Below, piece after piece: positions 1 through 64,000 of a stretch of 64,000 nt of DNA. A program made the translations under genes and the position numbers. The stretch comes from Catenuloplanes niger (lineage in GTDB: Bacteria; Actinomycetota; Actinomycetes; Mycobacteriales; Micromonosporaceae): contig NZ_JAVDYC010000001.1 of assembly GCF_031458255.1 (NCBI RefSeq), positions 5,465,001 through 5,529,000 of the forward strand. Direction: 5' to 3'. Numbering within the stretch: the stretch's first letter is position 1; every line of letters begins with the position of its first letter. A model generated the notes under the pieces. The model made no database searches. It was given only the letters and a program-made list of their open reading frames with translations, and was not told the DNA's origin.

Positions 1-64
1 GGTTCGTGCCGGCCAGCAGCGGCGCGCCGAGTAGCGCGCAGAGCGTGAGCGTGCGGCGGGCCAT
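1..64 (-). CDS. N-terminal fragment of an exported or membrane protein (runs off the window)
   Basis: Only the first 21 codons are inside the window, starting from ATG at 64-62. The peptide begins MARRTLTLCALLGAPLLAGT, with two arginines followed by a hydrophobic stretch of about 15 residues, which is what a signal peptide or first membrane helix looks like. It lies 37 bases downstream of the marR gene on the same strand, so the two are probably cotranscribed. No function can be assigned because the rest of the gene is missing. Confidence 0.5.
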   Translation of the reverse strand, partial: MARRTLTLCALLGAPLLAGTN

Positions 65-101
65 GCCTACAGGCTATGTGGACAAAACAGATAATTTTTC
101 G

Positions 102-617
102 TTACCGGAGGTTTTCGCCGGCGCGCTCCGCGGCCGCGTCCGCCTCCGCCGCGCCGACCAGCAACTCCGTGGCCCGCAGGACGACGCCCAGGTCCGCGGC
201 GGACATCCGGCACAGCACGCGGGCCTGGCGTTCGGCGCCGGCCATGATGATGCGTTCCACGGTCTGCCGGCCGTGCGGCGTGAGCATCACCCGCCGTACC
301 CGCCGGTCGTTCGGGTCCTCATGTCTTTCCACCAGATCGTGGGCGACGAGCCGGTCCACGATCCCGGTGACGGTGGCCAGGCTGACGCCCATGAAGCGCT
401 GCAGTTCCTGCCCGGATGCCCCGCCGCCCGCGGCCAGCATGAGTAGGATCTTGAGCTGCGGCATGGTCAGATGCGCGTCGAAGAGCGGGTTGGACCGATC
501 GTGCGCGAACAGGTACTGCAGGCGGCGCTGGGTTTCCATGATCTGCGCGATCAGCCGGTCCTTGTCCTCGTCGGCCACCGCGTCTCCTGCCGTCTCGCCG
601 TCTGGGTCCTTCTGCAC
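102..617 (-). CDS. MarR-family transcriptional regulator
   Basis: The 171-residue product is a winged-helix MarR-type repressor that normally binds DNA as a dimer and is released by small phenolic or toxic ligands. The recognition region SGQELQRFMGVSLATVTGIV is followed by the wing motif HEDPNDRRVRRVMLTPHG, the DxRxxRxxLT signature of the family. The GTG start at 617 has an AAGGAC ribosome-binding site about 9 bases upstream. The gene is divergent from the RND pump beginning at 726 and the two share a short intergenic region, so control of that pump and of itself is the natural inference. The ligand is unknown. Confidence 0.9.
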   Translation of the reverse strand: MQKDPDGETAGDAVADEDKDRLIAQIMETQRRLQYLFAHDRSNPLFDAHLTMPQLKILLMLAAGGGASGQELQRFMGVSLATVTGIVDRLVAHDLVERHEDPNDRRVRRVMLTPHGRQTVERIIMAGAERQARVLCRMSAADLGVVLRATELLVGAAEADAAAERAGENLR

Positions 618-669
618 CGCAGGTCCTTGTGAACTACGGGATGTCCCCGATTGTGGGCAACTTGTTCGC

Positions 670-702
670 GTAAGGCAAACTATTCGTGTCGAGCTAACTT
701 AC
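670..702. promoter_or_regulatory. Candidate MarR operator between marR and the RND gene
   Basis: The marR-RND gap holds an inverted repeat, GTAAG at 670-674 and CTTAC at 698-702, enclosing an AT-richer core (GGCAAACTATTCG). MarR proteins usually bind such imperfect palindromes beside their own promoter. The arms are short, so this is a suggestion from position rather than a firm site. Confidence 0.3.
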
Positions 703-725
703 CCCAGCAGGAGAAGAGTCTGCTC

Positions 726-3700
726 ATGTCCTTGCTCGCAAGACTGAGTCTCGCGAACCGGGGTCTCGTCGCCCTGATCGCGATCATCGTGACCGGCTTC
801 GGGGCCTTCGCCATCCCGTCCCTCAAGCAGCAGCTCCTGCCCTCGCTGGAGTTCCCGGCTGCGTTCATCTTCGCCTCCTACCCCGGGGCGTCGCCGGAGA
901 TCGTCGAGCAGCGGGTCACCGAGCCGATCGAGAACAGCGTCCAGGGGATCGAGGGCCTCGACGAGGTCACGTCGACCACCAGCGAGGGCGTGGCGACGGT
1001 CCAGGTCCTGTTCGAGTTCGGCACCGACCTGACCCAGACCGTCTCCAAGATCGAGAGCAACCTGGGCCGGATCCGCGCCCAGCTGCCGGAGGACGTCGAC
1101 CCCACCGTCTTCGCCGGCAGCACCGCCGACCTGCCGGCCATCGTGCTGGCCGCGTCCGGCGGCGCGGACGAGGCGGCGCTCGCGGCCACGCTCAACGAGA
1201 GCGTGCTGCCCGAGCTCCAGGGCATCGAAGGCGTGCGGACCGCGGAGGTCACCGGCGCGCGCACGTCGAGCATCACCATCACGCCCGACCTGGCCAAGTT
1301 CGGCGCGGCCGGCGTCAACCCGGCCGGCATCGCCACCGCGCTCCAGGCGAACGGCGTCTCCGTCCCGGCCGGCACGCTGACCGAGGGCGAGCGCACGCTG
1401 ACCGTCCAGGTGGGCACGCCGATCACCACCCTCGAGGACCTGCAGAACATCTACCTCAGCGGTACGGGCGGGCGCGCGGTCCGGCTCGGCGACGTCGCCA
1501 CCGTGGCCGAGGTGCAGGCGGCGCCGACGTCCTACACGCGCACGGACGGCGTGGACAGCCTTGGCATCTCCGTCACCGCCACGCCGGACGGCAACGCGGT
1601 GCGCATCTCCGAGGAGATCCGCGACCGGCTCCCGGAGCTGGCCGCGGCCAGCGGCGCCACGCTCACGGTCGTCTTCGACCAGGCGCCGTTCGTCGAGAAG
1701 TCGATCGAGAGCCTCGCCACCGAGGGCCTGCTCGGCCTGGTGATGGCCGTGATCGTCATCCTGGTCTTCCTGCTCTCCGTCCGGTCCACGATCGTCACCG
1801 CGGTCTCCATCCCGCTCTCCGTGCTGGTCGCGCTGATCGCGCTGTGGATCCAGGACTACTCGCTCAACCTGCTCACGCTCGGCGCGCTCACCATCGCGGT
1901 CGGCCGGGTGGTCGACGACTCCATCGTGGTGCTGGAGAACATCAAACGCCATCTCGGGTACGGCGAGGAGAAGCTGCGCGCGATCACCACCGGCGTGCAG
2001 GAGGTCGCCGGCGCGGTGCTGGCGTCCACGCTCACCACGGTCGCGGTGTTCGCGCCGATCGCGCTGGTCGGTGGCTTCGTCGGCCAGCTCTTCGCACCGT
2101 TCGCCATCACGGTCACGGTCGCGCTGATCGCCTCGCTCATCGTGTCGCTGACCATCGTCCCGGTGCTGGCCTACTGGTTCCTCCGCCCGCCGAAGGGCAC
2201 CGCGGAGGAGACCGAGGTCGCCCGCAAGGCCGCGGAGGAGAAGGAGCTGCGCAGCCCGCTCCAGCGCTCCTACCTGCCGGTCATCCGGTTCGCCACCAGC
2301 TGGCGCTGGACCACGATCGGCATCGGCGTCGTGGTGCTGGCGATCACCGGTGGTCTCGCCACCCAGCTGAAGACGAACTTCATCGACCAGTCCGGCCAGG
2401 ACACGCTGAGCATCTCCCAGACGATGCCGATCGGCACCAGCCTGGAGACGACGAACGCGCAGGCCAAGCGGGTCGAGGCGGTGCTGTCCGACGCCGATGA
2501 GGTGAAGTCGTACCAGGCGACCGTGGGCGGCGGCGGCCAGTCCGCGCTGTTCACCGGCGGCGGCAGCGGCGCGAACAGCGCCAGCTACTCCGTCACGCTC
2601 GAGGAGGACGTCGACACCGAGGCGTTCACCGAGCGGCTGCGCGGCGAGTTCGAGGACCTCGGCCCGTCGGCCGGCGAGATCACCGTCGGCGCGGACTCCA
2701 GCAGCGGATTCAGCGGCAACGAGCTCGCGGTCGTGGTCAAGGCCGCGGACGCGGAGTCGCTGGCCGCGGCCGCGAAGCAGGTCCAGGACGCGATGGCGGC
2801 CACGCCGGACGTCACGGACGTGACCAGCGACCTGGCCGAGAGCGTGCCGCGCATCGACATCACGGTCGACCGGGCCGCGGCCACCGCGCGCGGTCTCTCC
2901 GAGGCGCAGATCGGCCAGCTGGTCTCCGGCGCGTTCCGCGACGCACCGATCGGGCAGGTCACGCTGACCGGTGCCGGCGAGCGCAACGTCGTGCTGGACC
3001 TCGGCGGCACCGCCCCGGCGGACCTGGCCGCGCTCCGGGCGTACCCGCTGCAGACGCCGGGCGGCATCGTGCCGCTGGACGACGTGGCGGACGTCAACGA
3101 GGTGCAGGGCCCGGTCGAGATCACCCGGATCAACGGCGACCGCAGCGTCACCGTCACCGGTACGGTCAGCGGCTCCAACATCGGCGCGGCCACCACCACG
3201 CTGACCACCGAGCTGGACGAGCTGACCCCGCCGGCCGGCGCGAGCTGGGAGATCGGTGGCGTCAGCGCCGACCAGGCCGAGGCGTTCTCGCAGCTGGGCC
3301 TCGCGGTCCTGGCCGCGATCGCGATCGTCTTCATCATCATGGTGGCGACGTTCGGCTCGATCGTCCAGCCGCTGATCCTGCTGGTCTCCATCCCGTTCGC
3401 GGCGACCGGCGCGATCCTGCTGCTGCTGGCCACGGACACCGCGCTCGGCGTACCCGCGCTGATCGGTGTGCTGATGCTGGTCGGCATCGTGGTCACCAAC
3501 GCCATCGTGCTGATGGACCTGATCAACCAGTACCGCAAGCAGGGGTACGGCGTGCAGGAGGCGGTGATCGAGGGCGGCCGGCACCGGCTGCGGCCCATCC
3601 TGATGACCGCGATCGCCACCATCTTCGCGCTCACCCCGATGGCGCTCGGCCTGACCGGCGAGGGCGGCTTCATCTCACAGCCGCTCGCGGTCGTGGTCAT

Positions 3701-4016
3701 CGGCGGCCTGATCAGCTCCACGCTGCTCACGCTGCTGCTGGTGCCGGCGCTCTACACGCTGGTCGAGGGCCGGCGTGAGCGTCGCGCCGAGCGCCGGGCG
3801 CGCAAGGCGGACCAGGTACGGGGCGGCGTCCCGGCCCCCGCCCCGGTCGCGGCCCCGGCTCCGGCCGCCGCCCCGGTGGAGCGGGTCGACTCGGTGCCGG
3901 AGACGACGCCGGAGCCGCCCGCCGCACCCTCGGGCGCGCTGCGGGACGGCACCGACCAGTTCGAGGTGCTCCGCCTGCCACGCAGCAACAAGTCACCGCT
4001 GCCGCCGCAGGAGTAG
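726..4016 (+). CDS. RND-family (AcrB/SwrC-like) efflux transporter
   Basis: This 1096-residue protein is an inner-membrane RND exporter of the hydrophobe/amphiphile type, driven by proton entry and trimeric in known members. The N-terminus (MSLLARLSLANRGLVALIAI) is the first membrane helix. The TM4 motif GRVVDDSIVVLENI carries the paired proton-relay aspartates at about residues 397-398, matching AcrB Asp407/Asp408. Two large periplasmic-type loops and a duplicated helix bundle fit the family. The ATG at 726 is preferred because AGGAG lies at 709-713. The last 80 or so residues are a Pro/Ala-rich tail that Gram-negative relatives lack. No membrane-fusion or outer-membrane partner is adjacent, as in Bacillus SwrC. 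It is divergent from marR, which probably controls it. Confidence 0.92.
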   Translation: MSLLARLSLANRGLVALIAIIVTGFGAFAIPSLKQQLLPSLEFPAAFIFASYPGASPEIVEQRVTEPIENSVQGIEGLDEVTSTTSEGVATVQVLFEFGTDLTQTVSKIESNLGRIRAQLPEDVDPTVFAGSTADLPAIVLAASGGADEAALAATLNESVLPELQGIEGVRTAEVTGARTSSITITPDLAKFGAAGVNPAGIATALQANGVSVPAGTLTEGERTLTVQVGTPITTLEDLQNIYLSGTGGRAVRLGDVATVAEVQAAPTSYTRTDGVDSLGISVTATPDGNAVRISEEIRDRLPELAAASGATLTVVFDQAPFVEKSIESLATEGLLGLVMAVIVILVFLLSVRSTIVTAVSIPLSVLVALIALWIQDYSLNLLTLGALTIAVGRVVDDSIVVLENIKRHLGYGEEKLRAITTGVQEVAGAVLASTLTTVAVFAPIALVGGFVGQLFAPFAITVTVALIASLIVSLTIVPVLAYWFLRPPKGTAEETEVARKAAEEKELRSPLQRSYLPVIRFATSWRWTTIGIGVVVLAITGGLATQLKTNFIDQSGQDTLSISQTMPIGTSLETTNAQAKRVEAVLSDADEVKSYQATVGGGGQSALFTGGGSGANSASYSVTLEEDVDTEAFTERLRGEFEDLGPSAGEITVGADSSSGFSGNELAVVVKAADAESLAAAAKQVQDAMAATPDVTDVTSDLAESVPRIDITVDRAAATARGLSEAQIGQLVSGAFRDAPIGQVTLTGAGERNVVLDLGGTAPADLAALRAYPLQTPGGIVPLDDVADVNEVQGPVEITRINGDRSVTVTGTVSGSNIGAATTTLTTELDELTPPAGASWEIGGVSADQAEAFSQLGLAVLAAIAIVFIIMVATFGSIVQPLILLVSIPFAATGAILLLLATDTALGVPALIGVLMLVGIVVTNAIVLMDLINQYRKQGYGVQEAVIEGGRHRLRPILMTAIATIFALTPMALGLTGEGGFISQPLAVVVIGGLISSTLLTLLLVPALYTLVEGRRERRAERRARKADQVRGGVPAPAPVAAPAPAAAPVERVDSVPETTPEPPAAPSGALRDGTDQFEVLRLPRSNKSPLPPQE

Positions 4017-4028
4017 CCGATCGGTTCG

Positions 4029-4060
4029 AGGCGCCTTCCGGATCCGTCCGGAAGGCGCCT
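4029..4060 (+). terminator. Intrinsic terminator after the RND gene
   Basis: A perfect 14-bp stem (arms 4029-4042 and 4047-4060) closes on a TCCG tetraloop 12 bases after the stop codon at 4016. The T run is poor, as is common in high-GC actinomycetes. It separates the pump gene from the MFS gene. Confidence 0.8.
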
Positions 4061-4072
4061 TGATCATTTGGG

Positions 4073-4078
4073 TAAGGT
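4073..4078 (+). promoter_or_regulatory. -10 box of a leaderless MFS transcript
   Basis: TAAGGT ends exactly 6 bases before the GTG at 4085, so transcription should start at or next to the start codon. There is no spaced Shine-Dalgarno sequence. Confidence 0.5.
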
Positions 4079-4084
4079 CCCTCT

Positions 4085-5290
4085 GTGAGTTCACCCCTGT
4101 CGCTGCTGGCCCGGAACCCGGACTTCCGGCGGCTCTACCTCAGTGAACTCGTCGTCTTCGGCGCGGACTGGTTCATCATGGTCCCGCTGCTGGTGCTGCT
4201 GACCGACCTCACCGGCAGCGGCGTGCTCGGCGCGCTCGTGATGACCGTCGACACCGGCCTCAACGCGCTGCTCCTGCCGTACTCCGGCACGGTCGTCGAC
4301 CGGGTCAACCGCCGCACCGTGATGATCGTCGCGAACCTGGCCGCGCTCGTCGCCTCGCTGCTGCTCTTCACGGTCCAGGACGCCGGCACCGCATGGCTCG
4401 CGCTGCTGGCGATGGCCGCGGTCGCGGTGGCCAAGGCCTTCTACACGCCCGCCGCCCAGGCCGCGCTGCCCAACGTGGTCGACCCCGAGGACCTGCCCGA
4501 CGCGAACGCGCTGGCCGGCGGCGCCTGGGGCATCATGGTCGTGGTCGGCGCCTCGGTCGGCGGCGTGGTCAGCGGCTTCGCCGGCCCGTACGCGTGCTTC
4601 GCGATGGCCGGCGCCGGCCTGCTGATCGCCGCGTTCCTCACCTCCCGCATCCGCCGCCCCCTCCAGGCCGCCGCACCGGACGGCCCACCACCGCACCCGT
4701 TCGCCGCGATCCGCGAGGCGCTGCGCCACATCGGCGCCAGCCCCCGCCTCCGCGCCCTGATCACGGTCAAGTCCGCCGTCGGCCTCGGCAACGGCGTCAT
4801 CGCCGCGTTCCCCCTGGTCGTCGCCGCCTACGGCGTGGGCCCGGCCGGCGTCGGCATCCTCTTCGCCGCCCGCGGCGCCGCCGTCCTGGCCGGCCCGCTG
4901 GCCACCCGCCGCCTCCTCGACCACCAGACCTGGCTGCTGCCCGGCCTCGCCATCTCGATGGCCGTCTACGGCCTCGCCTACGCCACCGCCGCGTTCGCCC
5001 CATGGTTCCCACTGCTGGTCGCCCTGGTCTTCGTCGCACACTTCGCCGGCGGCACCAACTGGATGCTCTCCAACTTCGCCCTCCAGAGCGCCGTCCCGGA
5101 CACGCTGCGCGGCCGCGTCTTCGCCACCGACCTGATGCTCACCACCATCGCCATCTCGATCAGCCAACTGGCCGTCGCCGCCGTCATCGACCACGTCGAC
5201 CCCCGCCACATCATGGTCGCCAGCGGCGCCGTCACCCTCCTCTACGCCTGCGGCTGGGCCATCGCCACCCGCAACCGCACCACCCCCTGA
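4085..5290 (+). CDS. MFS transporter (DHA3-like)
   Basis: The 401-residue protein has about 12 hydrophobic helices and the early signature LLARNPDFRRLYLSELVVFGADWF typical in type, with the A-like loop DRVNRRTVMIVANL near residue 77. It resembles MefA/EntS-type drug or siderophore exporters (DHA3), which use the proton gradient. The GTG at 4085 is chosen because it directly follows the leaderless-type -10 box TAAGGT. A strong terminator separates it from the RND gene, so it is a separate transcription unit. The substrate cannot be inferred. Confidence 0.88.
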   Translation: MSSPLSLLARNPDFRRLYLSELVVFGADWFIMVPLLVLLTDLTGSGVLGALVMTVDTGLNALLLPYSGTVVDRVNRRTVMIVANLAALVASLLLFTVQDAGTAWLALLAMAAVAVAKAFYTPAAQAALPNVVDPEDLPDANALAGGAWGIMVVVGASVGGVVSGFAGPYACFAMAGAGLLIAAFLTSRIRRPLQAAAPDGPPPHPFAAIREALRHIGASPRLRALITVKSAVGLGNGVIAAFPLVVAAYGVGPAGVGILFAARGAAVLAGPLATRRLLDHQTWLLPGLAISMAVYGLAYATAAFAPWFPLLVALVFVAHFAGGTNWMLSNFALQSAVPDTLRGRVFATDLMLTTIAISISQLAVAAVIDHVDPRHIMVASGAVTLLYACGWAIATRNRTTP

Positions 5291-6242
5291 CCCCTTCACC
5301 CGCGCGCCTCCCGCCCGCTCCCCACCCCATGCCCCGTCTCCCGGCCGATCCGACCGCGGCCAATTGCGGAATTCGCACCCCCGCGGCCGCCGACGTGACT
5401 TTCCCCCGACGCCGCATTCTGGGCGGACGTGCCATCGCGCCACAACCCGACTTCGGTAACCGTGACTCACCGGCCGCAGCCCGCCGGGCAATTCACGATG
5501 CGCAGTGCCCCTGATTTCACGCGAAAGTCGCCGCCGACTTCTCTCTGAGCAGGGCAGCACTATTCCTCACTGCTGGCGCCGCACTCCTCGCCTGCATCTT
5601 TTCGGAAACCTTCCGGCGGCAGCTCGCGCTTCTCGGCAGACAGCCGAGCCCACCGGCCCCGCAGGCATACCCGCCTTCGAATGCGTGATGCCGGCCATCT
5701 CGCCGTCCACCGAATCGCACTCGACGGCACCACCACTTTCCCGGCGCGCCCTGCCCCGCGGCGGTTGGTGCACGCGTTCGGTCCCGCCCCGGCCGGTTGA
5801 GTACACGCCCGGCGAGTCGTGCCCGCGGTGGTTGGGGCATCGTGTCCGGCCCGGCCTGCGGCGGTTGGGGCACGGGGCTGACGGGGGACTTGCCCGGCCG
5901 GTAGCGGCACGCGGTTGGCGGAGCCTCACTGCGGTGGTAGCGGCACATATCGGGCGTGACATGACCACCGCAGCAGCCGCGCACGCTTGGCGGAACCTAC
6001 CTGTGGCAGTGGTGGCATACGCCTGGCGGCCGAGCCGGATCGCGGTGCCCGCGGGCCCACGTGGTCGACCAGGATCGGACTGCGGCGCCGCGGATCGGCC
6101 ACCACCACGGAGTCTCTCGTGTCCCGCAGGCATGCGGTCGCGCGCGGACCCCCGCCGCCGGACAGCCGAGTGATCACACGAAGCTGCCCGCGGCACGGCC
6201 GGCACGCCGTCGCGCGACATCTGCGGCACCGCAGTCGCATCG
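5291..6242. other. Gene-free stretch with decaying repeats
   Basis: No convincing gene is visible in these 950 bases: all open frames change composition abruptly and lack ribosome sites. The left part (5330-5700) is less GC-rich than its surroundings. From about 5750 rightward, degenerate relatives of the 36-bp unit of the neighbouring gene appear, such as GCGGTTGGTGCACGCG and GCGGTTGGGGCACGG. The 36-bp array therefore seems once to have extended further left and decayed. A remnant of the 3' part of the neighbouring gene is possible. Confidence 0.45.
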
Positions 6243-7025
6243 TCACCCGAACCCGCGTGCCGCGTCGCGGCCGCACGGCCAGCCGAGGGCGTCCCCGACG
6301 CGGCGGGCGTGCCGCCGCGCATGGGGCGTCGGCGGCGTGGCCGCCGTGTGGTCGCGCACGGGCGCCTGTGGCGTGGCGGGCGTGCGGTCCCGCGAGGCTG
6401 TCGGCGGCATGAAGGGTGCATGGTCGCGCCGGGGTCTCTGCGGTGCAGCCAATACGTGGTCACGCGGATGCGCTTGCGGCGTCGCGCGGATGTGGCCGCG
6501 TGAGGTCCTCTGTGCTGTGGCAGGGGCGCAGTCGCGTGGACGTATCTGCGGCGTGGCGGATGCGTGGCCGCGTGGGGATGTCTGCGGCGAGGTAGGCGTG
6601 TGGTCGCGCGGAGGCGCTTGGGGAGCACCTTGCTGCGCGGTGACTGCATGGTCGCGCGGATGCGCCTGCGGCGTGGCGGCGGCGTGGTCGTGCGGAGGCG
6701 CTTGCGGCGCGGTGAGTGCGTAGTCGCGTGAAGGTAGCCGTGGTGCGGCGGTTGCGTGGTCGGGCGGGCGTGTTCGCGGAGCGGGGGCCGCGTGGCGAGC
6801 CGGGGATGAGCCACGGCGCACACCGTCGACGGCCGCCACGGCCTCGACGTAGGGGTAGCCGTACTCCCGGCGCAGTCGGTCTATGTGACCGCGGCGCTTT
6901 CCCCAATAGCGGCGCCGCTCATGTACCCGACGGAATTTGTCACGCGCGGCAGAGTAATTACGAGACGCAGTCCGATCTCGCATCTTCGCCATTCCCGCCG
7001 ACGTGAACAACTGCAATTGCCGCAT
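6243..7025 (-). CDS. Hypothetical protein with basic N-terminal domain and 12-residue tandem repeats
   Basis: This 260-residue product starts MRQLQLFTSAGMAKMRDRTA and has two parts. Residues 1-75 look like a normal folded, strongly basic domain (motifs RDKFRRVHERRRYWGKRRGH). Residues 84-235 consist of about 12 imperfect copies of a 12-residue unit, consensus QAxPRDHAxATP, ending in an Arg-rich tail. The ATG at 7025 has GAAAGG 8 bases upstream, supporting translation. The repeat region is probably disordered. I do not recognise a function. The basic head suggests nucleic-acid or membrane-surface contact, but this is inference. A rival open frame covers the same repeats because 36 is a multiple of three. 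Confidence 0.6.
   Translation of the reverse strand: MRQLQLFTSAGMAKMRDRTASRNYSAARDKFRRVHERRRYWGKRRGHIDRLRREYGYPYVEAVAAVDGVRRGSSPARHAAPAPRTRPPDHATAAPRLPSRDYALTAPQAPPHDHAAATPQAHPRDHAVTAQQGAPQAPPRDHTPTSPQTSPRGHASATPQIRPRDCAPATAQRTSRGHIRATPQAHPRDHVLAAPQRPRRDHAPFMPPTASRDRTPATPQAPVRDHTAATPPTPHARRHARRVGDALGWPCGRDAARGFG
6321..6776 (-). repeat. 36-bp tandem repeat inside the hypothetical gene
   Basis: About 12 imperfect copies of a 36-bp unit, read on the minus strand as 12 codons each. The most constant part on the plus strand is GCGTGGTCGCGCGGATGCGC followed by TTGCGGCGT. One copy carries a 4-codon insertion (QGAP near residue 132), which keeps the frame. Copies become less regular toward 6321 and continue as decayed traces beyond the gene end. 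Confidence 0.75.
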
Positions 7026-7534
7026 GGAGAAAGCCTTTCACAAAGCGTCGATCATCGCCGCCCCGATGTGGCCCCCTGGCCCACATGCGATCGTGCACCA
7101 TTCGCGACACGTGACTTTCGAACCGGACCGTACTTTCGGCACCCCGCACACCGCGACCGCGATAGGCTCTATGCGGCGACGCCGAATAGCATCAGCACCC
7201 GAATGCCGGCATTCAAGCCTCCGCAACGCGCCCGATATGCGACTGGCGCGTTCGAGCGGGGTCGGCTGGTCGCGCGAATCCCGCGTACCGCAGCCGTGGT
7301 GGTTTTCGCGGACGTGCGCCAGCACCATCCCGGCCCACAGACGCAACCCACACCCGCCACGAAAAAACAGCCGGCCCCACGGACCCCCACACCCGGCAAT
7401 CCCGCCATGCACCGGAGCTCGAGGCCCGCCGGAGGCAGCCCTGCACGCGACCCCACCGCTCAAGAAGCCGCGCCCGGAAGCCCTTGCTCCCCAGTGTTAG
7501 CATGGTGATATCACTTCGATATGGGGGAGATGTC
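7026..7534. other. Intergenic region between the repeat gene and the SPFH gene
   Basis: No gene is supported. It must hold the divergent promoters of the repeat-protein gene and of the SPFH gene. A perfect 14-bp palindrome, GAATGCCGGCATTC, lies at 7201-7214 and could be a regulator site. The SPFH promoter/operator sits at the right end (7498-7514). Confidence 0.5.
7498..7514 (+). promoter_or_regulatory. Promoter and palindromic operator of the SPFH-RHH operon
   Basis: A -10-like TAGCAT (7498-7503) is followed at once by the perfect palindrome GTGATATCAC (7505-7514) and then by a partial second copy, CGATAT (7517-7522). The expected transcription start falls within the palindrome. The small ribbon-helix-helix protein encoded second in the operon is the obvious candidate to bind it. 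Confidence 0.5.
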
Positions 7535-8401
7535 ATGGAGCGGCGAGTCTTCCGGGTGAACGGGTTCCTGGTGATCGGCCTGCTGGTGCTGCTCGCGGCC
7601 GTGGCCGCGGCGGTGGCGGTGCCGTTCGTGGAGGCGGACGGCGGTGAGGTGGTCGTCGGCGTCACGGTGGCGGTGTACGGCCTGATCCTGGCGATCGCGT
7701 CGACCGGGTTCGTGGTGGTGAACCCGAACGAGGCGCAGGTGGTGCAGTTCTTCGGGCGCTATCTGGGTGTGATCCGCAGCGAGGGTCTCCAGTGGACGCT
7801 GCCGCTGACGGTGCGGCGGCGGGTGACGTTGCGGGTGCGCAACTTCGAGACCGACCGGCTGAAGGTGTCGGATGCGGATGGCAACCCGGTGGAGATCGCG
7901 GCGGTCGTGGTGTGGCGGGTGGTGGATCCCGCGGCGGCGGTGTTCGCGGTGGACGACCACATCGAGTACGTGGCGGTGCAGGCCGAGACCGCGGTGCGGC
8001 ACCTGGCCACCAGCTACCCGTACGAGGCGCACGACACCGGCCGCTCCAGCCTGCGGGACAGTTCGGTGGTCAGCGAGGAGCTGACCGCGGAACTGCGTGA
8101 GCGGTTCGAGCGGGCCGGGGTGGAGGTGCTGGAGTCGCGGACCACCCACCTGGCCTACGCTCCGGAGATCGCGCAGGCGATGCTGGCGCGGCAGCAGGCG
8201 AGCGCGATCGTCGGCGCCCGGTTCCAGATCGTGGAGGGTGCGGTCGGCATGGTGTCGAACGCGCTGGAGCGTCTGCGGGCCGAGCACGTGGTCGAGCTGG
8301 ACGAGGAGCGCAAGGCTCAGATGGTGGCGAACCTGCTGGTGGTGCTGTGCGGCGACCGGGCCGCGCAGCCGGTGGTCAACGCGGGGTCGCTGTACTCCTG
8401 A
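7535..8401 (+). CDS. SPFH/Band 7 domain membrane protein
   Basis: The 288-residue protein has two N-terminal membrane helices (about residues 7-50), followed by a Band 7 domain of the stomatin/prohibitin/flotillin type. Typical elements are [16 protein letters not shown] and [34 protein letters not shown]. Such proteins form large rings on the membrane and organise lipid microdomains or proteases. The ATG at 7535 is chosen because GGGGGAGA precedes it by 5 bases, giving a better start than ATG/GTG codons upstream. It is cotranscribed with the RHH gene, 13 bases downstream. No NfeD or FtsH partner is nearby. Confidence 0.87.
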
Positions 8402-8414
8402 GAGGCACTGTGCG

Positions 8415-8609
8415 ATGCCGGAGCGCAAGAAGCTGTTGTTACGCCTGGACCCGCAGGTCTACGACGCGGTCGCGAAGTGGGCGGCGGACGACCTGCGCAG
8501 CGTGAACGCGCAGATCGAGTTCGCGCTGCGGCAGGCGTTGCGGGGCGCGGGCCGCAAGCCGAAGCCCGCGCCCGAGCCCGAACCCGGGGCGGACGACGCT
8601 ACCGAATGA
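8415..8609 (+). CDS. Small ribbon-helix-helix (Arc/MetJ-like) protein
   Basis: This 64-residue protein, starting MPERKKLLLRLDPQVYDAVA, shows the RHH pattern: a short basic beta strand (KKLLLRL), helix A from about residue 13 (PQVYDAVAKWAADD) and helix B (SVNAQIEFALRQAL), then a disordered Pro/Glu tail. RHH proteins bind DNA palindromes as dimers or tetramers. The coupling to an SPFH gene and the palindrome GTGATATCAC in front of the operon suggest autoregulation. AGAGG lies 10 bases before the ATG. The last 11 bases overlap the convergent membrane gene. An antitoxin role is conceivable but no toxin gene is present. Confidence 0.8.
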   Translation: MPERKKLLLRLDPQVYDAVAKWAADDLRSVNAQIEFALRQALRGAGRKPKPAPEPEPGADDATE

Positions 8610-8961
8610 ACGGAGGCCGCGGACCCGGGTCCGCGGCCTCCCACGGGTTGCGCGGCGTGGCGCGCGCCAGCACGGCCGCGATCAGCAGGGCGAGCCCGGC
8701 GACGGAGAGCCCGCCGGTGACGATCCACTGGCCGAACGAGTAGATCCCGAACAGCGACGTCCCGGCCGCCTGGATCACCATCGGCGTGACGATCTGCCAG
8801 ATCGTGCCGAGCACCGTGGAGACCAGTGTCAGCGTGAGTCCGACGGTGGCGAAGCGCGTGGTACGCGGCGGCAGCGAGCCGGCGCGCGTGCGGACGAGGA
8901 CCAGCCCCACCACGCCGGCGATCAGCGTCGGCAGCGAGGTCACGGTGGCGAAGAAGTACAT
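8599..8961 (-). CDS. Four-helix membrane protein of unknown function
   Basis: The 120-residue product (MYFFATVTSLPTLIAGVVGL) has four predicted membrane helices at about residues 5-24, 36-58, 66-85 and 92-108, and a short Pro-rich cytoplasmic tail. I do not recognise a named family. The start at 8961 is preferred over an ATG 39 bases further upstream because TAGCCT lies 7 bases before it, matching the leaderless geometry seen elsewhere in the window. It converges on the RHH gene with an 11-base overlap and is divergent from thrB. Confidence 0.65.
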   Translation of the reverse strand: MYFFATVTSLPTLIAGVVGLVLVRTRAGSLPPRTTRFATVGLTLTLVSTVLGTIWQIVTPMVIQAAGTSLFGIYSFGQWIVTGGLSVAGLALLIAAVLARATPRNPWEAADPGPRPPFIR

Positions 8962-8968
8962 GGTCGGG

Positions 8969-8974
8969 AGGCTA
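8969..8974 (-). promoter_or_regulatory. -10 box of a leaderless transcript (four-helix protein)
   Basis: Read on the minus strand, TAGCCT ends 7 bases before the ATG at 8961. No Shine-Dalgarno sequence is present. Confidence 0.4.
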
Positions 8975-9028
8975 ACCGCAGGCCACAAGCGGTACCCCAC
9001 CCGCGCGGAGGGGACTGCGGCGACCTCC

Positions 9029-9034
9029 TAGGCT
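9029..9034 (+). promoter_or_regulatory. -10 box of a leaderless thrB transcript
   Basis: TAGGCT ends 6 bases before the GTG at 9041. thrB is preceded by a gene on the opposite strand, so it needs its own promoter here. Confidence 0.5.
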
Positions 9035-9040
9035 GATCGG

Positions 9041-9985
9041 GTGGCTCTCTCCTTCGTCAGTGACCCCGTCACCGTGCGGGCGCCCGCCACCAGCGCGAAT
9101 CTCGGTCCGGGGTTCGACGCGCTCGGGCTCGCGCTCGCGCTCCACGACCACGTCACCGGCCGCGTCACGGACGACGGCTGCGTGGTGACGGTGACCGGCC
9201 AGGGCGCCGGTGAGCTGCCGTCCGGCCCGGAGCACCTGGTGGCCCGCGCCGCGTTCGCGGCGTTCGACGTGCTCGGTGCCCGCCCGCCCGGTCTCGCGCT
9301 GGACTGCGACAACCGCATCCCGCAGGCGCGCGGGCTCGGCTCCTCGTCCGCCGCGATCGTGGCCGGCATCGAGGTGGCCCGGTCGCTGGTGGTGGGCGGT
9401 CGCGAGCTGATGGACGACGCGGCCGCGCTGCGCCTGGCGAACGAGATCGAGGGTCATCCGGACAACGTGGCGCCGTGCCTGCTCGGTGGTTTCACCATCG
9501 CCTGGACCGGCGCGGACGGCGCGCACGCGGTGCGGCTGGCGCCGTCCGCAGCCGTGCATCCGACGGTTTTCGTGCCGGATGTCCGCGGCCTGACCGCGCA
9601 TGCGCGGGCCGCGCTGCCGGCCGAGGTGCCGCACGCGGACGCGGCGCGCAACGCGGGACGGGCGGCGCTGCTGGTCCATGCGCTGACCACCGCGCCGGAG
9701 CTGCTGCTGCCGGCCACCGAGGACCGCCTGCACCAGGACTACCGGGCGCCCGGCATGCCGGAGAGCGCGGCGCTGGTCCGGCGGCTCCGGGCGGCCGGTG
9801 TGGCCGCCGTGATCAGCGGTGCCGGGCCCTCCGTGCTGGCATTGACACAGGTGCCCGGTGACTTCGACGCGGGTGACGGCTGGGCCGCCACGCCGATGTC
9901 GGTGGACGCGGACGGTGCGGGACTGTCCGGTAGTACACTGGGACACGCCAAGCGGTACACTATTGCCGCAGGTCGCAAGAGTTGA
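9041..9985 (+). CDS. thrB: Homoserine kinase
   Basis: ThrB phosphorylates L-homoserine with ATP, the penultimate step of threonine synthesis in the cytoplasm. The 314-residue protein belongs to the GHMP kinases: an N-terminal VRAPATSANLGPGFDALGLA element, the ATP-binding loop RGLGSSSAAIVAG near residues 97-109, and the C-terminal glycine-rich ISGAGPSVLAL. Length agrees with the family (about 300). Usually thrB follows hom and thrC, but here a convergent gene precedes it, so it is separated from that operon or is the first gene after a break. rho follows 301 bases downstream, as in most Actinobacteria. Confidence 0.95.
   Translation: MALSFVSDPVTVRAPATSANLGPGFDALGLALALHDHVTGRVTDDGCVVTVTGQGAGELPSGPEHLVARAAFAAFDVLGARPPGLALDCDNRIPQARGLGSSSAAIVAGIEVARSLVVGGRELMDDAAALRLANEIEGHPDNVAPCLLGGFTIAWTGADGAHAVRLAPSAAVHPTVFVPDVRGLTAHARAALPAEVPHADAARNAGRAALLVHALTTAPELLLPATEDRLHQDYRAPGMPESAALVRRLRAAGVAAVISGAGPSVLALTQVPGDFDAGDGWAATPMSVDADGAGLSGSTLGHAKRYTIAAGRKS
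9934..9961 (+). promoter_or_regulatory. Possible rho promoters inside the end of thrB
   Basis: Two identical TACACT hexamers (9934-9939 and 9956-9961), each preceded by a GT or GTAG extension, lie 22 bases apart in the last codons of thrB. They resemble extended -10 elements. No good -35 sequences are visible. If used, they give a rho leader of over 300 bases. Confidence 0.3.
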
Positions 9986-10286
9986 TTACGCTCTAGACCT
10001 AGCAGCACGACCGCGAAGCAAGCGATGATCTCCTGCGGGTCGGTGCACCCCCGAAGCTTTCGGCGGTCAGCCCGTCTCACCTCCTGCCTAGGCATGACGC
10101 CGTTCCGCAGATGTCACGGCCGCTGTCGGCGGCGATCCTGATCTGTCGATCCAGACCGATTAGAAACCGCTCTCCGGCTGCCGTGCGCAAGACTCCCGTG
10201 ACGCGATGTGCGAGGCGGGAAACCGAGGCCGCCCGGCCACCACTGACAACACCCGGGCAGCCCGGCCTTACGAGGGAAGGAATCCA
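9986..10286 (+). other. thrB-rho intergenic leader
   Basis: This 301-base stretch precedes rho and holds no gene. It includes short hairpins, for example CCGAAGCTTTCGG near 10050. Rho is autoregulated in other bacteria through its untranslated leader, so this may be a long regulatory 5' UTR. Nothing in it matches a riboswitch I know. Confidence 0.4.
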
Positions 10287-12404
10287 TTGAGCGACACCAC
10301 CGACATCACGTCGGATGCTTCCAAGGTCGCTGATGACGCCGCGGCCGGCACCACCCGTCGCCGGCGCTCCGGGACCGGCCTGACGGCGATGCTCCTGCCC
10401 GAGCTGCAGAGCCTCGCCGCGTCGCTCGGCATTTCCGGCACGGCCCGGATGCGCAAGGGCGAGCTGGTCGCCGCCATCTCCGAGCGGCAGGGTGGTGGCG
10501 CCGGCGGAGGTGCCCCCCGCCAGCGTGCGGAGGTCGCCGCGGCGGCTGCACCGGTGCGCGAGGAGGTGCGGGCCGAGGTCCGCGAGACCGCCACCGCCAC
10601 CGCGACCGCGCCCGCCGAGGCCCCGGCGGAGACGACGCGGGCACCGCGCCGGTCCTCCCGGGCGGCCGGCGCTCCGGAGCCGCGCACCACCGAGACCGAG
10701 GAAGCACCGGAGCCGCAGCGCGAGGGCCGCAGCCGTCGCGAGCGTGGCGACCGCACCGAGCGGGCGGAGCGCGGCGAGCGGGCGGAGCGCGCCGAGCGGA
10801 CCGACCGCGCCGAGCGGACCGACCGCGCCGAGCGTGGCGAGCGCGTCGAGCGTGGCGACCGCGTCGAGCGGGGCGAGCGCGGCGAGCGGGGCGACCGTGC
10901 CGAGCGCAACGACCGTGGTGACCGCGCCGAGCGCGGCGACCGCACGGACCGCAACGACCGCGGTGACCGCGCCGAGCGGGGCGACCGTGCCGAGCGCAAC
11001 GACCGTGGTGACCGCGCCGAGCGCGGCGACCGGGCGGAGCGCAACGACCGCGGCGAGCGGGGCGAGCGCGACCGGGACCGCAACGACCGTTCGGAGCGGG
11101 CGCCGCGCGGTGCCGACCGGGACCGCAACGACGACAGCGACTCGGACGACGAGGACGGCAGCGGCCGGCGCGGCCGGCGCTCCCGCTTCCGGGAGCGTCG
11201 CCGTGGCCGCGGTGAGCGTGAGGGCAGCGAGCGCACCGACCGGGGCGGCAACGAGCCGCAGTTCTCCGAGGACGACGTGCTCGTCCCGGTGGCCGGCATC
11301 ATCGACGTGCTGGACAACTACGCGTTCGTCCGCACCACCGGCTACCTCTCCGGGCCGAACGACGTCTACGTCTCCATGTCGCAGGTCAAGAAGTACGGTC
11401 TGCGCCGCGGTGACGCGATCACCGGTGCGGTCCGGGCGGCCCGCGAGGGCGAGCAGCGGCGCGACAAGTACAACCCGCTGGTCCGGCTGGACACGATCAA
11501 CGGGATGGACCCGGACGAGGCCAAGCGCCGCCCCGAGTTCTACAAGCTCACGCCGCTCTACCCGCAGGAGCGCCTGCGGCTGGAGACCGAGCCGCACATC
11601 CTGACCACCCGCGTCATCGACCTGGTGATGCCGATCGGCAAGGGCCAGCGCGCCCTGATCGTCTCGCCGCCGAAGGCCGGTAAGACGATGGTGCTCCAGG
11701 CGATCGCGAACGCGATCACCCACAACAACCCGGAGTGCCACCTGATGGTGGTGCTGGTGGACGAGCGTCCCGAAGAGGTCACCGACATGCAGCGGTCGGT
11801 GAAGGGCGAGGTCATCGCGGCCACGTTCGACCGGCCGCCGCAGGACCACACCACGGTCGCGGAGCTGGCGATCGAGCGGGCCAAGCGCCTGGTCGAGCTG
11901 GGCCACGACGTGGTCGTGCTGCTCGACTCGGTGACGCGTCTCGGCCGGTCGTACAACCTGGCCGCGCCGGCCTCCGGCCGCATCATGTCCGGTGGTATCG
12001 ACTCGACCGCGCTCTACCCGCCGAAGCGTTTCCTCGGCGCCGCGCGCAACATCGAGAACGGTGGCTCGCTCACCATTCTCGCGACCGCGCTGGTGGAGAC
12101 CGGGTCCATGATGGACACGGTCATCTTCGAGGAGTTCAAGGGCACCGGTAACGCGGAGCTGAAGCTGGACCGGAAGATCGCCGACAAGCGGACCTTCCCG
12201 GCCATCGACATCCACCCGTCCGGCACGCGCAAGGAAGAGATCCTGCTCGCGCCGGAGGAGCTGGCCATCACGCACAAGCTGCGCAAGGTGCTCCACTCGC
12301 TGGAGTCGCAGGCCGCGCTGGACCTGCTGCTCGGCCGCCTCAAGGAGACCCGGACCAACATCGAGTTCCTGATGCAGATCGCGAAGTCGACGCCGGGCGA
12401 GTAA
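10287..12404 (+). CDS. rho: Transcription termination factor Rho
   Basis: Rho is the hexameric RNA-dependent ATPase that ends transcription. The product has 705 residues, far longer than E. coli Rho (419), because of an insertion at about residues 60-320. Domains: N-terminal helix domain (LPELQSLAASLGISGTARMR), then a long Arg/Asp/Glu/Asn-rich tract of imperfect ERGDRAERNDRGDRAERGDR-like repeats, the cold-shock RNA-binding fold, and the ATPase with Walker A SPPKAGKT at about 460 and LLDSVTRLGRSYN later. Such extensions are typical of high-GC Gram-positive bacteria and add RNA affinity. The TTG at 10287 is preferred because GAGGGAAGGA precedes it; the usual actinobacterial start is also MSDTTD. 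A very strong intrinsic terminator follows. Confidence 0.95.
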   Translation: MSDTTDITSDASKVADDAAAGTTRRRRSGTGLTAMLLPELQSLAASLGISGTARMRKGELVAAISERQGGGAGGGAPRQRAEVAAAAAPVREEVRAEVRETATATATAPAEAPAETTRAPRRSSRAAGAPEPRTTETEEAPEPQREGRSRRERGDRTERAERGERAERAERTDRAERTDRAERGERVERGDRVERGERGERGDRAERNDRGDRAERGDRTDRNDRGDRAERGDRAERNDRGDRAERGDRAERNDRGERGERDRDRNDRSERAPRGADRDRNDDSDSDDEDGSGRRGRRSRFRERRRGRGEREGSERTDRGGNEPQFSEDDVLVPVAGIIDVLDNYAFVRTTGYLSGPNDVYVSMSQVKKYGLRRGDAITGAVRAAREGEQRRDKYNPLVRLDTINGMDPDEAKRRPEFYKLTPLYPQERLRLETEPHILTTRVIDLVMPIGKGQRALIVSPPKAGKTMVLQAIANAITHNNPECHLMVVLVDERPEEVTDMQRSVKGEVIAATFDRPPQDHTTVAELAIERAKRLVELGHDVVVLLDSVTRLGRSYNLAAPASGRIMSGGIDSTALYPPKRFLGAARNIENGGSLTILATALVETGSMMDTVIFEEFKGTGNAELKLDRKIADKRTFPAIDIHPSGTRKEEILLAPEELAITHKLRKVLHSLESQAALDLLLGRLKETRTNIEFLMQIAKSTPGE

Positions 12405-12413
12405 AGACCCACG

Positions 12414-12458
12414 ACCTCAGCGACGGTACGGACGCCCGTACCGTCGCTGAGGTTTTTT
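12414..12458 (+). terminator. Strong intrinsic terminator of rho
   Basis: A perfect 18-bp stem (12414-12431 with 12436-12453) closes on ACGC and its 3' arm ends in six T residues, beginning 9 bases after the rho stop. It is the most canonical terminator in the window. Confidence 0.92.
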
Positions 12459-12476
12459 CGGGTTCGACCGCGAAGC

Positions 12477-13691
12477 GTGGCTTTTGTGGCTGATCATGGT
12501 GGTGTGTCGCACACGGCCGTTCCCGGTTATCGAGACATCCCGACCGAACCGTGGGACCCGAACGCGCCGGTCGACGCGCTCGAGGCGGAGGAGTTCCTGC
12601 GGCTCTGCTACGCCGAGGACAAGCGCCTCGGCCCGGTCGAGCAGCGGCTGTCCTCGGTGCGCGCGCAGATCGCCGCGACCGGTACCTACGCGCAGACGTT
12701 CGACGAGGTCGCCTACGGCGCGAAGGTGGCCTGGCGCAACGCCTCCCGCTGCATCGGCCGGCTCTACTGGCGCAGCCTGGTGGTGCTGGACCGGCGGGAC
12801 GCGCACACCGCGGACCACATCTTCACGCTGCTGCTGCGGCACCTGCGGCAGGCCGGCAACATGTCCAACCCCGGCATGCTGCGGCCGGTCATCTCGATCT
12901 TCCCGCCGGCGACGCCCGGCCGGCCGTACCCCCGGATCTGGAACGAGCAGTTGATCCGGTACGCGGGTTACCGGCGCACCGACGGCAGCGTGCTCGGTGA
13001 CCCGCGGATGGTGGAGTTCACCGCGGCGATGACCGCGCGGGGCTGGCGGGGCGCGGGCACCGGCCACGACGTGCTGCCGCTGGCGATCGAGACGCCGGCC
13101 GAGGGCGTACGGCTCTTCGAGCTCTCCGAGCGGTCCGTGCTGGAGGTGCGGATCTCGCACCCGGAGCTGCCCTGGTTCGAGGAGCTCGGCCTGCGCTGGC
13201 ACGCGATCCCGGCGATCTCCAACATGCGGCTGACCATCGGCGGCGTGCACTACCCGCTGGCGCCGTTCAACGGCTGGTACATGGGCACCGAGATCGGCGC
13301 GCGCACGTTCGGCGACGCCGAACGCTACGACATGCTGCCCGAGGTGGCGAAGCGGATGGGCCTGGACATGTCGTCCGACGGCACGATGTGGCGGGACCGC
13401 GCGCTGATCGAGCTGAACCGCGCGGTGCTGCACTCGTTCGACCTGGCCGGCGTGAAGATCTCCGACCACCACACCGAGTCGGAGCGTTTCCTCACCCACC
13501 TGCGCAACGAGGAGCGGGCCGGCCGGCAGGTGCCCGCGGACTGGAGCTGGATCGTGCCGCCGATCTCCGGGTCGGCCACGCCGGTCTTCCACCGTTACTA
13601 CCACGAGGCGGACCAGCGGCCCGCGTTCTACCTGGACCCGGACGCCCACGAGCGGGCGATGCACCCGAAATCCTCAGCTTCGGGCGAGTGA
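12477..13691 (+). CDS. nos: Bacterial nitric oxide synthase, oxygenase domain
   Basis: Bacterial NOS oxidises L-arginine to citrulline and nitric oxide at a thiolate-ligated heme. The 404-residue protein matches the oxygenase module only: the proximal heme ligand is Cys92 in WRNASRCIGR, and the substrate pocket is formed by PFNGWYMGTEIGARTF with the Arg-binding Glu. No flavin reductase domain is attached, as in other bacterial enzymes, so electrons must come from a general reductase. The GTG at 12477 is the furthest upstream start after the rho terminator; GTG at 12504 is an alternative with GATCAT 6 bases before it. A chemoreceptor-PilZ gene follows 50 bases downstream and may be cotranscribed. 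Confidence 0.93.
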   Translation: MAFVADHGGVSHTAVPGYRDIPTEPWDPNAPVDALEAEEFLRLCYAEDKRLGPVEQRLSSVRAQIAATGTYAQTFDEVAYGAKVAWRNASRCIGRLYWRSLVVLDRRDAHTADHIFTLLLRHLRQAGNMSNPGMLRPVISIFPPATPGRPYPRIWNEQLIRYAGYRRTDGSVLGDPRMVEFTAAMTARGWRGAGTGHDVLPLAIETPAEGVRLFELSERSVLEVRISHPELPWFEELGLRWHAIPAISNMRLTIGGVHYPLAPFNGWYMGTEIGARTFGDAERYDMLPEVAKRMGLDMSSDGTMWRDRALIELNRAVLHSFDLAGVKISDHHTESERFLTHLRNEERAGRQVPADWSWIVPPISGSATPVFHRYYHEADQRPAFYLDPDAHERAMHPKSSASGE

Positions 13692-13741
13692 GGCCGAACG
13701 GGGACGTGGAATCGGAGTCGGCGCGCGAGGGGATGAACCGG

Positions 13742-15787
13742 ATGTACCCACGGCCGCTGTTGCCGGTACTGGCCATCTGGGACCGCACCCGGATGACGGT
13801 GCGCCTCTCCATCATCATGGTGGTGCTGCTGGTCCCGTGCATGAGCGCGGTCTACGGCTTCGTGCACTTCTCGCAGGGCCAGATCTCCTTCTCCGAGCGG
13901 GAGAGCGACGGCAACGACGTGCTGCTGCCCGCGCTGGAGCTGTTCGGCGGCGCGCTGACCGGCCGGCGCCCGAACCTGGCCGCGCTGGACGCCGCGATGG
14001 CGGACAACCCGGAACTCTTCGCGGACGGCGGACTGGACGAGGCGCACGCCGCGGTCACGTCGGCGGCGGCCGGGGACCCGACCACCGGAGCCGGCCGGAT
14101 CGCGTTCGGCGAGGCGCTGGCCGCGTTCATCACCGGCGTCGCCAACGAGTCCAACCTGATCCTCGACCCGGACCTCGACTCGTTCTACGTGATGGACATG
14201 GAGGTCGTGCAGCTGCCGCGGGTGCTGCTGGCCGCGGCCCGCGCGGCCGCGCCGGTCAGCCCGGCCGGCACCGCGCTGATCGCCGAGCAGGCCGTCTACG
14301 CCAGCGAGCTGACCACGGTCGCCGGGAACCTGCGGACCGGTGCGGAGACGTCGCTGGCGAACACGTCCGACGGCACGCTGACCGGGCGCCTGGCCGGGGT
14401 GGAGCGGGTCGCGGCCGCCGCGGAGACCATCGCGAGCGCGCTCGACGCCGGGCTCGGCACCGCGGTCGCGGTCGACCCGGCGCCGCTGGGCGAGGCGGTC
14501 ACCGCGGTCTCCGGCGACCTCCACACCGCGCTCGGCGGGCTGATCGGCACCCGGATCGACGGCTTCGAGGCGGAGCAGGACACGATCCTGGCGATCACCG
14601 TGGTCGGCGTGCTGCTGGCCGTCTACGCGGGCGTCGGGCTCTGGTGGCACACCCGCTTCCACGTCGGGCACATGGTGGCCGGCGTGCAGGCGATCGCGGC
14701 CGGGGATCTCGCGCCGCGCCCGCTGCCGACCGGCCGGGACGAGTTCGGCGACATCGGCCGCGCGCTCGGCACCGCGCGCGCGAAGATCGCGGCCCAGGAG
14801 GAGGACCTGCGCGCCGGCCAGGACGCGCGCGAGCAGCAGATGAGCACCAGCATGGCCCAGCAGCAGCGCTCCGAGGCGCTGCTGCGGGAACGGGCGAAGG
14901 AGGCGATCGCGGACACCGCGTCCACCATCGCGATGGAGCTGGCCGAGGTGGTCGATCAGGTCGAGCAGGTGCGCGCGGCCACGAACCGGATCGACGGGCA
15001 GATGGCCGCGGCCGCGCAGATCACCGAATCCGTGGTGACGAAGGCGGCCGAGGCGGACCGGGTCACCGGCGCGCTCACCGCGAGCCTGCGCCGCGTCGCG
15101 GAGATGGCCCAGGTGATCGCGGGCGTGGCGGACCAGACCCGCATGCTGGCGCTGAACGCGACGATCGAGGCGGCCCGGGCCGGCGAGATGGGCAAGGGCT
15201 TCGCGGTGGTCGCCGGCGAGGTCAAGGACCTGGCCACCGCGTCCGCCCGGTCCACCGAGCAGATCTCCAGCACGATCTCCTCGCTGGAGACCGACGTGGC
15301 CGCGATGTTCGCCGCGATCGGCGGCGTCACCGACGGCATCGGCAGTGTGAACACCGCCACACTGGAGCTGCGCCAGATCGCGGCCGACCAGCACGACCTG
15401 GTGCAGAGCCTGGACCGCGGCGTCGCGGAGACGCTGGACCGGATCAACAACATGGTCGACCTGACCGACAAGCTGGAGCGGCGCGAGTTCCCCCGCTACG
15501 CCGACACCGGGCCGGTCACGCTGGTCGTGGACGGCGAGCGGCACGCCGGCCGGCTGCTCGACGTGAGCCTCGGCGGCCTGCACTGCACCGTGCCGACGCT
15601 CGACCGGCTCGGCCTCGGCGCGGACGTGACCGCCGAACTGCGCGTCTCCGGCACCACCGTCACGCTGGCCGGGAACGTGGCCCAGCGCACCGGGGACGAC
15701 CTGCGGCTGCGCTTCCTGGACGTGTCACCGGAGGCCCGTGGGGCGCTCGCCCGGCACATCGCCACGCTCGGGAATGCGCTGCCGTGA
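13742..15787 (+). CDS. Methyl-accepting chemotaxis-like protein with C-terminal PilZ domain
   Basis: The 681-residue protein has a first membrane helix (about 19-41), a 240-residue extracellular sensor region, a second helix (about 280-305), a HAMP-like linker (308-348) and a cytoplasmic MCP signalling hairpin with the conserved tip ADQTRMLALNATIEAARAGE around residues 462-481. A PilZ domain follows at about 579-676 with both c-di-GMP-binding signatures, RREFPRY (RxxxR) and DVSLGGL (DxSxxG). The fusion would let c-di-GMP modulate a chemoreceptor. ATG at 13742 is chosen because GAGGGG lies 9 bases upstream; ATG at 13733 would abut that site. No che genes are within the window. Confidence 0.88.
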   Translation: MYPRPLLPVLAIWDRTRMTVRLSIIMVVLLVPCMSAVYGFVHFSQGQISFSERESDGNDVLLPALELFGGALTGRRPNLAALDAAMADNPELFADGGLDEAHAAVTSAAAGDPTTGAGRIAFGEALAAFITGVANESNLILDPDLDSFYVMDMEVVQLPRVLLAAARAAAPVSPAGTALIAEQAVYASELTTVAGNLRTGAETSLANTSDGTLTGRLAGVERVAAAAETIASALDAGLGTAVAVDPAPLGEAVTAVSGDLHTALGGLIGTRIDGFEAEQDTILAITVVGVLLAVYAGVGLWWHTRFHVGHMVAGVQAIAAGDLAPRPLPTGRDEFGDIGRALGTARAKIAAQEEDLRAGQDAREQQMSTSMAQQQRSEALLRERAKEAIADTASTIAMELAEVVDQVEQVRAATNRIDGQMAAAAQITESVVTKAAEADRVTGALTASLRRVAEMAQVIAGVADQTRMLALNATIEAARAGEMGKGFAVVAGEVKDLATASARSTEQISSTISSLETDVAAMFAAIGGVTDGIGSVNTATLELRQIAADQHDLVQSLDRGVAETLDRINNMVDLTDKLERREFPRYADTGPVTLVVDGERHAGRLLDVSLGGLHCTVPTLDRLGLGADVTAELRVSGTTVTLAGNVAQRTGDDLRLRFLDVSPEARGALARHIATLGNALP

Positions 15788-15940
15788 GTTCCGGTTGCAC
15801 CAGCCGGAACGGTCACCGTCTCCCGGTGCGGGCCCCGCACCCCGGACATGGCAGACTGGACCATCGGCCAGCGGTTCCGGTTCACGCTCCACGATCGGCG
15901 TCGAGCGACCCGGCGACCACCCACGAGAGGACCGAGGCAC

Positions 15941-16171
15941 ATGAAGAAGGACATTCACCCGCAGTACGCCGTGACCGAGGTGTCCTGCTCCTGCGGCAGC
16001 ACGTTCACCACGCGCAGCACCGCGAAGGACGGGAAGATCTCCGTCGAGACCTGCAGCGCCTGCCACCCGTTCTACACCGGCAAGCAGCGCGTGCTCGACA
16101 CCGCGGGTCGCGTGGCGAAGTTCCAGCAGAAGTACGCCAAGGTCCAGAAGACCGGCGCCAAGACCAAGTAG
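15941..16171 (+). CDS. rpmE: 50S ribosomal protein L31 (zinc-binding form)
   Basis: L31 is a small protein on the central protuberance of the large ribosomal subunit. The 76-residue product has the four zinc ligands in CSCGS (around residues 16-18) and CSACH (around 37-40), so it is the C+ form that also stores zinc. The start ATG at 15941 is fixed by the conserved MKKDIHPQY beginning. rho-rpmE-prfA is a conserved actinobacterial order; here two genes were inserted between rho and rpmE. Confidence 0.95.
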
Positions 16172-16179
16172 CTTTCCGT

Positions 16180-16217
16180 ACGGCGCTCGTTCCTGTTCGT
16201 TCAGGGGCGGGCGCCGT
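16180..16217 (+). terminator. Hairpin between rpmE and prfA
   Basis: Arms ACGGCGCTC (16180-16188) and GGGCGCCGT (16209-16217) form a 9-bp stem with one G-T pair and a 20-base loop, followed by TCGTCGTTC. It may be a weak terminator or an mRNA-processing site between rpmE and prfA. Confidence 0.4.
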
Positions 16218-16274
16218 TCGTCGTTCATGCCCGGTTGTGACGTAGCGCGCTTCGTGACGTAGAGAGCTGATGAG

Positions 16275-17363
<1,089 letters not shown>

Positions 17364-17436
17364 GTGACCTGACCGGGGTTCCACCCTGTCCTTCTCCGTG
17401 ACGGCGTTCGGAGCCGGCACCGAGACAGGGAGCACG

Positions 17437-18006
17437 ATGAACGAGAACCTCAAGGATCTGTTCGGCCAGGCGGTCGCGGACGAGCCGGCGGCGCTGGGGG
17501 ACGTCACCGACGGCGCGATCGCGGACGGCACCCGGATCCGCCGGCGGCGACGGCTGGTCGCCGGCCCGGTGGCCGCGGTCGCGCTGGTGGCGGCGCTCGG
17601 TGCCACCGGGGCCATGCTGCCATCGGCCGTGGAACCACCCGGCGGCCCCGTGTCGGTGTCGGAGTGCGGCATCCCCGACTTCGTCCTGACCGAGAAGCCG
17701 GTGCTGTTCCTCTCCGCGCGGGACGACGTCACGGCCGCGCAGCGCGCCGCGATCGAGACCCGGCTCGGCGGGGACGAGCTGGTCCGCGGCTTCACCTGGA
17801 CCGACCCGCTGACCGTCGAGCAACTGGTGGACGCCGGGATGACCCGGAACGTCAGGGTGGGGGACGGGCCCGACCTGCCGGGCCGGTACCGCGTCGAGCT
17901 GGCCGAGCCGGACCGCGCGACGGAGTTCCTCGACGACTACGCCGACGTCCCCGGCGTCGACCCGCACGGGGTGCAGCTGGTGTGCCGCGGGGGAGTGTGG
18001 CCGTGA
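17437..18006 (+). CDS. Membrane-anchored protein next to a sigma factor (possible anti-sigma, FtsX-like outer domain)
   Basis: The 189-residue protein has a cytoplasmic N-terminus of about 45 residues, an RIRRRRRL stop signal, one membrane helix (about 46-66) and an external domain. The latter contains LFLSARDDVTAAQRAAIE and LVRGFTWTDP, which recall the extracellular fold of FtsX-type proteins. Its stop overlaps the start of the SigE-family sigma gene by 4 bases, so the pair is translationally coupled. The arrangement fits a membrane-bound regulator of that sigma factor, but no ZAS/anti-sigma zinc motif is present, so the role is inferred only from context. ATG at 17437 is chosen over a GTG 39 bases upstream. 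Confidence 0.7.
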   Translation: MNENLKDLFGQAVADEPAALGDVTDGAIADGTRIRRRRRLVAGPVAAVALVAALGATGAMLPSAVEPPGGPVSVSECGIPDFVLTEKPVLFLSARDDVTAAQRAAIETRLGGDELVRGFTWTDPLTVEQLVDAGMTRNVRVGDGPDLPGRYRVELAEPDRATEFLDDYADVPGVDPHGVQLVCRGGVWP

Positions 18007-18530
18007 CCGCGCTGGACGTCACCACCGTGGGAGTCACCGGCAAGGCCGCCCGGCACGCCGACTTCACCGAGTTCGCGACCGCGGCGACGCCCCGGCTGCG
18101 GCGCACCGCCTACCTGATGACCCGGGACTGGCACCTCGCGCAGGACCTCACCCAGACCACGCTGGCCAAGATGTTCGCGTCCTGGCGGCGGGTGCGCCGC
18201 GCGTCGAACCTGGACGCGTACAGCCGCAAGGTCCTGATGAACGTGGTCTTCGACCACCGTAGGCGGCGCCGGGACGTCGTCGTCGCGGAGACACCCGACC
18301 GCGGCGTCGACGGCGGCGGCCGGGCCGAGCTGCAGGTCACCCTGCTGCGCGCGCTCGCCACGCTGCCGGACCGCGACCAGGCCGTGGTCGTGCTCCGGCA
18401 CTGGGAGGACCGCAGCGTCGAGGCGGTGGCGGAGATCCTCGGCATCTCCGCCTCCGCCGTCAAGATGCGCGACATGCGGGCGCTCGCCCGGCTGCGCGCC
18501 GAGCTGGGCGAGGACGTCCGGCTCAGCTGA
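18003..18530 (+). CDS. SigE-family RNA polymerase sigma factor (ECF type)
   Basis: The 175-residue product has sigma region 2 (ATPRLRRTAYLMTRDWHLAQ, then LTQTTLAKMFASWRRV) and region 4 (LATLPDRDQAVVVLRHWED, then SVEAVAEILGISASAVKMRD). The SNLDAYSRKVLMNVVFDHRR stretch is characteristic of the actinobacterial SigE-family group of small ECF sigma factors. The GTG at 18003 overlaps the preceding membrane gene (GTGA); a GTG two codons upstream is equally possible. A 17-bp direct duplication (18524-18540, 18541-18557) covers its stop codon. Target promoters are unknown. Confidence 0.9.
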   Translation: MTALDVTTVGVTGKAARHADFTEFATAATPRLRRTAYLMTRDWHLAQDLTQTTLAKMFASWRRVRRASNLDAYSRKVLMNVVFDHRRRRRDVVVAETPDRGVDGGGRAELQVTLLRALATLPDRDQAVVVLRHWEDRSVEAVAEILGISASAVKMRDMRALARLRAELGEDVRLS

Positions 18531-18560
18531 GCCCGGTCCTCAGCTGAGCCCGGTCCTCAG

Positions 18561-19454
18561 TCAAGCCTTGTGTGCGGTGGTGTAGCGGGCGCGCTGCGCG
18601 AGGTCGTACCGGAGCCGGACGACGGCGAACCGGCCGTCCTCGCGCAGCAGCGCCGGCACCTCCGCGCCGTGCGTCTCGTCGTGCTCCACCGCGAACGAGC
18701 CGCCGGACGTCAGCAGCCGCGCGGCCGTGCCGATCACCGCGGGGATGAGGTCCAGGCCCTCCTCACCACCGAACACGGCCTGCGGCGGATCGTGGTCGAC
18801 CTCGACCGCGACCTTCGTGCCGCGCGGCACGTACGGCGGGTTGCACAGCACCAGGTCGACGGTGCCGTTCAGGTCGGCCAGCACGGACTCGTCCGCGACG
18901 TCCCCCTCCACCACGGTGATGTGCGGGTCGCCGGCGTCCGCGCGTTCGGCCGCGTTGCGCCGCAGCCAGGTCAGCGCCTCCGGGGACCGCTCCACCGCGT
19001 AGACCGTCGCGTCCGGGCGCTCGTTCGCCACGGCCAGCGCGATCGCGCCGGAGCCGCTGCACAGGTCGACCACCACCGGCCGGGAGTGCCCGGCCAGCGC
19101 GGCCAGGCCCCAGTCCGCCAGCAGCTCGGTCTCCGGCCGGGGCACGAACACGCCCGGGCCGACGGAGAGCTCGATGTGCCGGAACGGCGCGCTGCCGGTG
19201 ATGTGCTGCAGCGGTACGCCGGTCGCGCGCTTCTCGATCACCTTCACGTACTCGAGCAGCGCCTGCTCGGTGAAACCGTCGGAGAGCAGCAGTTGCGAGC
19301 GGGACTCGCCCAGCACGTGAGCGGCGAGGATCTCCGCGTCGACGCGCGGCGTCGGAACGCCGGCCTCGTCCAGGCGAGACGTCCCGCGGGCCACGACCGC
19401 GGAGGCTCGTGTCCGTTCCGTGCCCGCTGGGGGCTTTCCATGAGCGTGGGTCAC
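18561..19454 (-). CDS. prmC: Release factor glutamine methyltransferase
   Basis: PrmC transfers a methyl group from S-adenosylmethionine to the Gln of the GGQ motif of release factors. The 297-residue protein has the N-terminal substrate helix bundle (VDAEILAAHVLGESRSQLLL), the SAM-binding loop VVDLCSGSGAIALAVA and the catalytic NPPY in LVLCNPPYVP. GTG at 19454 gives a normal family length; a TTG 69 bases upstream is less likely. The gene is on the opposite strand from prfA, with the sigma pair between them, so the standard prfA-prmC operon has been broken and inverted. It is divergent from the GGDEF gene. Confidence 0.93.
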   Translation of the reverse strand: MTHAHGKPPAGTERTRASAVVARGTSRLDEAGVPTPRVDAEILAAHVLGESRSQLLLSDGFTEQALLEYVKVIEKRATGVPLQHITGSAPFRHIELSVGPGVFVPRPETELLADWGLAALAGHSRPVVVDLCSGSGAIALAVANERPDATVYAVERSPEALTWLRRNAAERADAGDPHITVVEGDVADESVLADLNGTVDLVLCNPPYVPRGTKVAVEVDHDPPQAVFGGEEGLDLIPAVIGTAARLLTSGGSFAVEHDETHGAEVPALLREDGRFAVVRLRYDLAQRARYTTAHKA

Positions 19455-19576
19455 GCCATAATCATTACGGTACGCACATCGCGGCGGGCCGAAGACGCAC
19501 CGCTCGTCGTTTCGAGACCACAACTTTGCGGCGGACCGAGCGGGTACGCCGCCTCGACAGATCAGGGAGGCGCCGA

Positions 19577-21091
19577 GTGGGTTGGCTCGACCGGGTCGCG
19601 GACCAGGCCGACCGCCTGCGTGAGGCGCGCACGTTGCAGCAGGCCGACCGCTCGGCGGAGGCGTCCCGGCTGCTGGAGCAGGTCGCGGAGAGCACGCGCG
19701 ACCCCTACGCCCGGACCGACGCGCTGGTCCAGCGGCTCGGCACGCTGATCAACCTCGGGCGCACCGCGGAGTACGGGCCGGCCATGGACCGCGCGTTCGA
19801 GGCCGTGCAGGAGCTGCCGGAGCCGTACGTGCGGGGACAACTGCACGCGTTCGCCGCGCTCGCCGCCCACCACCAGGGTGCGCTCGACCGCTGCGTGATG
19901 CACCTGGTGCAGAGCTCCCGCGCGCTCAACGCGGTGACCGACCCGGACTCGGACACCGCCTGGGGCTGGCACGACCTCGCGATGGCGTACTCGTACCTGG
20001 CGTTCCACGGCTACGCGCTCTCCGCGATCGAGCGCGCCCGGCAGATCGGCGCCGCGGCCGGCCTGGCCGAGGAGGTGCTGGCCGCGCCCGGCATCCGGCT
20101 GCGCAACGCGATCGCGCTGGACCACGCCGGCGACACGGACGGCTGCCTGCGCGTGCTCCGCGACGTCAGCGACGACCTGACCCGGATCGGCCGGGCCGGT
20201 CACCTGGACCGGATCCGGCCGAGCAGCCGCGCGGCGTACGGCTACACGGTCGCCCGCCGGGCCGCGCTCGGTGAACGCGGCCCGGTCGACGCGTGGCCGC
20301 TGCTCGCCTACGGCGGGGACAGCGCGCGCGCCCGGGACCTGCGCCGGCTCGGCGAGGTGTGCCTGTCCATCGCGGACGGCCGGACCACGGAGGCGCTCAC
20401 CCAGCTCAGCTCCGTCACGGTCGCGCCGGAGACGCTCGGCGCGGCCGAGCCGGCCCGGTTGCGCAGCGTCTCGTACGCCCGGGCCGGCGACCACGAGGCG
20501 GCGCACCGCGCGGACCGGCTCGCGTTCCGGCTCGCCACCCAGCGCAACGACCGGCTGCGCGAGGTCTACGTGGACGGCATCGCGGCCCGGCTGGACCAGG
20601 AGGAGATGCGCCGCGCCGCCGCGCAGGCCGGCGGGGAGGCGCTGTCCGACCCGCTGACCGGCCTGCCGAACCGCCGTCGCCTGGAGCGGTACGTCGCGGA
20701 GCTGGCCGAGCACGGCGAGCGCGCCGCGCTGGGCGTCTGCGACCTGATGGGTTTCACCTCGGTCAACACCGTGCACGGTCATCACGCCGGCGACCTGGTG
20801 CTGCAGCGGGTCGCCGGCGTGATAAACCGGGTGATGCGCCGCGGCGACTTCGTGGCCCGTTACGGCGGCGACGAGTTCGTGGTGGTGCTGCCCGGCGCCG
20901 GCACGGCCCAGGCCACCGAGGTCGGCCGGCGCATCTCCACCGCGCTGGCCGCGGAGGACTGGGAGTCGCTGGTCCCCGGCACGCCGATCTCCGCCCGCCT
21001 GGGCTGGGCCGAGATCAACGGCGCCGTCCCGGAGGGGCGCGGCGGCCTGGCCGACGCGCTGGTCCGCGCGTTCCGCACGGTCACCGCGTGA
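19577..21091 (+). CDS. Diguanylate cyclase (GGDEF) with N-terminal helical repeat region
   Basis: The enzyme is expected to condense two GTP into cyclic di-GMP. The 504-residue protein has an all-helical N-terminal part (residues 1-345) that looks like TPR repeats, followed by a GGDEF domain introduced by DPLTGLPNRRRLERYV. The active loop RYGGDEF is intact (GGDEF at 430-434) and the product-inhibition site RRGD lies five residues before it, so both catalysis and feedback inhibition are expected. It is apparently cytosolic, with no membrane helices. GTG at 19577 is selected because GGGAGG precedes it by 6 bases. A PilZ effector is encoded 4 kb away. Confidence 0.9.
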   Translation: MGWLDRVADQADRLREARTLQQADRSAEASRLLEQVAESTRDPYARTDALVQRLGTLINLGRTAEYGPAMDRAFEAVQELPEPYVRGQLHAFAALAAHHQGALDRCVMHLVQSSRALNAVTDPDSDTAWGWHDLAMAYSYLAFHGYALSAIERARQIGAAAGLAEEVLAAPGIRLRNAIALDHAGDTDGCLRVLRDVSDDLTRIGRAGHLDRIRPSSRAAYGYTVARRAALGERGPVDAWPLLAYGGDSARARDLRRLGEVCLSIADGRTTEALTQLSSVTVAPETLGAAEPARLRSVSYARAGDHEAAHRADRLAFRLATQRNDRLREVYVDGIAARLDQEEMRRAAAQAGGEALSDPLTGLPNRRRLERYVAELAEHGERAALGVCDLMGFTSVNTVHGHHAGDLVLQRVAGVINRVMRRGDFVARYGGDEFVVVLPGAGTAQATEVGRRISTALAAEDWESLVPGTPISARLGWAEINGAVPEGRGGLADALVRAFRTVTA

Positions 21092-21380
21092 GGCCGGTCT
21101 CCGGCTCGTCGTAGATCTGCTCGCCCAACGACACCCGGAAGTGGAACGTCGCGGTCCGCCCCTCGACCGCGACCAGGAACGAGCCCGGCGTGGCCAGCCG
21201 GTAGACCCGCCGCCGGCGCGGCGACCAGGGATGCTCCGGCTGGTACTCCCGCGCGGTCCGCAGCGCCAGCTCCTGCGCGCCCTCCTCGGTCTCGGCCGCG
21301 GGCGCCACGTTGGTCACCCGCCACTGCCGGCCCTCGCCGTTGCCGGTCTGCTCCTCCACGATCACGAACCACCCGCTCAT
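21081..21380 (-). CDS. Small conserved hypothetical protein
   Basis: The 99-residue product begins MSGWFVIVEEQTGNGEGRQW and contains PEHPWSPRRRRVYR. It has no signal peptide or membrane helix and seems to be a compact beta-rich domain. Similar short proteins occur, to my recollection, as hypotheticals in actinomycetes, but no function is known to me. TACGCT lies 7 bases before the ATG at 21380, the leaderless geometry. Its end overlaps the convergent GGDEF gene by 11 bases. Confidence 0.75.
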   Translation of the reverse strand: MSGWFVIVEEQTGNGEGRQWRVTNVAPAAETEEGAQELALRTAREYQPEHPWSPRRRRVYRLATPGSFLVAVEGRTATFHFRVSLGEQIYDEPETGLTR

Positions 21381-21387
21381 GCCGCCG

Positions 21388-21393
21388 AGCGTA
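21388..21393 (-). promoter_or_regulatory. -10 box of a leaderless transcript (99-residue protein)
   Basis: On the minus strand, TACGCT ends 7 bases before the ATG at 21380, with no ribosome site between. Confidence 0.4.
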
Positions 21394-21450
21394 GGCACCC
21401 GGCGCCAATCTCCCGGACCGGCGAACCGGACCGGCAGAACCGTGCGAGAG

Positions 21451-21525
21451 CGGATTTCCCGCTTCCGGCGTGGCCGGTTGCCGCACGCTCCCGCGGGCAC
21501 CGGTCGGCCGCGGGCGGCCTCCCTG
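21451..21525 (-). repeat. Dispersed extragenic element, copy C
   Basis: Read on the minus strand, this copy matches the element at 58251-58340 over about 75 bases: CAGGGAGGCCGCCCGCGGCC, then GACCGGTGCCCGCGGGAGCG, then CGCCGGAAGCGGGAAA. It lies between the 99-residue gene and the glycosidase gene, with copy A inverted 83 bases away. Confidence 0.75.
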
Positions 21526-21608
21526 CACGTTCCGCACGGGGCCGGGGCGAACCACGCCGTCCGCGCGGCGCGGCCGCGGGGTTTTCCGGTGCCCACCCTC
21601 GGATCCCG

Positions 21609-21685
21609 CAGGGAGGAGCGCCGGCGACGACCGGTGCCCGCGGGAGCGTGCGGCACGTGCGCGGCCGGGAGCGGGAAGATCGGGT
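21609..21685 (+). repeat. Dispersed extragenic element, copy A
   Basis: Plus-strand copy: GCAGGGAGGAGCGCC, then GACCGGTGCCCGCGGGAGCG, then GCCGGGAGCGGGAAGATCGG. It is inverted relative to copy C, so the two together could form a long hairpin. It ends just before the 3' end of the glycosidase gene. The 320-base gap 21381-21700 holds nothing else recognisable. Confidence 0.75.
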
Positions 21686-21700
21686 TCGGCCGCTTTTTCG

Positions 21701-22696
21701 TCAGACGGCTCTGGCGACCGCGATCGTGGTGGAGTCGCGCTGGCCGGCCTCGTAGAACATGTACGAGACGCCGTTGTCGGTGCCGAACGCGGGTGCGGCC
21801 GCGCGGTTGCGGTCGGGCGCGCCGGTCAGCGGGGTGTGGAAGACGCCGAGGTGGTTCTCGCGGTCGAAGGCGGGGCCGACCTCGGTGAGGTACATCCGGC
21901 CGGACCCGCCGTGGTAGACGACGTAGGCGGTGCCGTTGCGGGTGAGCAGGTGCGGGCCGCTGAGGTCGGTCTCGCCGTCCGGAGTGGGCGAGACCAGCGG
22001 GACCGGGTCGTACTGCCAGGTCAGACCGTCGGGGGACCAGCCCCAGAAGATCTTGCGGACGCCGGGCGCGACGCGGTGGTAGCCCATGAACACCATGACG
22101 TAGCGGGCGCCGAGCGCGGGGATCGAGTGCGCGAAGACGCGCGCGTAGGAGGCCTCGGTGATGTTCGGGACCATCGCGGTGGTCAACACCTCGCCGTGGT
22201 ACGTGTAGGTGATCCCGTCCGCGGAGACCGCCAGCCGGGTGGTGCTGTTCTCGCCGTGGAAGTACAGGTAGAAGCGCCGGCTCGGGGCGTGCCAGAGCAC
22301 GTGCGGGGACGACACGTGACTGACCGAGTAGTGCGGTGCCCAGTCGGCCGGGACGATCGGGTTCGCCGGGTGCTCGGTGAACCGGCCGGCCAGCGAGTCG
22401 CCGTAGGCGAGGCAGATGCCGCCGGGCGCGTTGTGCGGCGCGTACCAGAGGTAGTAGCGGCCGCGGTACGAACTGATCTTGTCGTAGACGCCGCGCACGC
22501 ACGGGAAGATCAGCTCGTTCGTCGGGTTGTAGGCCAGCGCGGACTTGGTGAACGGCGTGCCGAGGTAGCGGTAGCTCGGGAAGCCGGCCGGGCCGGCCGC
22601 GCGGGCGGGGGACGGGCTGCCGAGTGCGCCGGCCGTGCCGAGTGTGCCGGCCGTGCCGAGCAGGGCGGCGCCGCGCAGGACTGAGCGACGGTGCAT
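21701..22696 (-). CDS. Secreted five-bladed beta-propeller, glycoside hydrolase-like
   Basis: The 331-residue product begins MHRRSVLRGAALLGTAGTLG and has an Arg-Arg signal sequence ending at PARAAG, suggesting Tat export. The mature part shows propeller-type repeats with GRYYLWYAPHNAPGGICLAY, FYLYFHGENSTTRLAVSADG and YVVYHGGSGRMYLTEV, a pattern shared by GH43/GH117-like glycosidases and phosphorylases. Catalytic residues cannot be assigned with confidence. It is divergent from a lacI-type gene and two operator-like palindromes lie between, so it probably belongs to the sugar-uptake locus to the right. The sugar is unknown. Confidence 0.8.
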   Translation of the reverse strand: MHRRSVLRGAALLGTAGTLGTAGALGSPSPARAAGPAGFPSYRYLGTPFTKSALAYNPTNELIFPCVRGVYDKISSYRGRYYLWYAPHNAPGGICLAYGDSLAGRFTEHPANPIVPADWAPHYSVSHVSSPHVLWHAPSRRFYLYFHGENSTTRLAVSADGITYTYHGEVLTTAMVPNITEASYARVFAHSIPALGARYVMVFMGYHRVAPGVRKIFWGWSPDGLTWQYDPVPLVSPTPDGETDLSGPHLLTRNGTAYVVYHGGSGRMYLTEVGPAFDRENHLGVFHTPLTGAPDRNRAAAPAFGTDNGVSYMFYEAGQRDSTTIAVARAV

Positions 22697-22772
22697 GGGT
22701 CATGCCTCCGTTCAGTGACCAATGAGCGTGGTCGATGAGTCTCGGCTCGCCGGAGCCCGCGCGTCAAGAAGC

Positions 22773-22784
22773 TAATACGAATTA
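22773..22784. promoter_or_regulatory. LacI-type operator, proximal to the secreted hydrolase
   Basis: TAATACGAATTA (TAAT-N4-ATTA) lies 77 bases before the hydrolase start. The same palindrome occurs at 22841-22852, 68 bases away. Pairs of such sites are typical for LacI-family repressors. Confidence 0.7.
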
Positions 22785-22839
22785 TCAGCGGGAAAACCTT
22801 CCGGGCGACGGGGGTTGACGAACCGGCCGCGCGCCCTGC

Positions 22840-22853
22840 CTAATACGCATTAG
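22840..22853. promoter_or_regulatory. LacI-type operator overlapping the lacI-family promoter
   Basis: CTAATACGCATTAG is a near-perfect palindrome (CTAAT-N4-ATTAG). It coincides with the -10 position of a promoter whose -35 is TTGACG at 22815-22820 (spacing 18-20 depending on the -10 chosen). A repressor bound here would block transcription of its own gene. Confidence 0.75.
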
Positions 22854-22888
22854 CACCGATCTGGACCGACGAGGCGAGGCGACCCGGA

Positions 22889-23959
22889 GTGACGGCGGCA
22901 CGGAAGCGGATCACGCAGCAGGACATCGCGCGGATGACCGGCGTCAGTCAGGCGACGGTGTCGCTGGTGCTCAACGGGCGCACCGACGCGGACGTGCGGA
23001 TCGCGCCGGAGACGCGCGAGCGGGTGCTGGCCGCGATCCGCAGCACCGGTTACGTGGCCGACCCGATCGCGCGCCGGCTCGCCGACCGGCACAACCGGAT
23101 TCTCGGCGTGTTCACCTACGAGCCGGTCTTCCCGGCCGTGACCGGCGACTTCTTCCACCCGTTCCTGCTCGGCATCGAGGAGAGCGCGGAACGGCTCGGC
23201 TGCGACCTGCTGCTGTTCACCAGCGCACCGGTGGTGGACGGTCGCCGCCGGATCTTCCACCAGGACAACCGGTTGCGTCTGGCGGACGGCTGCATCCTGC
23301 TCGGCCGGTCGCTCGACCGCGACGAGCTGGCCCGGATGGTCGCGGAGGGGCAGCCGTTCGTGTCGGTCGGCCGGCGGGACGACGCGGGTGGGCCGGTGCC
23401 GTACGTGGGCGCGGACTATTCCGCGGCGACCGCGGCCGTGGTGGACCGCGCGGTCGCGGCCGGCCACCGCGAGCTGTGCTACCTGGGCGAGGGCGGGCGG
23501 ACCGAGTCGTCCGGCGGTGCGGCGGTGCGCGTGCCCGAGTCGTTCGCCGACCGGTTCGCGGGCTACCGGGACGCGGCGGTCCGCCACCGTCTCGTGCCGC
23601 GCCGGGCGCGCGCCGCCGGGCGTACCCCCGGTGCCGTTCTGGATCTGCTGATCGCGGACGGCGTGACGGCGGTGCTGGTCGAGGAGTTCGCGGACGGCGT
23701 GGCGCTGGCGGCCGTGGCGCGGGAGCGCGGGCTGGACCTCCCGGGCGACCTGTCCGTGCTGGTGCTCGGCGACCCGACCCGGCCGGCACCGACCGACGTG
23801 GACTTCTCCGGGTACCGGATCCCGCGCCGGGAGATGGGCCGGCAGGCGACCGAGGTGCTGACCGCGCTGATCGCGGGCGAGACGACCCGGGCGGACGCGC
23901 GCCGGCTGCTGCCGTGCGCGCCGGTCGAGGGCGTGACGCTGAGTGCACCGCGGACCTGA
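22889..23959 (+). CDS. LacI-family transcriptional regulator
   Basis: The 356-residue protein has the LacI helix-turn-helix at residues 8-27 (ITQQDIARMTGVSQATVSLV), the hinge helix (PIARRLADRH) and a periplasmic-binding-protein-like sugar-sensing domain. It begins with GTG at 22889. Two TAAT-N4-ATTA palindromes lie in the divergent control region, one over its own promoter. The downstream genes encode an FAD oxidoreductase and an ABC sugar importer in the same direction, so it most likely represses the whole locus until a specific sugar is present. The C-terminal codons merge into the 17-bp tandem repeat. Confidence 0.92.
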   Translation: MTAARKRITQQDIARMTGVSQATVSLVLNGRTDADVRIAPETRERVLAAIRSTGYVADPIARRLADRHNRILGVFTYEPVFPAVTGDFFHPFLLGIEESAERLGCDLLLFTSAPVVDGRRRIFHQDNRLRLADGCILLGRSLDRDELARMVAEGQPFVSVGRRDDAGGPVPYVGADYSAATAAVVDRAVAAGHRELCYLGEGGRTESSGGAAVRVPESFADRFAGYRDAAVRHRLVPRRARAAGRTPGAVLDLLIADGVTAVLVEEFADGVALAAVARERGLDLPGDLSVLVLGDPTRPAPTDVDFSGYRIPRREMGRQATEVLTALIAGETTRADARRLLPCAPVEGVTLSAPRT

Positions 23960-24059
23960 GTGCACCGCGGATCTGAGTGGGCCGCGGACCTGAGTGCACC
24001 GCGGATCTGAGTGGGCCGCGGACCTGAGTGCACCGCGGACGTGAGTGCACGGTCGAGCT
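23941..24059 (+). repeat. 17-bp tandem repeat, 7 copies
   Basis: Seven head-to-tail copies of GAGTGCACCGCGGACCT (variants GGATCT and GTGGGC alternate, the last copy is degenerate). The first copy encodes the last residues and stop codon of the LacI-type gene and the array fills the gap to the oxidoreductase gene. Each unit contains the palindrome CCGCGG. Confidence 0.9.
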
Positions 24060-24075
24060 TGGTGGAGGGAGACGC

Positions 24076-25665
24076 ATGGAGGCCGAGGTTCTGGTCGTGG
24101 GTGGCGGGCTCGGGGGAGTGGCCGCCGCGCTGAGCGCGCTGCGGGCCGGCCGGTCGGTGATCCTGACCGAGGAGTACGCGTGGCTCGGCGGGCAGCTGAC
24201 CAGCCAGGCGGTGCCGCCGGACGAGCACACCTGGGTCGAGCAGTTCGGCGTCACCGCGAGCTACCGGTCGTTGCGGGACAAGATCCGCGACTACTACCGC
24301 GTGCACTACCCGCTGACCGAGCGGTCCCGGGCGTGGCGGGAGCTGAACCCGGGCGCCGGCTGGGTGAGCCCGCTCTGTCACGAGCCCCGGGTGGCGGTCG
24401 CGGTGATCGAGGGGATGCTCGCGCCGTACCGGGGGTCCGGGCGGTTGCGGGTGCTCCAGCCGTACCGGCCGGTGTCGGCCACCTGCGACGGCGACCGGGT
24501 CACGTCGGTGACCGTGGACGGGCCGGACGGCGAGATCGTGCTGACCGCGCCGTACGTCCTGGACGCGACCGAGACCGGTGACCTGCTGCCGCTGACCGGC
24601 ACCGAGTACGTCACCGGCTTCGAGTCCGCGGCCGAGACCGGCGAGCCGTCCGCGCCCGGCGTCGCGCAGCCGGACAACATGCAGGCGGTCTCGGTCTGCT
24701 TCGCGGTCGACCACGTGGACGGCGACCACACCGTGGACAAGCCGGAGGGGTACGACTTCTGGCGCGCGTACAAGCCGGACTTCTGGGTCGGCCCGTTGCT
24801 GTCCTGGACCATGGTCAACCCGCGCACGCTGGAGCCGGCCGAGCGGTCGTTCACGCCGAACCCGGACGACGACCCGCTGGAGGTGCGGGCCGACCAGCGG
24901 GCGAACCCGGGCGACAGCAACCTGTGGACGTTCCGGCGGATTGCGGCGCGGCGGCAGTTCGAGCCGGGCTTCTACCCGAGCGACATCACGGTGGTGAACT
25001 GGCCGATCATCGACTACTTCGAGTCGCCGATCATCGACGTGCCGGACCCGGCCGCGCACATCGCCCGCGCGCGGCAGCTGTCCCGGTCGGTCTTCTACTG
25101 GCTGCAGACCGAGGCGCCGCGCCCGGACGGCGGCACCGGCTGGCCGGGCCTGCGGCTGCGCGGCGACGTCACCGGCGGGCCGGACGGGCTGGCGCAGGCG
25201 CCCTACATCCGCGAGTCGCGGCGGATCCGGGCGGAGTACACCGTGGTCGAGCAGGATCTCGCGCTGACGGTGCGCGGGGACGCCGGCGCGGTGCGCTACC
25301 CGGACTCGGTCGGCGTCGGCATGTACCGGATCGACCTGCACCCGTCGACCGGCGGCGACACCTACATCGACGTGGCGGCGTGCCCGTTCGAGATCCCCCT
25401 CGGCGCGCTGCTGCCCCAGCGGGTGGAGAACCTCCTGCCCGCCGGGAAGAACATCGGCACCACGCACATCACCAACGGTGCGTACCGCCTGCACCCGGTC
25501 GAGTGGAACGTCGGCGAGGTCGCCGGCCTCCTCGCCGACTTCTGCCTGGCCCGCGGCGTGGCACCGCGGGCCGTGCGGGACAACCCCGGCCTGCTGGCCG
25601 ACTTCCAGGCCCGGCTGATCGCGGCGGGCGTGGAGCTGCACTGGCCGGACATCTCCGGATATTGA
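24076..25665 (+). CDS. FAD-dependent oxidoreductase (FAD_oxidored / PF12831 type)
   Basis: The 529-residue protein starts with the dinucleotide-binding loop VLVVGGGLGGVAAALSAL and has the second flavin motif VENLLPAGKNIGTTHITNGA near the end, as in PF12831 oxidoreductases. The region DATETGDLLPLTG is also typical. Relatives are found in carbohydrate-degradation clusters, where they are thought to oxidise sugars or related alcohols, but the substrate is not established. The ATG at 24076 has GGAGGGAG 5 bases upstream. It lies between the LacI-type regulator and the importer genes, with 29 bases to the binding-protein gene, so it is part of the operon. Confidence 0.85.
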   Translation: MEAEVLVVGGGLGGVAAALSALRAGRSVILTEEYAWLGGQLTSQAVPPDEHTWVEQFGVTASYRSLRDKIRDYYRVHYPLTERSRAWRELNPGAGWVSPLCHEPRVAVAVIEGMLAPYRGSGRLRVLQPYRPVSATCDGDRVTSVTVDGPDGEIVLTAPYVLDATETGDLLPLTGTEYVTGFESAAETGEPSAPGVAQPDNMQAVSVCFAVDHVDGDHTVDKPEGYDFWRAYKPDFWVGPLLSWTMVNPRTLEPAERSFTPNPDDDPLEVRADQRANPGDSNLWTFRRIAARRQFEPGFYPSDITVVNWPIIDYFESPIIDVPDPAAHIARARQLSRSVFYWLQTEAPRPDGGTGWPGLRLRGDVTGGPDGLAQAPYIRESRRIRAEYTVVEQDLALTVRGDAGAVRYPDSVGVGMYRIDLHPSTGGDTYIDVAACPFEIPLGALLPQRVENLLPAGKNIGTTHITNGAYRLHPVEWNVGEVAGLLADFCLARGVAPRAVRDNPGLLADFQARLIAAGVELHWPDISGY

Positions 25666-25694
25666 TCTTATGCTGATGGGAAGGGCACTCCCTG

Positions 25695-26927
25695 ATGAGA
25701 TTCCGTGCGACGGCGGCGGCGCTGACGCTGCTCTGTCTGACCGCCTGTGGCGGTGAGCCCGGCACCGGCGGGCCACCCGAACTCCGGATGACCGTGTGGA
25801 CCGCGAACGCGGCCCACCTGAAACTGTTCGACGAGATCGGCGCCGCGTACGTGGCGGCGCACCCGGACCGCGCCTCGAAGATCACGTTCGACCCGCTGCC
25901 GTTCGAGCGCTACGTCACCACGCTCACCACCCAGCTGGCCGGCGGCAAGGGACCGGACCTGGCCTGGCTGCCGGAGAGCGCGGCGCCGGACTTCGTCGCG
26001 GCCGGCGCGCTGGTCCCGCTGGACGACGTGCTGGTCGAGCCGGACGACCTGAACCCGGCCACGCTGCGGCTGTGGCAGGCGGACGGGCAGACGTTCGGCT
26101 ACCCGTTCTCCAACTCGCCGTTCGGGATCTTCGTCAATAAGGACCTGCTGGCCGCGGCCGGGCAGCCGGTCCCGTCCGCCGGCTGGACCTGGGACCAGGC
26201 GATCGCGTCGGCCGCGGCCGTGCACGCGGCCACCGGGCGGGCCGGCCTGGTGGTGCGCGACTTCGACTACCGGATCTGGGACAACCTGGCCACGATGTGG
26301 ACCGGCTGGGGTGCGCGGGCCTGGAGCGAGGACGGCCGGACCTGCGGGTTCGACCAGGCGCCGATGGTCGACTTCATGACCTTCCTGCACCGGGCGATCT
26401 TCACGGATGCCGCGCTGCCCGGCCCCGGCACCACCGCGGACTTCTTCGCCGGGCAGGCGGCCATGACGGTCAGCCAGATCTCCCGGGCGTCGCTGCTGGA
26501 CGGCTCGTTCGCCTGGGACCTGGTGCCGCTGCCGGCCGGGCCGGCCGGGACCTACTCGGTGATCGGCCAGGGCGGCGTCGGGGTGCTCCGGCGCGGCGCG
26601 CACGCGGACACGGCCGCGGACTTCCTGGCGTTCTTCACCGATGTGGAGAACTCGGTGCGGCTGGCCGCGTTCTTCCCGCCACCGCGTACCTCGCTGCTCA
26701 CCGCGGAGACGCTGGCGAAGGCCAACCCCAAGCTGTCGCCCGCGCAGCTGCAGGCCGTGGTGATCGACGGGATCGCGAACGGCGTGGTCAAACCCAGCCA
26801 CACCGGCAACGCGCAGCTGACCCAGGAGGTGCGGGCGTCGCTCGACCCGCTCTGGGAGCCGGACGCGGACGTGCGGGCGGTGCTGTCCGGCGTCTGCGAC
26901 ACCATCGACCCGTTGCTGGCGACATGA
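25695..26927 (+). CDS. ABC transporter sugar-binding lipoprotein
   Basis: This 410-residue extracellular solute-binding protein has a lipoprotein signal with lipobox LTAC followed by GGEPG, so it is anchored outside the membrane. The body matches the family 1 sugar-binding proteins: FDPLPFERYVTTLTTQLAGG, PDLAWLPESAAPDFVAAGAL and a C-terminal helical part. It captures a sugar and delivers it to the two following permeases. Its stop overlaps the first permease start by 4 bases (ATGA). Confidence 0.9.
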   Translation: MRFRATAAALTLLCLTACGGEPGTGGPPELRMTVWTANAAHLKLFDEIGAAYVAAHPDRASKITFDPLPFERYVTTLTTQLAGGKGPDLAWLPESAAPDFVAAGALVPLDDVLVEPDDLNPATLRLWQADGQTFGYPFSNSPFGIFVNKDLLAAAGQPVPSAGWTWDQAIASAAAVHAATGRAGLVVRDFDYRIWDNLATMWTGWGARAWSEDGRTCGFDQAPMVDFMTFLHRAIFTDAALPGPGTTADFFAGQAAMTVSQISRASLLDGSFAWDLVPLPAGPAGTYSVIGQGGVGVLRRGAHADTAADFLAFFTDVENSVRLAAFFPPPRTSLLTAETLAKANPKLSPAQLQAVVIDGIANGVVKPSHTGNAQLTQEVRASLDPLWEPDADVRAVLSGVCDTIDPLLAT

Positions 26928-27835
26928 GCAGCGCCGAGGTGCCGAAGAGCGCGTTCTGGACGACGCGCCGGCGTGACCGTCTCGCCGGGTACCTCTTCGT
27001 CGCGCCACAGGTGGCCGGCATCGTGGTCTTCGTCCTCGTACCGCTCGTGCTGATCTTCTACTACAGCCTCTACGACTGGAACGTGCTGGCCGGGACGTTC
27101 ACGTTCACCGGCATGTCGAACTACCGGGACCTGGTCGCGGACCCGCGGCTGCCGTCGGTGCTGCGGACCACCGCGTTCTTCTGCGGCGGGCTGGTGCTGC
27201 TCAACATGGCGCTGGCACTGTTCCTGGCCGTGCTGCTCAACCAGCGGCTGCACGGCACCGCGGTGTTCCGGACGATCTTCTTCTCGCCGGTCGTGGTGTC
27301 GCTGGTCGCCTGGACCATCGTCTGGCAGTTCCTGCTGCAGGACGACGGCGGCATCAACGGCGCGCTCTCCGCGGTCGGGGCGGACGGGCCGAACTGGCTG
27401 CGCGGCGACGTCACGGCGCTGGTCTCGGTGATCGTGCTCCAGGTGATCAAGAACGTCGGGCTCAACATGGTGCTGTTCCTGGCCGCGCTGCAGGGCGTGC
27501 CGGCGCAGCTCTACGAGGCGGCGAGACTCGATGGCGCGTCCGCGTGGACCCGGTTCCGGCGGATCACGGTGCCGATGATCAGCCCGACCATCCTGCTCGC
27601 CTCGATCATCACGGTGGTCGGGTCGCTGCAGATCTTCGCGCAGATCGCGGTGCTCACCCAGGGCGGGCCGGGCACGTCCACCACGGTGCTCGTCTACTAC
27701 CTCTACCAGCAGGCCTTCCAGTTCCACGACTTCGGGTACGGCGCCACGCTCTCCGTGCTGCTGTTCCTGATCGTGCTGGTGCTGACCGTGATCCAGTGGC
27801 AGACGCGCCGGAGGTGGGTCGAATATGAGCGTTAG
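26924..27835 (+). CDS. ABC sugar transporter permease (MalF/UgpA-like)
   Basis: The 303-residue inner-membrane protein has six membrane helices and the EAA loop EAARLDGASAWTRFRRITVP that docks the ATPase. It pairs with the following permease as a heterodimer. ATG at 26924 overlaps the stop of the binding-protein gene. No ATPase gene is in the locus; actinomycetes commonly use a shared MsiK-type ATPase encoded elsewhere. Confidence 0.9.
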   Translation: MSSAEVPKSAFWTTRRRDRLAGYLFVAPQVAGIVVFVLVPLVLIFYYSLYDWNVLAGTFTFTGMSNYRDLVADPRLPSVLRTTAFFCGGLVLLNMALALFLAVLLNQRLHGTAVFRTIFFSPVVVSLVAWTIVWQFLLQDDGGINGALSAVGADGPNWLRGDVTALVSVIVLQVIKNVGLNMVLFLAALQGVPAQLYEAARLDGASAWTRFRRITVPMISPTILLASIITVVGSLQIFAQIAVLTQGGPGTSTTVLVYYLYQQAFQFHDFGYGATLSVLLFLIVLVLTVIQWQTRRRWVEYER

Positions 27836-28655
27836 GGCCAAGACCGCGCTGTACGGACTGCTGTGCCTGATGGCGGTGCCGTTCGTCTTCCCGACCTGGT
27901 GGATGGTCACCTCGTCGGTCAAGCCGGTCAGCGAGATCCTCTCCTGGCCGCCGTCGCCGGTGCCGACCACGTTCTCGCTCGACGGGTACCGCGAGGTCTT
28001 CGAGATCCAGCCGTTCGCGCAGCAGTACTTCAACAGCGCCTACATCGCGCTGGTGGTGACGGTCGGGACCATGGCGGTGTCCGCGCTGGCCGGGTACGCG
28101 TTCGCCCGGATCCGCTTCCCCGGCGCGAACCCGCTGTTCCTGTTCGTGCTCACCGGGCTGCTCATCCCGAGCGAGGTGACGATCGTGCCGCTGTTCCAGA
28201 TGTTCAACACCTGGGGCATGATCGACACGCACTGGCCGCTGATCCTGGTGCCGATCCTGGGCGCGCCGAGTGTGCTGGCCACGTTCATCATGCGGCAGTT
28301 CTTCCTGGCGCTGCCGGACGAGCTGGAGGAGGCCGGGCGGCTCGACGGGCTCGGCCGGTTCGCGATCTTCTGGCGGATCGCGCTGCCGCTGGCCCGGCCG
28401 GCGCTCGGTGCGGTCGCGATCTTCACGTTCCTGCACAGCTGGAACCTCTACCTGGAACCGATCGTCTTCCTCACCACGCCGGCCAACTTCACGCTGCCGC
28501 AGGCGCTGACCCAGTTCGTCGACGCGTACGGCGGGCCGATGTGGGACGTGCAGCTGTCCGCCGCGTCGATGACCGCGATCCCGGTGCTGATCGTGTTCGT
28601 GATCGCGCAGAGGCAGTTCATCGAAGGGCTGGCCCACACCGGCCTGAAGGGCTGA
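27825..28655 (+). CDS. ABC sugar transporter permease (MalG/UgpE-like)
   Basis: The 276-residue protein is the second channel subunit, with six helices and the EAA loop ELEEAGRLDGLGRFAIFWRI. It overlaps the previous permease gene by 11 bases, indicating coupled translation. It is the last gene of the LacI-controlled operon and is followed by a hairpin at 28667-28698. Confidence 0.9.
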   Translation: MSVRAKTALYGLLCLMAVPFVFPTWWMVTSSVKPVSEILSWPPSPVPTTFSLDGYREVFEIQPFAQQYFNSAYIALVVTVGTMAVSALAGYAFARIRFPGANPLFLFVLTGLLIPSEVTIVPLFQMFNTWGMIDTHWPLILVPILGAPSVLATFIMRQFFLALPDELEEAGRLDGLGRFAIFWRIALPLARPALGAVAIFTFLHSWNLYLEPIVFLTTPANFTLPQALTQFVDAYGGPMWDVQLSAASMTAIPVLIVFVIAQRQFIEGLAHTGLKG

Positions 28656-28666
28656 TCGCCCCGGTC

Positions 28667-28698
28667 GTCTCCCCGGTTGTGCCGGCGGCCGGGGGGAC
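28667..28698. terminator. Bidirectional terminator between converging genes
   Basis: GTCTCCCCGG (28667-28676) pairs with CCGGGGGGAC (28689-28698), 10 bp with one G-T pair. It sits between the permease gene and the converging MerR gene and could serve both. Confidence 0.55.
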
Positions 28699-28706
28699 GA
28701 ACCGGA

Positions 28707-29339
28707 TCACGAGCGCTTGAACAGGTGCACCGAGGTGTGCTCGTGTGCCAGGCGGCGCAGCGCGGCCTGCAGCGCGTCCCCGACGATCGTGCCGATCACC
28801 GCGCCGGTGACCACGTCGTCCGGCGAGGGCTTGGTGGCGATGCCGCGCAGGTCGGACTCCGCGATCATCTCGGCGGCCCGGGCGTACCGGTCGATCTCGG
28901 TCATCAGGTAGCCGACGCCCAGCTCGCGGAACGTCAGCATCACCTCGGCCAGCCGGCGGCGGCCCGGGCTCTCCGGATCGACCTGCCAGCCCCAGCGGGC
29001 GAGCAGCGCGTCCACGTCCGTCATCGCGGCGGCCAGCTCCGCGCTCGGCGCGTCCTCCCGCACGCCGGCCAGCGGGTAGAGCGTGCGGCCCAGGCGGTGG
29101 TGCATGTCCCAGTCGGCCTGGTCGTCGAGGTCGCGGAGCACCTCGCGGATGGTGGCCAGCGGCAGCCGTCCCACCTCCAGCAGCGCCCGCACCAGCCGCA
29201 GCCGGCGCACGTGCCGCTCGTCGTAACTGGCCTGGTTCGGGCTGGTCAGCTCGCCGGCCGGCAGCAGCCCCTCACGCAGGTAGTACTTGATCGTCGGCAC
29301 CGACACCCCGGTCGTGCGACTCAGCTCCGCGACACGCAT
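28707..29339 (-). CDS. MerR-family transcriptional regulator
   Basis: The 210-residue protein has the MerR winged helix at the N-terminus (MRVAELSRTTGVSVPTIKYY, then REGLLPAGELTSPNQASYDE) and a helical effector domain without the cysteine pattern of metal sensors. It is therefore likely to respond to a small molecule or to act in stress control. It is divergent from two membrane-protein genes, and a 9-bp inverted repeat lies between. ATG at 29339 is preceded by a purine-rich GGGGCAGGGA sequence. Confidence 0.88.
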   Translation of the reverse strand: MRVAELSRTTGVSVPTIKYYLREGLLPAGELTSPNQASYDERHVRRLRLVRALLEVGRLPLATIREVLRDLDDQADWDMHHRLGRTLYPLAGVREDAPSAELAAAMTDVDALLARWGWQVDPESPGRRRLAEVMLTFRELGVGYLMTEIDRYARAAEMIAESDLRGIATKPSPDDVVTGAVIGTIVGDALQAALRRLAHEHTSVHLFKRS

Positions 29340-29392
29340 CCAGTCCCTGCCCCTTGCGCTCTTCCCCGGCTCCGGTGGATAGTCTACTTACC

Positions 29393-29414
29393 GATAGCGG
29401 CGAGTGCCGCTATC
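29393..29414. promoter_or_regulatory. Candidate MerR operator
   Basis: GATAGCGGC and GCCGCTATC form a perfect 9-bp inverted repeat with a 4-base spacer in the divergent promoter region. An outer pair, GGATAG (29377-29382) and CTATCC (29410-29415), is also present. MerR proteins bind such dyads between -35 and -10. Confidence 0.6.
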
Positions 29415-29435
29415 CATAACGAGTGGGGGTTCGTC

Positions 29436-30410
29436 GTGAGGGATCCGGTCAACGGGAGGCCGGCCGTGCATCGTCCGCTGGTCGCGGTCGCCGGCGCCAT
29501 GGTGCTGCTGGCCGTGGCGTGTGCGATCGGGCTGTGGCTGGACCCGCGCGTGCTGGTCGGCGCGCCGATCTGGCTCAAGCCGCTCAAATTTGCGATCTCG
29601 ATCGTCGTCTACACGCTCACGCTCGCCTGGATGATCTCGCTGCTCGACGACCACCGCCGCCGCGCCGGCCGGCGGCTCGGCACCGCCGTCGCGGCCGGCC
29701 TGAGCATCGAGATGGTCGCGATCGTCGGCCAGCTGCTGCGCGGCCGGCAGAGCCACTTCAACGTCGCCACCGCGTTCGACATCGCGGTCTGGTCCGTGAT
29801 GGCCGCCAGCATCATGGTCGTCTTCGTCGCCACGCTCGGCCTCGGCGTGATCCTGCTGCGGCAGCGCCTCGCCGACCGCCCGGCCGCACTCGCGATCGGG
29901 CTCGGACTCGGCATCGCGCTGGCCGGCATGGCCGTCGGCTTCCTGATGACGTTCCCGACACCGTCGCAGCTGGACGCGCTGGCCGGCGGCGCCGCGCCGA
30001 CGCTGGCCGGCGCGCACAGCGTCGGCGTCGAGGACGGCGGGCCCGGCCTGCCACTGGTCGGCTGGAGCACGGCCGGCGGCGACCTGCGCGTCGGCCACTT
30101 CGTGGGCCTGCACGGCCTGCAGGCGTTGCCACTGACCGCGTTCGCGCTGACGCTGCTGTCGCGGCGCCGGCCATCGCTCACCGATCCGGCGGTCCGGGCC
30201 CGCCTGCTCGTGGTGGCCGGCGCCGGCTACGCGTGGCTGACCGCGCTGCTCACCTGGCAGGCGCTGCGCGGCCAGCCGGTCGTCGCGCCGGACCCGCTCA
30301 CGCTCGCCGCCGGCGCGGTCGGCCTGCTCTCGGTGCTGACCGCCGCGATCTGGGTCGTCCGCCACCACTCGTGCGCGCGATCGTCGTCGCTCGCGGCCGG
30401 TGCCCGGTGA
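29436..30410 (+). CDS. Polytopic membrane protein of unknown function
   Basis: The 324-residue product has about eight hydrophobic helices separated by short loops, for example MVLLAVACAIGLWLDPRVLV, PLKFAISIVVYTLTLAWMIS and MVVFVATLGLGVILLRQRLA. I do not recognise a catalytic motif. GTG at 29436 is preceded by GGGGG 6 bases upstream. It is coupled by a GTGA overlap to the ABA4-like gene and is divergent from the MerR gene, which probably regulates both. Confidence 0.75.
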   Translation: MRDPVNGRPAVHRPLVAVAGAMVLLAVACAIGLWLDPRVLVGAPIWLKPLKFAISIVVYTLTLAWMISLLDDHRRRAGRRLGTAVAAGLSIEMVAIVGQLLRGRQSHFNVATAFDIAVWSVMAASIMVVFVATLGLGVILLRQRLADRPAALAIGLGLGIALAGMAVGFLMTFPTPSQLDALAGGAAPTLAGAHSVGVEDGGPGLPLVGWSTAGGDLRVGHFVGLHGLQALPLTAFALTLLSRRRPSLTDPAVRARLLVVAGAGYAWLTALLTWQALRGQPVVAPDPLTLAAGAVGLLSVLTAAIWVVRHHSCARSSSLAAGAR

Positions 30411-30847
30411 ACGCGGTCCTGTTCCCGCTCGCGTTCCTGCTGGCCGTGCCGTTCTGGGCGCTGATGATCCTGGCGCCCGGCCGGTCCGTGACCCGCCGGA
30501 TCGCCGGCTCCCCGCTGATCGTGCTGGCCCCGCTGGCGGTCTGGCCGGTCGCGATCGCGCCGGACTTCACCGCGTTCGCCGCCGAGATGCTGTCGCCCGA
30601 CCTCGCCGGCGTCCAGGCCCTGTTCCTGCGCCCCGGCGTGGTGACCGCGGTCTGGGCCCACCTGATCGCCTTCGACCTCTTCGTCGGCCGCTGGATCCAC
30701 CTCGACGCCCGGGACCGCGGCCTGCATCCACTGCTGGTGGGGCCGATCCTGGTGCTGACGATCCTGCTGTCCCCGATCGGCCTCGCCCTCTACCTGGCGC
30801 TGCGCGCGCTCCGCCGCCCTCAGCCGACCAACTCGACGTCGCAGTAG
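30407..30847 (+). CDS. ABA4-like membrane protein (DUF4281)
   Basis: The 146-residue protein has four membrane helices and the signature GRWIHLDARDRGLHPLLVGP followed by LLSPIGLALYLALR, typical of the ABA4-like family. In plants ABA4 is needed for neoxanthin formation; the bacterial role is not known. Translation is coupled to the preceding membrane gene by a 4-base overlap. The 3' end overlaps the converging PIN-domain gene by 28 bases. Confidence 0.8.
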   Translation: MNAVLFPLAFLLAVPFWALMILAPGRSVTRRIAGSPLIVLAPLAVWPVAIAPDFTAFAAEMLSPDLAGVQALFLRPGVVTAVWAHLIAFDLFVGRWIHLDARDRGLHPLLVGPILVLTILLSPIGLALYLALRALRRPQPTNSTSQ

Positions 30848-31215
30848 CCGGAGGCCGTCGCCGCCATGCGGGCATCGGCGGTGACCAGTGTGGCCTCCCG
30901 GTCCTCCGCCAGCGCGACGTAGGCGGCGTCATAGGCGCTGATGTTGTTCCGCAACTCCCACATGCGTGGCACCAGCGGGCTGATCGGCGCGCTGCGAACC
31001 GTCAACCACGCTATTCGCCGGATGGCCTTGGCGCCGTGCGCCTCCTCTATCTTGCGGCCGAGCGTGAGCCCGCGAATGGCCGAGAACGTCTCCGCGCGCC
31101 AGTGCTCGGGAGCGACCCACTCGGTGTCCCGGCTCATCGCCTCCGACGCTCTGGTCCCGCGTTCGTCGGTGTAGACCGTCAGGTTGGTGAGAACCGACGC
31201 ATCAATCACGATCAT
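30820..31215 (-). CDS. vapC: PIN-domain ribonuclease toxin (VapC-like)
   Basis: The 131-residue protein has the four acidic PIN residues Asp5 (IDASV), Glu42, Asp96 (YDAAYVALAE) and Asp114 (TADARM), which bind the metal ions for RNA cleavage. VapC toxins usually cut tRNA or rRNA. The start overlaps the stop of the antitoxin gene by 4 bases (ATGA), the usual antitoxin-first arrangement. The gene's 3' end overlaps the ABA4-like gene. Confidence 0.88.
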   Translation of the reverse strand: MIVIDASVLTNLTVYTDERGTRASEAMSRDTEWVAPEHWRAETFSAIRGLTLGRKIEEAHGAKAIRRIAWLTVRSAPISPLVPRMWELRNNISAYDAAYVALAEDREATLVTADARMAATASGYCDVELVG

Positions 31216-31502
31216 GCGTCGTATTCACCCCTGCGCTCGCGGCGGATGATGTCGGCGGCGTCCGGTGCGTCCGGTCCCGCGCCGCCGGTCAACTCAAGGT
31301 CTCGCCTGATGTCAGCGAGAAGTTGGCGATTGCGGCTGATCTTCGCCTCGCGGGTGAGCACGGACAGGAGAAGATCCTGGAGTGACCCGCCGCGTTCGCG
31401 GGCCTGTCGTAACAGTGCTTCGAGCACGTCGTCCGGCACGTCGTGAACAGTCACGGAGGTGGTCACGGTCCGATTCTGCTCGCGTTCGAGCGTCAATGTC
31501 AT
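31212..31502 (-). CDS. vapB: Antitoxin (FitA/VapB-like, ribbon-helix-helix)
   Basis: The 96-residue protein contains the RHH segment SVTVHDVPDDVLEALLRQAR followed by SLQDLLLSVL, as in FitA-type antitoxins, and a C-terminal acidic region that would wrap the toxin. It should neutralise the PIN toxin and repress the pair's own promoter. The start at 31502 gives a slightly long N-terminus; GTG codons about 12 residues later would give the usual 80-residue length. Confidence 0.8.
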   Translation of the reverse strand: MTLTLEREQNRTVTTSVTVHDVPDDVLEALLRQARERGGSLQDLLLSVLTREAKISRNRQLLADIRRDLELTGGAGPDAPDAADIIRRERRGEYDA

Positions 31503-31563
31503 GCCGTCAACATAATCGACTATGTCGACCCGCGCGAGCCCGTATCGGCGTCACGCGGCGAAT

Positions 31564-33207
31564 TCAGCCGGCGGTGATCGACGGGCTGGGGGTGCCCTCG
31601 TTCCAGGAGCGGTCGAGCGCGGTCACGCAGTAGGTGGTGGTCGGGCCGGCCGGGGCCGTGGGGTCGACCCACCGCTGGTCGGCCGCGTCGGTCGCCCGGG
31701 CGGTCGCCACCAGCGCGGCCCTGTCGCCGTCGACGCGGTAGAGCGCGTACGAGGCCGGCTTCGAGCCGTCGGCCGCGCGGCCGGTGACCGTCACGATGCC
31801 GGTCTTCGGGTCGCGAACCGCCGAGGTCACGGACGGCGCGGGCGGGGGCGCGGCAGGCAGCTGCGGCATCACCGCGGGGAGTGCGGGCGTCGCGTAGTGG
31901 TCCTTCGCGTACCGGCTGACAGATCCTAGTTTGTCGGCCTTGACCTGCTTGGCACTGAAGTGGACGCTGCCGGTCACCTCGGGATGCGTGCGGTTGAGCG
32001 CGAGTTGCTTGCTGAGCTGGTCCGGTTCCTTCCAGACACCGGCCTCACCGGCGCGGTAGTCGGCCTGGCCGATCCACAGCTGCACGCCGGTCCCGGCCAC
32101 CGTCTTCGTCCACCAGGGCAGCAGCCGCGCGTAGTCCGCGCGGTCGAAGCCGATGTTCCAGTAGAGCTGCGGGACGATGTAGTCGAGCCAGCCCTCACGG
32201 ACCCAGGTGCGGGTGTCCGCGTAGATCTCGTCGTACGCCTGCAGGCCCCGGCTGTCCGAGCCCTCCGGATCGGTGCCCTGGTTGCGCCAGATGCCGAACG
32301 GGCTGATCCCGAACTTCACCCACGGCTTGATCGCCTTGATCCGCTCGGACATCTCCTTGACCAGCAGGTTCACGTTGTCGCGCCGCCAGTCGCCCTTGTC
32401 GGGGATGCCACGGTTGTGCGCGGCGAACGCGGCGTCGTCCGGGAAGTCCTCGCCGTCCTCCGGGTACGGGTAGAAGAAGTCGTCGAAGTGCACGCCGTCG
32501 ACGTCGTACTTCTCCACCGCCTCCAGCATCGAGTCCTCGACGAACGCCCGCGCCTCCGGCACGCCGGGATTGAAGTAGAACCGCCCGTTCTGGCTCGGGT
32601 AGGTCACCCGCCACTCCGGGTGCGCGCGCAGCGGATGGTTCGGCGCGAGCTGGTTCAGGTCGGCGCCGGCACCCTTGGCCGCGGCCGGCTGACTGCCCCG
32701 GTACGGGTTGAACCACGCGTGGAACTCCAGGTTGCGCGCGTGCGTCTCGGCGATCATCCACTCCATCGGGTCCCAGCCCGGGCTCTGCCCGTCGCGTTTG
32801 CCGGTCAGCCAGTCCGACCAGGGCGCGTACCTCGACGGCCAGAACGCGTCGCCGCTCGGCCGGACGTGCACGAAGACCGCGTTGTGGTGGAGCTTCTGCG
32901 CCAGGTCGAGCCAGCTCAGATACTCCGCCTTCACCTGCGCCTCGGGCAGGCCCTTCCGGCTCGGCCAGTCGATGTTGTTGACGCTCGTGATCCACATGGC
33001 GCGCAGCTCGCGCGGCGCGGACGTGGCCACGCCGCCGCAGGCACCGGCGGTGGACGCGTTGCTGGTGACCGCGCCGAACGGCTGGGCCTCGGCCGCACCG
33101 CCGGACCGGTTGTCGGCCCAGCGGATCAGCCCCAGCGTGGCGACCAGCACGATCACCGAGAGTCCGGCGGTCAGTCCGATGAGTAACTGGCGGCGGGTGG
33201 GCTTCAT
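31564..33207 (-). CDS. Family 10-like glycosyl hydrolase (GHL10/DigH-like), exported
   Basis: The 547-residue protein has an N-terminal Arg-Arg motif and hydrophobic segment (KPTRRQLLIGLTAGLSVIVL) for export or anchoring. A GHL10 (DUF187) catalytic barrel follows: APRELRAMWITSVNNIDWPS, FVHVRPSGDAFWPSRYAPWS and DGVHFDDFFYPYPEDGED, with conserved acids in the last. A C-terminal fibronectin-like domain (VTGRAADGSKPASYALYRVD) ends it. E. coli DigH of this family cleaves denuded peptidoglycan glycans, so a cell-wall role is likely. It is divergent from the Sua5 gene. Confidence 0.87.
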   Translation of the reverse strand: MKPTRRQLLIGLTAGLSVIVLVATLGLIRWADNRSGGAAEAQPFGAVTSNASTAGACGGVATSAPRELRAMWITSVNNIDWPSRKGLPEAQVKAEYLSWLDLAQKLHHNAVFVHVRPSGDAFWPSRYAPWSDWLTGKRDGQSPGWDPMEWMIAETHARNLEFHAWFNPYRGSQPAAAKGAGADLNQLAPNHPLRAHPEWRVTYPSQNGRFYFNPGVPEARAFVEDSMLEAVEKYDVDGVHFDDFFYPYPEDGEDFPDDAAFAAHNRGIPDKGDWRRDNVNLLVKEMSERIKAIKPWVKFGISPFGIWRNQGTDPEGSDSRGLQAYDEIYADTRTWVREGWLDYIVPQLYWNIGFDRADYARLLPWWTKTVAGTGVQLWIGQADYRAGEAGVWKEPDQLSKQLALNRTHPEVTGSVHFSAKQVKADKLGSVSRYAKDHYATPALPAVMPQLPAAPPPAPSVTSAVRDPKTGIVTVTGRAADGSKPASYALYRVDGDRAALVATARATDAADQRWVDPTAPAGPTTTYCVTALDRSWNEGTPSPSITAG

Positions 33208-33294
33208 CTGGGCGGGCACCCGACCCAGTCTGCCGATCGCGGACGAAATCGCAAACGTTGCCACCGGTGCGGGTGCGGTCTCAGTCGACCATGG

Positions 33295-33300
33295 CAGACT
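33295..33300 (+). promoter_or_regulatory. Possible -10 box of a leaderless Sua5 transcript
   Basis: CAGACT ends 6 bases before GTG at 33307. The first base departs from the TANNNT pattern, so this is a weaker example of the leaderless arrangement. Confidence 0.3.
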
Positions 33301-33306
33301 CTCCCC

Positions 33307-33951
33307 GTGATGCTCTATGACTGCCGATCCGCAGCCGATCGTGATCGAGGCATCGCCGCCGCGATCGAGGCAGCGAAGAACGGCGAGCTGGTGGTCATGC
33401 CCACCGACACGCTGTACGGCATCGGGTGCGACGCGTTCTCGTCGCACGCCGTGAACTCGCTCTTCAACGCGAAAGGCCGTGGCCGTACGCCGCCGCCGGT
33501 CCTGGTCGGCTCCCGGCACACGCTCAACGGGCTGGTGCTGATCCTGCCCCGGGCGGCCCGCGACCTGGCCGACGCGTTCTGGCCCGGCCCGCTGACCATC
33601 ATCGTCGACCACGCGCCCAGCCTGCAGTGGGACCTCGGCGAGACGAACGGCCAGATCGCGGTCCGGCAGCCGCTGCACCCGGTCGCGCTGGAGGTGCTGC
33701 GTGAGGTCGGCCCGATGGCGGTCTCCGCGGCCAACAAGACCGGCCGCCCGGCACCGCTGACCGCGGCCGACGCGCAGGAGCAGATGGGCTACTCCGTCCG
33801 GACGTACCTGGAGGCCGGCCCGGCGGTCGACCCGGTGCCGAGCACGATCGTGGACGTCACCGGCGACGTGCCCCGCATGCTGCGCGCCGGCGCGATCCCG
33901 CTGGAGAAGCTCCGCGACGTGGTGCCGGACATGCTGGGCCAGGAGGACTGA
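33307..33951 (+). CDS. L-threonylcarbamoyladenylate synthase (Sua5/YciO/YrdC family)
   Basis: The enzyme makes threonylcarbamoyl-AMP from threonine, bicarbonate and ATP, the first step of the t6A tRNA modification. The 214-residue protein has the family pocket VVMPTDTLYGIGCDAFSS, then NAKGRGRTPPPVLVG, IIVDHAP and SAANKTGRPAPLTAAD. This copy is the one expected by the conserved prmC-Sua5 neighbourhood of Actinobacteria. ATG at 33310 is an alternative start. A second, divergent copy sits inside the tsa cluster at 36208-36825. The phosphatase gene follows directly, sharing an A with the stop codon. Confidence 0.92.
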   Translation: MMLYDCRSAADRDRGIAAAIEAAKNGELVVMPTDTLYGIGCDAFSSHAVNSLFNAKGRGRTPPPVLVGSRHTLNGLVLILPRAARDLADAFWPGPLTIIVDHAPSLQWDLGETNGQIAVRQPLHPVALEVLREVGPMAVSAANKTGRPAPLTAADAQEQMGYSVRTYLEAGPAVDPVPSTIVDVTGDVPRMLRAGAIPLEKLRDVVPDMLGQED

Positions 33952-34560
33952 ATGCCGCCGTTTTCCGTGCTGCACGTCTGCATGGGCAACATCTGCCGCA
34001 GCCCGATGGCCGAGCACCTGCTCACCATGGCGTTCACCCGCCGGCTGACCGGCGACCCCGGGGCCGCGGAGGAACTGATCTACTCGCACAGCGCCGGGAC
34101 CGGTGGCTGGCACGCGGGGGAGAAGATGAACCCGCCGGCCGCGCGCGAGATCGAACGCCGCGGTGGGGACGCGTCCGCGTTCGAGGCCCGCAAGCTGCGC
34201 TCCGACCACATCGACGCGGCCGATCTGATCCTCACGGCAACGGCCGACCAGCACGAGTACGTGCTGGCGCTGCGGCCGGACGCGGCCGCGCGCTCGTTCG
34301 TGCTGGCCGAGTTCGGGCGGTTGCTGGCGACGATCCCGGACGACGACCTGCCGGAGCCGGGGGTGACGCCGGAGGCGGTCTACGCGCGCGGGGTCGCGCT
34401 GGTCGCGGCCGTGGACGCGGCGCGGGCGGGGGCGGAGTCGCTGCCGACCGACGATCTGGACGACCCGTGGGGGCGGGGGGACGCGGCGTTCGTCCGCATC
34501 GCGGACGAGATCGAGGCGACCGTCGACCCGCTCGCGGCCCGGCTGCTGCCGAGGCGCTGA
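33952..34560 (+). CDS. Low molecular weight protein-tyrosine phosphatase
   Basis: The 202-residue protein begins with the phosphatase loop VCMGNICRSPM (nucleophile Cys10, Arg16) and ends with the general-acid motif LDDPWGRG. It removes phosphate from tyrosine or arginine residues, or acts in exopolysaccharide control. It is longer than the usual 150-160 residues because of inserts after residues 35 and 130. It is translated immediately after the Sua5 gene, as in related genomes. A 23-bp repeat array begins 8 bases after its stop. Confidence 0.9.
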   Translation: MPPFSVLHVCMGNICRSPMAEHLLTMAFTRRLTGDPGAAEELIYSHSAGTGGWHAGEKMNPPAAREIERRGGDASAFEARKLRSDHIDAADLILTATADQHEYVLALRPDAAARSFVLAEFGRLLATIPDDDLPEPGVTPEAVYARGVALVAAVDAARAGAESLPTDDLDDPWGRGDAAFVRIADEIEATVDPLAARLLPRR

Positions 34561-34567
34561 CCGGCAC

Positions 34568-34728
34568 GGGCGGACGCCCGCGCCGCCCACGGGCGGATGC
34601 CCGCGCCGCCCACGGGCGGATGCCCGCGCCGCCCACGGGCGGATGCCCGCGCCGCCCACGGGCGGATGCCCGCGCCGCCCACGGGCGGATGCCCGCGCCG
34701 CCCACGGGCGGATGCCCGCGCCGCCCCG
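34568..34728 (+). repeat. 23-bp tandem repeat, 7 copies
   Basis: Six nearly identical copies of a 23-bp unit, GGGCGGATGCCCGCGCCGCC plus CAC, with a variant last copy. The unit contains GGGC-N4-GCCC, so each copy can form a small stem. Spacing is exactly constant and there are no unique spacers, so this is a minisatellite, not CRISPR. Confidence 0.95.
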
Positions 34729-34897
34729 CCCGGGTGGGCCGCGCTCCGGCCGGCCCTGACCGGTTGCGTGCCGGCCGGTTCTGGACCGGTTGCGTGCCCG
34801 GCGCCTCCGGCGGGTGGTGAACCTCAGGGGCCGAGGGCGGGGCGTCACCGCGGCTTCGACAAGGTCTCCGCCCCGCCGGGCGAGAGGTTCTTCAGCT

Positions 34898-34934
34898 CGG
34901 ATCGCTGTTTCAGGCCGCGCAAAACAGCGATCCG
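34898..34934. terminator. 13-bp hairpin, possible terminator or processing signal
   Basis: CGGATCGCTGTTT (34898-34910) is perfectly complementary to AAACAGCGATCCG (34922-34934) with an 11-base loop. It lies 280 bases beyond the end of tsaD on the minus strand and 340 bases after the phosphatase, so its client is uncertain. Confidence 0.45.
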
Positions 34935-35152
34935 GCCGGAAAGGATCTTCGATCTTCCGGGTCGGATGCGGGTTCGACATGTCGGGCGTGCCGTGCCGGT
35001 CCGCCGTCCCGCCGATCTGCCGTCCCGCCGGTCCGGAAGCGTGCCGGTGGCTCGGCTGGTGCCGGGCGCGCCGTGACCTCGCCTCGCGGGGCGACGTCAC
35101 GGCGCGGAGCGGCCGGGGCCGGCGGTGGCCGGACGGGACCACCGGGAAAGGT

Positions 35153-35197
35153 GAGCCCGCGGGAGCGTGCGCACGTGGGCACGCCGGCAGCGGGTAT
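35153..35197 (+). repeat. Dispersed extragenic element, copy E
   Basis: Shares GCCCGCGGGAGCGTGCG, CACGTG and GCACGCCGGCAGCGGG with copies A-D in the same order and spacing. It ends just before the 3' end of tsaD. Confidence 0.6.
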
Positions 35198-35212
35198 CCA
35201 CGGTCCCCGGGT

Positions 35213-36211
35213 TCAGAAGCTCTCGATCGTGAGGGACGTCTGCGGCTGGACCGGGGTGTGGTTGTCGCTGGCCAGGTAGTCCCAGGCGGCCATGGCGATC
35301 ATGGCGCCGTTGTCCGTGGACCACTTCAGCGGCGGCAGGCAGAGGCGGACGCCGGCCTCGTCGCAGAGCTGGGCGGCGGCGGCGCGCAGCGGCGGGGAGG
35401 CGGCCACGCCGCCCACGATGACCAGCGAGGACGACGGGTACGCCGCCAGCGCGCGGCGGCACTTGGCGATCAGCACGTCCATGCAGGCGGCGACGAAGGA
35501 GGCGGCGACGTCCTCGACCTTCCAGCCCTTCTCGGCCTCCAGGTAGCGCATCACGGCGCTCTTCAGGCCGGAGAACGAGAAGTCCAGGCCGTGGTTGATG
35601 ACCGGGCGCGGGAACGGGATGTTGGGGATGCCGGCGCCGGCCATCCGGTCGACGACGGGGCCGCCGGGGTAGCCGAGGCCGAGCATGCGGGAGACCTTGT
35701 CGTAGGCCTCGCCGACGGAGTCGTCGAGCGTGTTGCCGATCAGCTTGATGTCGGACGGCCCGTTCATCCGGGCGAGCAGCGTGTGGCCGCCGGAGACCAA
35801 CAGGATCATCGCGGGGAACTCGACGCGTTGCTCCTCCAGGTCGGCGCTGCGCAGGTGGCCGCGGAGGTGGTTGACGCCGACGATCGGGACGTTCCAGCCG
35901 GCGGCCAGGCCGGACGCGGTGTCCAGGCCGACCATCAGCGAGCCGATCAGGCCGGGACCGCGGGTGACGCCGATCGCCTCCAGCTCGCGCGGGTTGACGC
36001 CGGAGTCCTCCAGCACCATCCGTACCGTCGGAATGATCTTGTCGATGTGGGCGCGGCTGGCGACCTCGGGGTAGACGCCGCCGTAGCGGTTGTGGATGAG
36101 CACCTGCGACGCGACCGCGGACGCGACCACCTGGCCGCGCTCGTCGACCAGGCCGACGGCCGTGTCGTCGCAGGACGTCTCGATGCCGAGGATCAGGCCG
36201 TTGGACGTCAT
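35213..36211 (-). CDS. tsaD: tRNA threonylcarbamoyltransferase, catalytic subunit
   Basis: TsaD transfers the threonylcarbamoyl group to A37 of ANN-reading tRNAs, acting with TsaB and TsaE. The 332-residue protein has the ASKHA fold with VNHLRGH (metal ligands His115 and His119), the nucleotide motif LLVSGGHTLL and FSFSGLKSAV. The start overlaps the TsaC-like gene by 4 bases, so the four genes tsaE-tsaB-tsaC-tsaD on this strand are probably one operon. It is the last of them. Confidence 0.95.
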   Translation of the reverse strand: MTSNGLILGIETSCDDTAVGLVDERGQVVASAVASQVLIHNRYGGVYPEVASRAHIDKIIPTVRMVLEDSGVNPRELEAIGVTRGPGLIGSLMVGLDTASGLAAGWNVPIVGVNHLRGHLRSADLEEQRVEFPAMILLVSGGHTLLARMNGPSDIKLIGNTLDDSVGEAYDKVSRMLGLGYPGGPVVDRMAGAGIPNIPFPRPVINHGLDFSFSGLKSAVMRYLEAEKGWKVEDVAASFVAACMDVLIAKCRRALAAYPSSSLVIVGGVAASPPLRAAAAQLCDEAGVRLCLPPLKWSTDNGAMIAMAAWDYLASDNHTPVQPQTSLTIESF

Positions 36212-36825
36212 GACAGCACCTTCTCGATCTGGTCGGCGGGGATCTGGCCGACGCGCTCGATCCGCGGGGCCGGCAGGTTGCAGTTGACCAGCGTCGACGG
36301 GACGGACTGGCGCGGGCCGCCGTCGAGCACGACGTCGGGCTCGCCGTCCAGCATCGCGAGGATGTCCGGGACCGTCTCCGGCGTCTCCTGCGCGTGCGCG
36401 TTCGCGCTGGTGACGAGCAGCGGGCCGGTCTCGCGGAGGATGGCCAGCAGCGCCTCCTCCTTCGGGATGCGCACCGCGATCTCGTCCCGCCCGGCCAGCC
36501 ACTCCGGCGCGGCGGCCGGGTCGACGCCGAACGCGATCGTGATCGGGCCGGGCGCGAACGCGTCGAGCAGCGTGCGCGCGTCCGCGGTGATCACCACGCC
36601 GAGCGTGGGCAGCTGGTCGACGCCGGCCACCATGATCGGCAGGTTCTTCGCGGCCGGCCGGTTCTTCAGCGCGAAGATGCGGGCGGCGGCCTCGGGACGG
36701 CCGGCCGCGACCGCGAGGCCGTAGACGGTGTCCGTCGGGACCAGCGCGACGCCGCCGGCCAGCAGGCTGTCCCGCGCGGCGGCGACGATCTCGGGCGTCA
36801 CGTCGGTGACGTTCTGCAGGATCAC
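36208..36825 (-). CDS. Second TsaC/Sua5-type threonylcarbamoyl-AMP synthase paralogue
   Basis: The 205-residue protein has the YrdC-domain pocket GGVALVPTDTVYGLAVAAGR, then LKNRPAAKNLPIMV (the K-R-x(3)-K region) and TSANAHAQETPETVPDI. It occupies the site between tsaB and tsaD where rimI normally stands, and is coupled to both neighbours by 4-base overlaps (GTGA and ATGA). Function is likely the same as that of the Sua5 gene at 33307, or a variant with different regulation. No C-terminal Sua5 domain is present, so it is the short TsaC-like form. Confidence 0.88.
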   Translation of the reverse strand: MILQNVTDVTPEIVAAARDSLLAGGVALVPTDTVYGLAVAAGRPEAAARIFALKNRPAAKNLPIMVAGVDQLPTLGVVITADARTLLDAFAPGPITIAFGVDPAAAPEWLAGRDEIAVRIPKEEALLAILRETGPLLVTSANAHAQETPETVPDILAMLDGEPDVVLDGGPRQSVPSTLVNCNLPAPRIERVGQIPADQIEKVLS

Positions 36826-37472
36826 GGAATCTCCCCGGTGAACGGTGGCGTCTGCTCGTTGATCGGGCTCACGAAGTCGGCGGGTGCCCAGTCGGCGTCG
36901 GCCGGCGGGGACACCGTGAGCGTCCAGGTGGCGAGCGAGGACGGGACCTCGACGCCGCTGTCGGTCACGTCGACGCCGGTCAGCAGCGCGCGGGCCTGGT
37001 CGCGGAACGCGCCGGCCAGGATCAGCGCGGAGTGCGACGCGCGGACCGTCTCGCAGATCGACGTCAGCTTGTCGTGCCGCATCAGCGTCGCCTTGCCGTG
37101 CTCGTAGACGGCCGCGTAGACGTTGCCGGCCCCCGCGTTGCGCAGGCAGAGCACCGGCCGGTCCGGCTCCGGCGCGGCGGTGAACGCGAGCACGCGCAGC
37201 CCGTGGATGCCCACCACCCGGCGGTCGAGGCTGAAGCCCAGGCCGTTCGCGTACGCCACACCGGCGCGCACCGAGCTGAGGTTGCCCGGGCCGAGGTCGA
37301 CCGCGATCAGCTCGATGTCCGCCGGGGTCCGCCCGGCCGCGGCGAGCGCGGTCTCGACCAGGCCGCCGATGCTGGTGAAAGACGGGTCGTCGCGCCTGAG
37401 GACGGTCTCCGCACCGTCCAGCGTGACGCCGTAGTTAATCGACGATGTTTCGATCGCCAGCGTGAGACCCAT
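36822..37472 (-). CDS. tsaB: tRNA threonylcarbamoyl modification protein TsaB
   Basis: TsaB is the inactive ASKHA paralogue that scaffolds TsaD and TsaE. The 216-residue product starts MGLTLAIETSSINYGVTLDG and contains LGPGNLSSVRAGVAYANGLG and GRTPADIELIAVDLGPGN. It overlaps the end of tsaE by 38 bases and the TsaC-like gene by 4 bases, consistent with a compact operon. Confidence 0.9.
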   Translation of the reverse strand: MGLTLAIETSSINYGVTLDGAETVLRRDDPSFTSIGGLVETALAAAGRTPADIELIAVDLGPGNLSSVRAGVAYANGLGFSLDRRVVGIHGLRVLAFTAAPEPDRPVLCLRNAGAGNVYAAVYEHGKATLMRHDKLTSICETVRASHSALILAGAFRDQARALLTGVDVTDSGVEVPSSLATWTLTVSPPADADWAPADFVSPINEQTPPFTGEIP

Positions 37473-37950
37473 GGGTGTCCTTCGAGATAGCGGCGTGCAG
37501 GTCGCCGAGCGCGGCGGTCCACCGGTCGCAGGTGGCGGAGAACGTCAGGGAACGGCCGTCGGCCTCGTCGGTGGCGACGAACGAGATCGCGAGGTGACAG
37601 GGGAACTCACCGGCGATCTTCTCGCCCCACTCGATCAGGCTGATCGCGTCGTCCTGGTACTCCGCCAGGCCGAGGTCGCGGTACTCCTCCACGTCCGCCA
37701 GCCGGTAGCTGTCCACGTGCAGGATCCGCGACTGCTTGGTCGCGTAGAACTGCGCGAGCGCGAACGTCGGGCTGGTGACCGGGTCGGTGGAGCCCAGTGC
37801 CTCGGCGACCGCCTTGACGAACGTGGTCTTGCCCGCGGCCAGGTTGCCGCTCAGCAGCACGATGTCGCCGGGCCTCAGCCGATCGGCGAGCGCGGCGGCG
37901 ATCAGCGCTGTCCGGGCCGGCGAGCCGGAGACGACACTGAATGACTCCAT
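37435..37950 (-). CDS. tsaE: tRNA threonylcarbamoyl modification ATPase TsaE
   Basis: TsaE is a small P-loop ATPase that drives turnover of the TsaBD complex. The 171-residue protein has Walker A SGNLAAGKTTFVKA, the switch TSPTFALAQFY and the Walker B-like HVDSYRL. ATG at 37950 is preferred over one 15 bases upstream because GGGGGAT precedes it. A TAGGCT box at 37984-37989 is a plausible -10 for the operon, with a leader of about 28 bases. It is the first gene of tsaE-tsaB-tsaC-tsaD. Confidence 0.92.
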   Translation of the reverse strand: MESFSVVSGSPARTALIAAALADRLRPGDIVLLSGNLAAGKTTFVKAVAEALGSTDPVTSPTFALAQFYATKQSRILHVDSYRLADVEEYRDLGLAEYQDDAISLIEWGEKIAGEFPCHLAISFVATDEADGRSLTFSATCDRWTAALGDLHAAISKDTHGSHAGDRNIVD

Positions 37951-38067
37951 ATACAGATCCCCCAACTGCGAGATAGGCAGACAAGCCTAGTCCGGCCGAA
38001 GAGGATCTTCACACCCGCCATACCGGGGTCCACCAGGTGAGGTGGGGCGCCGCGGAAGCCCGGCCGT

Positions 38068-39537
38068 TCAGGACGGCCGGGAGGACCGGGCGATGTTGCG
38101 CGCCATGCCGCCGAAGACGATGGCGTGGAACGGGAAGACGGCCGCCCAGTAGGCGTGGCCGGCCAGGCCGTGCGGCAGGAAGACCGCGCGCTGCCGGTAC
38201 GTGGACGTGCCGTCCGGGCCGGGGTCGGCGTACATCTCCAGCCAGGCGCGGCCGGGCAGGCGCATCTCGGCGCGCAGCCGCAGCATGCGGCCGGGCACGA
38301 TCTCCTCGACCCGCCAGAAGTCCAGTGCCTCGCCGACGTAGAGGCGGTGCGGGTCGCGGCGGCCGCGGCGCAGGCCGACGCCGCCGGAGAGCGTGTCCAG
38401 CCAGCCGCGGGCGGACCAGGCGAGCGGGAACGAGTACCAGCCGTTCTCGCCGCCGATGCCCTCGATCACCCGCCAGAGCGCGTCCGACGGGGCGCCGACC
38501 GGCTGCTTGCGCACGTCGGTGTAGACGCTGCCGCCGGCCCAGGCCGGGTCGGTGGGCAGCGGTTCCGCGGCCGCGTCCCGGCCGGCCGCGCCGGTCCACC
38601 GGGTCTCCACCTGCACGTCGCGCAGCTTGGCCAGCGCGAGCCGGACCGCCTCGTCGAACGGGGTCGGCTCCCACCGGGAGAACTCCGAGATGTCGTTCTC
38701 GTGCGCGACGGCGTCGTGGATCAGGCTCTCCACCAGCGGCCGGGCGATCGCGTTCGGGACCGGGGTGATCAGGCCGACCCAGTGCGCGGACAGCCACGGC
38801 GTGAGCAGCCGCACCGGGAACAGCCGGCGGCGGGGGAGCCCGGCCACCGCGGCGTACCGCTGCATCATCTCCGCGTAGGTGAGCACGTCCGGGCCGGCGA
38901 TGTCGAAGCCGCGGTTGACCTCCGGCGGCAGGCTCGCGGCCTCGATCAGGCGGCGCAGCACGTCCCGTACCGCGATGGGCTGGATCCGGTTGGTGACCCA
39001 CCGCGGCGTGACCATGACCGGCAGCCGCTCGGTCAGGTAGCGCAGCATCTCGAACGACGCGGAGCCGGACCCGATGATCACCGGGGCGCGCAGCACGGCC
39101 GTGGGGACGCCGCTGTCCAGCAGGATCCGGCCGACCTCGGCGCGCGAGCGCAGGTGCGCGGAGTGCACGTCACCGGTGGGGTCCGGTCCGCCGAGGTAGA
39201 CGATCCGCTTGACGCCGGCGCGCGTGGCCGCGTCCGCGAAGTTGCGGGCGGCGACCCGGTCCATCTCCTCGAAGCCGCGCCGGCCGAGCGAGTGGATCAG
39301 GTAGTAGGCGACGTCGACGCCGTCGAACGCCGCGGTGAGCGACTCGGGCCTGCTGACGTCGCCCTCGACGATCTCCACGTCGGATGCCCACGGCACGTCC
39401 CGGAGCCGGTTCGCGTGCCGGGCCAGGCAGCGCACCCGGAACCCGGCCGCGGCCAGGCGCGGGGCGAGGCGCCCACCGATGTATCCGGTGGCGCCGGTGA
39501 CCAGGCAGAGCGCGTCCTGTGGCATGAGAACCATCAT
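38068..39537 (-). CDS. NAD(P)-binding SDR with C-terminal DUF2867 domain
   Basis: The 489-residue protein has an N-terminal extended short-chain dehydrogenase domain with the cofactor loop LVTGATGYIGGRLAPRL, then RVRCLARHANRLRDVPWA (NADP-specific Arg) and VAYYLIHSLG. A C-terminal DUF2867-type domain follows from about residue 330 (GGENGWYSFPLAWSARGWLD, VGEALDFWRVEEI). Such fusions occur widely in actinomycetes and are predicted reductases of quinone-like or lipid-like compounds, but no substrate is known. ATG at 39537 has GGGGG upstream. It precedes tsaE on the same strand, with 117 bases between. Confidence 0.85.
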   Translation of the reverse strand: MMVLMPQDALCLVTGATGYIGGRLAPRLAAAGFRVRCLARHANRLRDVPWASDVEIVEGDVSRPESLTAAFDGVDVAYYLIHSLGRRGFEEMDRVAARNFADAATRAGVKRIVYLGGPDPTGDVHSAHLRSRAEVGRILLDSGVPTAVLRAPVIIGSGSASFEMLRYLTERLPVMVTPRWVTNRIQPIAVRDVLRRLIEAASLPPEVNRGFDIAGPDVLTYAEMMQRYAAVAGLPRRRLFPVRLLTPWLSAHWVGLITPVPNAIARPLVESLIHDAVAHENDISEFSRWEPTPFDEAVRLALAKLRDVQVETRWTGAAGRDAAAEPLPTDPAWAGGSVYTDVRKQPVGAPSDALWRVIEGIGGENGWYSFPLAWSARGWLDTLSGGVGLRRGRRDPHRLYVGEALDFWRVEEIVPGRMLRLRAEMRLPGRAWLEMYADPGPDGTSTYRQRAVFLPHGLAGHAYWAAVFPFHAIVFGGMARNIARSSRPS

Positions 39538-39565
39538 TGCCCCCGAACGGCGTGCTAAACGGACC

Positions 39566-39571
39566 TAGACT
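39566..39571 (+). promoter_or_regulatory. Candidate -10 box for glyA
   Basis: TAGACT, identical to the hexamer in front of atpC, lies 110 bases before the glyA start. No good -35 sequence is visible at the usual distance. Confidence 0.3.
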
Positions 39572-39680
39572 CGGGTTCTGGCCTGCCGGTGAGAGCGGGG
39601 TGCGGCATGAACGAGCTTGCGAGTGGATCATCGGCTCAGTGCCGACCACCGCGGAACCGCGGCGTGCGGAGAGGCCCGGC

Positions 39681-40973
39681 ATGAGCGAGACCTTCTGGGG
39701 CCCGGACTTCGACGCCCTGCACGAGACCGATCCGGAGCTCGCCGAGGTGCTGCTCTCCGAGCTGCACCGGCTGCGCGACGGACTGCAGCTGATAGCGAGC
39801 GAGAACCTGACGTCGCCCGCCGTGCTGGCCGCGATGGGCTCCACGCTGAGCAACAAGTACGCGGAGGGCTACCCGGGGCACCGGTACTACGGCGGGTGCG
39901 GCCCGGCCGACCGGGCCGAGGAGCTGGCGGTGAGCCGGGCGAAGGATCTGTTCGGCGCGGACCACGTGAACGTGCAGCCGCACTCCGGCGCGTCCGCGAT
40001 CATGGCGGCCTACGCGGCGCTGGTGCAGCCGGGCGACCCGGTGCTCGCGATGGACCTGCCGCTCGGCGGCCACCTCACGCACGGCAGCAAGGTCAACTTC
40101 TCCGGCAAGTGGTTCAACCCCATCGGCTACGGGCTGCACCGCGACACCGAGCTGATCGACTACGACGAGGTCCGCGACCTGGCCCGGGTGCATCGGCCCC
40201 GCATGATCATCTGTGGCGCCACGGCGTACCCGCGGAACATCGATTTTCGGGTCTTCCGCGAGATCGCGGACGAGGTCGGCGCCTATCTGATGGTCGACGC
40301 GGCGCACTTCATCGGGCTGGTGGCCGGCCGGGCGATCCCGTCCCCGGTCCCGCACGCGGACGTGGTCTGCGCGACCACCCACAAGGTGCTGCGCGGCCCG
40401 CGCGGCGGCATGATCCTCTGCCGGGAGGGGCTGGCCGCGCGGATCGACAAGGCGGTCTTCCCGTTCACCCAGGGCGGGCCGCTGATGCACGCGGTCGCGG
40501 CCAAGGCCGTCGCGTTCCGCGAGGCCCAGATGCCCGAGTTCCAGGGGTACGTCAGGCAGGTGGTCAGGAACGCCCAGGCGCTCGCGGCCGGCCTGGACAC
40601 CGAGGGCGCCAGGTGCGTGACCGGCGGCACCGACACGCACCTCGCGGTCGCCGACCTCACCGCGCTCGGCGTCACCGGCCGGGACGCGGAGGAGCGCTGC
40701 GACCTGGCCCGGATCACGCTCAACAAGAACGCGATCCCGTACGACACGCAGAAGCCCACGGTCGCGTCCGGCATCCGGATCGGCACCGCCTGCATCACCA
40801 CACAGGGGATGGAGGAGGGCACCTCACGGCAGATCGCGGGACTGATCGGCCGCGCCGTGCGGTCCGACCCGGGCACCGCGGCCGGGCTCGCCGCGCTGCA
40901 CGAGGTTGCCGACGAGGTCACCGCGCTCGTCCAGCGGTTCCCCGCCTACGCCCGGCCGGCTCCGGCGCTCTGA
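39681..40973 (+). CDS. glyA: Serine hydroxymethyltransferase
   Basis: SHMT interconverts serine and glycine with tetrahydrofolate, feeding one-carbon metabolism. The 430-residue protein has the PLP Lys at residue 235 in ATTHKVLRGPRGGM, the dimer motif YAEGYPGHRYYGGC and GASAIMAAYAALVQPGD. GGAGAGG at 39668-39674 supports the ATG at 39681 over possible upstream starts. Its last 150 bases are antisense to the open frame of the TerC gene. Lys, Asp and Tyr contacts appear normal, so an active enzyme is expected. Confidence 0.95.
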   Translation: MSETFWGPDFDALHETDPELAEVLLSELHRLRDGLQLIASENLTSPAVLAAMGSTLSNKYAEGYPGHRYYGGCGPADRAEELAVSRAKDLFGADHVNVQPHSGASAIMAAYAALVQPGDPVLAMDLPLGGHLTHGSKVNFSGKWFNPIGYGLHRDTELIDYDEVRDLARVHRPRMIICGATAYPRNIDFRVFREIADEVGAYLMVDAAHFIGLVAGRAIPSPVPHADVVCATTHKVLRGPRGGMILCREGLAARIDKAVFPFTQGGPLMHAVAAKAVAFREAQMPEFQGYVRQVVRNAQALAAGLDTEGARCVTGGTDTHLAVADLTALGVTGRDAEERCDLARITLNKNAIPYDTQKPTVASGIRIGTACITTQGMEEGTSRQIAGLIGRAVRSDPGTAAGLAALHEVADEVTALVQRFPAYARPAPAL

Positions 40974-41936
40974 CCGCCGCTCCTGCCGGGTGGCGAGCAG
41001 GCTGGTCGCGGTCACCGCGGCCAGCACCACCACGATCACGCCGAGCGACAGCACGGTCGGGATCTCCGGCACCCACGACCAGATGCCGTGCGCCCAGTGC
41101 AGCACCAGCTTCACGCCGATGAACGCCAGGATGACGCCGAGGCCGTAGTTGAGGTGCCGCAGCCGGCCCAGCGCGTCGTGCAGCACGAAGTAGAGCGCGC
41201 GCAGGCCGAGCAGCGCGAACGCGTTCGTGGCGAGCACCAGGTAGGGATCCTCGGTGACGCCGTAGACGGCCGGCACCGAGTCGACCGCGAACACGATGTC
41301 GGTCATGAAGATCGCGGTGACCACCAGCGCGGCCGGGGTCAGCGCGCGCCGCCCGTCGACCCGGGTGACCAGCTTGAAGCCGTCGTACTCGGTGGTCACC
41401 GGGAGCCAGCGGCGCAGCATCCGGACCGTGCGCATGTTCTCGACGTCGATCGTCGCCTCCGGACCCTCGCCGGCCTCCCGCAGCACCCGGATCGCGGTCC
41501 ACACCAGCACGGCGCCGAACAGCAGGAACACCCAGGTGCCGGTGGCCAGCGCACCGGCGCCGAGCGCGATGAAGACGGCGCGCAGGACGAGCGCGCCGAC
41601 GATGCCGTAGAGCAGTACCCGCTGGGCGAGCGCGGGCGGCACCGCGAACGAGGCCAGCAGCAGCATGAAGACGAACAGGTTGTCCACCGACAGCGACTTC
41701 TCCACCACGAAGCCGGTCAGGAACTCGATCGCGGGCGTGCCGCCGTACACCCACCACAGGAAGCCGAAGAAGACGAACGGGAGCGCGAGGTAGAACGCGG
41801 TCCAGCGGAGCGCCTCGCCCATCGCCACCTCGTGCGGGCGGCGGGTGAGCCAGACGTCCACCGCGAGCAGGGCCAGCAGCCCGGCGATGGTGGCGGCCCA
41901 GAGGCCGGGGGACGCGATCGAGTCGAGAGGGTGCAC
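40824..41936 (-). CDS. TerC-family membrane protein (Mn2+/metal exporter type)
   Basis: The 370-residue protein has eight or nine membrane helices and the two TerC metal motifs, VEKSLSVDNLFVF and FMTDIVFAVDSVPAV, plus GLGVILAFIGVKLVLHWAHG. TerC/Alx-type proteins export Mn2+ and help metal loading of exported proteins. GTG at 41936 has GAGGAG 5 bases upstream. The leader resembles a yybP-ykoY manganese riboswitch. The frame continues through a charged tail into the antisense strand of glyA, so the two genes overlap by 150 bases at their 3' ends. Whether the final 50 residues are real product is unclear. Confidence 0.9.
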   Translation of the reverse strand: MHPLDSIASPGLWAATIAGLLALLAVDVWLTRRPHEVAMGEALRWTAFYLALPFVFFGFLWWVYGGTPAIEFLTGFVVEKSLSVDNLFVFMLLLASFAVPPALAQRVLLYGIVGALVLRAVFIALGAGALATGTWVFLLFGAVLVWTAIRVLREAGEGPEATIDVENMRTVRMLRRWLPVTTEYDGFKLVTRVDGRRALTPAALVVTAIFMTDIVFAVDSVPAVYGVTEDPYLVLATNAFALLGLRALYFVLHDALGRLRHLNYGLGVILAFIGVKLVLHWAHGIWSWVPEIPTVLSLGVIVVVLAAVTATSLLATRQERRSERRSRPGVGGEPLDERGDLVGNLVQRGEPGRGARVGPHGAADQSRDLP

Positions 41937-41944
41937 GGCAACTC

Positions 41945-42062
41945 CTCGAACGTTCACCGTCCGAGGTCTCCCCCACCCGCCGCTTCGCGGGCGGCCCGCC
42001 GGGGACCCTGTCGGAGGATCCGTACTGACCGGCGTGCGCTTGTCGGGGTACTCCCCTCGCTG
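41945..42062 (-). ncRNA. yybP-ykoY-type manganese riboswitch upstream of TerC
   Basis: Read on the minus strand, the leader has GGGGAGTACCCC near its 5' end (about 42058-42046) and GGGGGAGACCTCGGACGG near its 3' end (about 41975-41958). The yybP-ykoY class is defined by two such internal loops, roughly GGGGAGUA and GGGGAGGC/ACC, which jointly bind Mn2+. A GC-rich extension hairpin (CCGCCCGCGAAGCGGCGGG) lies between. The ribosome site of terC follows immediately, so control of translation initiation is likely. TerC genes are a classic target of this class. Confidence 0.75.
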
Positions 42063-42067
42063 CGTCG

Positions 42068-42122
42068 ATGGTAACCGTTTCGACCGGGCTGAATGGTAAC
42101 CAGATCGCGCGATATTGGTTAC
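42068..42122. promoter_or_regulatory. Repeated GGTAACC sites upstream of terC
   Basis: ATGGTAACC occurs at 42068-42076 and again at 42093-42101, 25 bases apart, followed by an inverted GGTTAC at 42117-42122. The spacing and symmetry suggest protein-binding sites in the promoter region shared by the TerC gene and the small membrane protein gene. Confidence 0.35.
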
Positions 42123-42152
42123 GCTCGGTGGAGAGGTCGATCGGAGGTGGCG

Positions 42153-42257
42153 ATGATGCTGCTCGACGTTCTGGTGGCCGTATTCCTGCTGCTCTGCCTC
42201 GGCATCAGCTGCGCGGCGGTGTCCTCCGGGCACGGGATGCACCGGCGGCACCGGTAG
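42153..42257 (+). CDS. Very small membrane protein (34 residues)
   Basis: A short gene encodes MMLLDVLVAVFLLLCLGISC followed by AAVSSGHGMHRRHR. It has one membrane helix and a basic, His-rich tail. GGAGG at 42143-42147 lies at good distance from the ATG, which supports real translation. It is divergent from terC and 50 bases upstream of the AtpI-like gene. No function is known. Because it is so short, the call rests mainly on the ribosome site and the clean hydrophobic segment. Confidence 0.6.
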   Translation: MMLLDVLVAVFLLLCLGISCAAVSSGHGMHRRHR

Positions 42258-42307
42258 GGGCCGGTATTCTCGCTGGCCGAGGGCGGGTGCCGAGGGCTGG
42301 GGAGACG

Positions 42308-42709
42308 ATGATCGTTCGGTTGGGTCACATCTGGTGGCCGCTGGCCGCGACCACGGTGCTGGCCGTGGTGCTCGCCGTGGTGGGCCGGGTGGTCGACGAC
42401 GGCCCCGGCCTGCTCGGCGCGCTGCTCGGCGTGGGGCTGCTGACCGGTGGCTACCTGGTGTCGAACCTCGCGCTCGCCTGGGCCGACTCGATCATGCCGA
42501 AGCTGGTCCTCACCATCGGGCTGGCCACCTACATCTTCAAGATCACGATGCTCGGCGTGGTGCTGCTGGTCGTGATCGACCAGAACTGGGCCGGCGTGCG
42601 GATGACCGCGATCGGCATGATCTGCACCATGGTGATCTGGATATCCGCGCAGATCTGGTCGTCCGTGCGCGCCACCGCCGCCATACGACCCGGAGTCCTG
42701 TCCGACTAG
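42308..42709 (+). CDS. Membrane protein in the AtpI position (ATP synthase-associated)
   Basis: The 133-residue protein has four membrane helices (for example HIWWPLAATTVLAVVLAVVG and LVLTIGLATYIFKITMLGVV). It stands just upstream of the ATP synthase operon where mycobacteria carry Rv1303-like genes. AtpI proteins help assemble the c-ring. Sequence identity to E. coli AtpI is not evident, so the assignment is mainly positional. GGGGAG precedes ATG at 42308. Confidence 0.65.
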   Translation: MIVRLGHIWWPLAATTVLAVVLAVVGRVVDDGPGLLGALLGVGLLTGGYLVSNLALAWADSIMPKLVLTIGLATYIFKITMLGVVLLVVIDQNWAGVRMTAIGMICTMVIWISAQIWSSVRATAAIRPGVLSD

Positions 42710-42758
42710 GTCCTTCAGGTGACCGTTGTCGGAAATCAGCGAGTCCCCTCCCGGTTCG

Positions 42759-42784
42759 GTGTGACGGGGAGTACGGTGTCACAC
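42759..42784. promoter_or_regulatory. Inverted repeat in the atp operon control region
   Basis: GTGTGAC (42759-42765) and GTCACAC (42778-42784) are perfectly inverted around a 12-base spacer. It lies upstream of the small AtpZ/AtpI-like gene and may be a regulator site. Confidence 0.4.
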
Positions 42785-42807
42785 GATGAGCCGGACCCCC
42801 GCGAGGA

Positions 42808-42828
42808 CCGCACAACTGAGTTGTGCGG
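42808..42828 (+). promoter_or_regulatory. Hairpin in the atp operon leader
   Basis: CCGCACAAC and GTTGTGCGG form a 9-bp stem with a TGA loop, followed by GGGGGTG instead of a T run. It could be an mRNA-stability or attenuation element between the AtpI-like gene and the operon. TATCGT at 42861-42866, 9 bases before the next start, is a possible -10. Confidence 0.45.
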
Positions 42829-42875
42829 GGGGTGAGTCCTAGCTTCCTGCCAGCGACTGATATCGTCGCCGCGTC

Positions 42876-43094
42876 ATGGCCGATGACCCTTCACCCAAAG
42901 CTCCTGAGCCCAACTCCGGGGCCGATGCCGGTTGGTCGGCGGTCGGCTACCTGTTGGGCGGCATGATCGTCTGGGGTGGCGCGGGCTGGCTGCTGGATCG
43001 CTGGCTCGATCTGCCGAACGTGGGACTGCTGATCGGGCTGATCGGCGGCACCGTGGCAGGGGTTTATCTGATCGTGAAGAGGCTGGGCGCGTGA
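42876..43094 (+). CDS. AtpZ/AtpI-family protein
   Basis: The 72-residue protein has two helices with the family pattern YLLGGMIVWGGAGWLLDRWL and LLIGLIGGTVAGVYLIVKRL. AtpZ/AtpI proteins help c-ring assembly or Mg2+/Ca2+ handling. It lies 25 bases before atpB and is clearly part of the operon. Confidence 0.85.
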   Translation: MADDPSPKAPEPNSGADAGWSAVGYLLGGMIVWGGAGWLLDRWLDLPNVGLLIGLIGGTVAGVYLIVKRLGA

Positions 43095-43119
43095 ACGGCC
43101 CCGACCGACGGAGGATGCG

Positions 43120-43923
43120 TTGAGTAAGTCCCCGCACGTTCTCGCCGCGGAGTTTCCGCCCGGAGTGGAGAGCTTCGACTTCCCGACTCTCATCCCGGCG
43201 CTCGAAGGCACGATGTGGGCGCAGGCTTTCACGAAGGTCACGCTGCTGGTGTGGCTCTCGGTGGCCATCCTCGTCGTGTTCTTCCTGGTGGCCTACCGCA
43301 GCCCGAAGGTGGTACCGACCAAGGGACAGTGGATCGCCGAGTCGATCTACAGCTTCGTCCGGGACGGCATCGCCAAGGACATCATCGGTAACAAGCACGG
43401 CGTGCGTTTCGCGCCGTACCTGGCGACGCTGTTCGTCTTCATTCTTCTGAACAACTTCTGGGGCATCGTTCCGTTCGCCCAGATTTCACCTAACTCGCAC
43501 ATCGCGTTCCCGATCGTGCTCGCCGGTTTCACCTACGTCATCTACATTGCCGTCGGCATCAAGACGCAGGGGCTCGGGCAGTACGTCAAGAACAGCATCT
43601 GGGTGTCCGGCGCGCCGCTCTGGGTGCAGCCGATCCTGGTGCCGATCGAGCTGTTCCAGGTGCTGCTGCTGCGCCCGGCCACGCTCGCGATCCGACTCTT
43701 CGCCAACATGTTCGCCGGCCACATGATCCTGCTGGTGTTCACGCTCGGCGGTGTCGCACTGATGAACGCGGAAGCGGTGTTCCTCAAGCCGGTCGCGGTG
43801 TTCAGCTGGGCAATGGCGATCGTGATGACGCTCTTCGAGCTGTTCATCCTGGCGCTGCAGGCGTACGTGTTCACGCTGCTGACCGCCACGTACCTGCAGA
43901 CCTCGGTGGACCCGGCGCACTGA
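43120..43923 (+). CDS. atpB: ATP synthase subunit a
   Basis: Subunit a forms the proton half-channels of the Fo motor. The 267-residue protein has five or six helices and the essential Arg in ATLAIRLFANMFAGH near residue 190, which faces the c-ring carboxylate. The TTG start at 43120 is supported by GGAGG at 43110-43114, and no in-frame ATG/GTG fits better. Membrane location. Confidence 0.96.
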   Translation: MSKSPHVLAAEFPPGVESFDFPTLIPALEGTMWAQAFTKVTLLVWLSVAILVVFFLVAYRSPKVVPTKGQWIAESIYSFVRDGIAKDIIGNKHGVRFAPYLATLFVFILLNNFWGIVPFAQISPNSHIAFPIVLAGFTYVIYIAVGIKTQGLGQYVKNSIWVSGAPLWVQPILVPIELFQVLLLRPATLAIRLFANMFAGHMILLVFTLGGVALMNAEAVFLKPVAVFSWAMAIVMTLFELFILALQAYVFTLLTATYLQTSVDPAH

Positions 43924-44017
43924 GGCCGGCGCGTCACGCCACAGCTTTCGCAACACAGTAGTTTTCGCCTTAATCGTTCGCGTAACTCGTACGCGGCAAC
44001 GCAGGAGGAATCGCAAA

Positions 44018-44242
44018 ATGCCACTGGCAGAGATCGCCGGAAACATCAACGTCGTCGGCTACGGCATCGCGGCGCTGGGCCCGGGTATCGGCGTGGGCCT
44101 GGTCTTCGCGGCCTACATCCAGGCGACCGCTCGTCAGCCCGAGACCGCCGGCCTGACCCGCGTCTACATGTTCATGGGCTTCGCCGTCGTCGAGGCGCTC
44201 GCGCTCCTCGGCCTGGTGCTCGCGTTCGCGCTGGGCAACTGA
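44018..44242 (+). CDS. atpE: ATP synthase subunit c
   Basis: The 74-residue two-helix proteolipid forms the rotating c-ring. It has the glycine-rich helix GPGIGVGLVFAAYIQATARQ, the polar loop RQPE and the proton-carrying Glu59 in FMGFAVVEALALLG. The ring's residues match H+ rather than Na+ coupling. A hairpin follows its stop. Confidence 0.96.
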   Translation: MPLAEIAGNINVVGYGIAALGPGIGVGLVFAAYIQATARQPETAGLTRVYMFMGFAVVEALALLGLVLAFALGN

Positions 44243-44259
44243 GCGAATACGTCGACGGT

Positions 44260-44277
44260 CTCCGCGTCGCCGCGGAG
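44260..44277 (+). promoter_or_regulatory. Hairpin between atpE and atpF
   Basis: CTCCGCG-TCGC-CGCGGAG, a 7-bp stem with a tetraloop, lies 18 bases after atpE. Subunit c is needed in about tenfold excess over b, so a stabilising hairpin here would make sense. Function is inferred. Confidence 0.4.
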
Positions 44278-44328
44278 CCGATTCGGTGATCGGCGGGAAC
44301 GACGCATCACCGGCCAGATGGGAGTGTT

Positions 44329-44883
44329 ATGAACCCTTACATCGCTGCTGAGGAGCACGGCGGCGGCGCCAGCATTCTGCTGCCGCCCGTCTCCGAAATC
44401 ATCGTCGGTCTCGTCGCTTTCTCCGTGATCCTGTTCATCCTGGCCAAGTTCGTCTTCCCGCGTATGGAGAAGACGTTCGCGGCCCGGGTCGAGGCCATCG
44501 AGGGCGGCATCGCCAAGGCGGAGTCCGCACAGGCCGAGGCGAACGAGCTGCTCGAGCAGTACCGCGCGCAGCTCGCCGAGGCACGGACCGAGGCCGCTCG
44601 GATAAGGGACGAGGCGCGTGCCGACGCCGAGGCGATCCGTCAGGACGTCCTGGCCAAGGCCCGCGAGGAGTCCGACCGCATCATCGCCGCCGGGCAGGAG
44701 AACCTGCGCACGCAGCGCGAGCAGCTCGTCCGCGAGCTGCGCTCCGAGATCGGCACGCTCGCCGTGGACCTGGCCGGCCGCATCGTGGGCGAGTCGCTCG
44801 CCGACGAGGCGCGCAGCCGGGGCACCGTCGAGCGCTTCATCGCCGAGATCGACGCGCCCGCCGCGTCGGGGGGTCGGCGCTGA
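44329..44883 (+). CDS. atpF: ATP synthase subunit b
   Basis: The 184-residue protein is the peripheral stalk: one membrane helix (about 22-44, EIIVGLVAFSVILFILAKFV) followed by a long charged coiled coil (AKAESAQAEANELLEQYRAQ). It connects Fo to subunit delta. Its stop overlaps the atpH start by one base. Confidence 0.95.
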   Translation: MNPYIAAEEHGGGASILLPPVSEIIVGLVAFSVILFILAKFVFPRMEKTFAARVEAIEGGIAKAESAQAEANELLEQYRAQLAEARTEAARIRDEARADAEAIRQDVLAKAREESDRIIAAGQENLRTQREQLVRELRSEIGTLAVDLAGRIVGESLADEARSRGTVERFIAEIDAPAASGGRR

Positions 44884-45701
44884 TGTCGATCGGCAACCGC
44901 GAGTCCTATGCCGCGGCGACGGACGAACTGACCGCGTACGCCTCCTCGGCGTCCGCGGCGGACGTCGCCGCGCTGGGCGACGAACTGCTCGCGGTCGCGC
45001 GGCTGCTCACCGGTGAGCCCCGGCTGCGGCGTGCGCTGTCCGACTCGTCCACCCCGGCCGCGCAGCGTGCCGAGCTGGCCGGCGGGCTGCTGACCGGCAA
45101 GGTGTCCGCGCCGACGCTGAAGGTGGTGACCGCGCTCGTCTCCGCGCGCTGGTCGACGCCGAGCGAGTTCCTGACCGCCGTCGAGCGGACCGGGGTGAAC
45201 GCGCTGCTGGTCAGCGCGTCCGCGGCCGGCGAGCTGAGCGAGGTCGAGGACGAGCTGTTCCGCTTCAGCAAGGTGGTCACGGCCGAGAAGGCGCTGGCCG
45301 CCGCGCTCGGCGACACGTCCGTGCCGGCCACCCGCCGGGCCGAGCTGGTCCGCGAGCTGCTGGGTGGCAAGGCGAAGCCGGTGACCGTCCGCCTCGTCGA
45401 GGTGGCGCTGTCCGGCTTCGGTGGACGCGGGTTCGTGGCGTCGCTGGACCGGCTGATCGAGCTGGCCGCGGACCGTCAGGACCGCGACCTGGCGTACGTG
45501 ACCGTCGCGCGCCCGCTCGCCGAGGCCGACGAGGCGGCACTCGCCGCCAAGTTGTCCGAGCTGTACGGCCGGGGCGTGTCCCTCAAGGTCACGGTCGATC
45601 CGGCGATCGTCGGCGGGATCAGCGTCCGGGTCGGTTCCGACCTGTACGACGGCACGATCCTGCGGCGGCTCACCGAAGCCCGCAAGGCATTCGCCAAGTA
45701 G
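44883..45701 (+). CDS. atpH: ATP synthase subunit delta
   Basis: The 272-residue delta subunit caps the F1 head and holds the stalk. It is about 90 residues longer than E. coli delta (177), as usual in Actinobacteria without the mycobacterial b-delta fusion. The C-terminal KVTVDPAIVGGISVRVGSDL is the conserved part. The start overlaps atpF by one base. Confidence 0.94.
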   Translation: MSIGNRESYAAATDELTAYASSASAADVAALGDELLAVARLLTGEPRLRRALSDSSTPAAQRAELAGGLLTGKVSAPTLKVVTALVSARWSTPSEFLTAVERTGVNALLVSASAAGELSEVEDELFRFSKVVTAEKALAAALGDTSVPATRRAELVRELLGGKAKPVTVRLVEVALSGFGGRGFVASLDRLIELAADRQDRDLAYVTVARPLAEADEAALAAKLSELYGRGVSLKVTVDPAIVGGISVRVGSDLYDGTILRRLTEARKAFAK

Positions 45702-45770
45702 GTCCGTTCCCTCGGAAGCCCCTTCATTACGGTGGGGACGGCACCGAGACGACAGAAGAGAAGGCTGAGG

Positions 45771-47414
45771 ATGGCCGAGCTGACCATCTCCTCGGATGAG
45801 ATCCGGGGTGCGCTCGAGCGCTACGTTTCGTCCTACACGCCCGAGGTCTCCCGCGAGGAGGTCGGCATCGTCAGCGATGCGGGCGACGGAATCGCACACG
45901 TCGAGGGCCTGCCCTCGACCATGGCCAACGAGCTGCTGGAGTTCGAGGACGGCACCCTGGGTGTCTCCCTGAACCTGGAGGCCCGTGAGATCGGTGTCGT
46001 CGTCCTGGGCGGCTTCACCGGCATCGAGGAGGGCCAGCCGGTCAAGCGCACCGGCCGCGTGCTCTCCGTGCCGGTCGGTGACGCGTTCCTGGGCCGCGTC
46101 GTCAACGCGCTCGGCGCGCCGATCGACGACAAGGGCGACATCGAGGCCGAGGGCTTCCGCGAGCTGGAGCTGCAGGCTCCGAACGTGATGTCCCGGCAGC
46201 CCGTGAAGGAGCCGCTGCAGACCGGCATCAAGGCCATCGACGCGATGACCGCGATCGGCCGGGGCCAGCGGCAGCTGATCATCGGCGACCGCAAGACCGG
46301 CAAGACCACGGTCGCGCTCGACGCGATCCTGAACCAGCGGGACAACTGGCTCTCCGGCGACCCGAAGAAGCAGGTCCGCTGCATCTACGTCGCGGTCGGC
46401 CAGAAGGCCACCACGATCGCCACGGTCAAGGGCATCCTGGAGGAGAAGGGGGCGATGGAGTACACCACCATCGTCGCCGCTCCCGCGGACGCGCCGGCCG
46501 GCTTCAAGTACATCGCGCCGTACGCCGGTTCCTCGATCGGTCAGCACTGGATGTACAACGGCAAGCACGTTCTGATCGTCTTCGACGACCTGAGCAAGCA
46601 GGCCGAGGCGTACCGCGCCATCTCGCTGCTGCTGCGCCGCCCGCCGGGCCGCGAGGCGTACCCGGGTGACGTCTTCTACCTGCACTCCCGCCTGCTGGAG
46701 CGCTGCGCGAAGCTCTCCGACGAGCTGGGTGGCGGCTCGATGACCGGTCTGCCGATCATCGAGACCAAGGCGTCGGACATCTCGGCGTACATCCCGACCA
46801 ACGTCATCTCGATCACCGACGGCCAGATCTTCCTCGAGGCCGACCTGTTCAACTCCGGTGTTCGCCCGGCCATCAACGTGGGCACCTCGGTGTCCCGGGT
46901 CGGCGGCGCGGCGCAGGTCAAGGGCCTCAAGGGGGTCGCCGGTCGCCTGCGTCTCGACCTGGCGCAGTACCGCGAGCTGGAGGCGTTCTCCGCCTTCGCC
47001 TCCGACCTGGACAAGGCCTCCCGCGCTCAGCTCGAGCGTGGTGCCCGCCTGGTCGAGCTGCTCAAGCAGCCGCAGTACTCGCCGTACCCGGTCGAGGAGG
47101 AGACGATCTCCATCTGGGCCGGCACCACCGGTGAGCTGGACGACGTCCCGGTCGCGGACGTCGGCCGCTTCGAGCGTGAGCTGCTGCAGTGGCTGCGCCA
47201 GCACCGGTCGGACGTCGTCACCGGCATCGCGACGACGAACAAGCTGTCGGACGAGGCGATCGAGTCGCTGAAGTCGGGCGTGGCCGAGTTCAAGCAGCTC
47301 TTCCAGAGCGGTTCCGCCGCGACCCGGGTGAACGACGCCCCGGCCGAGGCGCTCGGTGACGACCGGGTCAGCCGCGAGACCGTCACCCGGCACGTCGACT
47401 CGGACGAGAGCTAG
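45771..47414 (+). CDS. atpA: ATP synthase subunit alpha
   Basis: The 547-residue F1 subunit has the non-catalytic nucleotide-binding Walker A GDRKTGKT near residues 172-179 and the [11 protein letters not shown] region. The signature [17 protein letters not shown] is present. It forms the alpha3beta3 head with AtpD. ATG at 45771 follows AAGGCTGAGG. It carries a C-terminal extension of about 35 residues, common in Actinobacteria. Confidence 0.97.
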
Positions 47415-47416
47415 TC

Positions 47417-49791
<2,375 letters not shown>

Positions 49792-49803
49792 CCAGCTTTC
49801 GTT

Positions 49804-49843
49804 CGATAAAGAGGGCCTCGCCGCGGCGGGGCCCTCTTTATCG
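49804..49843 (+). terminator. Intrinsic terminator after atpD
   Basis: CGATAAAGAGGGCC pairs with GGCCCTCTTTATCG, 14 bp, and the inner TCGCCGCGGCGG folds further. Its AT-rich base is unusual here. It separates atpD from the LCP gene and atpC. Confidence 0.85.
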
Positions 49844-49873
49844 GTCGTGTGATTACTTTTCGTAATTTATGGG

Positions 49874-49879
49874 TAACCT
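49874..49879 (+). promoter_or_regulatory. -10 box of a leaderless LCP transcript
   Basis: TAACCT ends 6 bases before ATG at 49886, just downstream of the atpD terminator. The region around it is AT-rich, which fits a promoter. Confidence 0.5.
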
Positions 49880-49885
49880 TCGGTA

Positions 49886-51013
49886 ATGAGCGCCGGGGCG
49901 ACAGCACAACCGCGATGGGTGCGGTTCTGCGTCTTCCTGGGCGTGGTGCTGCTGGTGCTGAGCGGGCTCGTGATCATCGGCGTGAGCGTGCTGGAGGAGC
50001 GTTACCAGGGCCGGGTCGTCACCGCGGACCTCTTCGGCGACACCGGTGACTTCGCGCCGCTGGCGGTCGCGACGCCGGGCGGCACCCGCGTGCTGAGCAG
50101 CGAGAGCGCGCCGGACGTGGACCTGGACGGCCCGCTCGACCTGCTGCTGGTCGGCATCGACCCGCGGCCGAACGAGGAGCCGCGACCGCCGCTGGCCGAC
50201 GCGATCATGGTGTTGCACGTGGACGCGGCACACGAGCACGCGTACCTCTTCTCGCTGCCGCGTGACCTGATCGTGGACATCCCGGCGTTCGCCAAGGCCG
50301 GCTACCGCGGCGGGACCGGGAAGATCAACGGCGCGATGGCGTACGGCAGCCGGAACCGGGAGACCGGCGCGATCGACAACGCCCAGGGCTTCCAGCTGCT
50401 GGCCCGTACCGTGATCGACCGCACCGGCATCCCGCGCTTCGAGGCCGGCGCGATCCTCGACTTCAGCGGCTTCGAGGCGGTGGTGGACGCGCTCGGCGGC
50501 GTCGACATGTACGTCGACGAGCGCACGCTCTCCATCCATCGCGCCCCGAACGGCACGCTGCGTCCCGGCTGGGGCCCGCAGAAGGCCTACGAGGTCGGTG
50601 AGCAGCACATGAGCGGGTGGGAGGCGCTGGACTTCGTCCGGCAGCGCAAGAGCCTGGCCGAGGGCGACTACGCGCGGCAGCGGCACCAGCAGCAGTTCCT
50701 CAAGGCCGTGCTCACCCAGGCGACCGACTCCGGCCTGCTCACCGACCCGCTCCGGCTGGACCGGGTGCTGCGCGCGGCGGGGGAGTCGCTGACGTTCAGC
50801 GGACGCGGCCACGACCTGCTCGACTACGTGGTCGCGCTGCGCCACCTGCGGCCGGACGACCTCACCATGGTGCGGCTGCCCGGTGCGTCCGTCGGGCGCG
50901 GCGCCGGCTACCGCGGCGAGCACCTGCTGCCGGTCGCGGACGAGTTCTTCGCGGCGGTCGCGGCCGGTCGCGTTGCGGAGTACCTGTCGGAACACCCCGA
51001 ACTGGTGTCGTGA
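49886..51013 (+). CDS. LytR-CpsA-Psr (LCP) family cell-wall ligase
   Basis: LCP enzymes attach wall teichoic acids, arabinogalactan or similar glycopolymers to peptidoglycan. The 375-residue protein has a short cytoplasmic start, one membrane helix (residues 12-33) and the extracellular LCP domain with DLLLVGIDPRP, LADAIMVLHV, FSLPRDLIVDIP and KINGAMAYG, the pyrophosphate-binding residues of the family. It has its own leaderless-type promoter. Its place between atpD and atpC is unusual. Confidence 0.9.
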   Translation: MSAGATAQPRWVRFCVFLGVVLLVLSGLVIIGVSVLEERYQGRVVTADLFGDTGDFAPLAVATPGGTRVLSSESAPDVDLDGPLDLLLVGIDPRPNEEPRPPLADAIMVLHVDAAHEHAYLFSLPRDLIVDIPAFAKAGYRGGTGKINGAMAYGSRNRETGAIDNAQGFQLLARTVIDRTGIPRFEAGAILDFSGFEAVVDALGGVDMYVDERTLSIHRAPNGTLRPGWGPQKAYEVGEQHMSGWEALDFVRQRKSLAEGDYARQRHQQQFLKAVLTQATDSGLLTDPLRLDRVLRAAGESLTFSGRGHDLLDYVVALRHLRPDDLTMVRLPGASVGRGAGYRGEHLLPVADEFFAAVAAGRVAEYLSEHPELVS

Positions 51014-51039
51014 ACAGCGTGTAACGCGTACCACCCGGG

Positions 51040-51069
51040 TTGGGTCGTTGCCGGACGCCCGACTAGACT
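51040..51069 (+). promoter_or_regulatory. Promoter of atpC
   Basis: TTGGGT (51040-51045) and TAGACT (51064-51069) are separated by 18 bases, about 75 bases upstream of the atpC start. It lies in the gap after the LCP gene and would allow atpC transcription independently of the atp operon. Confidence 0.55.
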
Positions 51070-51142
51070 CGGGCAAATCCCCGGCGGTCCGTCCCCTGGA
51101 TCACCCGCATCCACCGGTCGGCCGGTTGACGAGGAGTCAGGC

Positions 51143-51433
51143 GTGGCTAAGCAGCTGCATGTCGAGGTCGTTGCCGTCGAGCAGAAGGTGTGGTCCGGCG
51201 AGGCCGAGATGGTCGTCGCCCGCACCACCGAGGGAGAGCTCGGGGTGCTGCCCGGTCACGCTCCACTGCTCGGCCAGCTCAAGGAGCCGTCCCAGGTCCG
51301 GGTCAAGCTCGCCGGTGGTGAGCAGCTCACGTGGGACGTCACCGGTGGGTTCCTCTCGATCTCCAAGTCCGGCGTGACGGTCCTGGCCGAAGAGGCCTCC
51401 CGCGCTACGGCCCCCGCCGCCGCGGCTCACTGA
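51143..51433 (+). CDS. atpC: ATP synthase subunit epsilon
   Basis: Epsilon sits at the foot of the rotor and can inhibit ATP hydrolysis. The 96-residue protein has the beta-sandwich part (QLHVEVVAVEQKVWSGEAEM, LPGHAPLLGQL) but is short (E. coli 139), lacking most of the C-terminal helical hairpin, as in many actinobacteria. GTG at 51143 has GAGGAG upstream. It is split from atpD by the LCP gene and has its own promoter. Confidence 0.94.
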   Translation: MAKQLHVEVVAVEQKVWSGEAEMVVARTTEGELGVLPGHAPLLGQLKEPSQVRVKLAGGEQLTWDVTGGFLSISKSGVTVLAEEASRATAPAAAAH

Positions 51434-51446
51434 CCGGGCGGCACCG

Positions 51447-51890
51447 ATGCTGATCGTGGAGTGGATCGGAATCGGTGTCCTCCTCCTGCTTCTGGCGATT
51501 GCCGCGCTGGTGCTGCGCCGTGCCCTGTTCGTCCGGGCCGGCGGCACCATCCGGCTGAGCGTGCGCACCTCGGTCAGCGTGCCGGAGCGTGGCTGGTCCA
51601 ACGGGCTCGGCCGGTTCGTCGGCGACGACCTGCGGTGGTACCGGATCTTCAGCTTCGCGCTGCGGCCGAAGCGCACGCTCACGCGCACCGGCCTGGTGAT
51701 CGTGTCCCGCCGGACGCCCGCCGGGCAGGAGGCCTACTCCCTGCCGGCGGACTGGGTGATCCTGCGCTGCTCCTGGCCCGGCCGGGAAACCGTGGAGATC
51801 GCCATGGCGGAGACCACGGTCACCGGCTTCCTGTCCTGGCTGGAGTCCGCGCCGCCCGGCGAGGTCTCCACCCGGCTGGCCGCGATGTGA
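51447..51890 (+). CDS. DUF2550 membrane-anchored protein
   Basis: The 147-residue protein has one N-terminal membrane helix (LIVEWIGIGVLLLLLAIAAL) and a cytoplasmic domain with DDLRWYRIFSFALRPKRTL, characteristic of DUF2550. It follows atpC in many Actinobacteria (Rv1312 position). The start lies 13 bases after atpC, so the two are cotranscribed. Role unknown. Confidence 0.85.
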   Translation: MLIVEWIGIGVLLLLLAIAALVLRRALFVRAGGTIRLSVRTSVSVPERGWSNGLGRFVGDDLRWYRIFSFALRPKRTLTRTGLVIVSRRTPAGQEAYSLPADWVILRCSWPGRETVEIAMAETTVTGFLSWLESAPPGEVSTRLAAM

Positions 51891-51952
51891 CGGTCCCCGC
51901 CGACGGCCGGTGCGCCGGTCATGCCGCTTCGCCGACCTGACCGGCGCCTCGA

Positions 51953-52534
51953 TCACTGTGCGTCGCGGCCGGCGCCCGGCCTCCAGAGCACGTCGCCGTC
52001 CGGGTTCGCGACCCGGGACAGGATGAACAGCAGGTCGGACAGCCGGTTGAGATACTTCGCCGGCAGCGTGCCGGTCCGCTCGCCGTCCACCTCGATCAGT
52101 GCCCAGGCCGACCGCTCGGCCCGGCGCGCGACCGTGCGCGCCACGTGCAGCAGCGCGGCGCCGGGCGTGCCGCCGGGCAGCACGAACGAGTCGAGCGGCG
52201 CGCAGCGCTCGTTGAACTCGTCGCACCAGCCCTCCAGTCGCGTCACGTACTCCTCGGTGACCCGGAGCGGCTCCCACGCCGGATTCTCCGCGACGGGATT
52301 CCCGAGATCCGCGCCCACGTCGAACAGGTCGTTCTGGATCTGCCCGAGCACCGCCCGGATCTCCGCCGTCAGCCCGCCCATCGCGACCGCCACGCCGATC
52401 GCCGCGTTCGTCTCGTCCACGTCCGCGTAGGCGGCGATCCGCGGCGACGTCTTCGGCACCAGCTCGTTGTCGACCAGGCGGGTGCTGCCCCCGTCGCCGG
52501 CCTTGGTGTAGATGCGCGTCAGATGAACAGCCAT
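51953..52534 (-). CDS. Cob(I)alamin adenosyltransferase, PduO type
   Basis: The enzyme attaches adenosyl from ATP to cobalamin to make coenzyme B12. The 193-residue protein has the ATP-binding start TRIYTKAGDGGSTRL, DETNAAIGVAVA, and the conserved FVLPGGTPGAALLHVARTVA, then RRAERSAWAL, of the PduO class. TAGGGT lies 6 bases before the ATG at 52534, so the transcript is probably leaderless. The order atpC-DUF2550-PduO-murA is conserved in mycobacteria too. Confidence 0.93.
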   Translation of the reverse strand: MAVHLTRIYTKAGDGGSTRLVDNELVPKTSPRIAAYADVDETNAAIGVAVAMGGLTAEIRAVLGQIQNDLFDVGADLGNPVAENPAWEPLRVTEEYVTRLEGWCDEFNERCAPLDSFVLPGGTPGAALLHVARTVARRAERSAWALIEVDGERTGTLPAKYLNRLSDLLFILSRVANPDGDVLWRPGAGRDAQ

Positions 52535-52540
52535 GCCGAC

Positions 52541-52546
52541 ACCCTA
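52541..52546 (-). promoter_or_regulatory. -10 box of a leaderless PduO transcript
   Basis: On the minus strand, TAGGGT ends 6 bases before ATG at 52534, with no ribosome site between. Confidence 0.5.
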
Positions 52547-52595
52547 GGCGGTGCCCCGCGGCCGGGCTAACCGCAGATCAAGAGCCGGACAGTCG

Positions 52596-52650
52596 CTCTT
52601 CCCGCTTCCGGCGTGGCGCGGCCCGTTCGCTCCCGCGGGCCAACCGCGCC
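52596..52650 (-). repeat. Dispersed extragenic element, copy D
   Basis: On the minus strand: GGCCCGCGGGAGCGAACGGG, then CGCCACGCCGGAAGCGGGAA, the same order as the other copies. It lies in the PduO-murA gap. Confidence 0.7.
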
Positions 52651-52732
52651 GAGGGCTCCGGCTCCGCCAGGGCTCCGCTCCGCCCGCGGCGGCGGAGCCG
52701 GTGCCGCCGTGGCCAGGGCCGCGCCGGCTCCC

Positions 52733-52930
52733 GTCGGGGCGAGCGTCGCGTCGCGCGCCCGCGTTCCGCCGCGGGTTCCCGTCGTGGCGTGCGCCGCGTG
52801 CCCGCGTTCTTGCCGCGGGTTCGCGTCGTGGCGCGTGTTGCGTCGCCTGCTCGGCGTTCGGCCGGCGATTCCCGTCGTGGCGTGTGTCGCGTGCCCGCGT
52901 TCCGTTCCGCGGGTGGGCTCTCGTCGTGGG
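52733..52930 (+). repeat. Degenerate ~44-49 bp tandem repeat upstream of murA
   Basis: GTCGTGGCG-type cores recur at 52733 (variant), 52781, 52825, 52874 and 52923, spaced 48, 44, 49 and 49 bases, each followed by GCGTGCCCGCGTTCC-like sequence and GCCGCGGGTTC. The copies diverge by up to a third. The 534-base PduO-murA gap holds this array, copy D and the murA promoter, but no convincing gene. Confidence 0.6.
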
Positions 52931-53056
52931 TCGCGTCGCGCGATTCGCGTCCGCGCCGGGCCCGGGGAGTGTCCGGGCGCCGGTGCCGCGTACTCGGGTG
53001 CGCGGGGTGCCGGGTCTTCTCGGTCTCATCGCGCGGGTGGTGGCGTGGGCCGCCCA

Positions 53057-53062
53057 TACGAT
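53057..53062 (+). promoter_or_regulatory. -10 box of a leaderless murA transcript
   Basis: TACGAT ends 6 bases before GTG at 53069, with no ribosome-binding site. This is a good example of the leaderless arrangement in the window. Confidence 0.55.
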
Positions 53063-53068
53063 GGGTCC

Positions 53069-54364
53069 GTGGATCAGATCTCGGTGAACGGTGGGGCCCG
53101 GCTCGCGGGCGAGGTGCGGGTGGCCGGGGCGAAGAACTCGGCGCTGAAACTGATGGCCGCGGCGCTGCTGGCGCCGGGGCGGTCGGTGATCGCCAACGTC
53201 CCGCGGATCACCGATATCGCCATCATGGCGGAGGTGCTCGACCGGCTCGGCTGCACCGTCGACTTCATCGACCCGGACGTCAACTCGCCGGTCCGCGAGG
53301 TCGTCATCGACGTGCCGGAGAAGCTCGGCACCGACGCCGACTACGACCTGGTCCGGCGCCTGCGCGCGTCGATCGCGGTGCTCGGGCCGCTGCTGGCGCG
53401 CTGCGGCTACGTGCGGGTCGCCCACCCCGGCGGCGACGCGATCGGCTCGCGCGGGCTGGACATGCACGTGGCCGGGCTGGCCCGGATGGGCGCGGACATC
53501 ACCGGGGAGCACGGCTTCGTGATCGCGTCCGCGGCCGGCGGGCTGCGCGGCGCCACGATATGGCTGGACTTCCCCAGCGTCGGCGCCACCGAGAACCTGC
53601 TGATGGCCGCGGTGCTGGCCAAGGGCGTCACCGAGATCGACAACGCGGCGCGCGAGCCGGAGATCGTGGACATCTGCGCGATGCTGACCGCGATGGGCGC
53701 GCGGATCGAGGGCGCCGGCACGTCCACGCTGCGGATCGAGGGCGTGTCCGAGCTGCGGCCGGTCGTGCACGCCGCGGTCGGCGACCGGATCGTGGCCGGC
53801 ACCTGGGCCTACGGCGCCGCGATGACGCGCGGGGACGTGACCGTGCAGGGTATCGACCCGGGCTTCCTCGAGATCGCGCTGGACAAGCTGGTGACCGCCG
53901 GGTGCACGGTCACCATGGCGCCCGACTCGTTCCGGGTGCGGATGGACCGGCGCCCGCGGTCGGTCGACATCGTCACGCTGCCGTACCCCGGGTTCGCCAC
54001 CGACCTGCTGCCGATGGCGATCGGCCTGGCCGCGGTCAGCGAGGGCGCGTCGCTGATCACGGAGAACATCTTCGACGGCCGGTTCATGTTCGTGAACGAG
54101 ATGGCCCGCCTCGGCGCCGAGATCAAGACCGACGGGCACCACGCGGTGGTCCGCGGCCGGGAACGGCTCTCCGGCGCGCCGGTCCGCGCCACCGACATCC
54201 GCGCCGGTGCCGGGCTGGTCATCGCGGGCCTGTGCGCGGACGGCGTCACCGAGGTCGGCCACGTGCACCACATCGACCGCGGCTACCCGAACTTCGTCGC
54301 GGACCTGCGGGCGCTCGGCGTGGCGGTGCACCGCTCCGAGGCACCGGACGACCTCGACTACTGA
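53069..54364 (+). CDS. murA: UDP-N-acetylglucosamine 1-carboxyvinyltransferase (fosfomycin-insensitive type)
   Basis: MurA adds enolpyruvate from PEP to UDP-GlcNAc, the first committed step of peptidoglycan synthesis. The 431-residue protein has the paired inside-out barrels with [37 protein letters not shown] and the catalytic loop [15 protein letters not shown]. In E. coli that loop is PGGCAIG with Cys115, the target of fosfomycin; here the residue is Asp123, as in mycobacterial MurA, so intrinsic fosfomycin resistance is expected. GTG at 53069 is leaderless-type. Confidence 0.95.
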
Positions 54365-54382
54365 ACCGGCCCATGGCGCCGC

Positions 54383-54546
54383 TCTGCCGGGCCGCGCCGG
54401 TCTGCCGGGCCGCGCCGGTCTGCCGGGCCGCGCCGGTCTGCCGGGCCGCGCCGGTCTGCCGGGCCGCGCCGGTCTGCCGGGCCGCGCCGGTCTGTGCGGG
54501 CCGTGCCGGTCTGTGCGGGCCGTGCCGGTCTGTTGAGCCGGGCCGG
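54383..54546 (+). repeat. 18-bp tandem repeat, 6 exact plus 3 variant copies
   Basis: Six exact head-to-tail copies of TCTGCCGGGCCGCGCCGG from 54383 to 54490 are followed by three diverged units (TCTGTGCGGGCCGTGCCGG twice and TCTGTTGAGCCGGGCCGG). The array fills most of the gap between murA and the converging gene at 54580. It encodes nothing evident. Confidence 0.95.
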
Positions 54547-54579
54547 TTCACGGCGTTGCCGGCCGGCCCGGTGGTCTCG

Positions 54580-54936
54580 CTACTGGGCGATCAGGCGGCG
54601 GGCCCGGGACAGTTCCTCCGGGAAGACCAGGATCAGCCGGCGGCCGTCCGGTGCGGACGCGACCGTGGCCCGGATCCCCGCGTTCTGCAGCAGCCGCCGG
54701 AACTCCTCCGCCGTGCCGCCGTCATCCGCGGTGACGGCCGGCGTCAGCAGGCCGAAGTCCTGGTCGCCGAGCAGGCCCAGGCCCTCGTCCAGTTCCCGGT
54801 CGAGCGCGTGCAGCACGGTGTCGCCCCGCGCGTCGGTGTCCCGGCGCAGAGCCCAGCGCAGCACCCCGCCGAGCAGCAGGCAGAGCGCGAACGCGATGAG
54901 AGGCCCGGCCAGGTACCAGCCGGTGCTATCGGGCAT
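54580..54936 (-). CDS. Membrane-anchored protein of unknown function
   Basis: The 118-residue product begins MPDSTGWYLAGPLIAFALCL and has one N-terminal membrane helix, a charged linker (RRDTDARGDTVLHALDRELD) and a small alpha/beta domain ending RRLILVFPEELSRARRLIAQ. I do not recognise the family. It converges on the murA 18-bp repeat array and is divergent from the dehydrogenase gene. Confidence 0.65.
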   Translation of the reverse strand: MPDSTGWYLAGPLIAFALCLLLGGVLRWALRRDTDARGDTVLHALDRELDEGLGLLGDQDFGLLTPAVTADDGGTAEEFRRLLQNAGIRATVASAPDGRRLILVFPEELSRARRLIAQ

Positions 54937-54997
54937 GCGCCCATCTTGCCCCGGAAGATCCGGGGCGCACCGGAGGTTCTCCAAAGTCCTCCTCACG

Positions 54998-55010
54998 TAA
55001 GGTCGCCTTA
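54998..55010 (+). promoter_or_regulatory. Palindrome with -10-like box upstream of the dehydrogenase gene
   Basis: TAAGGTCGCCTTA is a 5-bp inverted repeat around TCG; its first half (TAAGGT) matches a -10 hexamer. It lies 24 bases before the GTG at 55034. Confidence 0.4.
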
Positions 55011-55033
55011 GTGATCGTTCAAGGGAGGGCAAC

Positions 55034-55885
55034 GTGACGGGACGGCTCGCGGTGGTTGGCGCCGGACTGATGGGATCGGGCATTGCCCAGGAGGCCGCGC
55101 GGGCCGGATGGCAGGTGACGTTGCGCGACCTGGACACACCGGCCGTCGACCGGGGACTGGCCGCGATCCGCGGCTCGCTCGACCGGTTCGTCACCAAGGA
55201 GCGGATCACGGCCGCCGACGCCGCGGACGCGCTCGGCCGGATCACCACGACCACGGATCTCGCGGACGCGGTCGCGGACGCGGACGTGGTGGTCGAGGCC
55301 GTGTTCGAGCGGCTGGACGTCAAGCAGGACGTGTTCCGCACGCTCGACCGGGTGTGCAAACCGGCCGCGGTGCTGGCCACGAACACCAGCGCGATCCCGG
55401 TCACCCAGATCGCGGCCGTCACGTCCCGGCCGGAGTCGGTGATCGGCACGCACTTCTTCTCGCCGGTGCCGATGATGCCGCTCTGCGAACTGGTCCGCGG
55501 CCACCGGACCTCGGACGCGACGCTGGCCACCGCGCGCGCGTTCGCGGAGGCGCTCGGCAAGACCTGCATCGTGGTGGAGCGGGACATCGCCGGGTTCGTC
55601 ACCACCCGGCTGATCACCGCGCTGGTCGTCGAGGCGGTCAAGCTGGTCGAGTCCGGCGTGGTCAGCGCGGCGGACCTGGACACGGCCTGCCGGCTCGGCT
55701 TCGGTCACGCGATGGGCCCGCTCGCCACCGCGGACCTGACCGGCGTCGACGTGCTGCTGCACGCGGCCCGCAACATCCACACCGACTCCGGCGACCCGAA
55801 GTTCTTCCCGCCGGAGCTGATGCAGCGGATGGTGGTCGCGGGCGAGCTGGGCCGGAAGAGCGGAAAGGGCTTCTACGACTACTGA
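55034..55885 (+). CDS. 3-hydroxyacyl-CoA (3-hydroxybutyryl-CoA) dehydrogenase
   Basis: The 283-residue enzyme oxidises or reduces 3-hydroxyacyl-CoA with NAD(P). It has the cofactor loop VVGAGLMGSGIAQEAARAGW, the family motif GTHFFSPVPMMPLCELV (catalytic His) and GFVTTRLITALVVEAVKLVE. Length and absence of extra domains fit the PaaH/Hbd short form. GTG at 55034 has GGGAGGG upstream. It converges on the XRE gene with a 7-base overlap. It may serve beta-oxidation or butyrate metabolism. Confidence 0.93.
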   Translation: MTGRLAVVGAGLMGSGIAQEAARAGWQVTLRDLDTPAVDRGLAAIRGSLDRFVTKERITAADAADALGRITTTTDLADAVADADVVVEAVFERLDVKQDVFRTLDRVCKPAAVLATNTSAIPVTQIAAVTSRPESVIGTHFFSPVPMMPLCELVRGHRTSDATLATARAFAEALGKTCIVVERDIAGFVTTRLITALVVEAVKLVESGVVSAADLDTACRLGFGHAMGPLATADLTGVDVLLHAARNIHTDSGDPKFFPPELMQRMVVAGELGRKSGKGFYDY

Positions 55886-56451
55886 CGCGGCTCCAGGTGG
55901 GCGCGCTCGCCCTGCGCGCCGAACATGGTGAGCAGCTCCGCGGGCTGGTCGCCGGCGCTGCCGATCCAGTGCGGCACCCGGGTGTCGAACTCCGCGGCCT
56001 CGCCGGCGCCCAGCACGAACTCCCGCTCGCCGAGCACGAACCGGACACTGCCGTTGAGCACGTAGAACCACTCGTACCCGTCGTGGGTCTGCGGTGTGGT
56101 GGTGACCTCCCGGCCGGCGGGCGGGTAGACGACCTTGTACGCCTGCACGCCGCCGGGCCGCCGGGTGAGCGGCACGATCGTCAGCCCGAACCGCCGGATC
56201 GGCCGCAGGTGGACGCGCGGGTCACCGGTCGGCGGCGCATTCACCAGATCATCCAGCGGTACGCCGTGCGCGCGGGCCAGCGGCAGCAACTGCTCCAGCG
56301 TCGGCCGCAGCTTCCCGTTCTCCAGACGGGACAGCGTGCTCGCGGTCAGCCCGGTCTCGGCCGCGAGGCCGGCCAGGGTGGCGCCGCGCGCGCGGCGCAG
56401 CGCTCGCAACCGTGACCCGACGCCGGCCAGTACGTCCTCGGTGATGTCCAT
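55879..56451 (-). CDS. XRE-family regulator with cupin sensor domain
   Basis: The 190-residue protein has an N-terminal HTH (LRALRRARGATLAGLAAETG, LTASTLSRLENGKLRPTLEQ) and a C-terminal cupin barrel (RFVLGEREFVLGAGEAAEFD with PHWIGSAG). Such proteins sense small molecules and control nearby metabolic genes. ATG at 56451 is set by CATCAT 7 bases upstream. It is divergent from the methyltransferase gene and shares a compact promoter with it, so it is likely to control both. Confidence 0.88.
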   Translation of the reverse strand: MDITEDVLAGVGSRLRALRRARGATLAGLAAETGLTASTLSRLENGKLRPTLEQLLPLARAHGVPLDDLVNAPPTGDPRVHLRPIRRFGLTIVPLTRRPGGVQAYKVVYPPAGREVTTTPQTHDGYEWFYVLNGSVRFVLGEREFVLGAGEAAEFDTRVPHWIGSAGDQPAELLTMFGAQGERAHLEPRQ

Positions 56452-56458
56452 GCCCGCC

Positions 56459-56511
56459 ATGATGCGGATCCGCAATTTTTCTTGCAAGCCTGAAACGTGC
56501 CCGGTGATGCT
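56459..56511. promoter_or_regulatory. Overlapping divergent promoters with shared palindromic -35 and operator
   Basis: CTTGCAAG (56481-56488) is palindromic and so can act as TTGCAA -35 on both strands. Leftward, CATCAT (56464-56459) stands 17 bases away and 7 bases before the XRE start. Rightward, GATGCT (56506-56511) stands 18 bases away and 6 bases before the methyltransferase start. TGCGGATCCGCA (56463-56474), a perfect 12-bp palindrome, overlaps the leftward promoter and is a likely operator. Confidence 0.6.
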
Positions 56512-56517
56512 GGCGGC

Positions 56518-57147
56518 ATGACCACCACAACCGACGACGCCGCGGCGTTCTGGGAGAAGCACTATCGAGGCCGGCAGCCCGGTGGGCGGGTCAACCCGCT
56601 GCTCGCCGAGGTCGCCGCGCCGCTGCGGCCGGGCGTCGCGCTCGACCTCGGGTGCGGCACCGGCGGCGACACGCTCTGGCTCGCCCGGCGCGGCTGGCAG
56701 GTCACCGCGGTCGACATCGCCCACGCGGCCGTCGACCGGCTGCGTGCCCACGCCGCCGCACCGGACCTGACCGGCCGGATCACCGCGGAACGGCACGACC
56801 TCGCGGTCACGTTCCCCGGCGGCACCTTCGACCTGGTGTCCGCGCAGTACTTCCACACGCGGTTCGCCCTGGACCGGGCGCGGGTGCTGCGGTCCGCGGC
56901 GGCCGCGCTGCGCCCCGGCGGACTGCTGCTGGTCGTCGACCACGGCTCCACCGCACCGTGGTCGTGGAACCAGGACCCGGACGCGTACTTCCCCACGCCC
57001 GCCGAGGTCGCGGCCTCGCTCGAACTGGACCCGGTGCGCTGGTCCGTCGTCCGCGCCGACATGCCCCGCCGCCGCGCCACCGGCCCCGGCGGCCGGACCG
57101 CCACCGTCACCGACAACGTCCTCCTCATCCGCCGGACCGCCGGATGA
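56518..57147 (+). CDS. SAM-dependent methyltransferase (class I)
   Basis: The 209-residue protein has the SAM-binding motif VALDLGCGTGGDTLWLARRG, then QVTAVDIAHAAVDRLRAHAA and the post-motif FDLVSAQYFHTRF. It resembles Tehb/thiopurine-type small-molecule methyltransferases. ATG at 56518 has GATGCT 6 bases upstream. It is divergent from the XRE-cupin gene and coupled by ATGA to the DinB gene. The substrate is unknown. Confidence 0.88.
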   Translation: MTTTTDDAAAFWEKHYRGRQPGGRVNPLLAEVAAPLRPGVALDLGCGTGGDTLWLARRGWQVTAVDIAHAAVDRLRAHAAAPDLTGRITAERHDLAVTFPGGTFDLVSAQYFHTRFALDRARVLRSAAAALRPGGLLLVVDHGSTAPWSWNQDPDAYFPTPAEVAASLELDPVRWSVVRADMPRRRATGPGGRTATVTDNVLLIRRTAG

Positions 57148-57911
57148 CCGCCGCCGACCCCTCCGCCGCACCGCCCGGCGCGGTTCGCGGGAAGCAGGCA
57201 CCGGCGGGCGCCACGATGCCGGATGCGGCGGTCCGCGAGCAGCGTGCACCGGCGGTGCCGTCTGACGTCGCGGCACCGGAGGCGGGCCGCGGGAACCGCC
57301 CGCCGACGGCAGCGGTCGATGCCGCGGCGCCGGTCGATGCTGCGCCGGTCGCGGGTCGCGGGAACCGGCGGCCGACGGCAGCGGTCGATGCCGTGGCGCC
57401 GGAGGCGGTGGCCGTTCCGCGGAAGCGGCGGCCGAGGACGAGGGACGCCGGGCCGGCGTGGACCGATCCGGGGGAGAAGGCGACGTTGCGCGGGTTCCTG
57501 GACTATCTGCGGAACGCGGTGGTGGAGAAGGTCGCGGACGTGCCGGAGCCGGCGGTGCGCGCGGCCGGCGTCCCGTCCGGGACCAACCTGCTCGGGCTGG
57601 TCAAGCATCTGGTGGCGGTGGAGCGGTTCTACTTCCTGGGCGAGCCGATCACGAACCTGCGCCGCACCCTGCGGCCGACGGGCGGCGAGACGGTCGAGGG
57701 GCTGGTCGCGGACTACCGGCGGGCGATCGCGGCGGCGAACGAGGTCATCGACGGCTGGGCCGACCTGGCCGATCCCGCGCCGCGCCCGCCGGGTCGCGGC
57801 CTGCCGCCGACGCGGCGATGGGTACTGGTGCACATGATCGAGGAGACCGGCCGCCACGCCGGCCACGCCGACATCATCCGCGAGCGCATCGACGGCTCCA
57901 CCGGCCGCTGA
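57144..57911 (+). CDS. DinB/DUF664-family protein with long low-complexity N-terminus
   Basis: The 255-residue product has about 100 residues of Ala/Pro/Arg-rich sequence at the start, including a repeated AGRGNRxPTAAVDA. A DinB/DUF664 four-helix domain follows (EKATLRGFLDYLRNAVVEKV, GLVKHLVAVERFYFLGEP, HMIEETGRHAGHADIIRERI), with the His ligands expected for a divalent metal. Actinobacterial members are probable mycothiol-dependent S-transferases. The N-terminal extension is unusual and may be a repeat expansion. Translation is coupled to the methyltransferase. Confidence 0.82.
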   Translation: MTAADPSAAPPGAVRGKQAPAGATMPDAAVREQRAPAVPSDVAAPEAGRGNRPPTAAVDAAAPVDAAPVAGRGNRRPTAAVDAVAPEAVAVPRKRRPRTRDAGPAWTDPGEKATLRGFLDYLRNAVVEKVADVPEPAVRAAGVPSGTNLLGLVKHLVAVERFYFLGEPITNLRRTLRPTGGETVEGLVADYRRAIAAANEVIDGWADLADPAPRPPGRGLPPTRRWVLVHMIEETGRHAGHADIIRERIDGSTGR

Positions 57912-58032
57912 CCGGCCTTATACCGAAATTTCGGGCGCGGCGTGCCCGGGCGCCAAGAACCTCGACATCTTGCGTCGGCCGGCTCGCGCCACCGAAGTCG
58001 GGTGCCGGCCGGGCCGGGCCGGCAGCCGGAGG

Positions 58033-58210
58033 CGGGCGCCGGGTGGGTCGAGTCAGAGGCCCGGGTTGGGGGCCGGCTGGGTCGAATCAGAGACCCGGGT
58101 TGGGGGCCGGCTGGGTCGAATCAGAGACCCGGGCCGGGAGCCGGCTGGGTCGAATCAAAAGTCCGGGCCGGGAGCCGGCTGAGTTGAAACAGAAGTCCGG
58201 GCCGGGAGCC
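58033..58210 (+). repeat. 34-bp tandem repeat, 5 copies
   Basis: GCCGGCTGGGTCGAATCAGA followed by GACCCGGGTTGGGG or CCGGGCCGGGAG recurs with exact 34-base spacing at 58047, 58081, 58115, 58149 and 58183. Copies change gradually (AAAGTCC, GAAACAGAAGTCC). It fills the gap after the DinB gene, immediately before copy B of the dispersed element. Confidence 0.9.
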
Positions 58211-58250
58211 GGCCCGGGGGTGGGTCTGTCGTGGGCCACGGCGGGACTGA

Positions 58251-58340
58251 CAGGGAGGCCGCCCGCGGCCGACCGGTGCCCGCGGGAGCATGCGGAACGG
58301 GACCGCGCCGGAAGTGGGAAAGCCGGTGTGGAACGGGTTT
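58251..58340 (+). repeat. Dispersed extragenic element, copy B
   Basis: The longest copy: CAGGGAGGCCGCCCGCGGCC, GACCGGTGCCCGCGGGAGCA, TGCGGAACGGGACCGCGCCG, GAAGTGGGAAAGCCGG. It matches copy C (minus strand) over about 75 bases with few changes. It directly abuts the end of the ABC permease gene. Confidence 0.8.
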
Positions 58341-59126
58341 TCAGCCCTCGCGGGGGGCGGTCCAGCGGAACGTGGTGAGGCAGAGGGCCAGGCCGGCCAC
58401 GCACCAGAGGGTGAGGACCAGGGCGACGCGGCCGAGTTCCCAGGTGCCGGCGGGTTCCTGGGCGGCGAAGGAGTCGGGGAGGAAGACGTAGCGGAGGCCC
58501 TGGCACATCCACTTGAGCGGGAAGACGGCGGAGACGGACTGCATCCAGCCGGGGAGCGCGGTGAAGACCAGGAAGACGCCGGAGGTGAACTGGAGGATCA
58601 GCGCGATCGGGGTGACCACGGCGGAGCCGCTGCGGGACGTGCGGGCCAGTGAGGAGATCGCGATGCCGAGCAGCGTGCAGGCGGTGATGCCGAGCAGCGA
58701 GACCCAGCCGAAGGCCAGCCAGCGTTCCGGGGTGGCGGGGAGGCGGAGGCCGAAGAAGAGCACCGAGATGAGGAGCAGGAGCGCGGTGGTGGCGACGCCG
58801 ATGGCCAGGACCATCACGACCTTGCCGGCGAAGTAGGTCCACTTCGGCATCGGCGTGCCGCGGTAGCGCTTCAGGACGCCGCGGTCGCGCTCGATCGGGA
58901 TCCAGATGCCGAGGTTCTGGAAGCTGACGGTCATCAGGCCGGTGGCGATCATGCCGGTCACGAAGTACTGGGTGAGCGTGACGCCGCCGTCGATCTCGGT
59001 GCCGCCGAAGATCGCCGCGAAGATCGCCAGCATGATGACCGGGAAGCCGATCGTGAAGACCACGGACTCGCGGCTGCGCAGGAACTGCATGATCTCCAGG
59101 CGGCCCTGGCGGAGGGCGAGCTTCAC
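58341..59126 (-). CDS. ABC-2 type transporter permease
   Basis: The 261-residue protein has six membrane helices and the ABC-2 pattern (FGGTEIDGGVTLTQYFVTGM, SLLGITACTLLGIAISSLAR, GVFLVFTALPGWMQSVSAVF). It forms the channel for the ATPase encoded just upstream, with which it overlaps by 4 bases. Daunorubicin-type exporters of this class export drugs, lipids or glycopolymers; the substrate is unknown. Confidence 0.88.
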   Translation of the reverse strand: MKLALRQGRLEIMQFLRSRESVVFTIGFPVIMLAIFAAIFGGTEIDGGVTLTQYFVTGMIATGLMTVSFQNLGIWIPIERDRGVLKRYRGTPMPKWTYFAGKVVMVLAIGVATTALLLLISVLFFGLRLPATPERWLAFGWVSLLGITACTLLGIAISSLARTSRSGSAVVTPIALILQFTSGVFLVFTALPGWMQSVSAVFPLKWMCQGLRYVFLPDSFAAQEPAGTWELGRVALVLTLWCVAGLALCLTTFRWTAPREG

Positions 59127-59971
59127 CGGGGGTCCTCCGTGGAGATCATGCGGAGGTAGATGTCCTCCAGCGTGGGGCGGTTGATCGTGAGACCGGGTAC
59201 CTCGCCGCCGAACTCCGCGGCGAGGCGGGTGACCAGCGCGGTCGGTGTCGCGGTCCGTTCCTGGGCGAGCGTGCCGTCCGCGGCGCGCCAGCTCACCGTG
59301 GGCAGCGCGTTCTGCCGTCCGCCCAGGTCGGTGGGGGTGGAGACCTCGACCAGCCGGCCGCCGGCGAGCACGCCGACCCGGGCGGCCAGCGCCTCGGCCT
59401 CGTCCAGGTAGTGCGTGGTCAGCAGGATCGTGGTGCCGCTCGCGTTCAGGTCGCGGATCAGCTCCCAGAACTCGCGCCGCGCCTCCGGGTCGAAGCCGGT
59501 GGTCGGCTCGTCGAGGAAGAGCAGGTCGGGGCGGCCGACGATGCCGAGCGCCACGTCGAGGCGGCGTTTCTGACCACCGGAGAGCGCATGGGTACGGGCC
59601 CGGGCCTTCGCCGCCAGGCCGACGCGTGCGATCACGGCGTCCGGGTCGTCCGCGCCGCTGTAGAAGCCGGCGAAGTGGTGGACGATCTCGCGGACGGTCA
59701 GGTTGTCGAACTCGCCGGTGCCCTGCAGCACGATGCCGACCCGGCCGCGCCAGGCGGCGCTCGGTGCGGCCGGGTCCTCGCCGAGCACCTCGACGTCGCC
59801 GGAGCTGCGGGCCCGGAAACCCTCCAGGATCTCGACCGTGGTGGTCTTGCCGGCGCCGTTCGGGCCGAGCAGCGCGAAGATCTCACCGGTGCGCACCTCG
59901 AGGTCCAGGCCGTTCACGGCGTGCACGCCGCCGTAGGACTTGTGCAGGCCGCGCACGGAGATCGCGTTCAT
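59123..59971 (-). CDS. ABC transporter ATP-binding protein (DrrA-like)
   Basis: The 282-residue ATPase has Walker A LLGPNGAGKTTTVEIL, the signature LSGGQKRRLDVALGI and Walker B LLFLDEPTTGFDP, followed by a C-terminal extension typical of DrrA/NodI-like exporter ATPases. ATG at 59971 is chosen because CATAGT lies 7 bases upstream, and a GTG 9 bases upstream is an alternative. It energises the ABC-2 permease. Confidence 0.9.
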   Translation of the reverse strand: MNAISVRGLHKSYGGVHAVNGLDLEVRTGEIFALLGPNGAGKTTTVEILEGFRARSSGDVEVLGEDPAAPSAAWRGRVGIVLQGTGEFDNLTVREIVHHFAGFYSGADDPDAVIARVGLAAKARARTHALSGGQKRRLDVALGIVGRPDLLFLDEPTTGFDPEARREFWELIRDLNASGTTILLTTHYLDEAEALAARVGVLAGGRLVEVSTPTDLGGRQNALPTVSWRAADGTLAQERTATPTALVTRLAAEFGGEVPGLTINRPTLEDIYLRMISTEDPR

Positions 59972-59978
59972 GCGGTCC

Positions 59979-59984
59979 ACTATG
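59979..59984 (-). promoter_or_regulatory. Possible -10 box of the ABC exporter transcript
   Basis: On the minus strand, CATAGT ends 7 bases before ATG at 59971. The first base deviates from TANNNT, so it is a weaker example. Confidence 0.3.
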
Positions 59985-60144
59985 CGCCGTGCCGTCCGGC
60001 CGCGTGCGGCGGGTCCGGCCGGTGTGAGGTTCCACGTGCGGTGTACTTAGCGGTAACTTAGACGCCTGAGGTCTTCGGAAGCCGGACAGAACCCACCTGC
60101 GCACTGTCCGGCGCCCGAGGATCTCAGTGGACCGCCCGGTCCGC

Positions 60145-60855
60145 TCAGTGGGCCAGGGCGATGGAGATGCCGGAGGCGGCGGCCATGCCGCCCAGCACCA
60201 GCAGGCCGATCGCGCCGATGTCCAGGCGGCTGCCGAAGAGGCGGTCGAGCAGCGCGGCGGCCAGCGGCAGGCCGGTGAACGGGGCGACGAAGAAGACGGA
60301 CCAGCCCGCGGTCCGCAGCACCAGCTGCGTGGTCGTGTAACCGCCGCCGAGCGTGACCAGGCCGGCCGCGAACAGCGCGGTGAACGCGGCGGCGGCCGCG
60401 CCGACCACCGGCAGCAGCGGCAGCACCCGGCGCGGTGGTGCCGGGCGGGGCGCGCCACGCCCGGCCTGGCTGATCCGCCGGGACGCGCGGCCCAGCAGCG
60501 CGAGCGCCCGGGCCTCCGGGACGCTCTGGTCGGGATAGCCGAGATCCGCGCTCTGCGGCAGCAGCGGTTCCGGCGGATCGCCGACCCGGGCCGCCCAGCC
60601 CGGCCGCCGGCGGTGCATCGCGCGCAGCGCCGACCAGATCCGGGACGCCTCGCGGTCCACCTCGGCGACGGACGCGGTGAGCGCCGCGGCACGGCGCGCG
60701 GCGGCGCCGGCCATCGCCTCCGCGCGCACCAGCTCCGCGGTCGCGGTGGCGGCACCGTCGTGGTAGGCGCGCTCGGTGGCCAGCAGGTCCGCGTTCCGGC
60801 GGGCGGTGGCCTCGGCGAGCGCGGCCAGCTGCCGGCGGTACTCCTCGACGCTCAT
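60145..60855 (-). CDS. Coiled-coil plus membrane protein linked to the FtsK-like ATPase
   Basis: The 236-residue product has a helical, probably coiled-coil N-terminal part (residues 1-75, EEYRRQLAALAEATARRNAD), a Pro-rich linker and about four membrane helices in the C-terminal half (LPLLPVVGAAAAAFTALFAA, SVFFVAPFTGLPLAAALLDR, GLLVLGGMAAASGISIALAH). I do not recognise the family. Its start overlaps the stop of the FtsK-like gene by one base, so the two are tightly coupled and probably act together at the membrane. Confidence 0.75.
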   Translation of the reverse strand: MSVEEYRRQLAALAEATARRNADLLATERAYHDGAATATAELVRAEAMAGAAARRAAALTASVAEVDREASRIWSALRAMHRRRPGWAARVGDPPEPLLPQSADLGYPDQSVPEARALALLGRASRRISQAGRGAPRPAPPRRVLPLLPVVGAAAAAFTALFAAGLVTLGGGYTTTQLVLRTAGWSVFFVAPFTGLPLAAALLDRLFGSRLDIGAIGLLVLGGMAAASGISIALAH

Positions 60856-63584
60856 CACCCGCCCCCGGTTTCGGCCGCCGGTTCCGCGGACCCGGACGGT
60901 GCGTAGGGGATGATCACGCGCGGCGAGTGGTCGGTGGAGCGGTCGAAGCAGAGCGCCCGGCCGGGCCTCGGGAACCAGGCCGGGCCGCCCGGGGCCGGGC
61001 TCAGCGGTGCGAGGTCCGCGCCGTGCGCGTCCAGCGCGACCCAGGCGCCGATCGCGTCGAACCGGGCCGCGATCCCGCCCAGACCGTCCCGCAGCCGGGC
61101 CACCGATCGCCACCAGCCGAGCACGTGCACCTGTCGTTCCGGGCCCTGCTCAAGGATCGTCCGCAGCGCGTCCGGCGTGCGCGCCGGCACACCGGGGGCG
61201 TGCGCCGGCGGCGGGATCACACCGCGGCGCGCGCCGGTGGGGCCGGCCGAGCCGGGTGCCGGGGACGCGTCCAGGGCCAGGCCGAGCAGGTAGTGCGGGG
61301 CCGGCCGGTCCGGCGCGGTGCCGAGCAGGTCCGCCGCGACCGCCGCGAACAGGTCCGGCGCCGCGGACCCGAGGTGGAACGTCGCGGTCGGCAGCGCGGC
61401 GCGCAACGGTGCGATCAGCGATGCCAGGGCCGGGTCCGGGCAGGCCACGCTGAACCGGGCGCCGGGTGCCGACGCGGCCAGCGAACGCGCGGCCGAGGCC
61501 AGGATCGCGGCCGCGTCCTCACCGCGGGTGCCGAGGATCGCCAGGTTCCGGCCGGGGGCGCGCGGCATCGTCACGTACGCCGGGCGGGCTTCGACGTCGA
61601 TCGCCTCGCCCAGCGCGGCGCGCGGCGCACCATCGGACGCCGGAAAATCCGGGCACGACGGTACGGCGTCGCCGTCGAACAGCCGCGGCGGTGTCGCGCC
61701 CGGCGGCCGCAGGCGCCACAGCCGCTCCTGGAGCGAGCGCCAGGCCCGGCGGTCCCCGGCGTCCGGCAGGCGCGCGATCCGGTTCGCGGACGGCGCGCCG
61801 GAGTCCGCGTTGACCACGGCGTGATGGCGCGGGATCACGTCCGCGGCCAGGTTCGTCTCGGCCAGGATGCGGCGCGCCTTGGGCAGCGCGATCCGCAGGG
61901 TGAACTGCGCGACCAGCCCCGGCCGGCCCCACAGCGCCTCGATGCCGGACACGTCCTGGCTGGCCAGCACCAGGTGGATGCCCTGCGAACGGCCGCGCCG
62001 GGCCAGGTCCTCCAGCAGCGTGGCCGCCTCCGCGGTCACCGCGTCCCGGCCGCCGAGCAGCACCTGGAACTCGTCGATCACCGCGACGATCCGCGGCCAG
62101 GCCCCGTCCGGGTCCTCCGCGCGCAACTCGGCGAGCTTGCCCGCCTCGACCCGCTTCGCGGCCCGGGCCCGGCTCTGCAGCTCGGCCGACAGGTGCCGCA
62201 GCAGCGCCAGGCCGAACTCGCGGTCGTCGTTGACGTTCACACCGGCCAGCCGTACGTGCGGCAGCCAGCTCGGGTCGCGCGGGCTCGGCGCGAACCGGGC
62301 GAACGACACGCCCTCCTTGAAGTCGAGCAGGTAGAGCGCCAGTTCGGCGGGGGAGTAGCGGGCGGCCAGCGCGCCCAGCCACGCGTAGATCAGGTTCGTC
62401 TTGCCGGAGCCGGACGGGCCGCCGATCAGCGCGTGCGGCGGGTCGTCGCCGAGCGTGACCTCGATCGGCTCGCCGTCCGGGCCGACGCCGACCGGCGCGG
62501 TCAGCGCGGCGGCCGCGCTCTCCTGCCAGAGCCGCGCCGGGAGCAGGTCGGCCAGCAGCGCGGGCGGCGGGCCAGCGCTCAGCGCCTCGGCCAGCTCGCG
62601 GCAGACGGCCGAGGTCTGCTCCGCCGGCGGCGGCGGATCCAGCCGGACCGGCAGCACCCCGGCCGTGTCGCAGTGCGCCGCCCGGCCGGTCAGGTGCACG
62701 CGTTCGACGTCCGGGTGCTCGGCGAGCGGCACGTCGCGCGCGATCAGGTGCACCCCGGCGGCGACGCCGGTGCGGACCAGCCGGTCCAGCTGCGCGCGCT
62801 GCGGTGCGGTCAGCTCCGCGCCGTCGCCGAGCAGCACGGCCACCCGCCACGGCTCCGGGCGGCGGCCGGGCCGGTCGGCCAGCGTGCGGTACCGGCCGGC
62901 CAGCACGGTCTCGTTGATCCGGCGGACGTGCTCGACCAGCTCGTCCAGCATCGTGGTGAGCCCGCCCGGCCCGACCGAGGTGAGCACGCCGGCCGCGGCC
63001 AGCGGCGCGAACCCGGCGAGGCTGCCGCCCAGCCGGTCCGGGTCGTAGGCCCAGATCCGCAGGTCGCCCGCGGGCGTGCCGCCGAGCGCGCGCAGCAGCA
63101 GGCCGGCGATCAGGCCGTCCGCCGTGGACGCGCGGTGGTGCCGCCCGTCGCCGTCGTCCGGCTCCCGGGTGATCTCCAGGTGGGCGCGGTCGAGCAGCGG
63201 GATCAGCGCGAGCACGGTCGGCACGTCCTCGTCCACCGCGATCGTGCCGATCCGCAGCAGCCCGGCCCGGCCCCCCGCGGCCGGCCGCCACGCGGGCCAG
63301 GGCGCGCCCGCCGGACCCGGGGCGCAGGCGGCCGCGAGCCGGCCGAGCACGCCGGCGCGCGCGACGGCCTCACCGTGGAAACGATCGAAGATCTCCTCGC
63401 GCGCGGTCTCCCGTGCCTCGGTCAGCGCCGCGAGGCAGGTGTCGTGCGCGCCGCGGATCACCTCGTACCGCCGGCGGGTCTCGGCTCTGGCCTCCTCGGC
63501 CCCGGCCTGGGCCGCGCGTGCCAGCCCACGGGCGGCGGCCACGTCCTGACGGGCCGCGCCCAGCATGGACACTCGGGAGGACAC
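60855..63584 (-). CDS. FtsK/SpoIIIE-domain ATPase, soluble, EccC-like tandem
   Basis: The 909-residue protein has a coiled-coil N-terminal region (ARGLARAAQAGAEEARAETR) without membrane helices, then an FtsK/SpoIIIE ATPase core with Walker A IGGPSGSGKTNLIYA (about residues 386-400) and Walker B AVIDEFQVLLG (about 501). A second, degenerate ATPase-like segment (RNLAILGTRGEDAAAIL, about 675) has lost the P-loop lysine, recalling the tandem modules of EccC in type VII secretion. It may pump DNA or protein, or remodel a complex. GTG at 63584 has TAATAT 6 bases upstream. The partner membrane gene follows. Confidence 0.85.
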   Translation of the reverse strand: MSSRVSMLGAARQDVAAARGLARAAQAGAEEARAETRRRYEVIRGAHDTCLAALTEARETAREEIFDRFHGEAVARAGVLGRLAAACAPGPAGAPWPAWRPAAGGRAGLLRIGTIAVDEDVPTVLALIPLLDRAHLEITREPDDGDGRHHRASTADGLIAGLLLRALGGTPAGDLRIWAYDPDRLGGSLAGFAPLAAAGVLTSVGPGGLTTMLDELVEHVRRINETVLAGRYRTLADRPGRRPEPWRVAVLLGDGAELTAPQRAQLDRLVRTGVAAGVHLIARDVPLAEHPDVERVHLTGRAAHCDTAGVLPVRLDPPPPAEQTSAVCRELAEALSAGPPPALLADLLPARLWQESAAAALTAPVGVGPDGEPIEVTLGDDPPHALIGGPSGSGKTNLIYAWLGALAARYSPAELALYLLDFKEGVSFARFAPSPRDPSWLPHVRLAGVNVNDDREFGLALLRHLSAELQSRARAAKRVEAGKLAELRAEDPDGAWPRIVAVIDEFQVLLGGRDAVTAEAATLLEDLARRGRSQGIHLVLASQDVSGIEALWGRPGLVAQFTLRIALPKARRILAETNLAADVIPRHHAVVNADSGAPSANRIARLPDAGDRRAWRSLQERLWRLRPPGATPPRLFDGDAVPSCPDFPASDGAPRAALGEAIDVEARPAYVTMPRAPGRNLAILGTRGEDAAAILASAARSLAASAPGARFSVACPDPALASLIAPLRAALPTATFHLGSAAPDLFAAVAADLLGTAPDRPAPHYLLGLALDASPAPGSAGPTGARRGVIPPPAHAPGVPARTPDALRTILEQGPERQVHVLGWWRSVARLRDGLGGIAARFDAIGAWVALDAHGADLAPLSPAPGGPAWFPRPGRALCFDRSTDHSPRVIIPYAPSGSAEPAAETGGG

Positions 63585-63590
63585 GCAGCG

Positions 63591-63596
63591 ATATTA
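63591..63596 (-). promoter_or_regulatory. -10 box of a leaderless FtsK-like transcript
   Basis: On the minus strand, TAATAT ends 6 bases before GTG at 63584. It is the most AT-rich -10 candidate in the window. No -35 is evident. Confidence 0.5.
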
Positions 63597-63634
63597 CCGA
63601 TTCGGGGCGATATGCCGGGTCTGCCGGCGCCGTG

Positions 63635-64000
63635 TCACACGTGGAATCCGGCCGCCCGCGCGGCCGCGCGCTCGGAGCGCCGCGCGGACCGGCGCCGGAA
63701 GATCCAGACCGCCGCGCCGATCAGCAGGACGGCGAAGACCAGCACGAGCGCGGGCAGCAGGATCGCCACGACGGACATGATCACGCTGGTCGCGTCCTCG
63801 GCGGTGCTCGCCACCGGCGCACCCACGCCCGCGGTGGCCGTGTTGATCACCGGCCGGGCCGCCGCCTTCAGCCCGTGCACGCCGAGCGCGATCACCACGC
63901 CGGCCGCGATCGGCACCCACTGGTTGGACTGGAAGAAGCCCGCCGGGTCCGTCACGGTCACCGTCTCCGACCCGGCGCCCGCGCCGAAGACAAGGCCGCC
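63635..64000 (-). CDS. DUF4126-like membrane protein, C-terminal part
   Basis: The frame continues past the window edge, so only the last 121 residues are seen. They include AGVVIALGVHGLKAAARPVI, VASTAEDATSVIMSVVAIL and a terminal helix followed by a basic tail (FRRRSARRSERAAARAAGFH). This matches the C-terminal pattern of DUF4126 proteins, predicted multi-pass membrane proteins of unknown role. An internal GTG at 63961 could be mistaken for the start. It lies 50 bases upstream of the FtsK-like gene on the same strand. Confidence 0.75.
   Translation of the reverse strand, partial: GGLVFGAGAGSETVTVTDPAGFFQSNQWVPIAAGVVIALGVHGLKAAARPVINTATAGVGAPVASTAEDATSVIMSVVAILLPALVLVFAVLLIGAAVWIFRRRSARRSERAAARAAGFHV

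Follow-up and report, generated by a model that had tools for sequence, protein, structure and literature searches.

A constrained family of gene-end elements in Catenuloplanes, REP-like but separate from known REPs

Copies of the element in the window

The window, a stretch of 64,000 nucleotides from Catenuloplanes niger, carries five copies of a short repeat, here called A to E, all of which are intergenic and lie between predicted genes. A sequence-only reading of this DNA had placed five extragenic copies here, and all of them are confirmed. A profile search covering 400 kb around the window detects these five within it and no others; their cores start at 21498 (-), 21636 (+), 35155 (+), 52640 (-) and 58278 (+). 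The copies and their neighbouring genes are given below.

21081-21380, minus strand: gene whose start codon is faced by the 3' end of copy A
21445-21545, minus strand: copy A, type 1, with the 5' module GGCCGCCCGCGGCC; core GCCCGCGGGAGC at 21498-21487
21589-21688, plus strand: copy B, type 2, with the 5' module GGAGCGCCGGCGACG; core at 21636-21647
21701-22696, minus strand: gene whose 3' end is faced by copy B; weak glycosyl hydrolase 43 match, under the curated cut-off
35149-35203, plus strand: copy C, core plus tail, lacking a type 1-3 module; core at 35155-35166
35213-36502, minus strand: tsaD-like gene whose 3' end is faced by copy C
51953-52534, minus strand: cobalamin adenosyltransferase gene beside copy D
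52587-52718, minus strand: copy D, type 3, with a long 5' module; core at 52640-52629
53069-54364, plus strand: EPSP synthase gene beside copy D
58231-58330, plus strand: copy E, type 1; core at 58278-58289
58341-59126, minus strand: ABC-2 transporter gene whose 3' end is faced by copy E

Copy C lies 18 nt before the tsaD stop codon and is shared with genome G067 at the orthologous site, and the end of the second arm of stem P1 (see below) lies 25 nt from the facing stop codon in copy B and 22 nt in copy E. The neighbours of copy D are divergent, a rare context that is found for 5 of the 53 own-genome copies with both neighbours. The two copies that agree over about 75 bases are A and E (91%), and not B and C as had been proposed; B and E agree at 82% by blastn, while C and D are absent among the 43 blastn matches listed, 40 of 454 candidates having been scored. 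Repeats had also been placed beside three of the copies. Tandem repeats lie near E (57999-58213) and D (52726-52940), A is adjoined by a 13-bp repeat (21413-21442), and arrays end about 115 bp ahead of C.

Structure of the element

From 5' to 3', the element consists of an optional 5' module, stem P1, the invariant bulge GGGAGC, a variable middle, the second P1 arm and an AARATC tail. The core, of about 50 nt (about 100-130 nt with the module), has an 11-nt bulge and an inner variable region. The sequence CCCGCGGG, once suggested as a palindromic end, is internal in the element and not terminal. By eye, the modules look as if they had been inserted into module-less copies, at the ACCGG/T junction. 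Stems of at least eight pairs in the 5' module (P0) were observed in 66/177, 35/69 and 20/53 cases against 53, 18 and 13 in mononucleotide shuffles, and in 28/74 against 29 in Phytohabitans; the excess is modest at best, so the claim of a 5' hairpin is restricted to part of the copies.

The predicted P1 stem is supported by compensatory base changes. In 44 sequences one of its pairs is never broken, being C-G in 24 of them and G-C in the other 20, and the arms occur in alternative complementary forms (CCCGC:GCGGG, CGCGC:GCGCG and YCCGG:CCGGG). Covariation amounts to 0.153 versus 0.081 in shuffled alignments (0/500), and to 0.179 in a second alignment fitted to the structure, for which one slid control was as high (0.187). 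P1-P2 is absent from the RNAalifold prediction.

The ratio of G.U to A.C pairs bears on which strand may be read as RNA. In the register with most standard pairs, P1 gives 23:6 on the element strand in Catenuloplanes and 26:1 in other genera; the ratio of 5:28 in Phytohabitans, against the element strand, probably reflects a wrong register, 27 of 58 copies being paired with the P2 arm. Over seven P1 pairs the Catenuloplanes ratio is 24:13, and it is 26:14 in alignment A3, 26:22 in alignment A4 with out-of-register pairs included, and 28:6 for P0 and P2 of Phytohabitans. The 5' module (P0) gives 9:21 (Catenuloplanes), 8:2, 5:8 (C. japonicus) and 6:4. On balance the element strand is favoured in P1, though not uniformly.

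Copy number and conservation

A dispersed, REP-like family with further copies in the genome had been anticipated, and this is what was found: the 16-base core has 140 exact copies genome-wide, against 0 for the reversed pattern, far more than chance would give, and the family is a high-copy extragenic repeat. Extrapolation from 20 copies per 400 kb gives about 490 copies in this genome; likewise by extrapolation, Catenuloplanes genomes would each carry several hundred. The core occurs in all five Catenuloplanes genomes and in five of six Phytohabitans genomes, and other genera of the host family, a group of soil bacteria, hold weaker relatives. Degraded copies are few, as searching up to E 1 adds 0, 0, 0 and 6 beyond E 0.01. 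Genome G047 has tandem arrays of the element, and G084 has duplications that take in the last bases of the facing gene. Three single 17-mer matches in a third genus (L061-L063) lack the second block and were left out of the stop-distance count; a lone exact match in viral contigs (L422), also without this block, was taken as chance. Plasmids and phages gave no blastn match to copy E.

Within the core, a spacer of 9-10 nt flanked by invariant blocks has 115 variants among 163 copies, after exclusion of 27 of 190 copies whose sequence departs from the pattern. Recent copies of a single master would not be expected to differ like this, and a recent burst was rejected on that ground. Spacer identity is 52% in 67 orthologous pairs versus 45% for non-orthologues. 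At orthologous ends the blocks are kept while spacer, module and flanks change, which argues for selection at each site. Species differ in presence or absence of the element, and among mapped gaps of the own copies 1/15 are empty in G067, 3/14 in G084 and 7/13 in G047, yet a copy is often retained at the same stop codon in its orthologous position. The variable presence would fit the mobile element that had been proposed; the retained copies and the diverse spacers would not, and mobility stays a conjecture. Flanks of the empty sites are too diverged for a target-site duplication check, and ACCGG repeats are found at the module junction only.

Placement at gene ends

The element is extragenic, enriched in convergent gaps and placed with its 3' end mostly toward the stop codon of the converging gene. 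In the own block, elements are found in 11/52 convergent gaps, against 6/234 gaps between codirectional genes and 1/52 between divergent ones. The 3' side is the nearer one in 46 of 55 convergent gaps of four blocks (p 4e-7), and in 28/35 own, 22/25 C. japonicus, 8/9 other Catenuloplanes and 16/18 Phytohabitans cases, block and own sets partly overlapping. Among copies with both neighbours, those outside convergent gaps number 18/53 own (A and D among them), 14/39 in C. japonicus, 17/35 in Phytohabitans and 33/88 in the blocks. Elements in the own block are mostly on the minus strand (13/20) and genes on the plus strand (217/338), so the element strand follows the gene faced, and an impression of replication-strand bias from the coordinates was dropped.

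Of 193 distinct copies with a facing stop codon within 200 nt, 105 are at most 30 nt away from it, and the distances peak at 11 nt (20 copies, as opposed to 5 at 10 nt and 5 at 12 nt). Spacing and orientation recur across several genera. Stop codons 0-12 nt from the element are TGA in 12, TAG in 22 and TAA in 14 cases, against 57, 24 and 7 at 31-200 nt (p 1e-5). TAA is used by 27/126 abutted genes versus 49/733 others, a shift that is not significant in Phytohabitans alone (2/28 versus 9/235). The codon-use score is slightly higher for abutted genes in all five comparisons made, two of them with genes in common.

Canonical terminator-like sites are found at 10/42 abutted ends versus 14/58 opposite ends, in 33/158 convergent gaps without the element and at 87/435 codirectional ends. 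Since they are equally frequent at abutted ends, no terminator seems replaced, and the reading as a canonical terminator acting by replacement finds no support. By eye, the convergent pair has a hairpin of its own in several gaps, whether or not the element is there. P1 is followed by AARATC and by no T-tract. The 90 nt past the stop codon fold at -37.6 kcal/mol at abutted ends, versus -44.8, -41.0 and -38.8 in three other classes. With Rfam covariance models, the only window match at gathering score was the L31 leader, and 58200-58400 gave no match up to E 5.

Relation to known repeats

REP and BIME repeats of the GTAG and CGTC super-families are, in the portion of PMC3733652 used here, extragenic, high-copy and hairpin-forming sequences that adjoin ORF 3' ends, many of them between convergent ORFs and in inverted pairs. 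These features are all shared by the element, as far as that portion goes; by the same portion REPs measure 20-40 bp, whereas the element, at 50-130 bp, is not a simple palindrome of that size. The invariant bulge, variable spacer and one-sided preferred stop spacing also set it apart, as does its host, a Micromonosporaceae, the string 'actino' occurring 0 times in PMC3733652. No GTAG or CGTC tetranucleotide was seen by eye at one end of the aligned copies. A search for a RAYT-type (Y1) transposase had been proposed; at E 0.1, PF01797 matches nothing in the own genome, and the control is positive in 8 of 14 genomes. REPINs with RAYT, in the part of PMC3116915 used here, are alike in their inverted short-repeat pairs and within-genome families and differ in the IS200-like transposase, which was not found, and in that many pairs of the element seem to consist of one copy for each gene end.

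A MITE of a DNA transposon is not supported: by eye, no terminal inverted repeats are visible in copies taken with 130 bp of flank on either side, and the P1 arms are internal. BOX and MIRU repeats are modular, intergenic and about 100 bp long, and compared by description only the element is alike in these respects and differs in position and structure. Intrinsic (bidirectional) terminators are likewise hairpins between convergent genes, but the element has no T-tract after P1, has a long invariant sequence and coexists with canonical sites. The literature search listed no paper naming the family, and six papers that contain an 11-base string of the core are by title unrelated; the family, as had been supposed, is apparently undescribed.

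Possible function

The element is best described as a constrained gene-end family, REP-like but separate, often retained across species. Copies kept beside stop codons may mark or protect gene borders. At a probability of roughly 0.3, a transcript from the convergent neighbour would enter the gap backwards and contain the element as RNA, in which P1, the bulge and the inner hairpin would fold just ahead of the border of the facing gene. The invariant bulge would be recognised by a protein or by the polymerase, and the transcript would be ended or cut there, keeping antisense RNA out of the facing gene. Each convergent gene may own a copy, giving many minus-then-plus pairs. The convergent preference, 3'-side bias, 11-nt peak, constraint, P1 pairing and strand of the wobble pairs point to this; it is weakened by the third to half of copies outside convergent gaps, by the mixed strand tests, the RNAalifold result and the high slid control, and by the equally common terminator-like sites.

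The stem could instead act in the sense direction, as a 3'-UTR structure that protects the mRNA end of the facing gene or assists termination, roles that have been suggested for REPs. A stem starting about 11 nt past the stop codon would be close to the leading edge of the terminating ribosome, and the spacing to one gene's stop codon, the shift in stop codon use and the slightly higher codon use of abutted genes are consistent with this. We find it doubtful, given that the wobble pairs in P1 speak for the other strand, that the 90 nt past the stop are no more stable at abutted ends and that no T-tract follows. It is likewise rather unlikely that the element is non-autonomous and mobile, a single-strand hairpin that a putative enzyme with a preference for gene 3' ends would mobilise in trans, with modules swapped by recombination between copies. 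Hundreds of dispersed copies, inverted pairs, variable presence, a bulged stem and modules that look inserted would fit, but the PF01797 result, the spacer variants, the scarcity of degraded copies, retention at orthologous stop codons despite strong neutral change and the absence of plasmid or phage matches argue against it.

Positive supercoils gather between convergent genes and REPs serve as gyrase sites, so that convergent enrichment and two conserved blocks at fixed spacing could also suggest a duplex DNA site for a chromosome protein of the gyrase, nucleoid or condensin type; this is improbable, because P1 changes keep pairing and not sequence, and a topology site would not need one-sided stop spacing. 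That the element has no function and arises at gene ends through replication slippage and gene conversion, to which the arrays in G047 and duplications in G084 might point, is very improbable, since conversion would homogenise the spacer too and spacing and orientation recur in several genera.

Gene ends of GC-rich actinomycetes are poorly understood, and the family offers a way into the question of what separates convergent genes, or of how REP-like sequences persist in the absence of RAYT; the shift in stop codons next to the element can be tested directly. For the Micromonosporaceae, the gene-border reading would mean a new class of cis-acting elements, possible in our judgement at less than even odds, in which a GGGAGC-bulged hairpin at a preferred stop distance would limit antisense invasion, or shape termination, at hundreds of gene ends, shift stop codon use and be read by a putative factor.

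Copies of the element in the genome

The sequence-only reading had placed five copies of a dispersed repeat in the window, all of which were found, with cores starting at the following positions:

21498, minus strand, copy A
21636, plus strand, copy B
35155, plus strand, copy C
52640, minus strand, copy D
58278, plus strand, copy E

The pair that agrees over about 75 bases, said to be B and C, turned out to be A and E. In this genome as a whole, 0 of 59 distinct copies lie inside a gene predicted by a simple codon-usage gene finder; by the same predictions, 3 of 47 matches in C. japonicus and 2 of 45 in Phytohabitans are inside genes. The C. niger genome, 9,742,698 bp long, contains 140 copies of the 16-base core (67 plus, 73 minus) and none of the reversed 16-base control. 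A profile of the core (E 0.01) found 20, 21, 30, and 22 copies in blocks of about 400 kb from four species, with no match up to E 1 on the reversed blocks. Extrapolation from its block gives about 490 copies for C. niger if the block is typical, and a whole-genome model search gave at least 150 matches, every one of the 150 scored among 34,040 candidates being a match.

The window also contains an actinobacterial L31 ribosomal protein leader RNA (15871-15918; RF03158, 57 bits) and a 23-bp tandem repeat of seven nearly perfect copies (34565-34726; 99% matches).

Anatomy and folding

The right part of Catenuloplanes copies reads GCCCGCGGGAGC-AYKCGG-N9/10-CGCCGGAAGCGGG-AARATC, and the left part, about GTGACCACCGCGGAACCGG, resembles the right block by eye. 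In copies lacking a 5' module, ACCGG of the left part is directly followed by T. Between these two, other copies have a module of type 1 or 2, CAGGGAGG plus a short palindrome, or the long type 3 module around CGGAGCGCCRGCGGAG; some type 3 modules are enclosed by a stem of about 13 bp that differs in sequence from copy to copy.

The element keeps this plan in other genera: a P1 stem, then the invariant bulge GGGAGC, an inner hairpin (P2), and the second P1 arm. The P1 arms covary (CCCGC:GCGGG, CGCGC:GCGCG, YCCGG:CCGGG), and one pair is C-G in 24, G-C in 20, and broken in none of 44 sequences from eight genera, an alignment with a covariation score of 0.153 vs 0.081 for shuffled versions (none of 500 reached it). 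Across 41 further matches (40 loci), that pair is C-G 22 times and G-C 19 times; their alignment was fitted to the structure with two registers mixed, and its covariation was 0.179 vs 0.187 for a control slid by two columns. RNAalifold did not predict P1, and the inner stem is degenerate in Catenuloplanes. We regard P1 as a well supported stem, and P2 and the 5' hairpin as partly supported.

Distribution and relation to known repeats

A 17-base core is present in 13 of 300 family genomes: in 5 of 5 from Catenuloplanes, the genus of both C. niger and C. japonicus (106 to 233 copies each), in 5 of 6 from Phytohabitans, which we infer to be the second genus with the core (10 to 80 copies), and as a single match in each of 3 genomes of a third genus. 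The sequence model R1 (E 0.01) matched 42 of 150 family genomes, many by single and weak matches. With the multi-genus model with structure, R2, ten genomes from seven other genera each had between 3 and 54 matches, a gain over R1 that is partly built in because six of those genera and eight of those genomes supplied training sequences. In an order-wide sample, with 19 candidates scored per genome, 2 of 298 genomes matched at E 0.001, both Catenuloplanes.

The nearest known kind of repeat is the REP. According to PMC3733652, REPs are 20-40 bp long, carry a GTAG or CGTC tag, and lie mainly between ORFs that are either unidirectional or convergent; in two species, most of those between convergent ORFs are no more than 20 bp from an ORF 3' end. 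Location, hairpin, and copy number are common to both, but the family lacks the tag, size, and transposase of REPs, and for this reason the family is filed as REP-like rather than REP.

Position relative to genes

Convergent gaps hold 55 of the 88 copies in the four blocks, and in 46 of these 55 the 3' side of the element is the nearer to a gene (p 4e-7), with other sets in agreement; between one third and one half of copies lie outside such gaps. Of 41 C. niger copies facing a stop, 21 have their 3' end 0-20 nt from it, and a start codon is as near in 0/12, 0/6, 0/3, 0/21, and, for Phytohabitans, 1/9 of start-facing copies. Distinct copies that face a stop no more than 200 nt away number 193; the second P1 arm is within 30 nt of the stop in 105 of them, with a peak at 11 nt of 20 copies (5 at 10 nt, 5 at 12 nt) which are not 20 independent events because some are orthologues. 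The exact peak is carried by Catenuloplanes (15/110); Phytohabitans has 2/35 and other genera 3/48 at 11 nt, and 2 and 12, respectively, at 9-13 nt. Of the five window copies, B, C, and E obey the positional rule, and A and D break it.

Possible function

In P1 it is the element strand on which wobble pairs are kept, with 23 G.U vs 6 A.C in Catenuloplanes and 26 vs 1 in other genera, counted over related copies that are not independent of each other. If transcribed, the element strand would be the RNA running backwards into the facing gene. Phytohabitans gave 5 G.U vs 28 A.C, in a test where the register was probably wrong, and the 5' module of Catenuloplanes (9 vs 21) goes in the opposite direction from P1. 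Our first choice, tentative at a probability of roughly 0.3, is a border element that would act against antisense read-through. The frequency of terminator-like sites is the same whether or not the element is present.

Adjoining genes use TGA less (59/126 vs 532/733), most scarcely at 0-12 nt from the element (12/48), which could be due to selection on termination beside a structure or to the type of gene involved. At many loci TAA and TAG next to the element are above background, an excess that declines with distance. A sense 3'-UTR element comes after the border element as a somewhat unlikely reading.

Evolution at orthologous gene ends

Genes of three relatives have median identities to C. 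niger of 94.0, 92.5, and 90.1% (300, 287, and 289 pairs), and where both neighbors of a C. niger copy could be mapped, the site is filled in 14/15, 11/14, and 6/13 cases in G067, G084, and G047, respectively. The element there faces the same gene, frequently at the same distance. At site D, the flanking alignments of G047 and C. japonicus abut, leaving no space for an element, and at the A/B site C. japonicus has about 8 bp vs about 318 bp in C. niger. About 7 kb from the A/B site to 28718 (21408-28717) is without a counterpart at the orthologous place in G067 among the matches listed.

A mobile family, which ranks level with the sense 3'-UTR element after the border element, is somewhat unlikely. 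Recent spread from one master is disfavored because the spacer would then have been copied along. Spacer identity is 52% at 67 orthologous pairs vs 45% in non-orthologues, module type agrees in 42% of these pairs vs 18%, and the upstream flanks are strongly diverged (44% vs 34%). Gene conversion is likewise disfavored, since it would have spread the spacer.

Tandem arrays of about 80 bp in G047 now have the element as their unit (locus L092, about 1990-2400; block positions 45748-45999 and 371959-372183). In G084, tandem duplications at block positions 222650 and 244753 take in an element remnant along with the final 20-30 bases of the neighboring gene.

At orthologous ends, the two blocks are almost invariant where spacer, module, and flanks have changed. 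Selection at each site explains the conserved blocks together with the varied spacer, although the module junction has probably undergone recombination as well.
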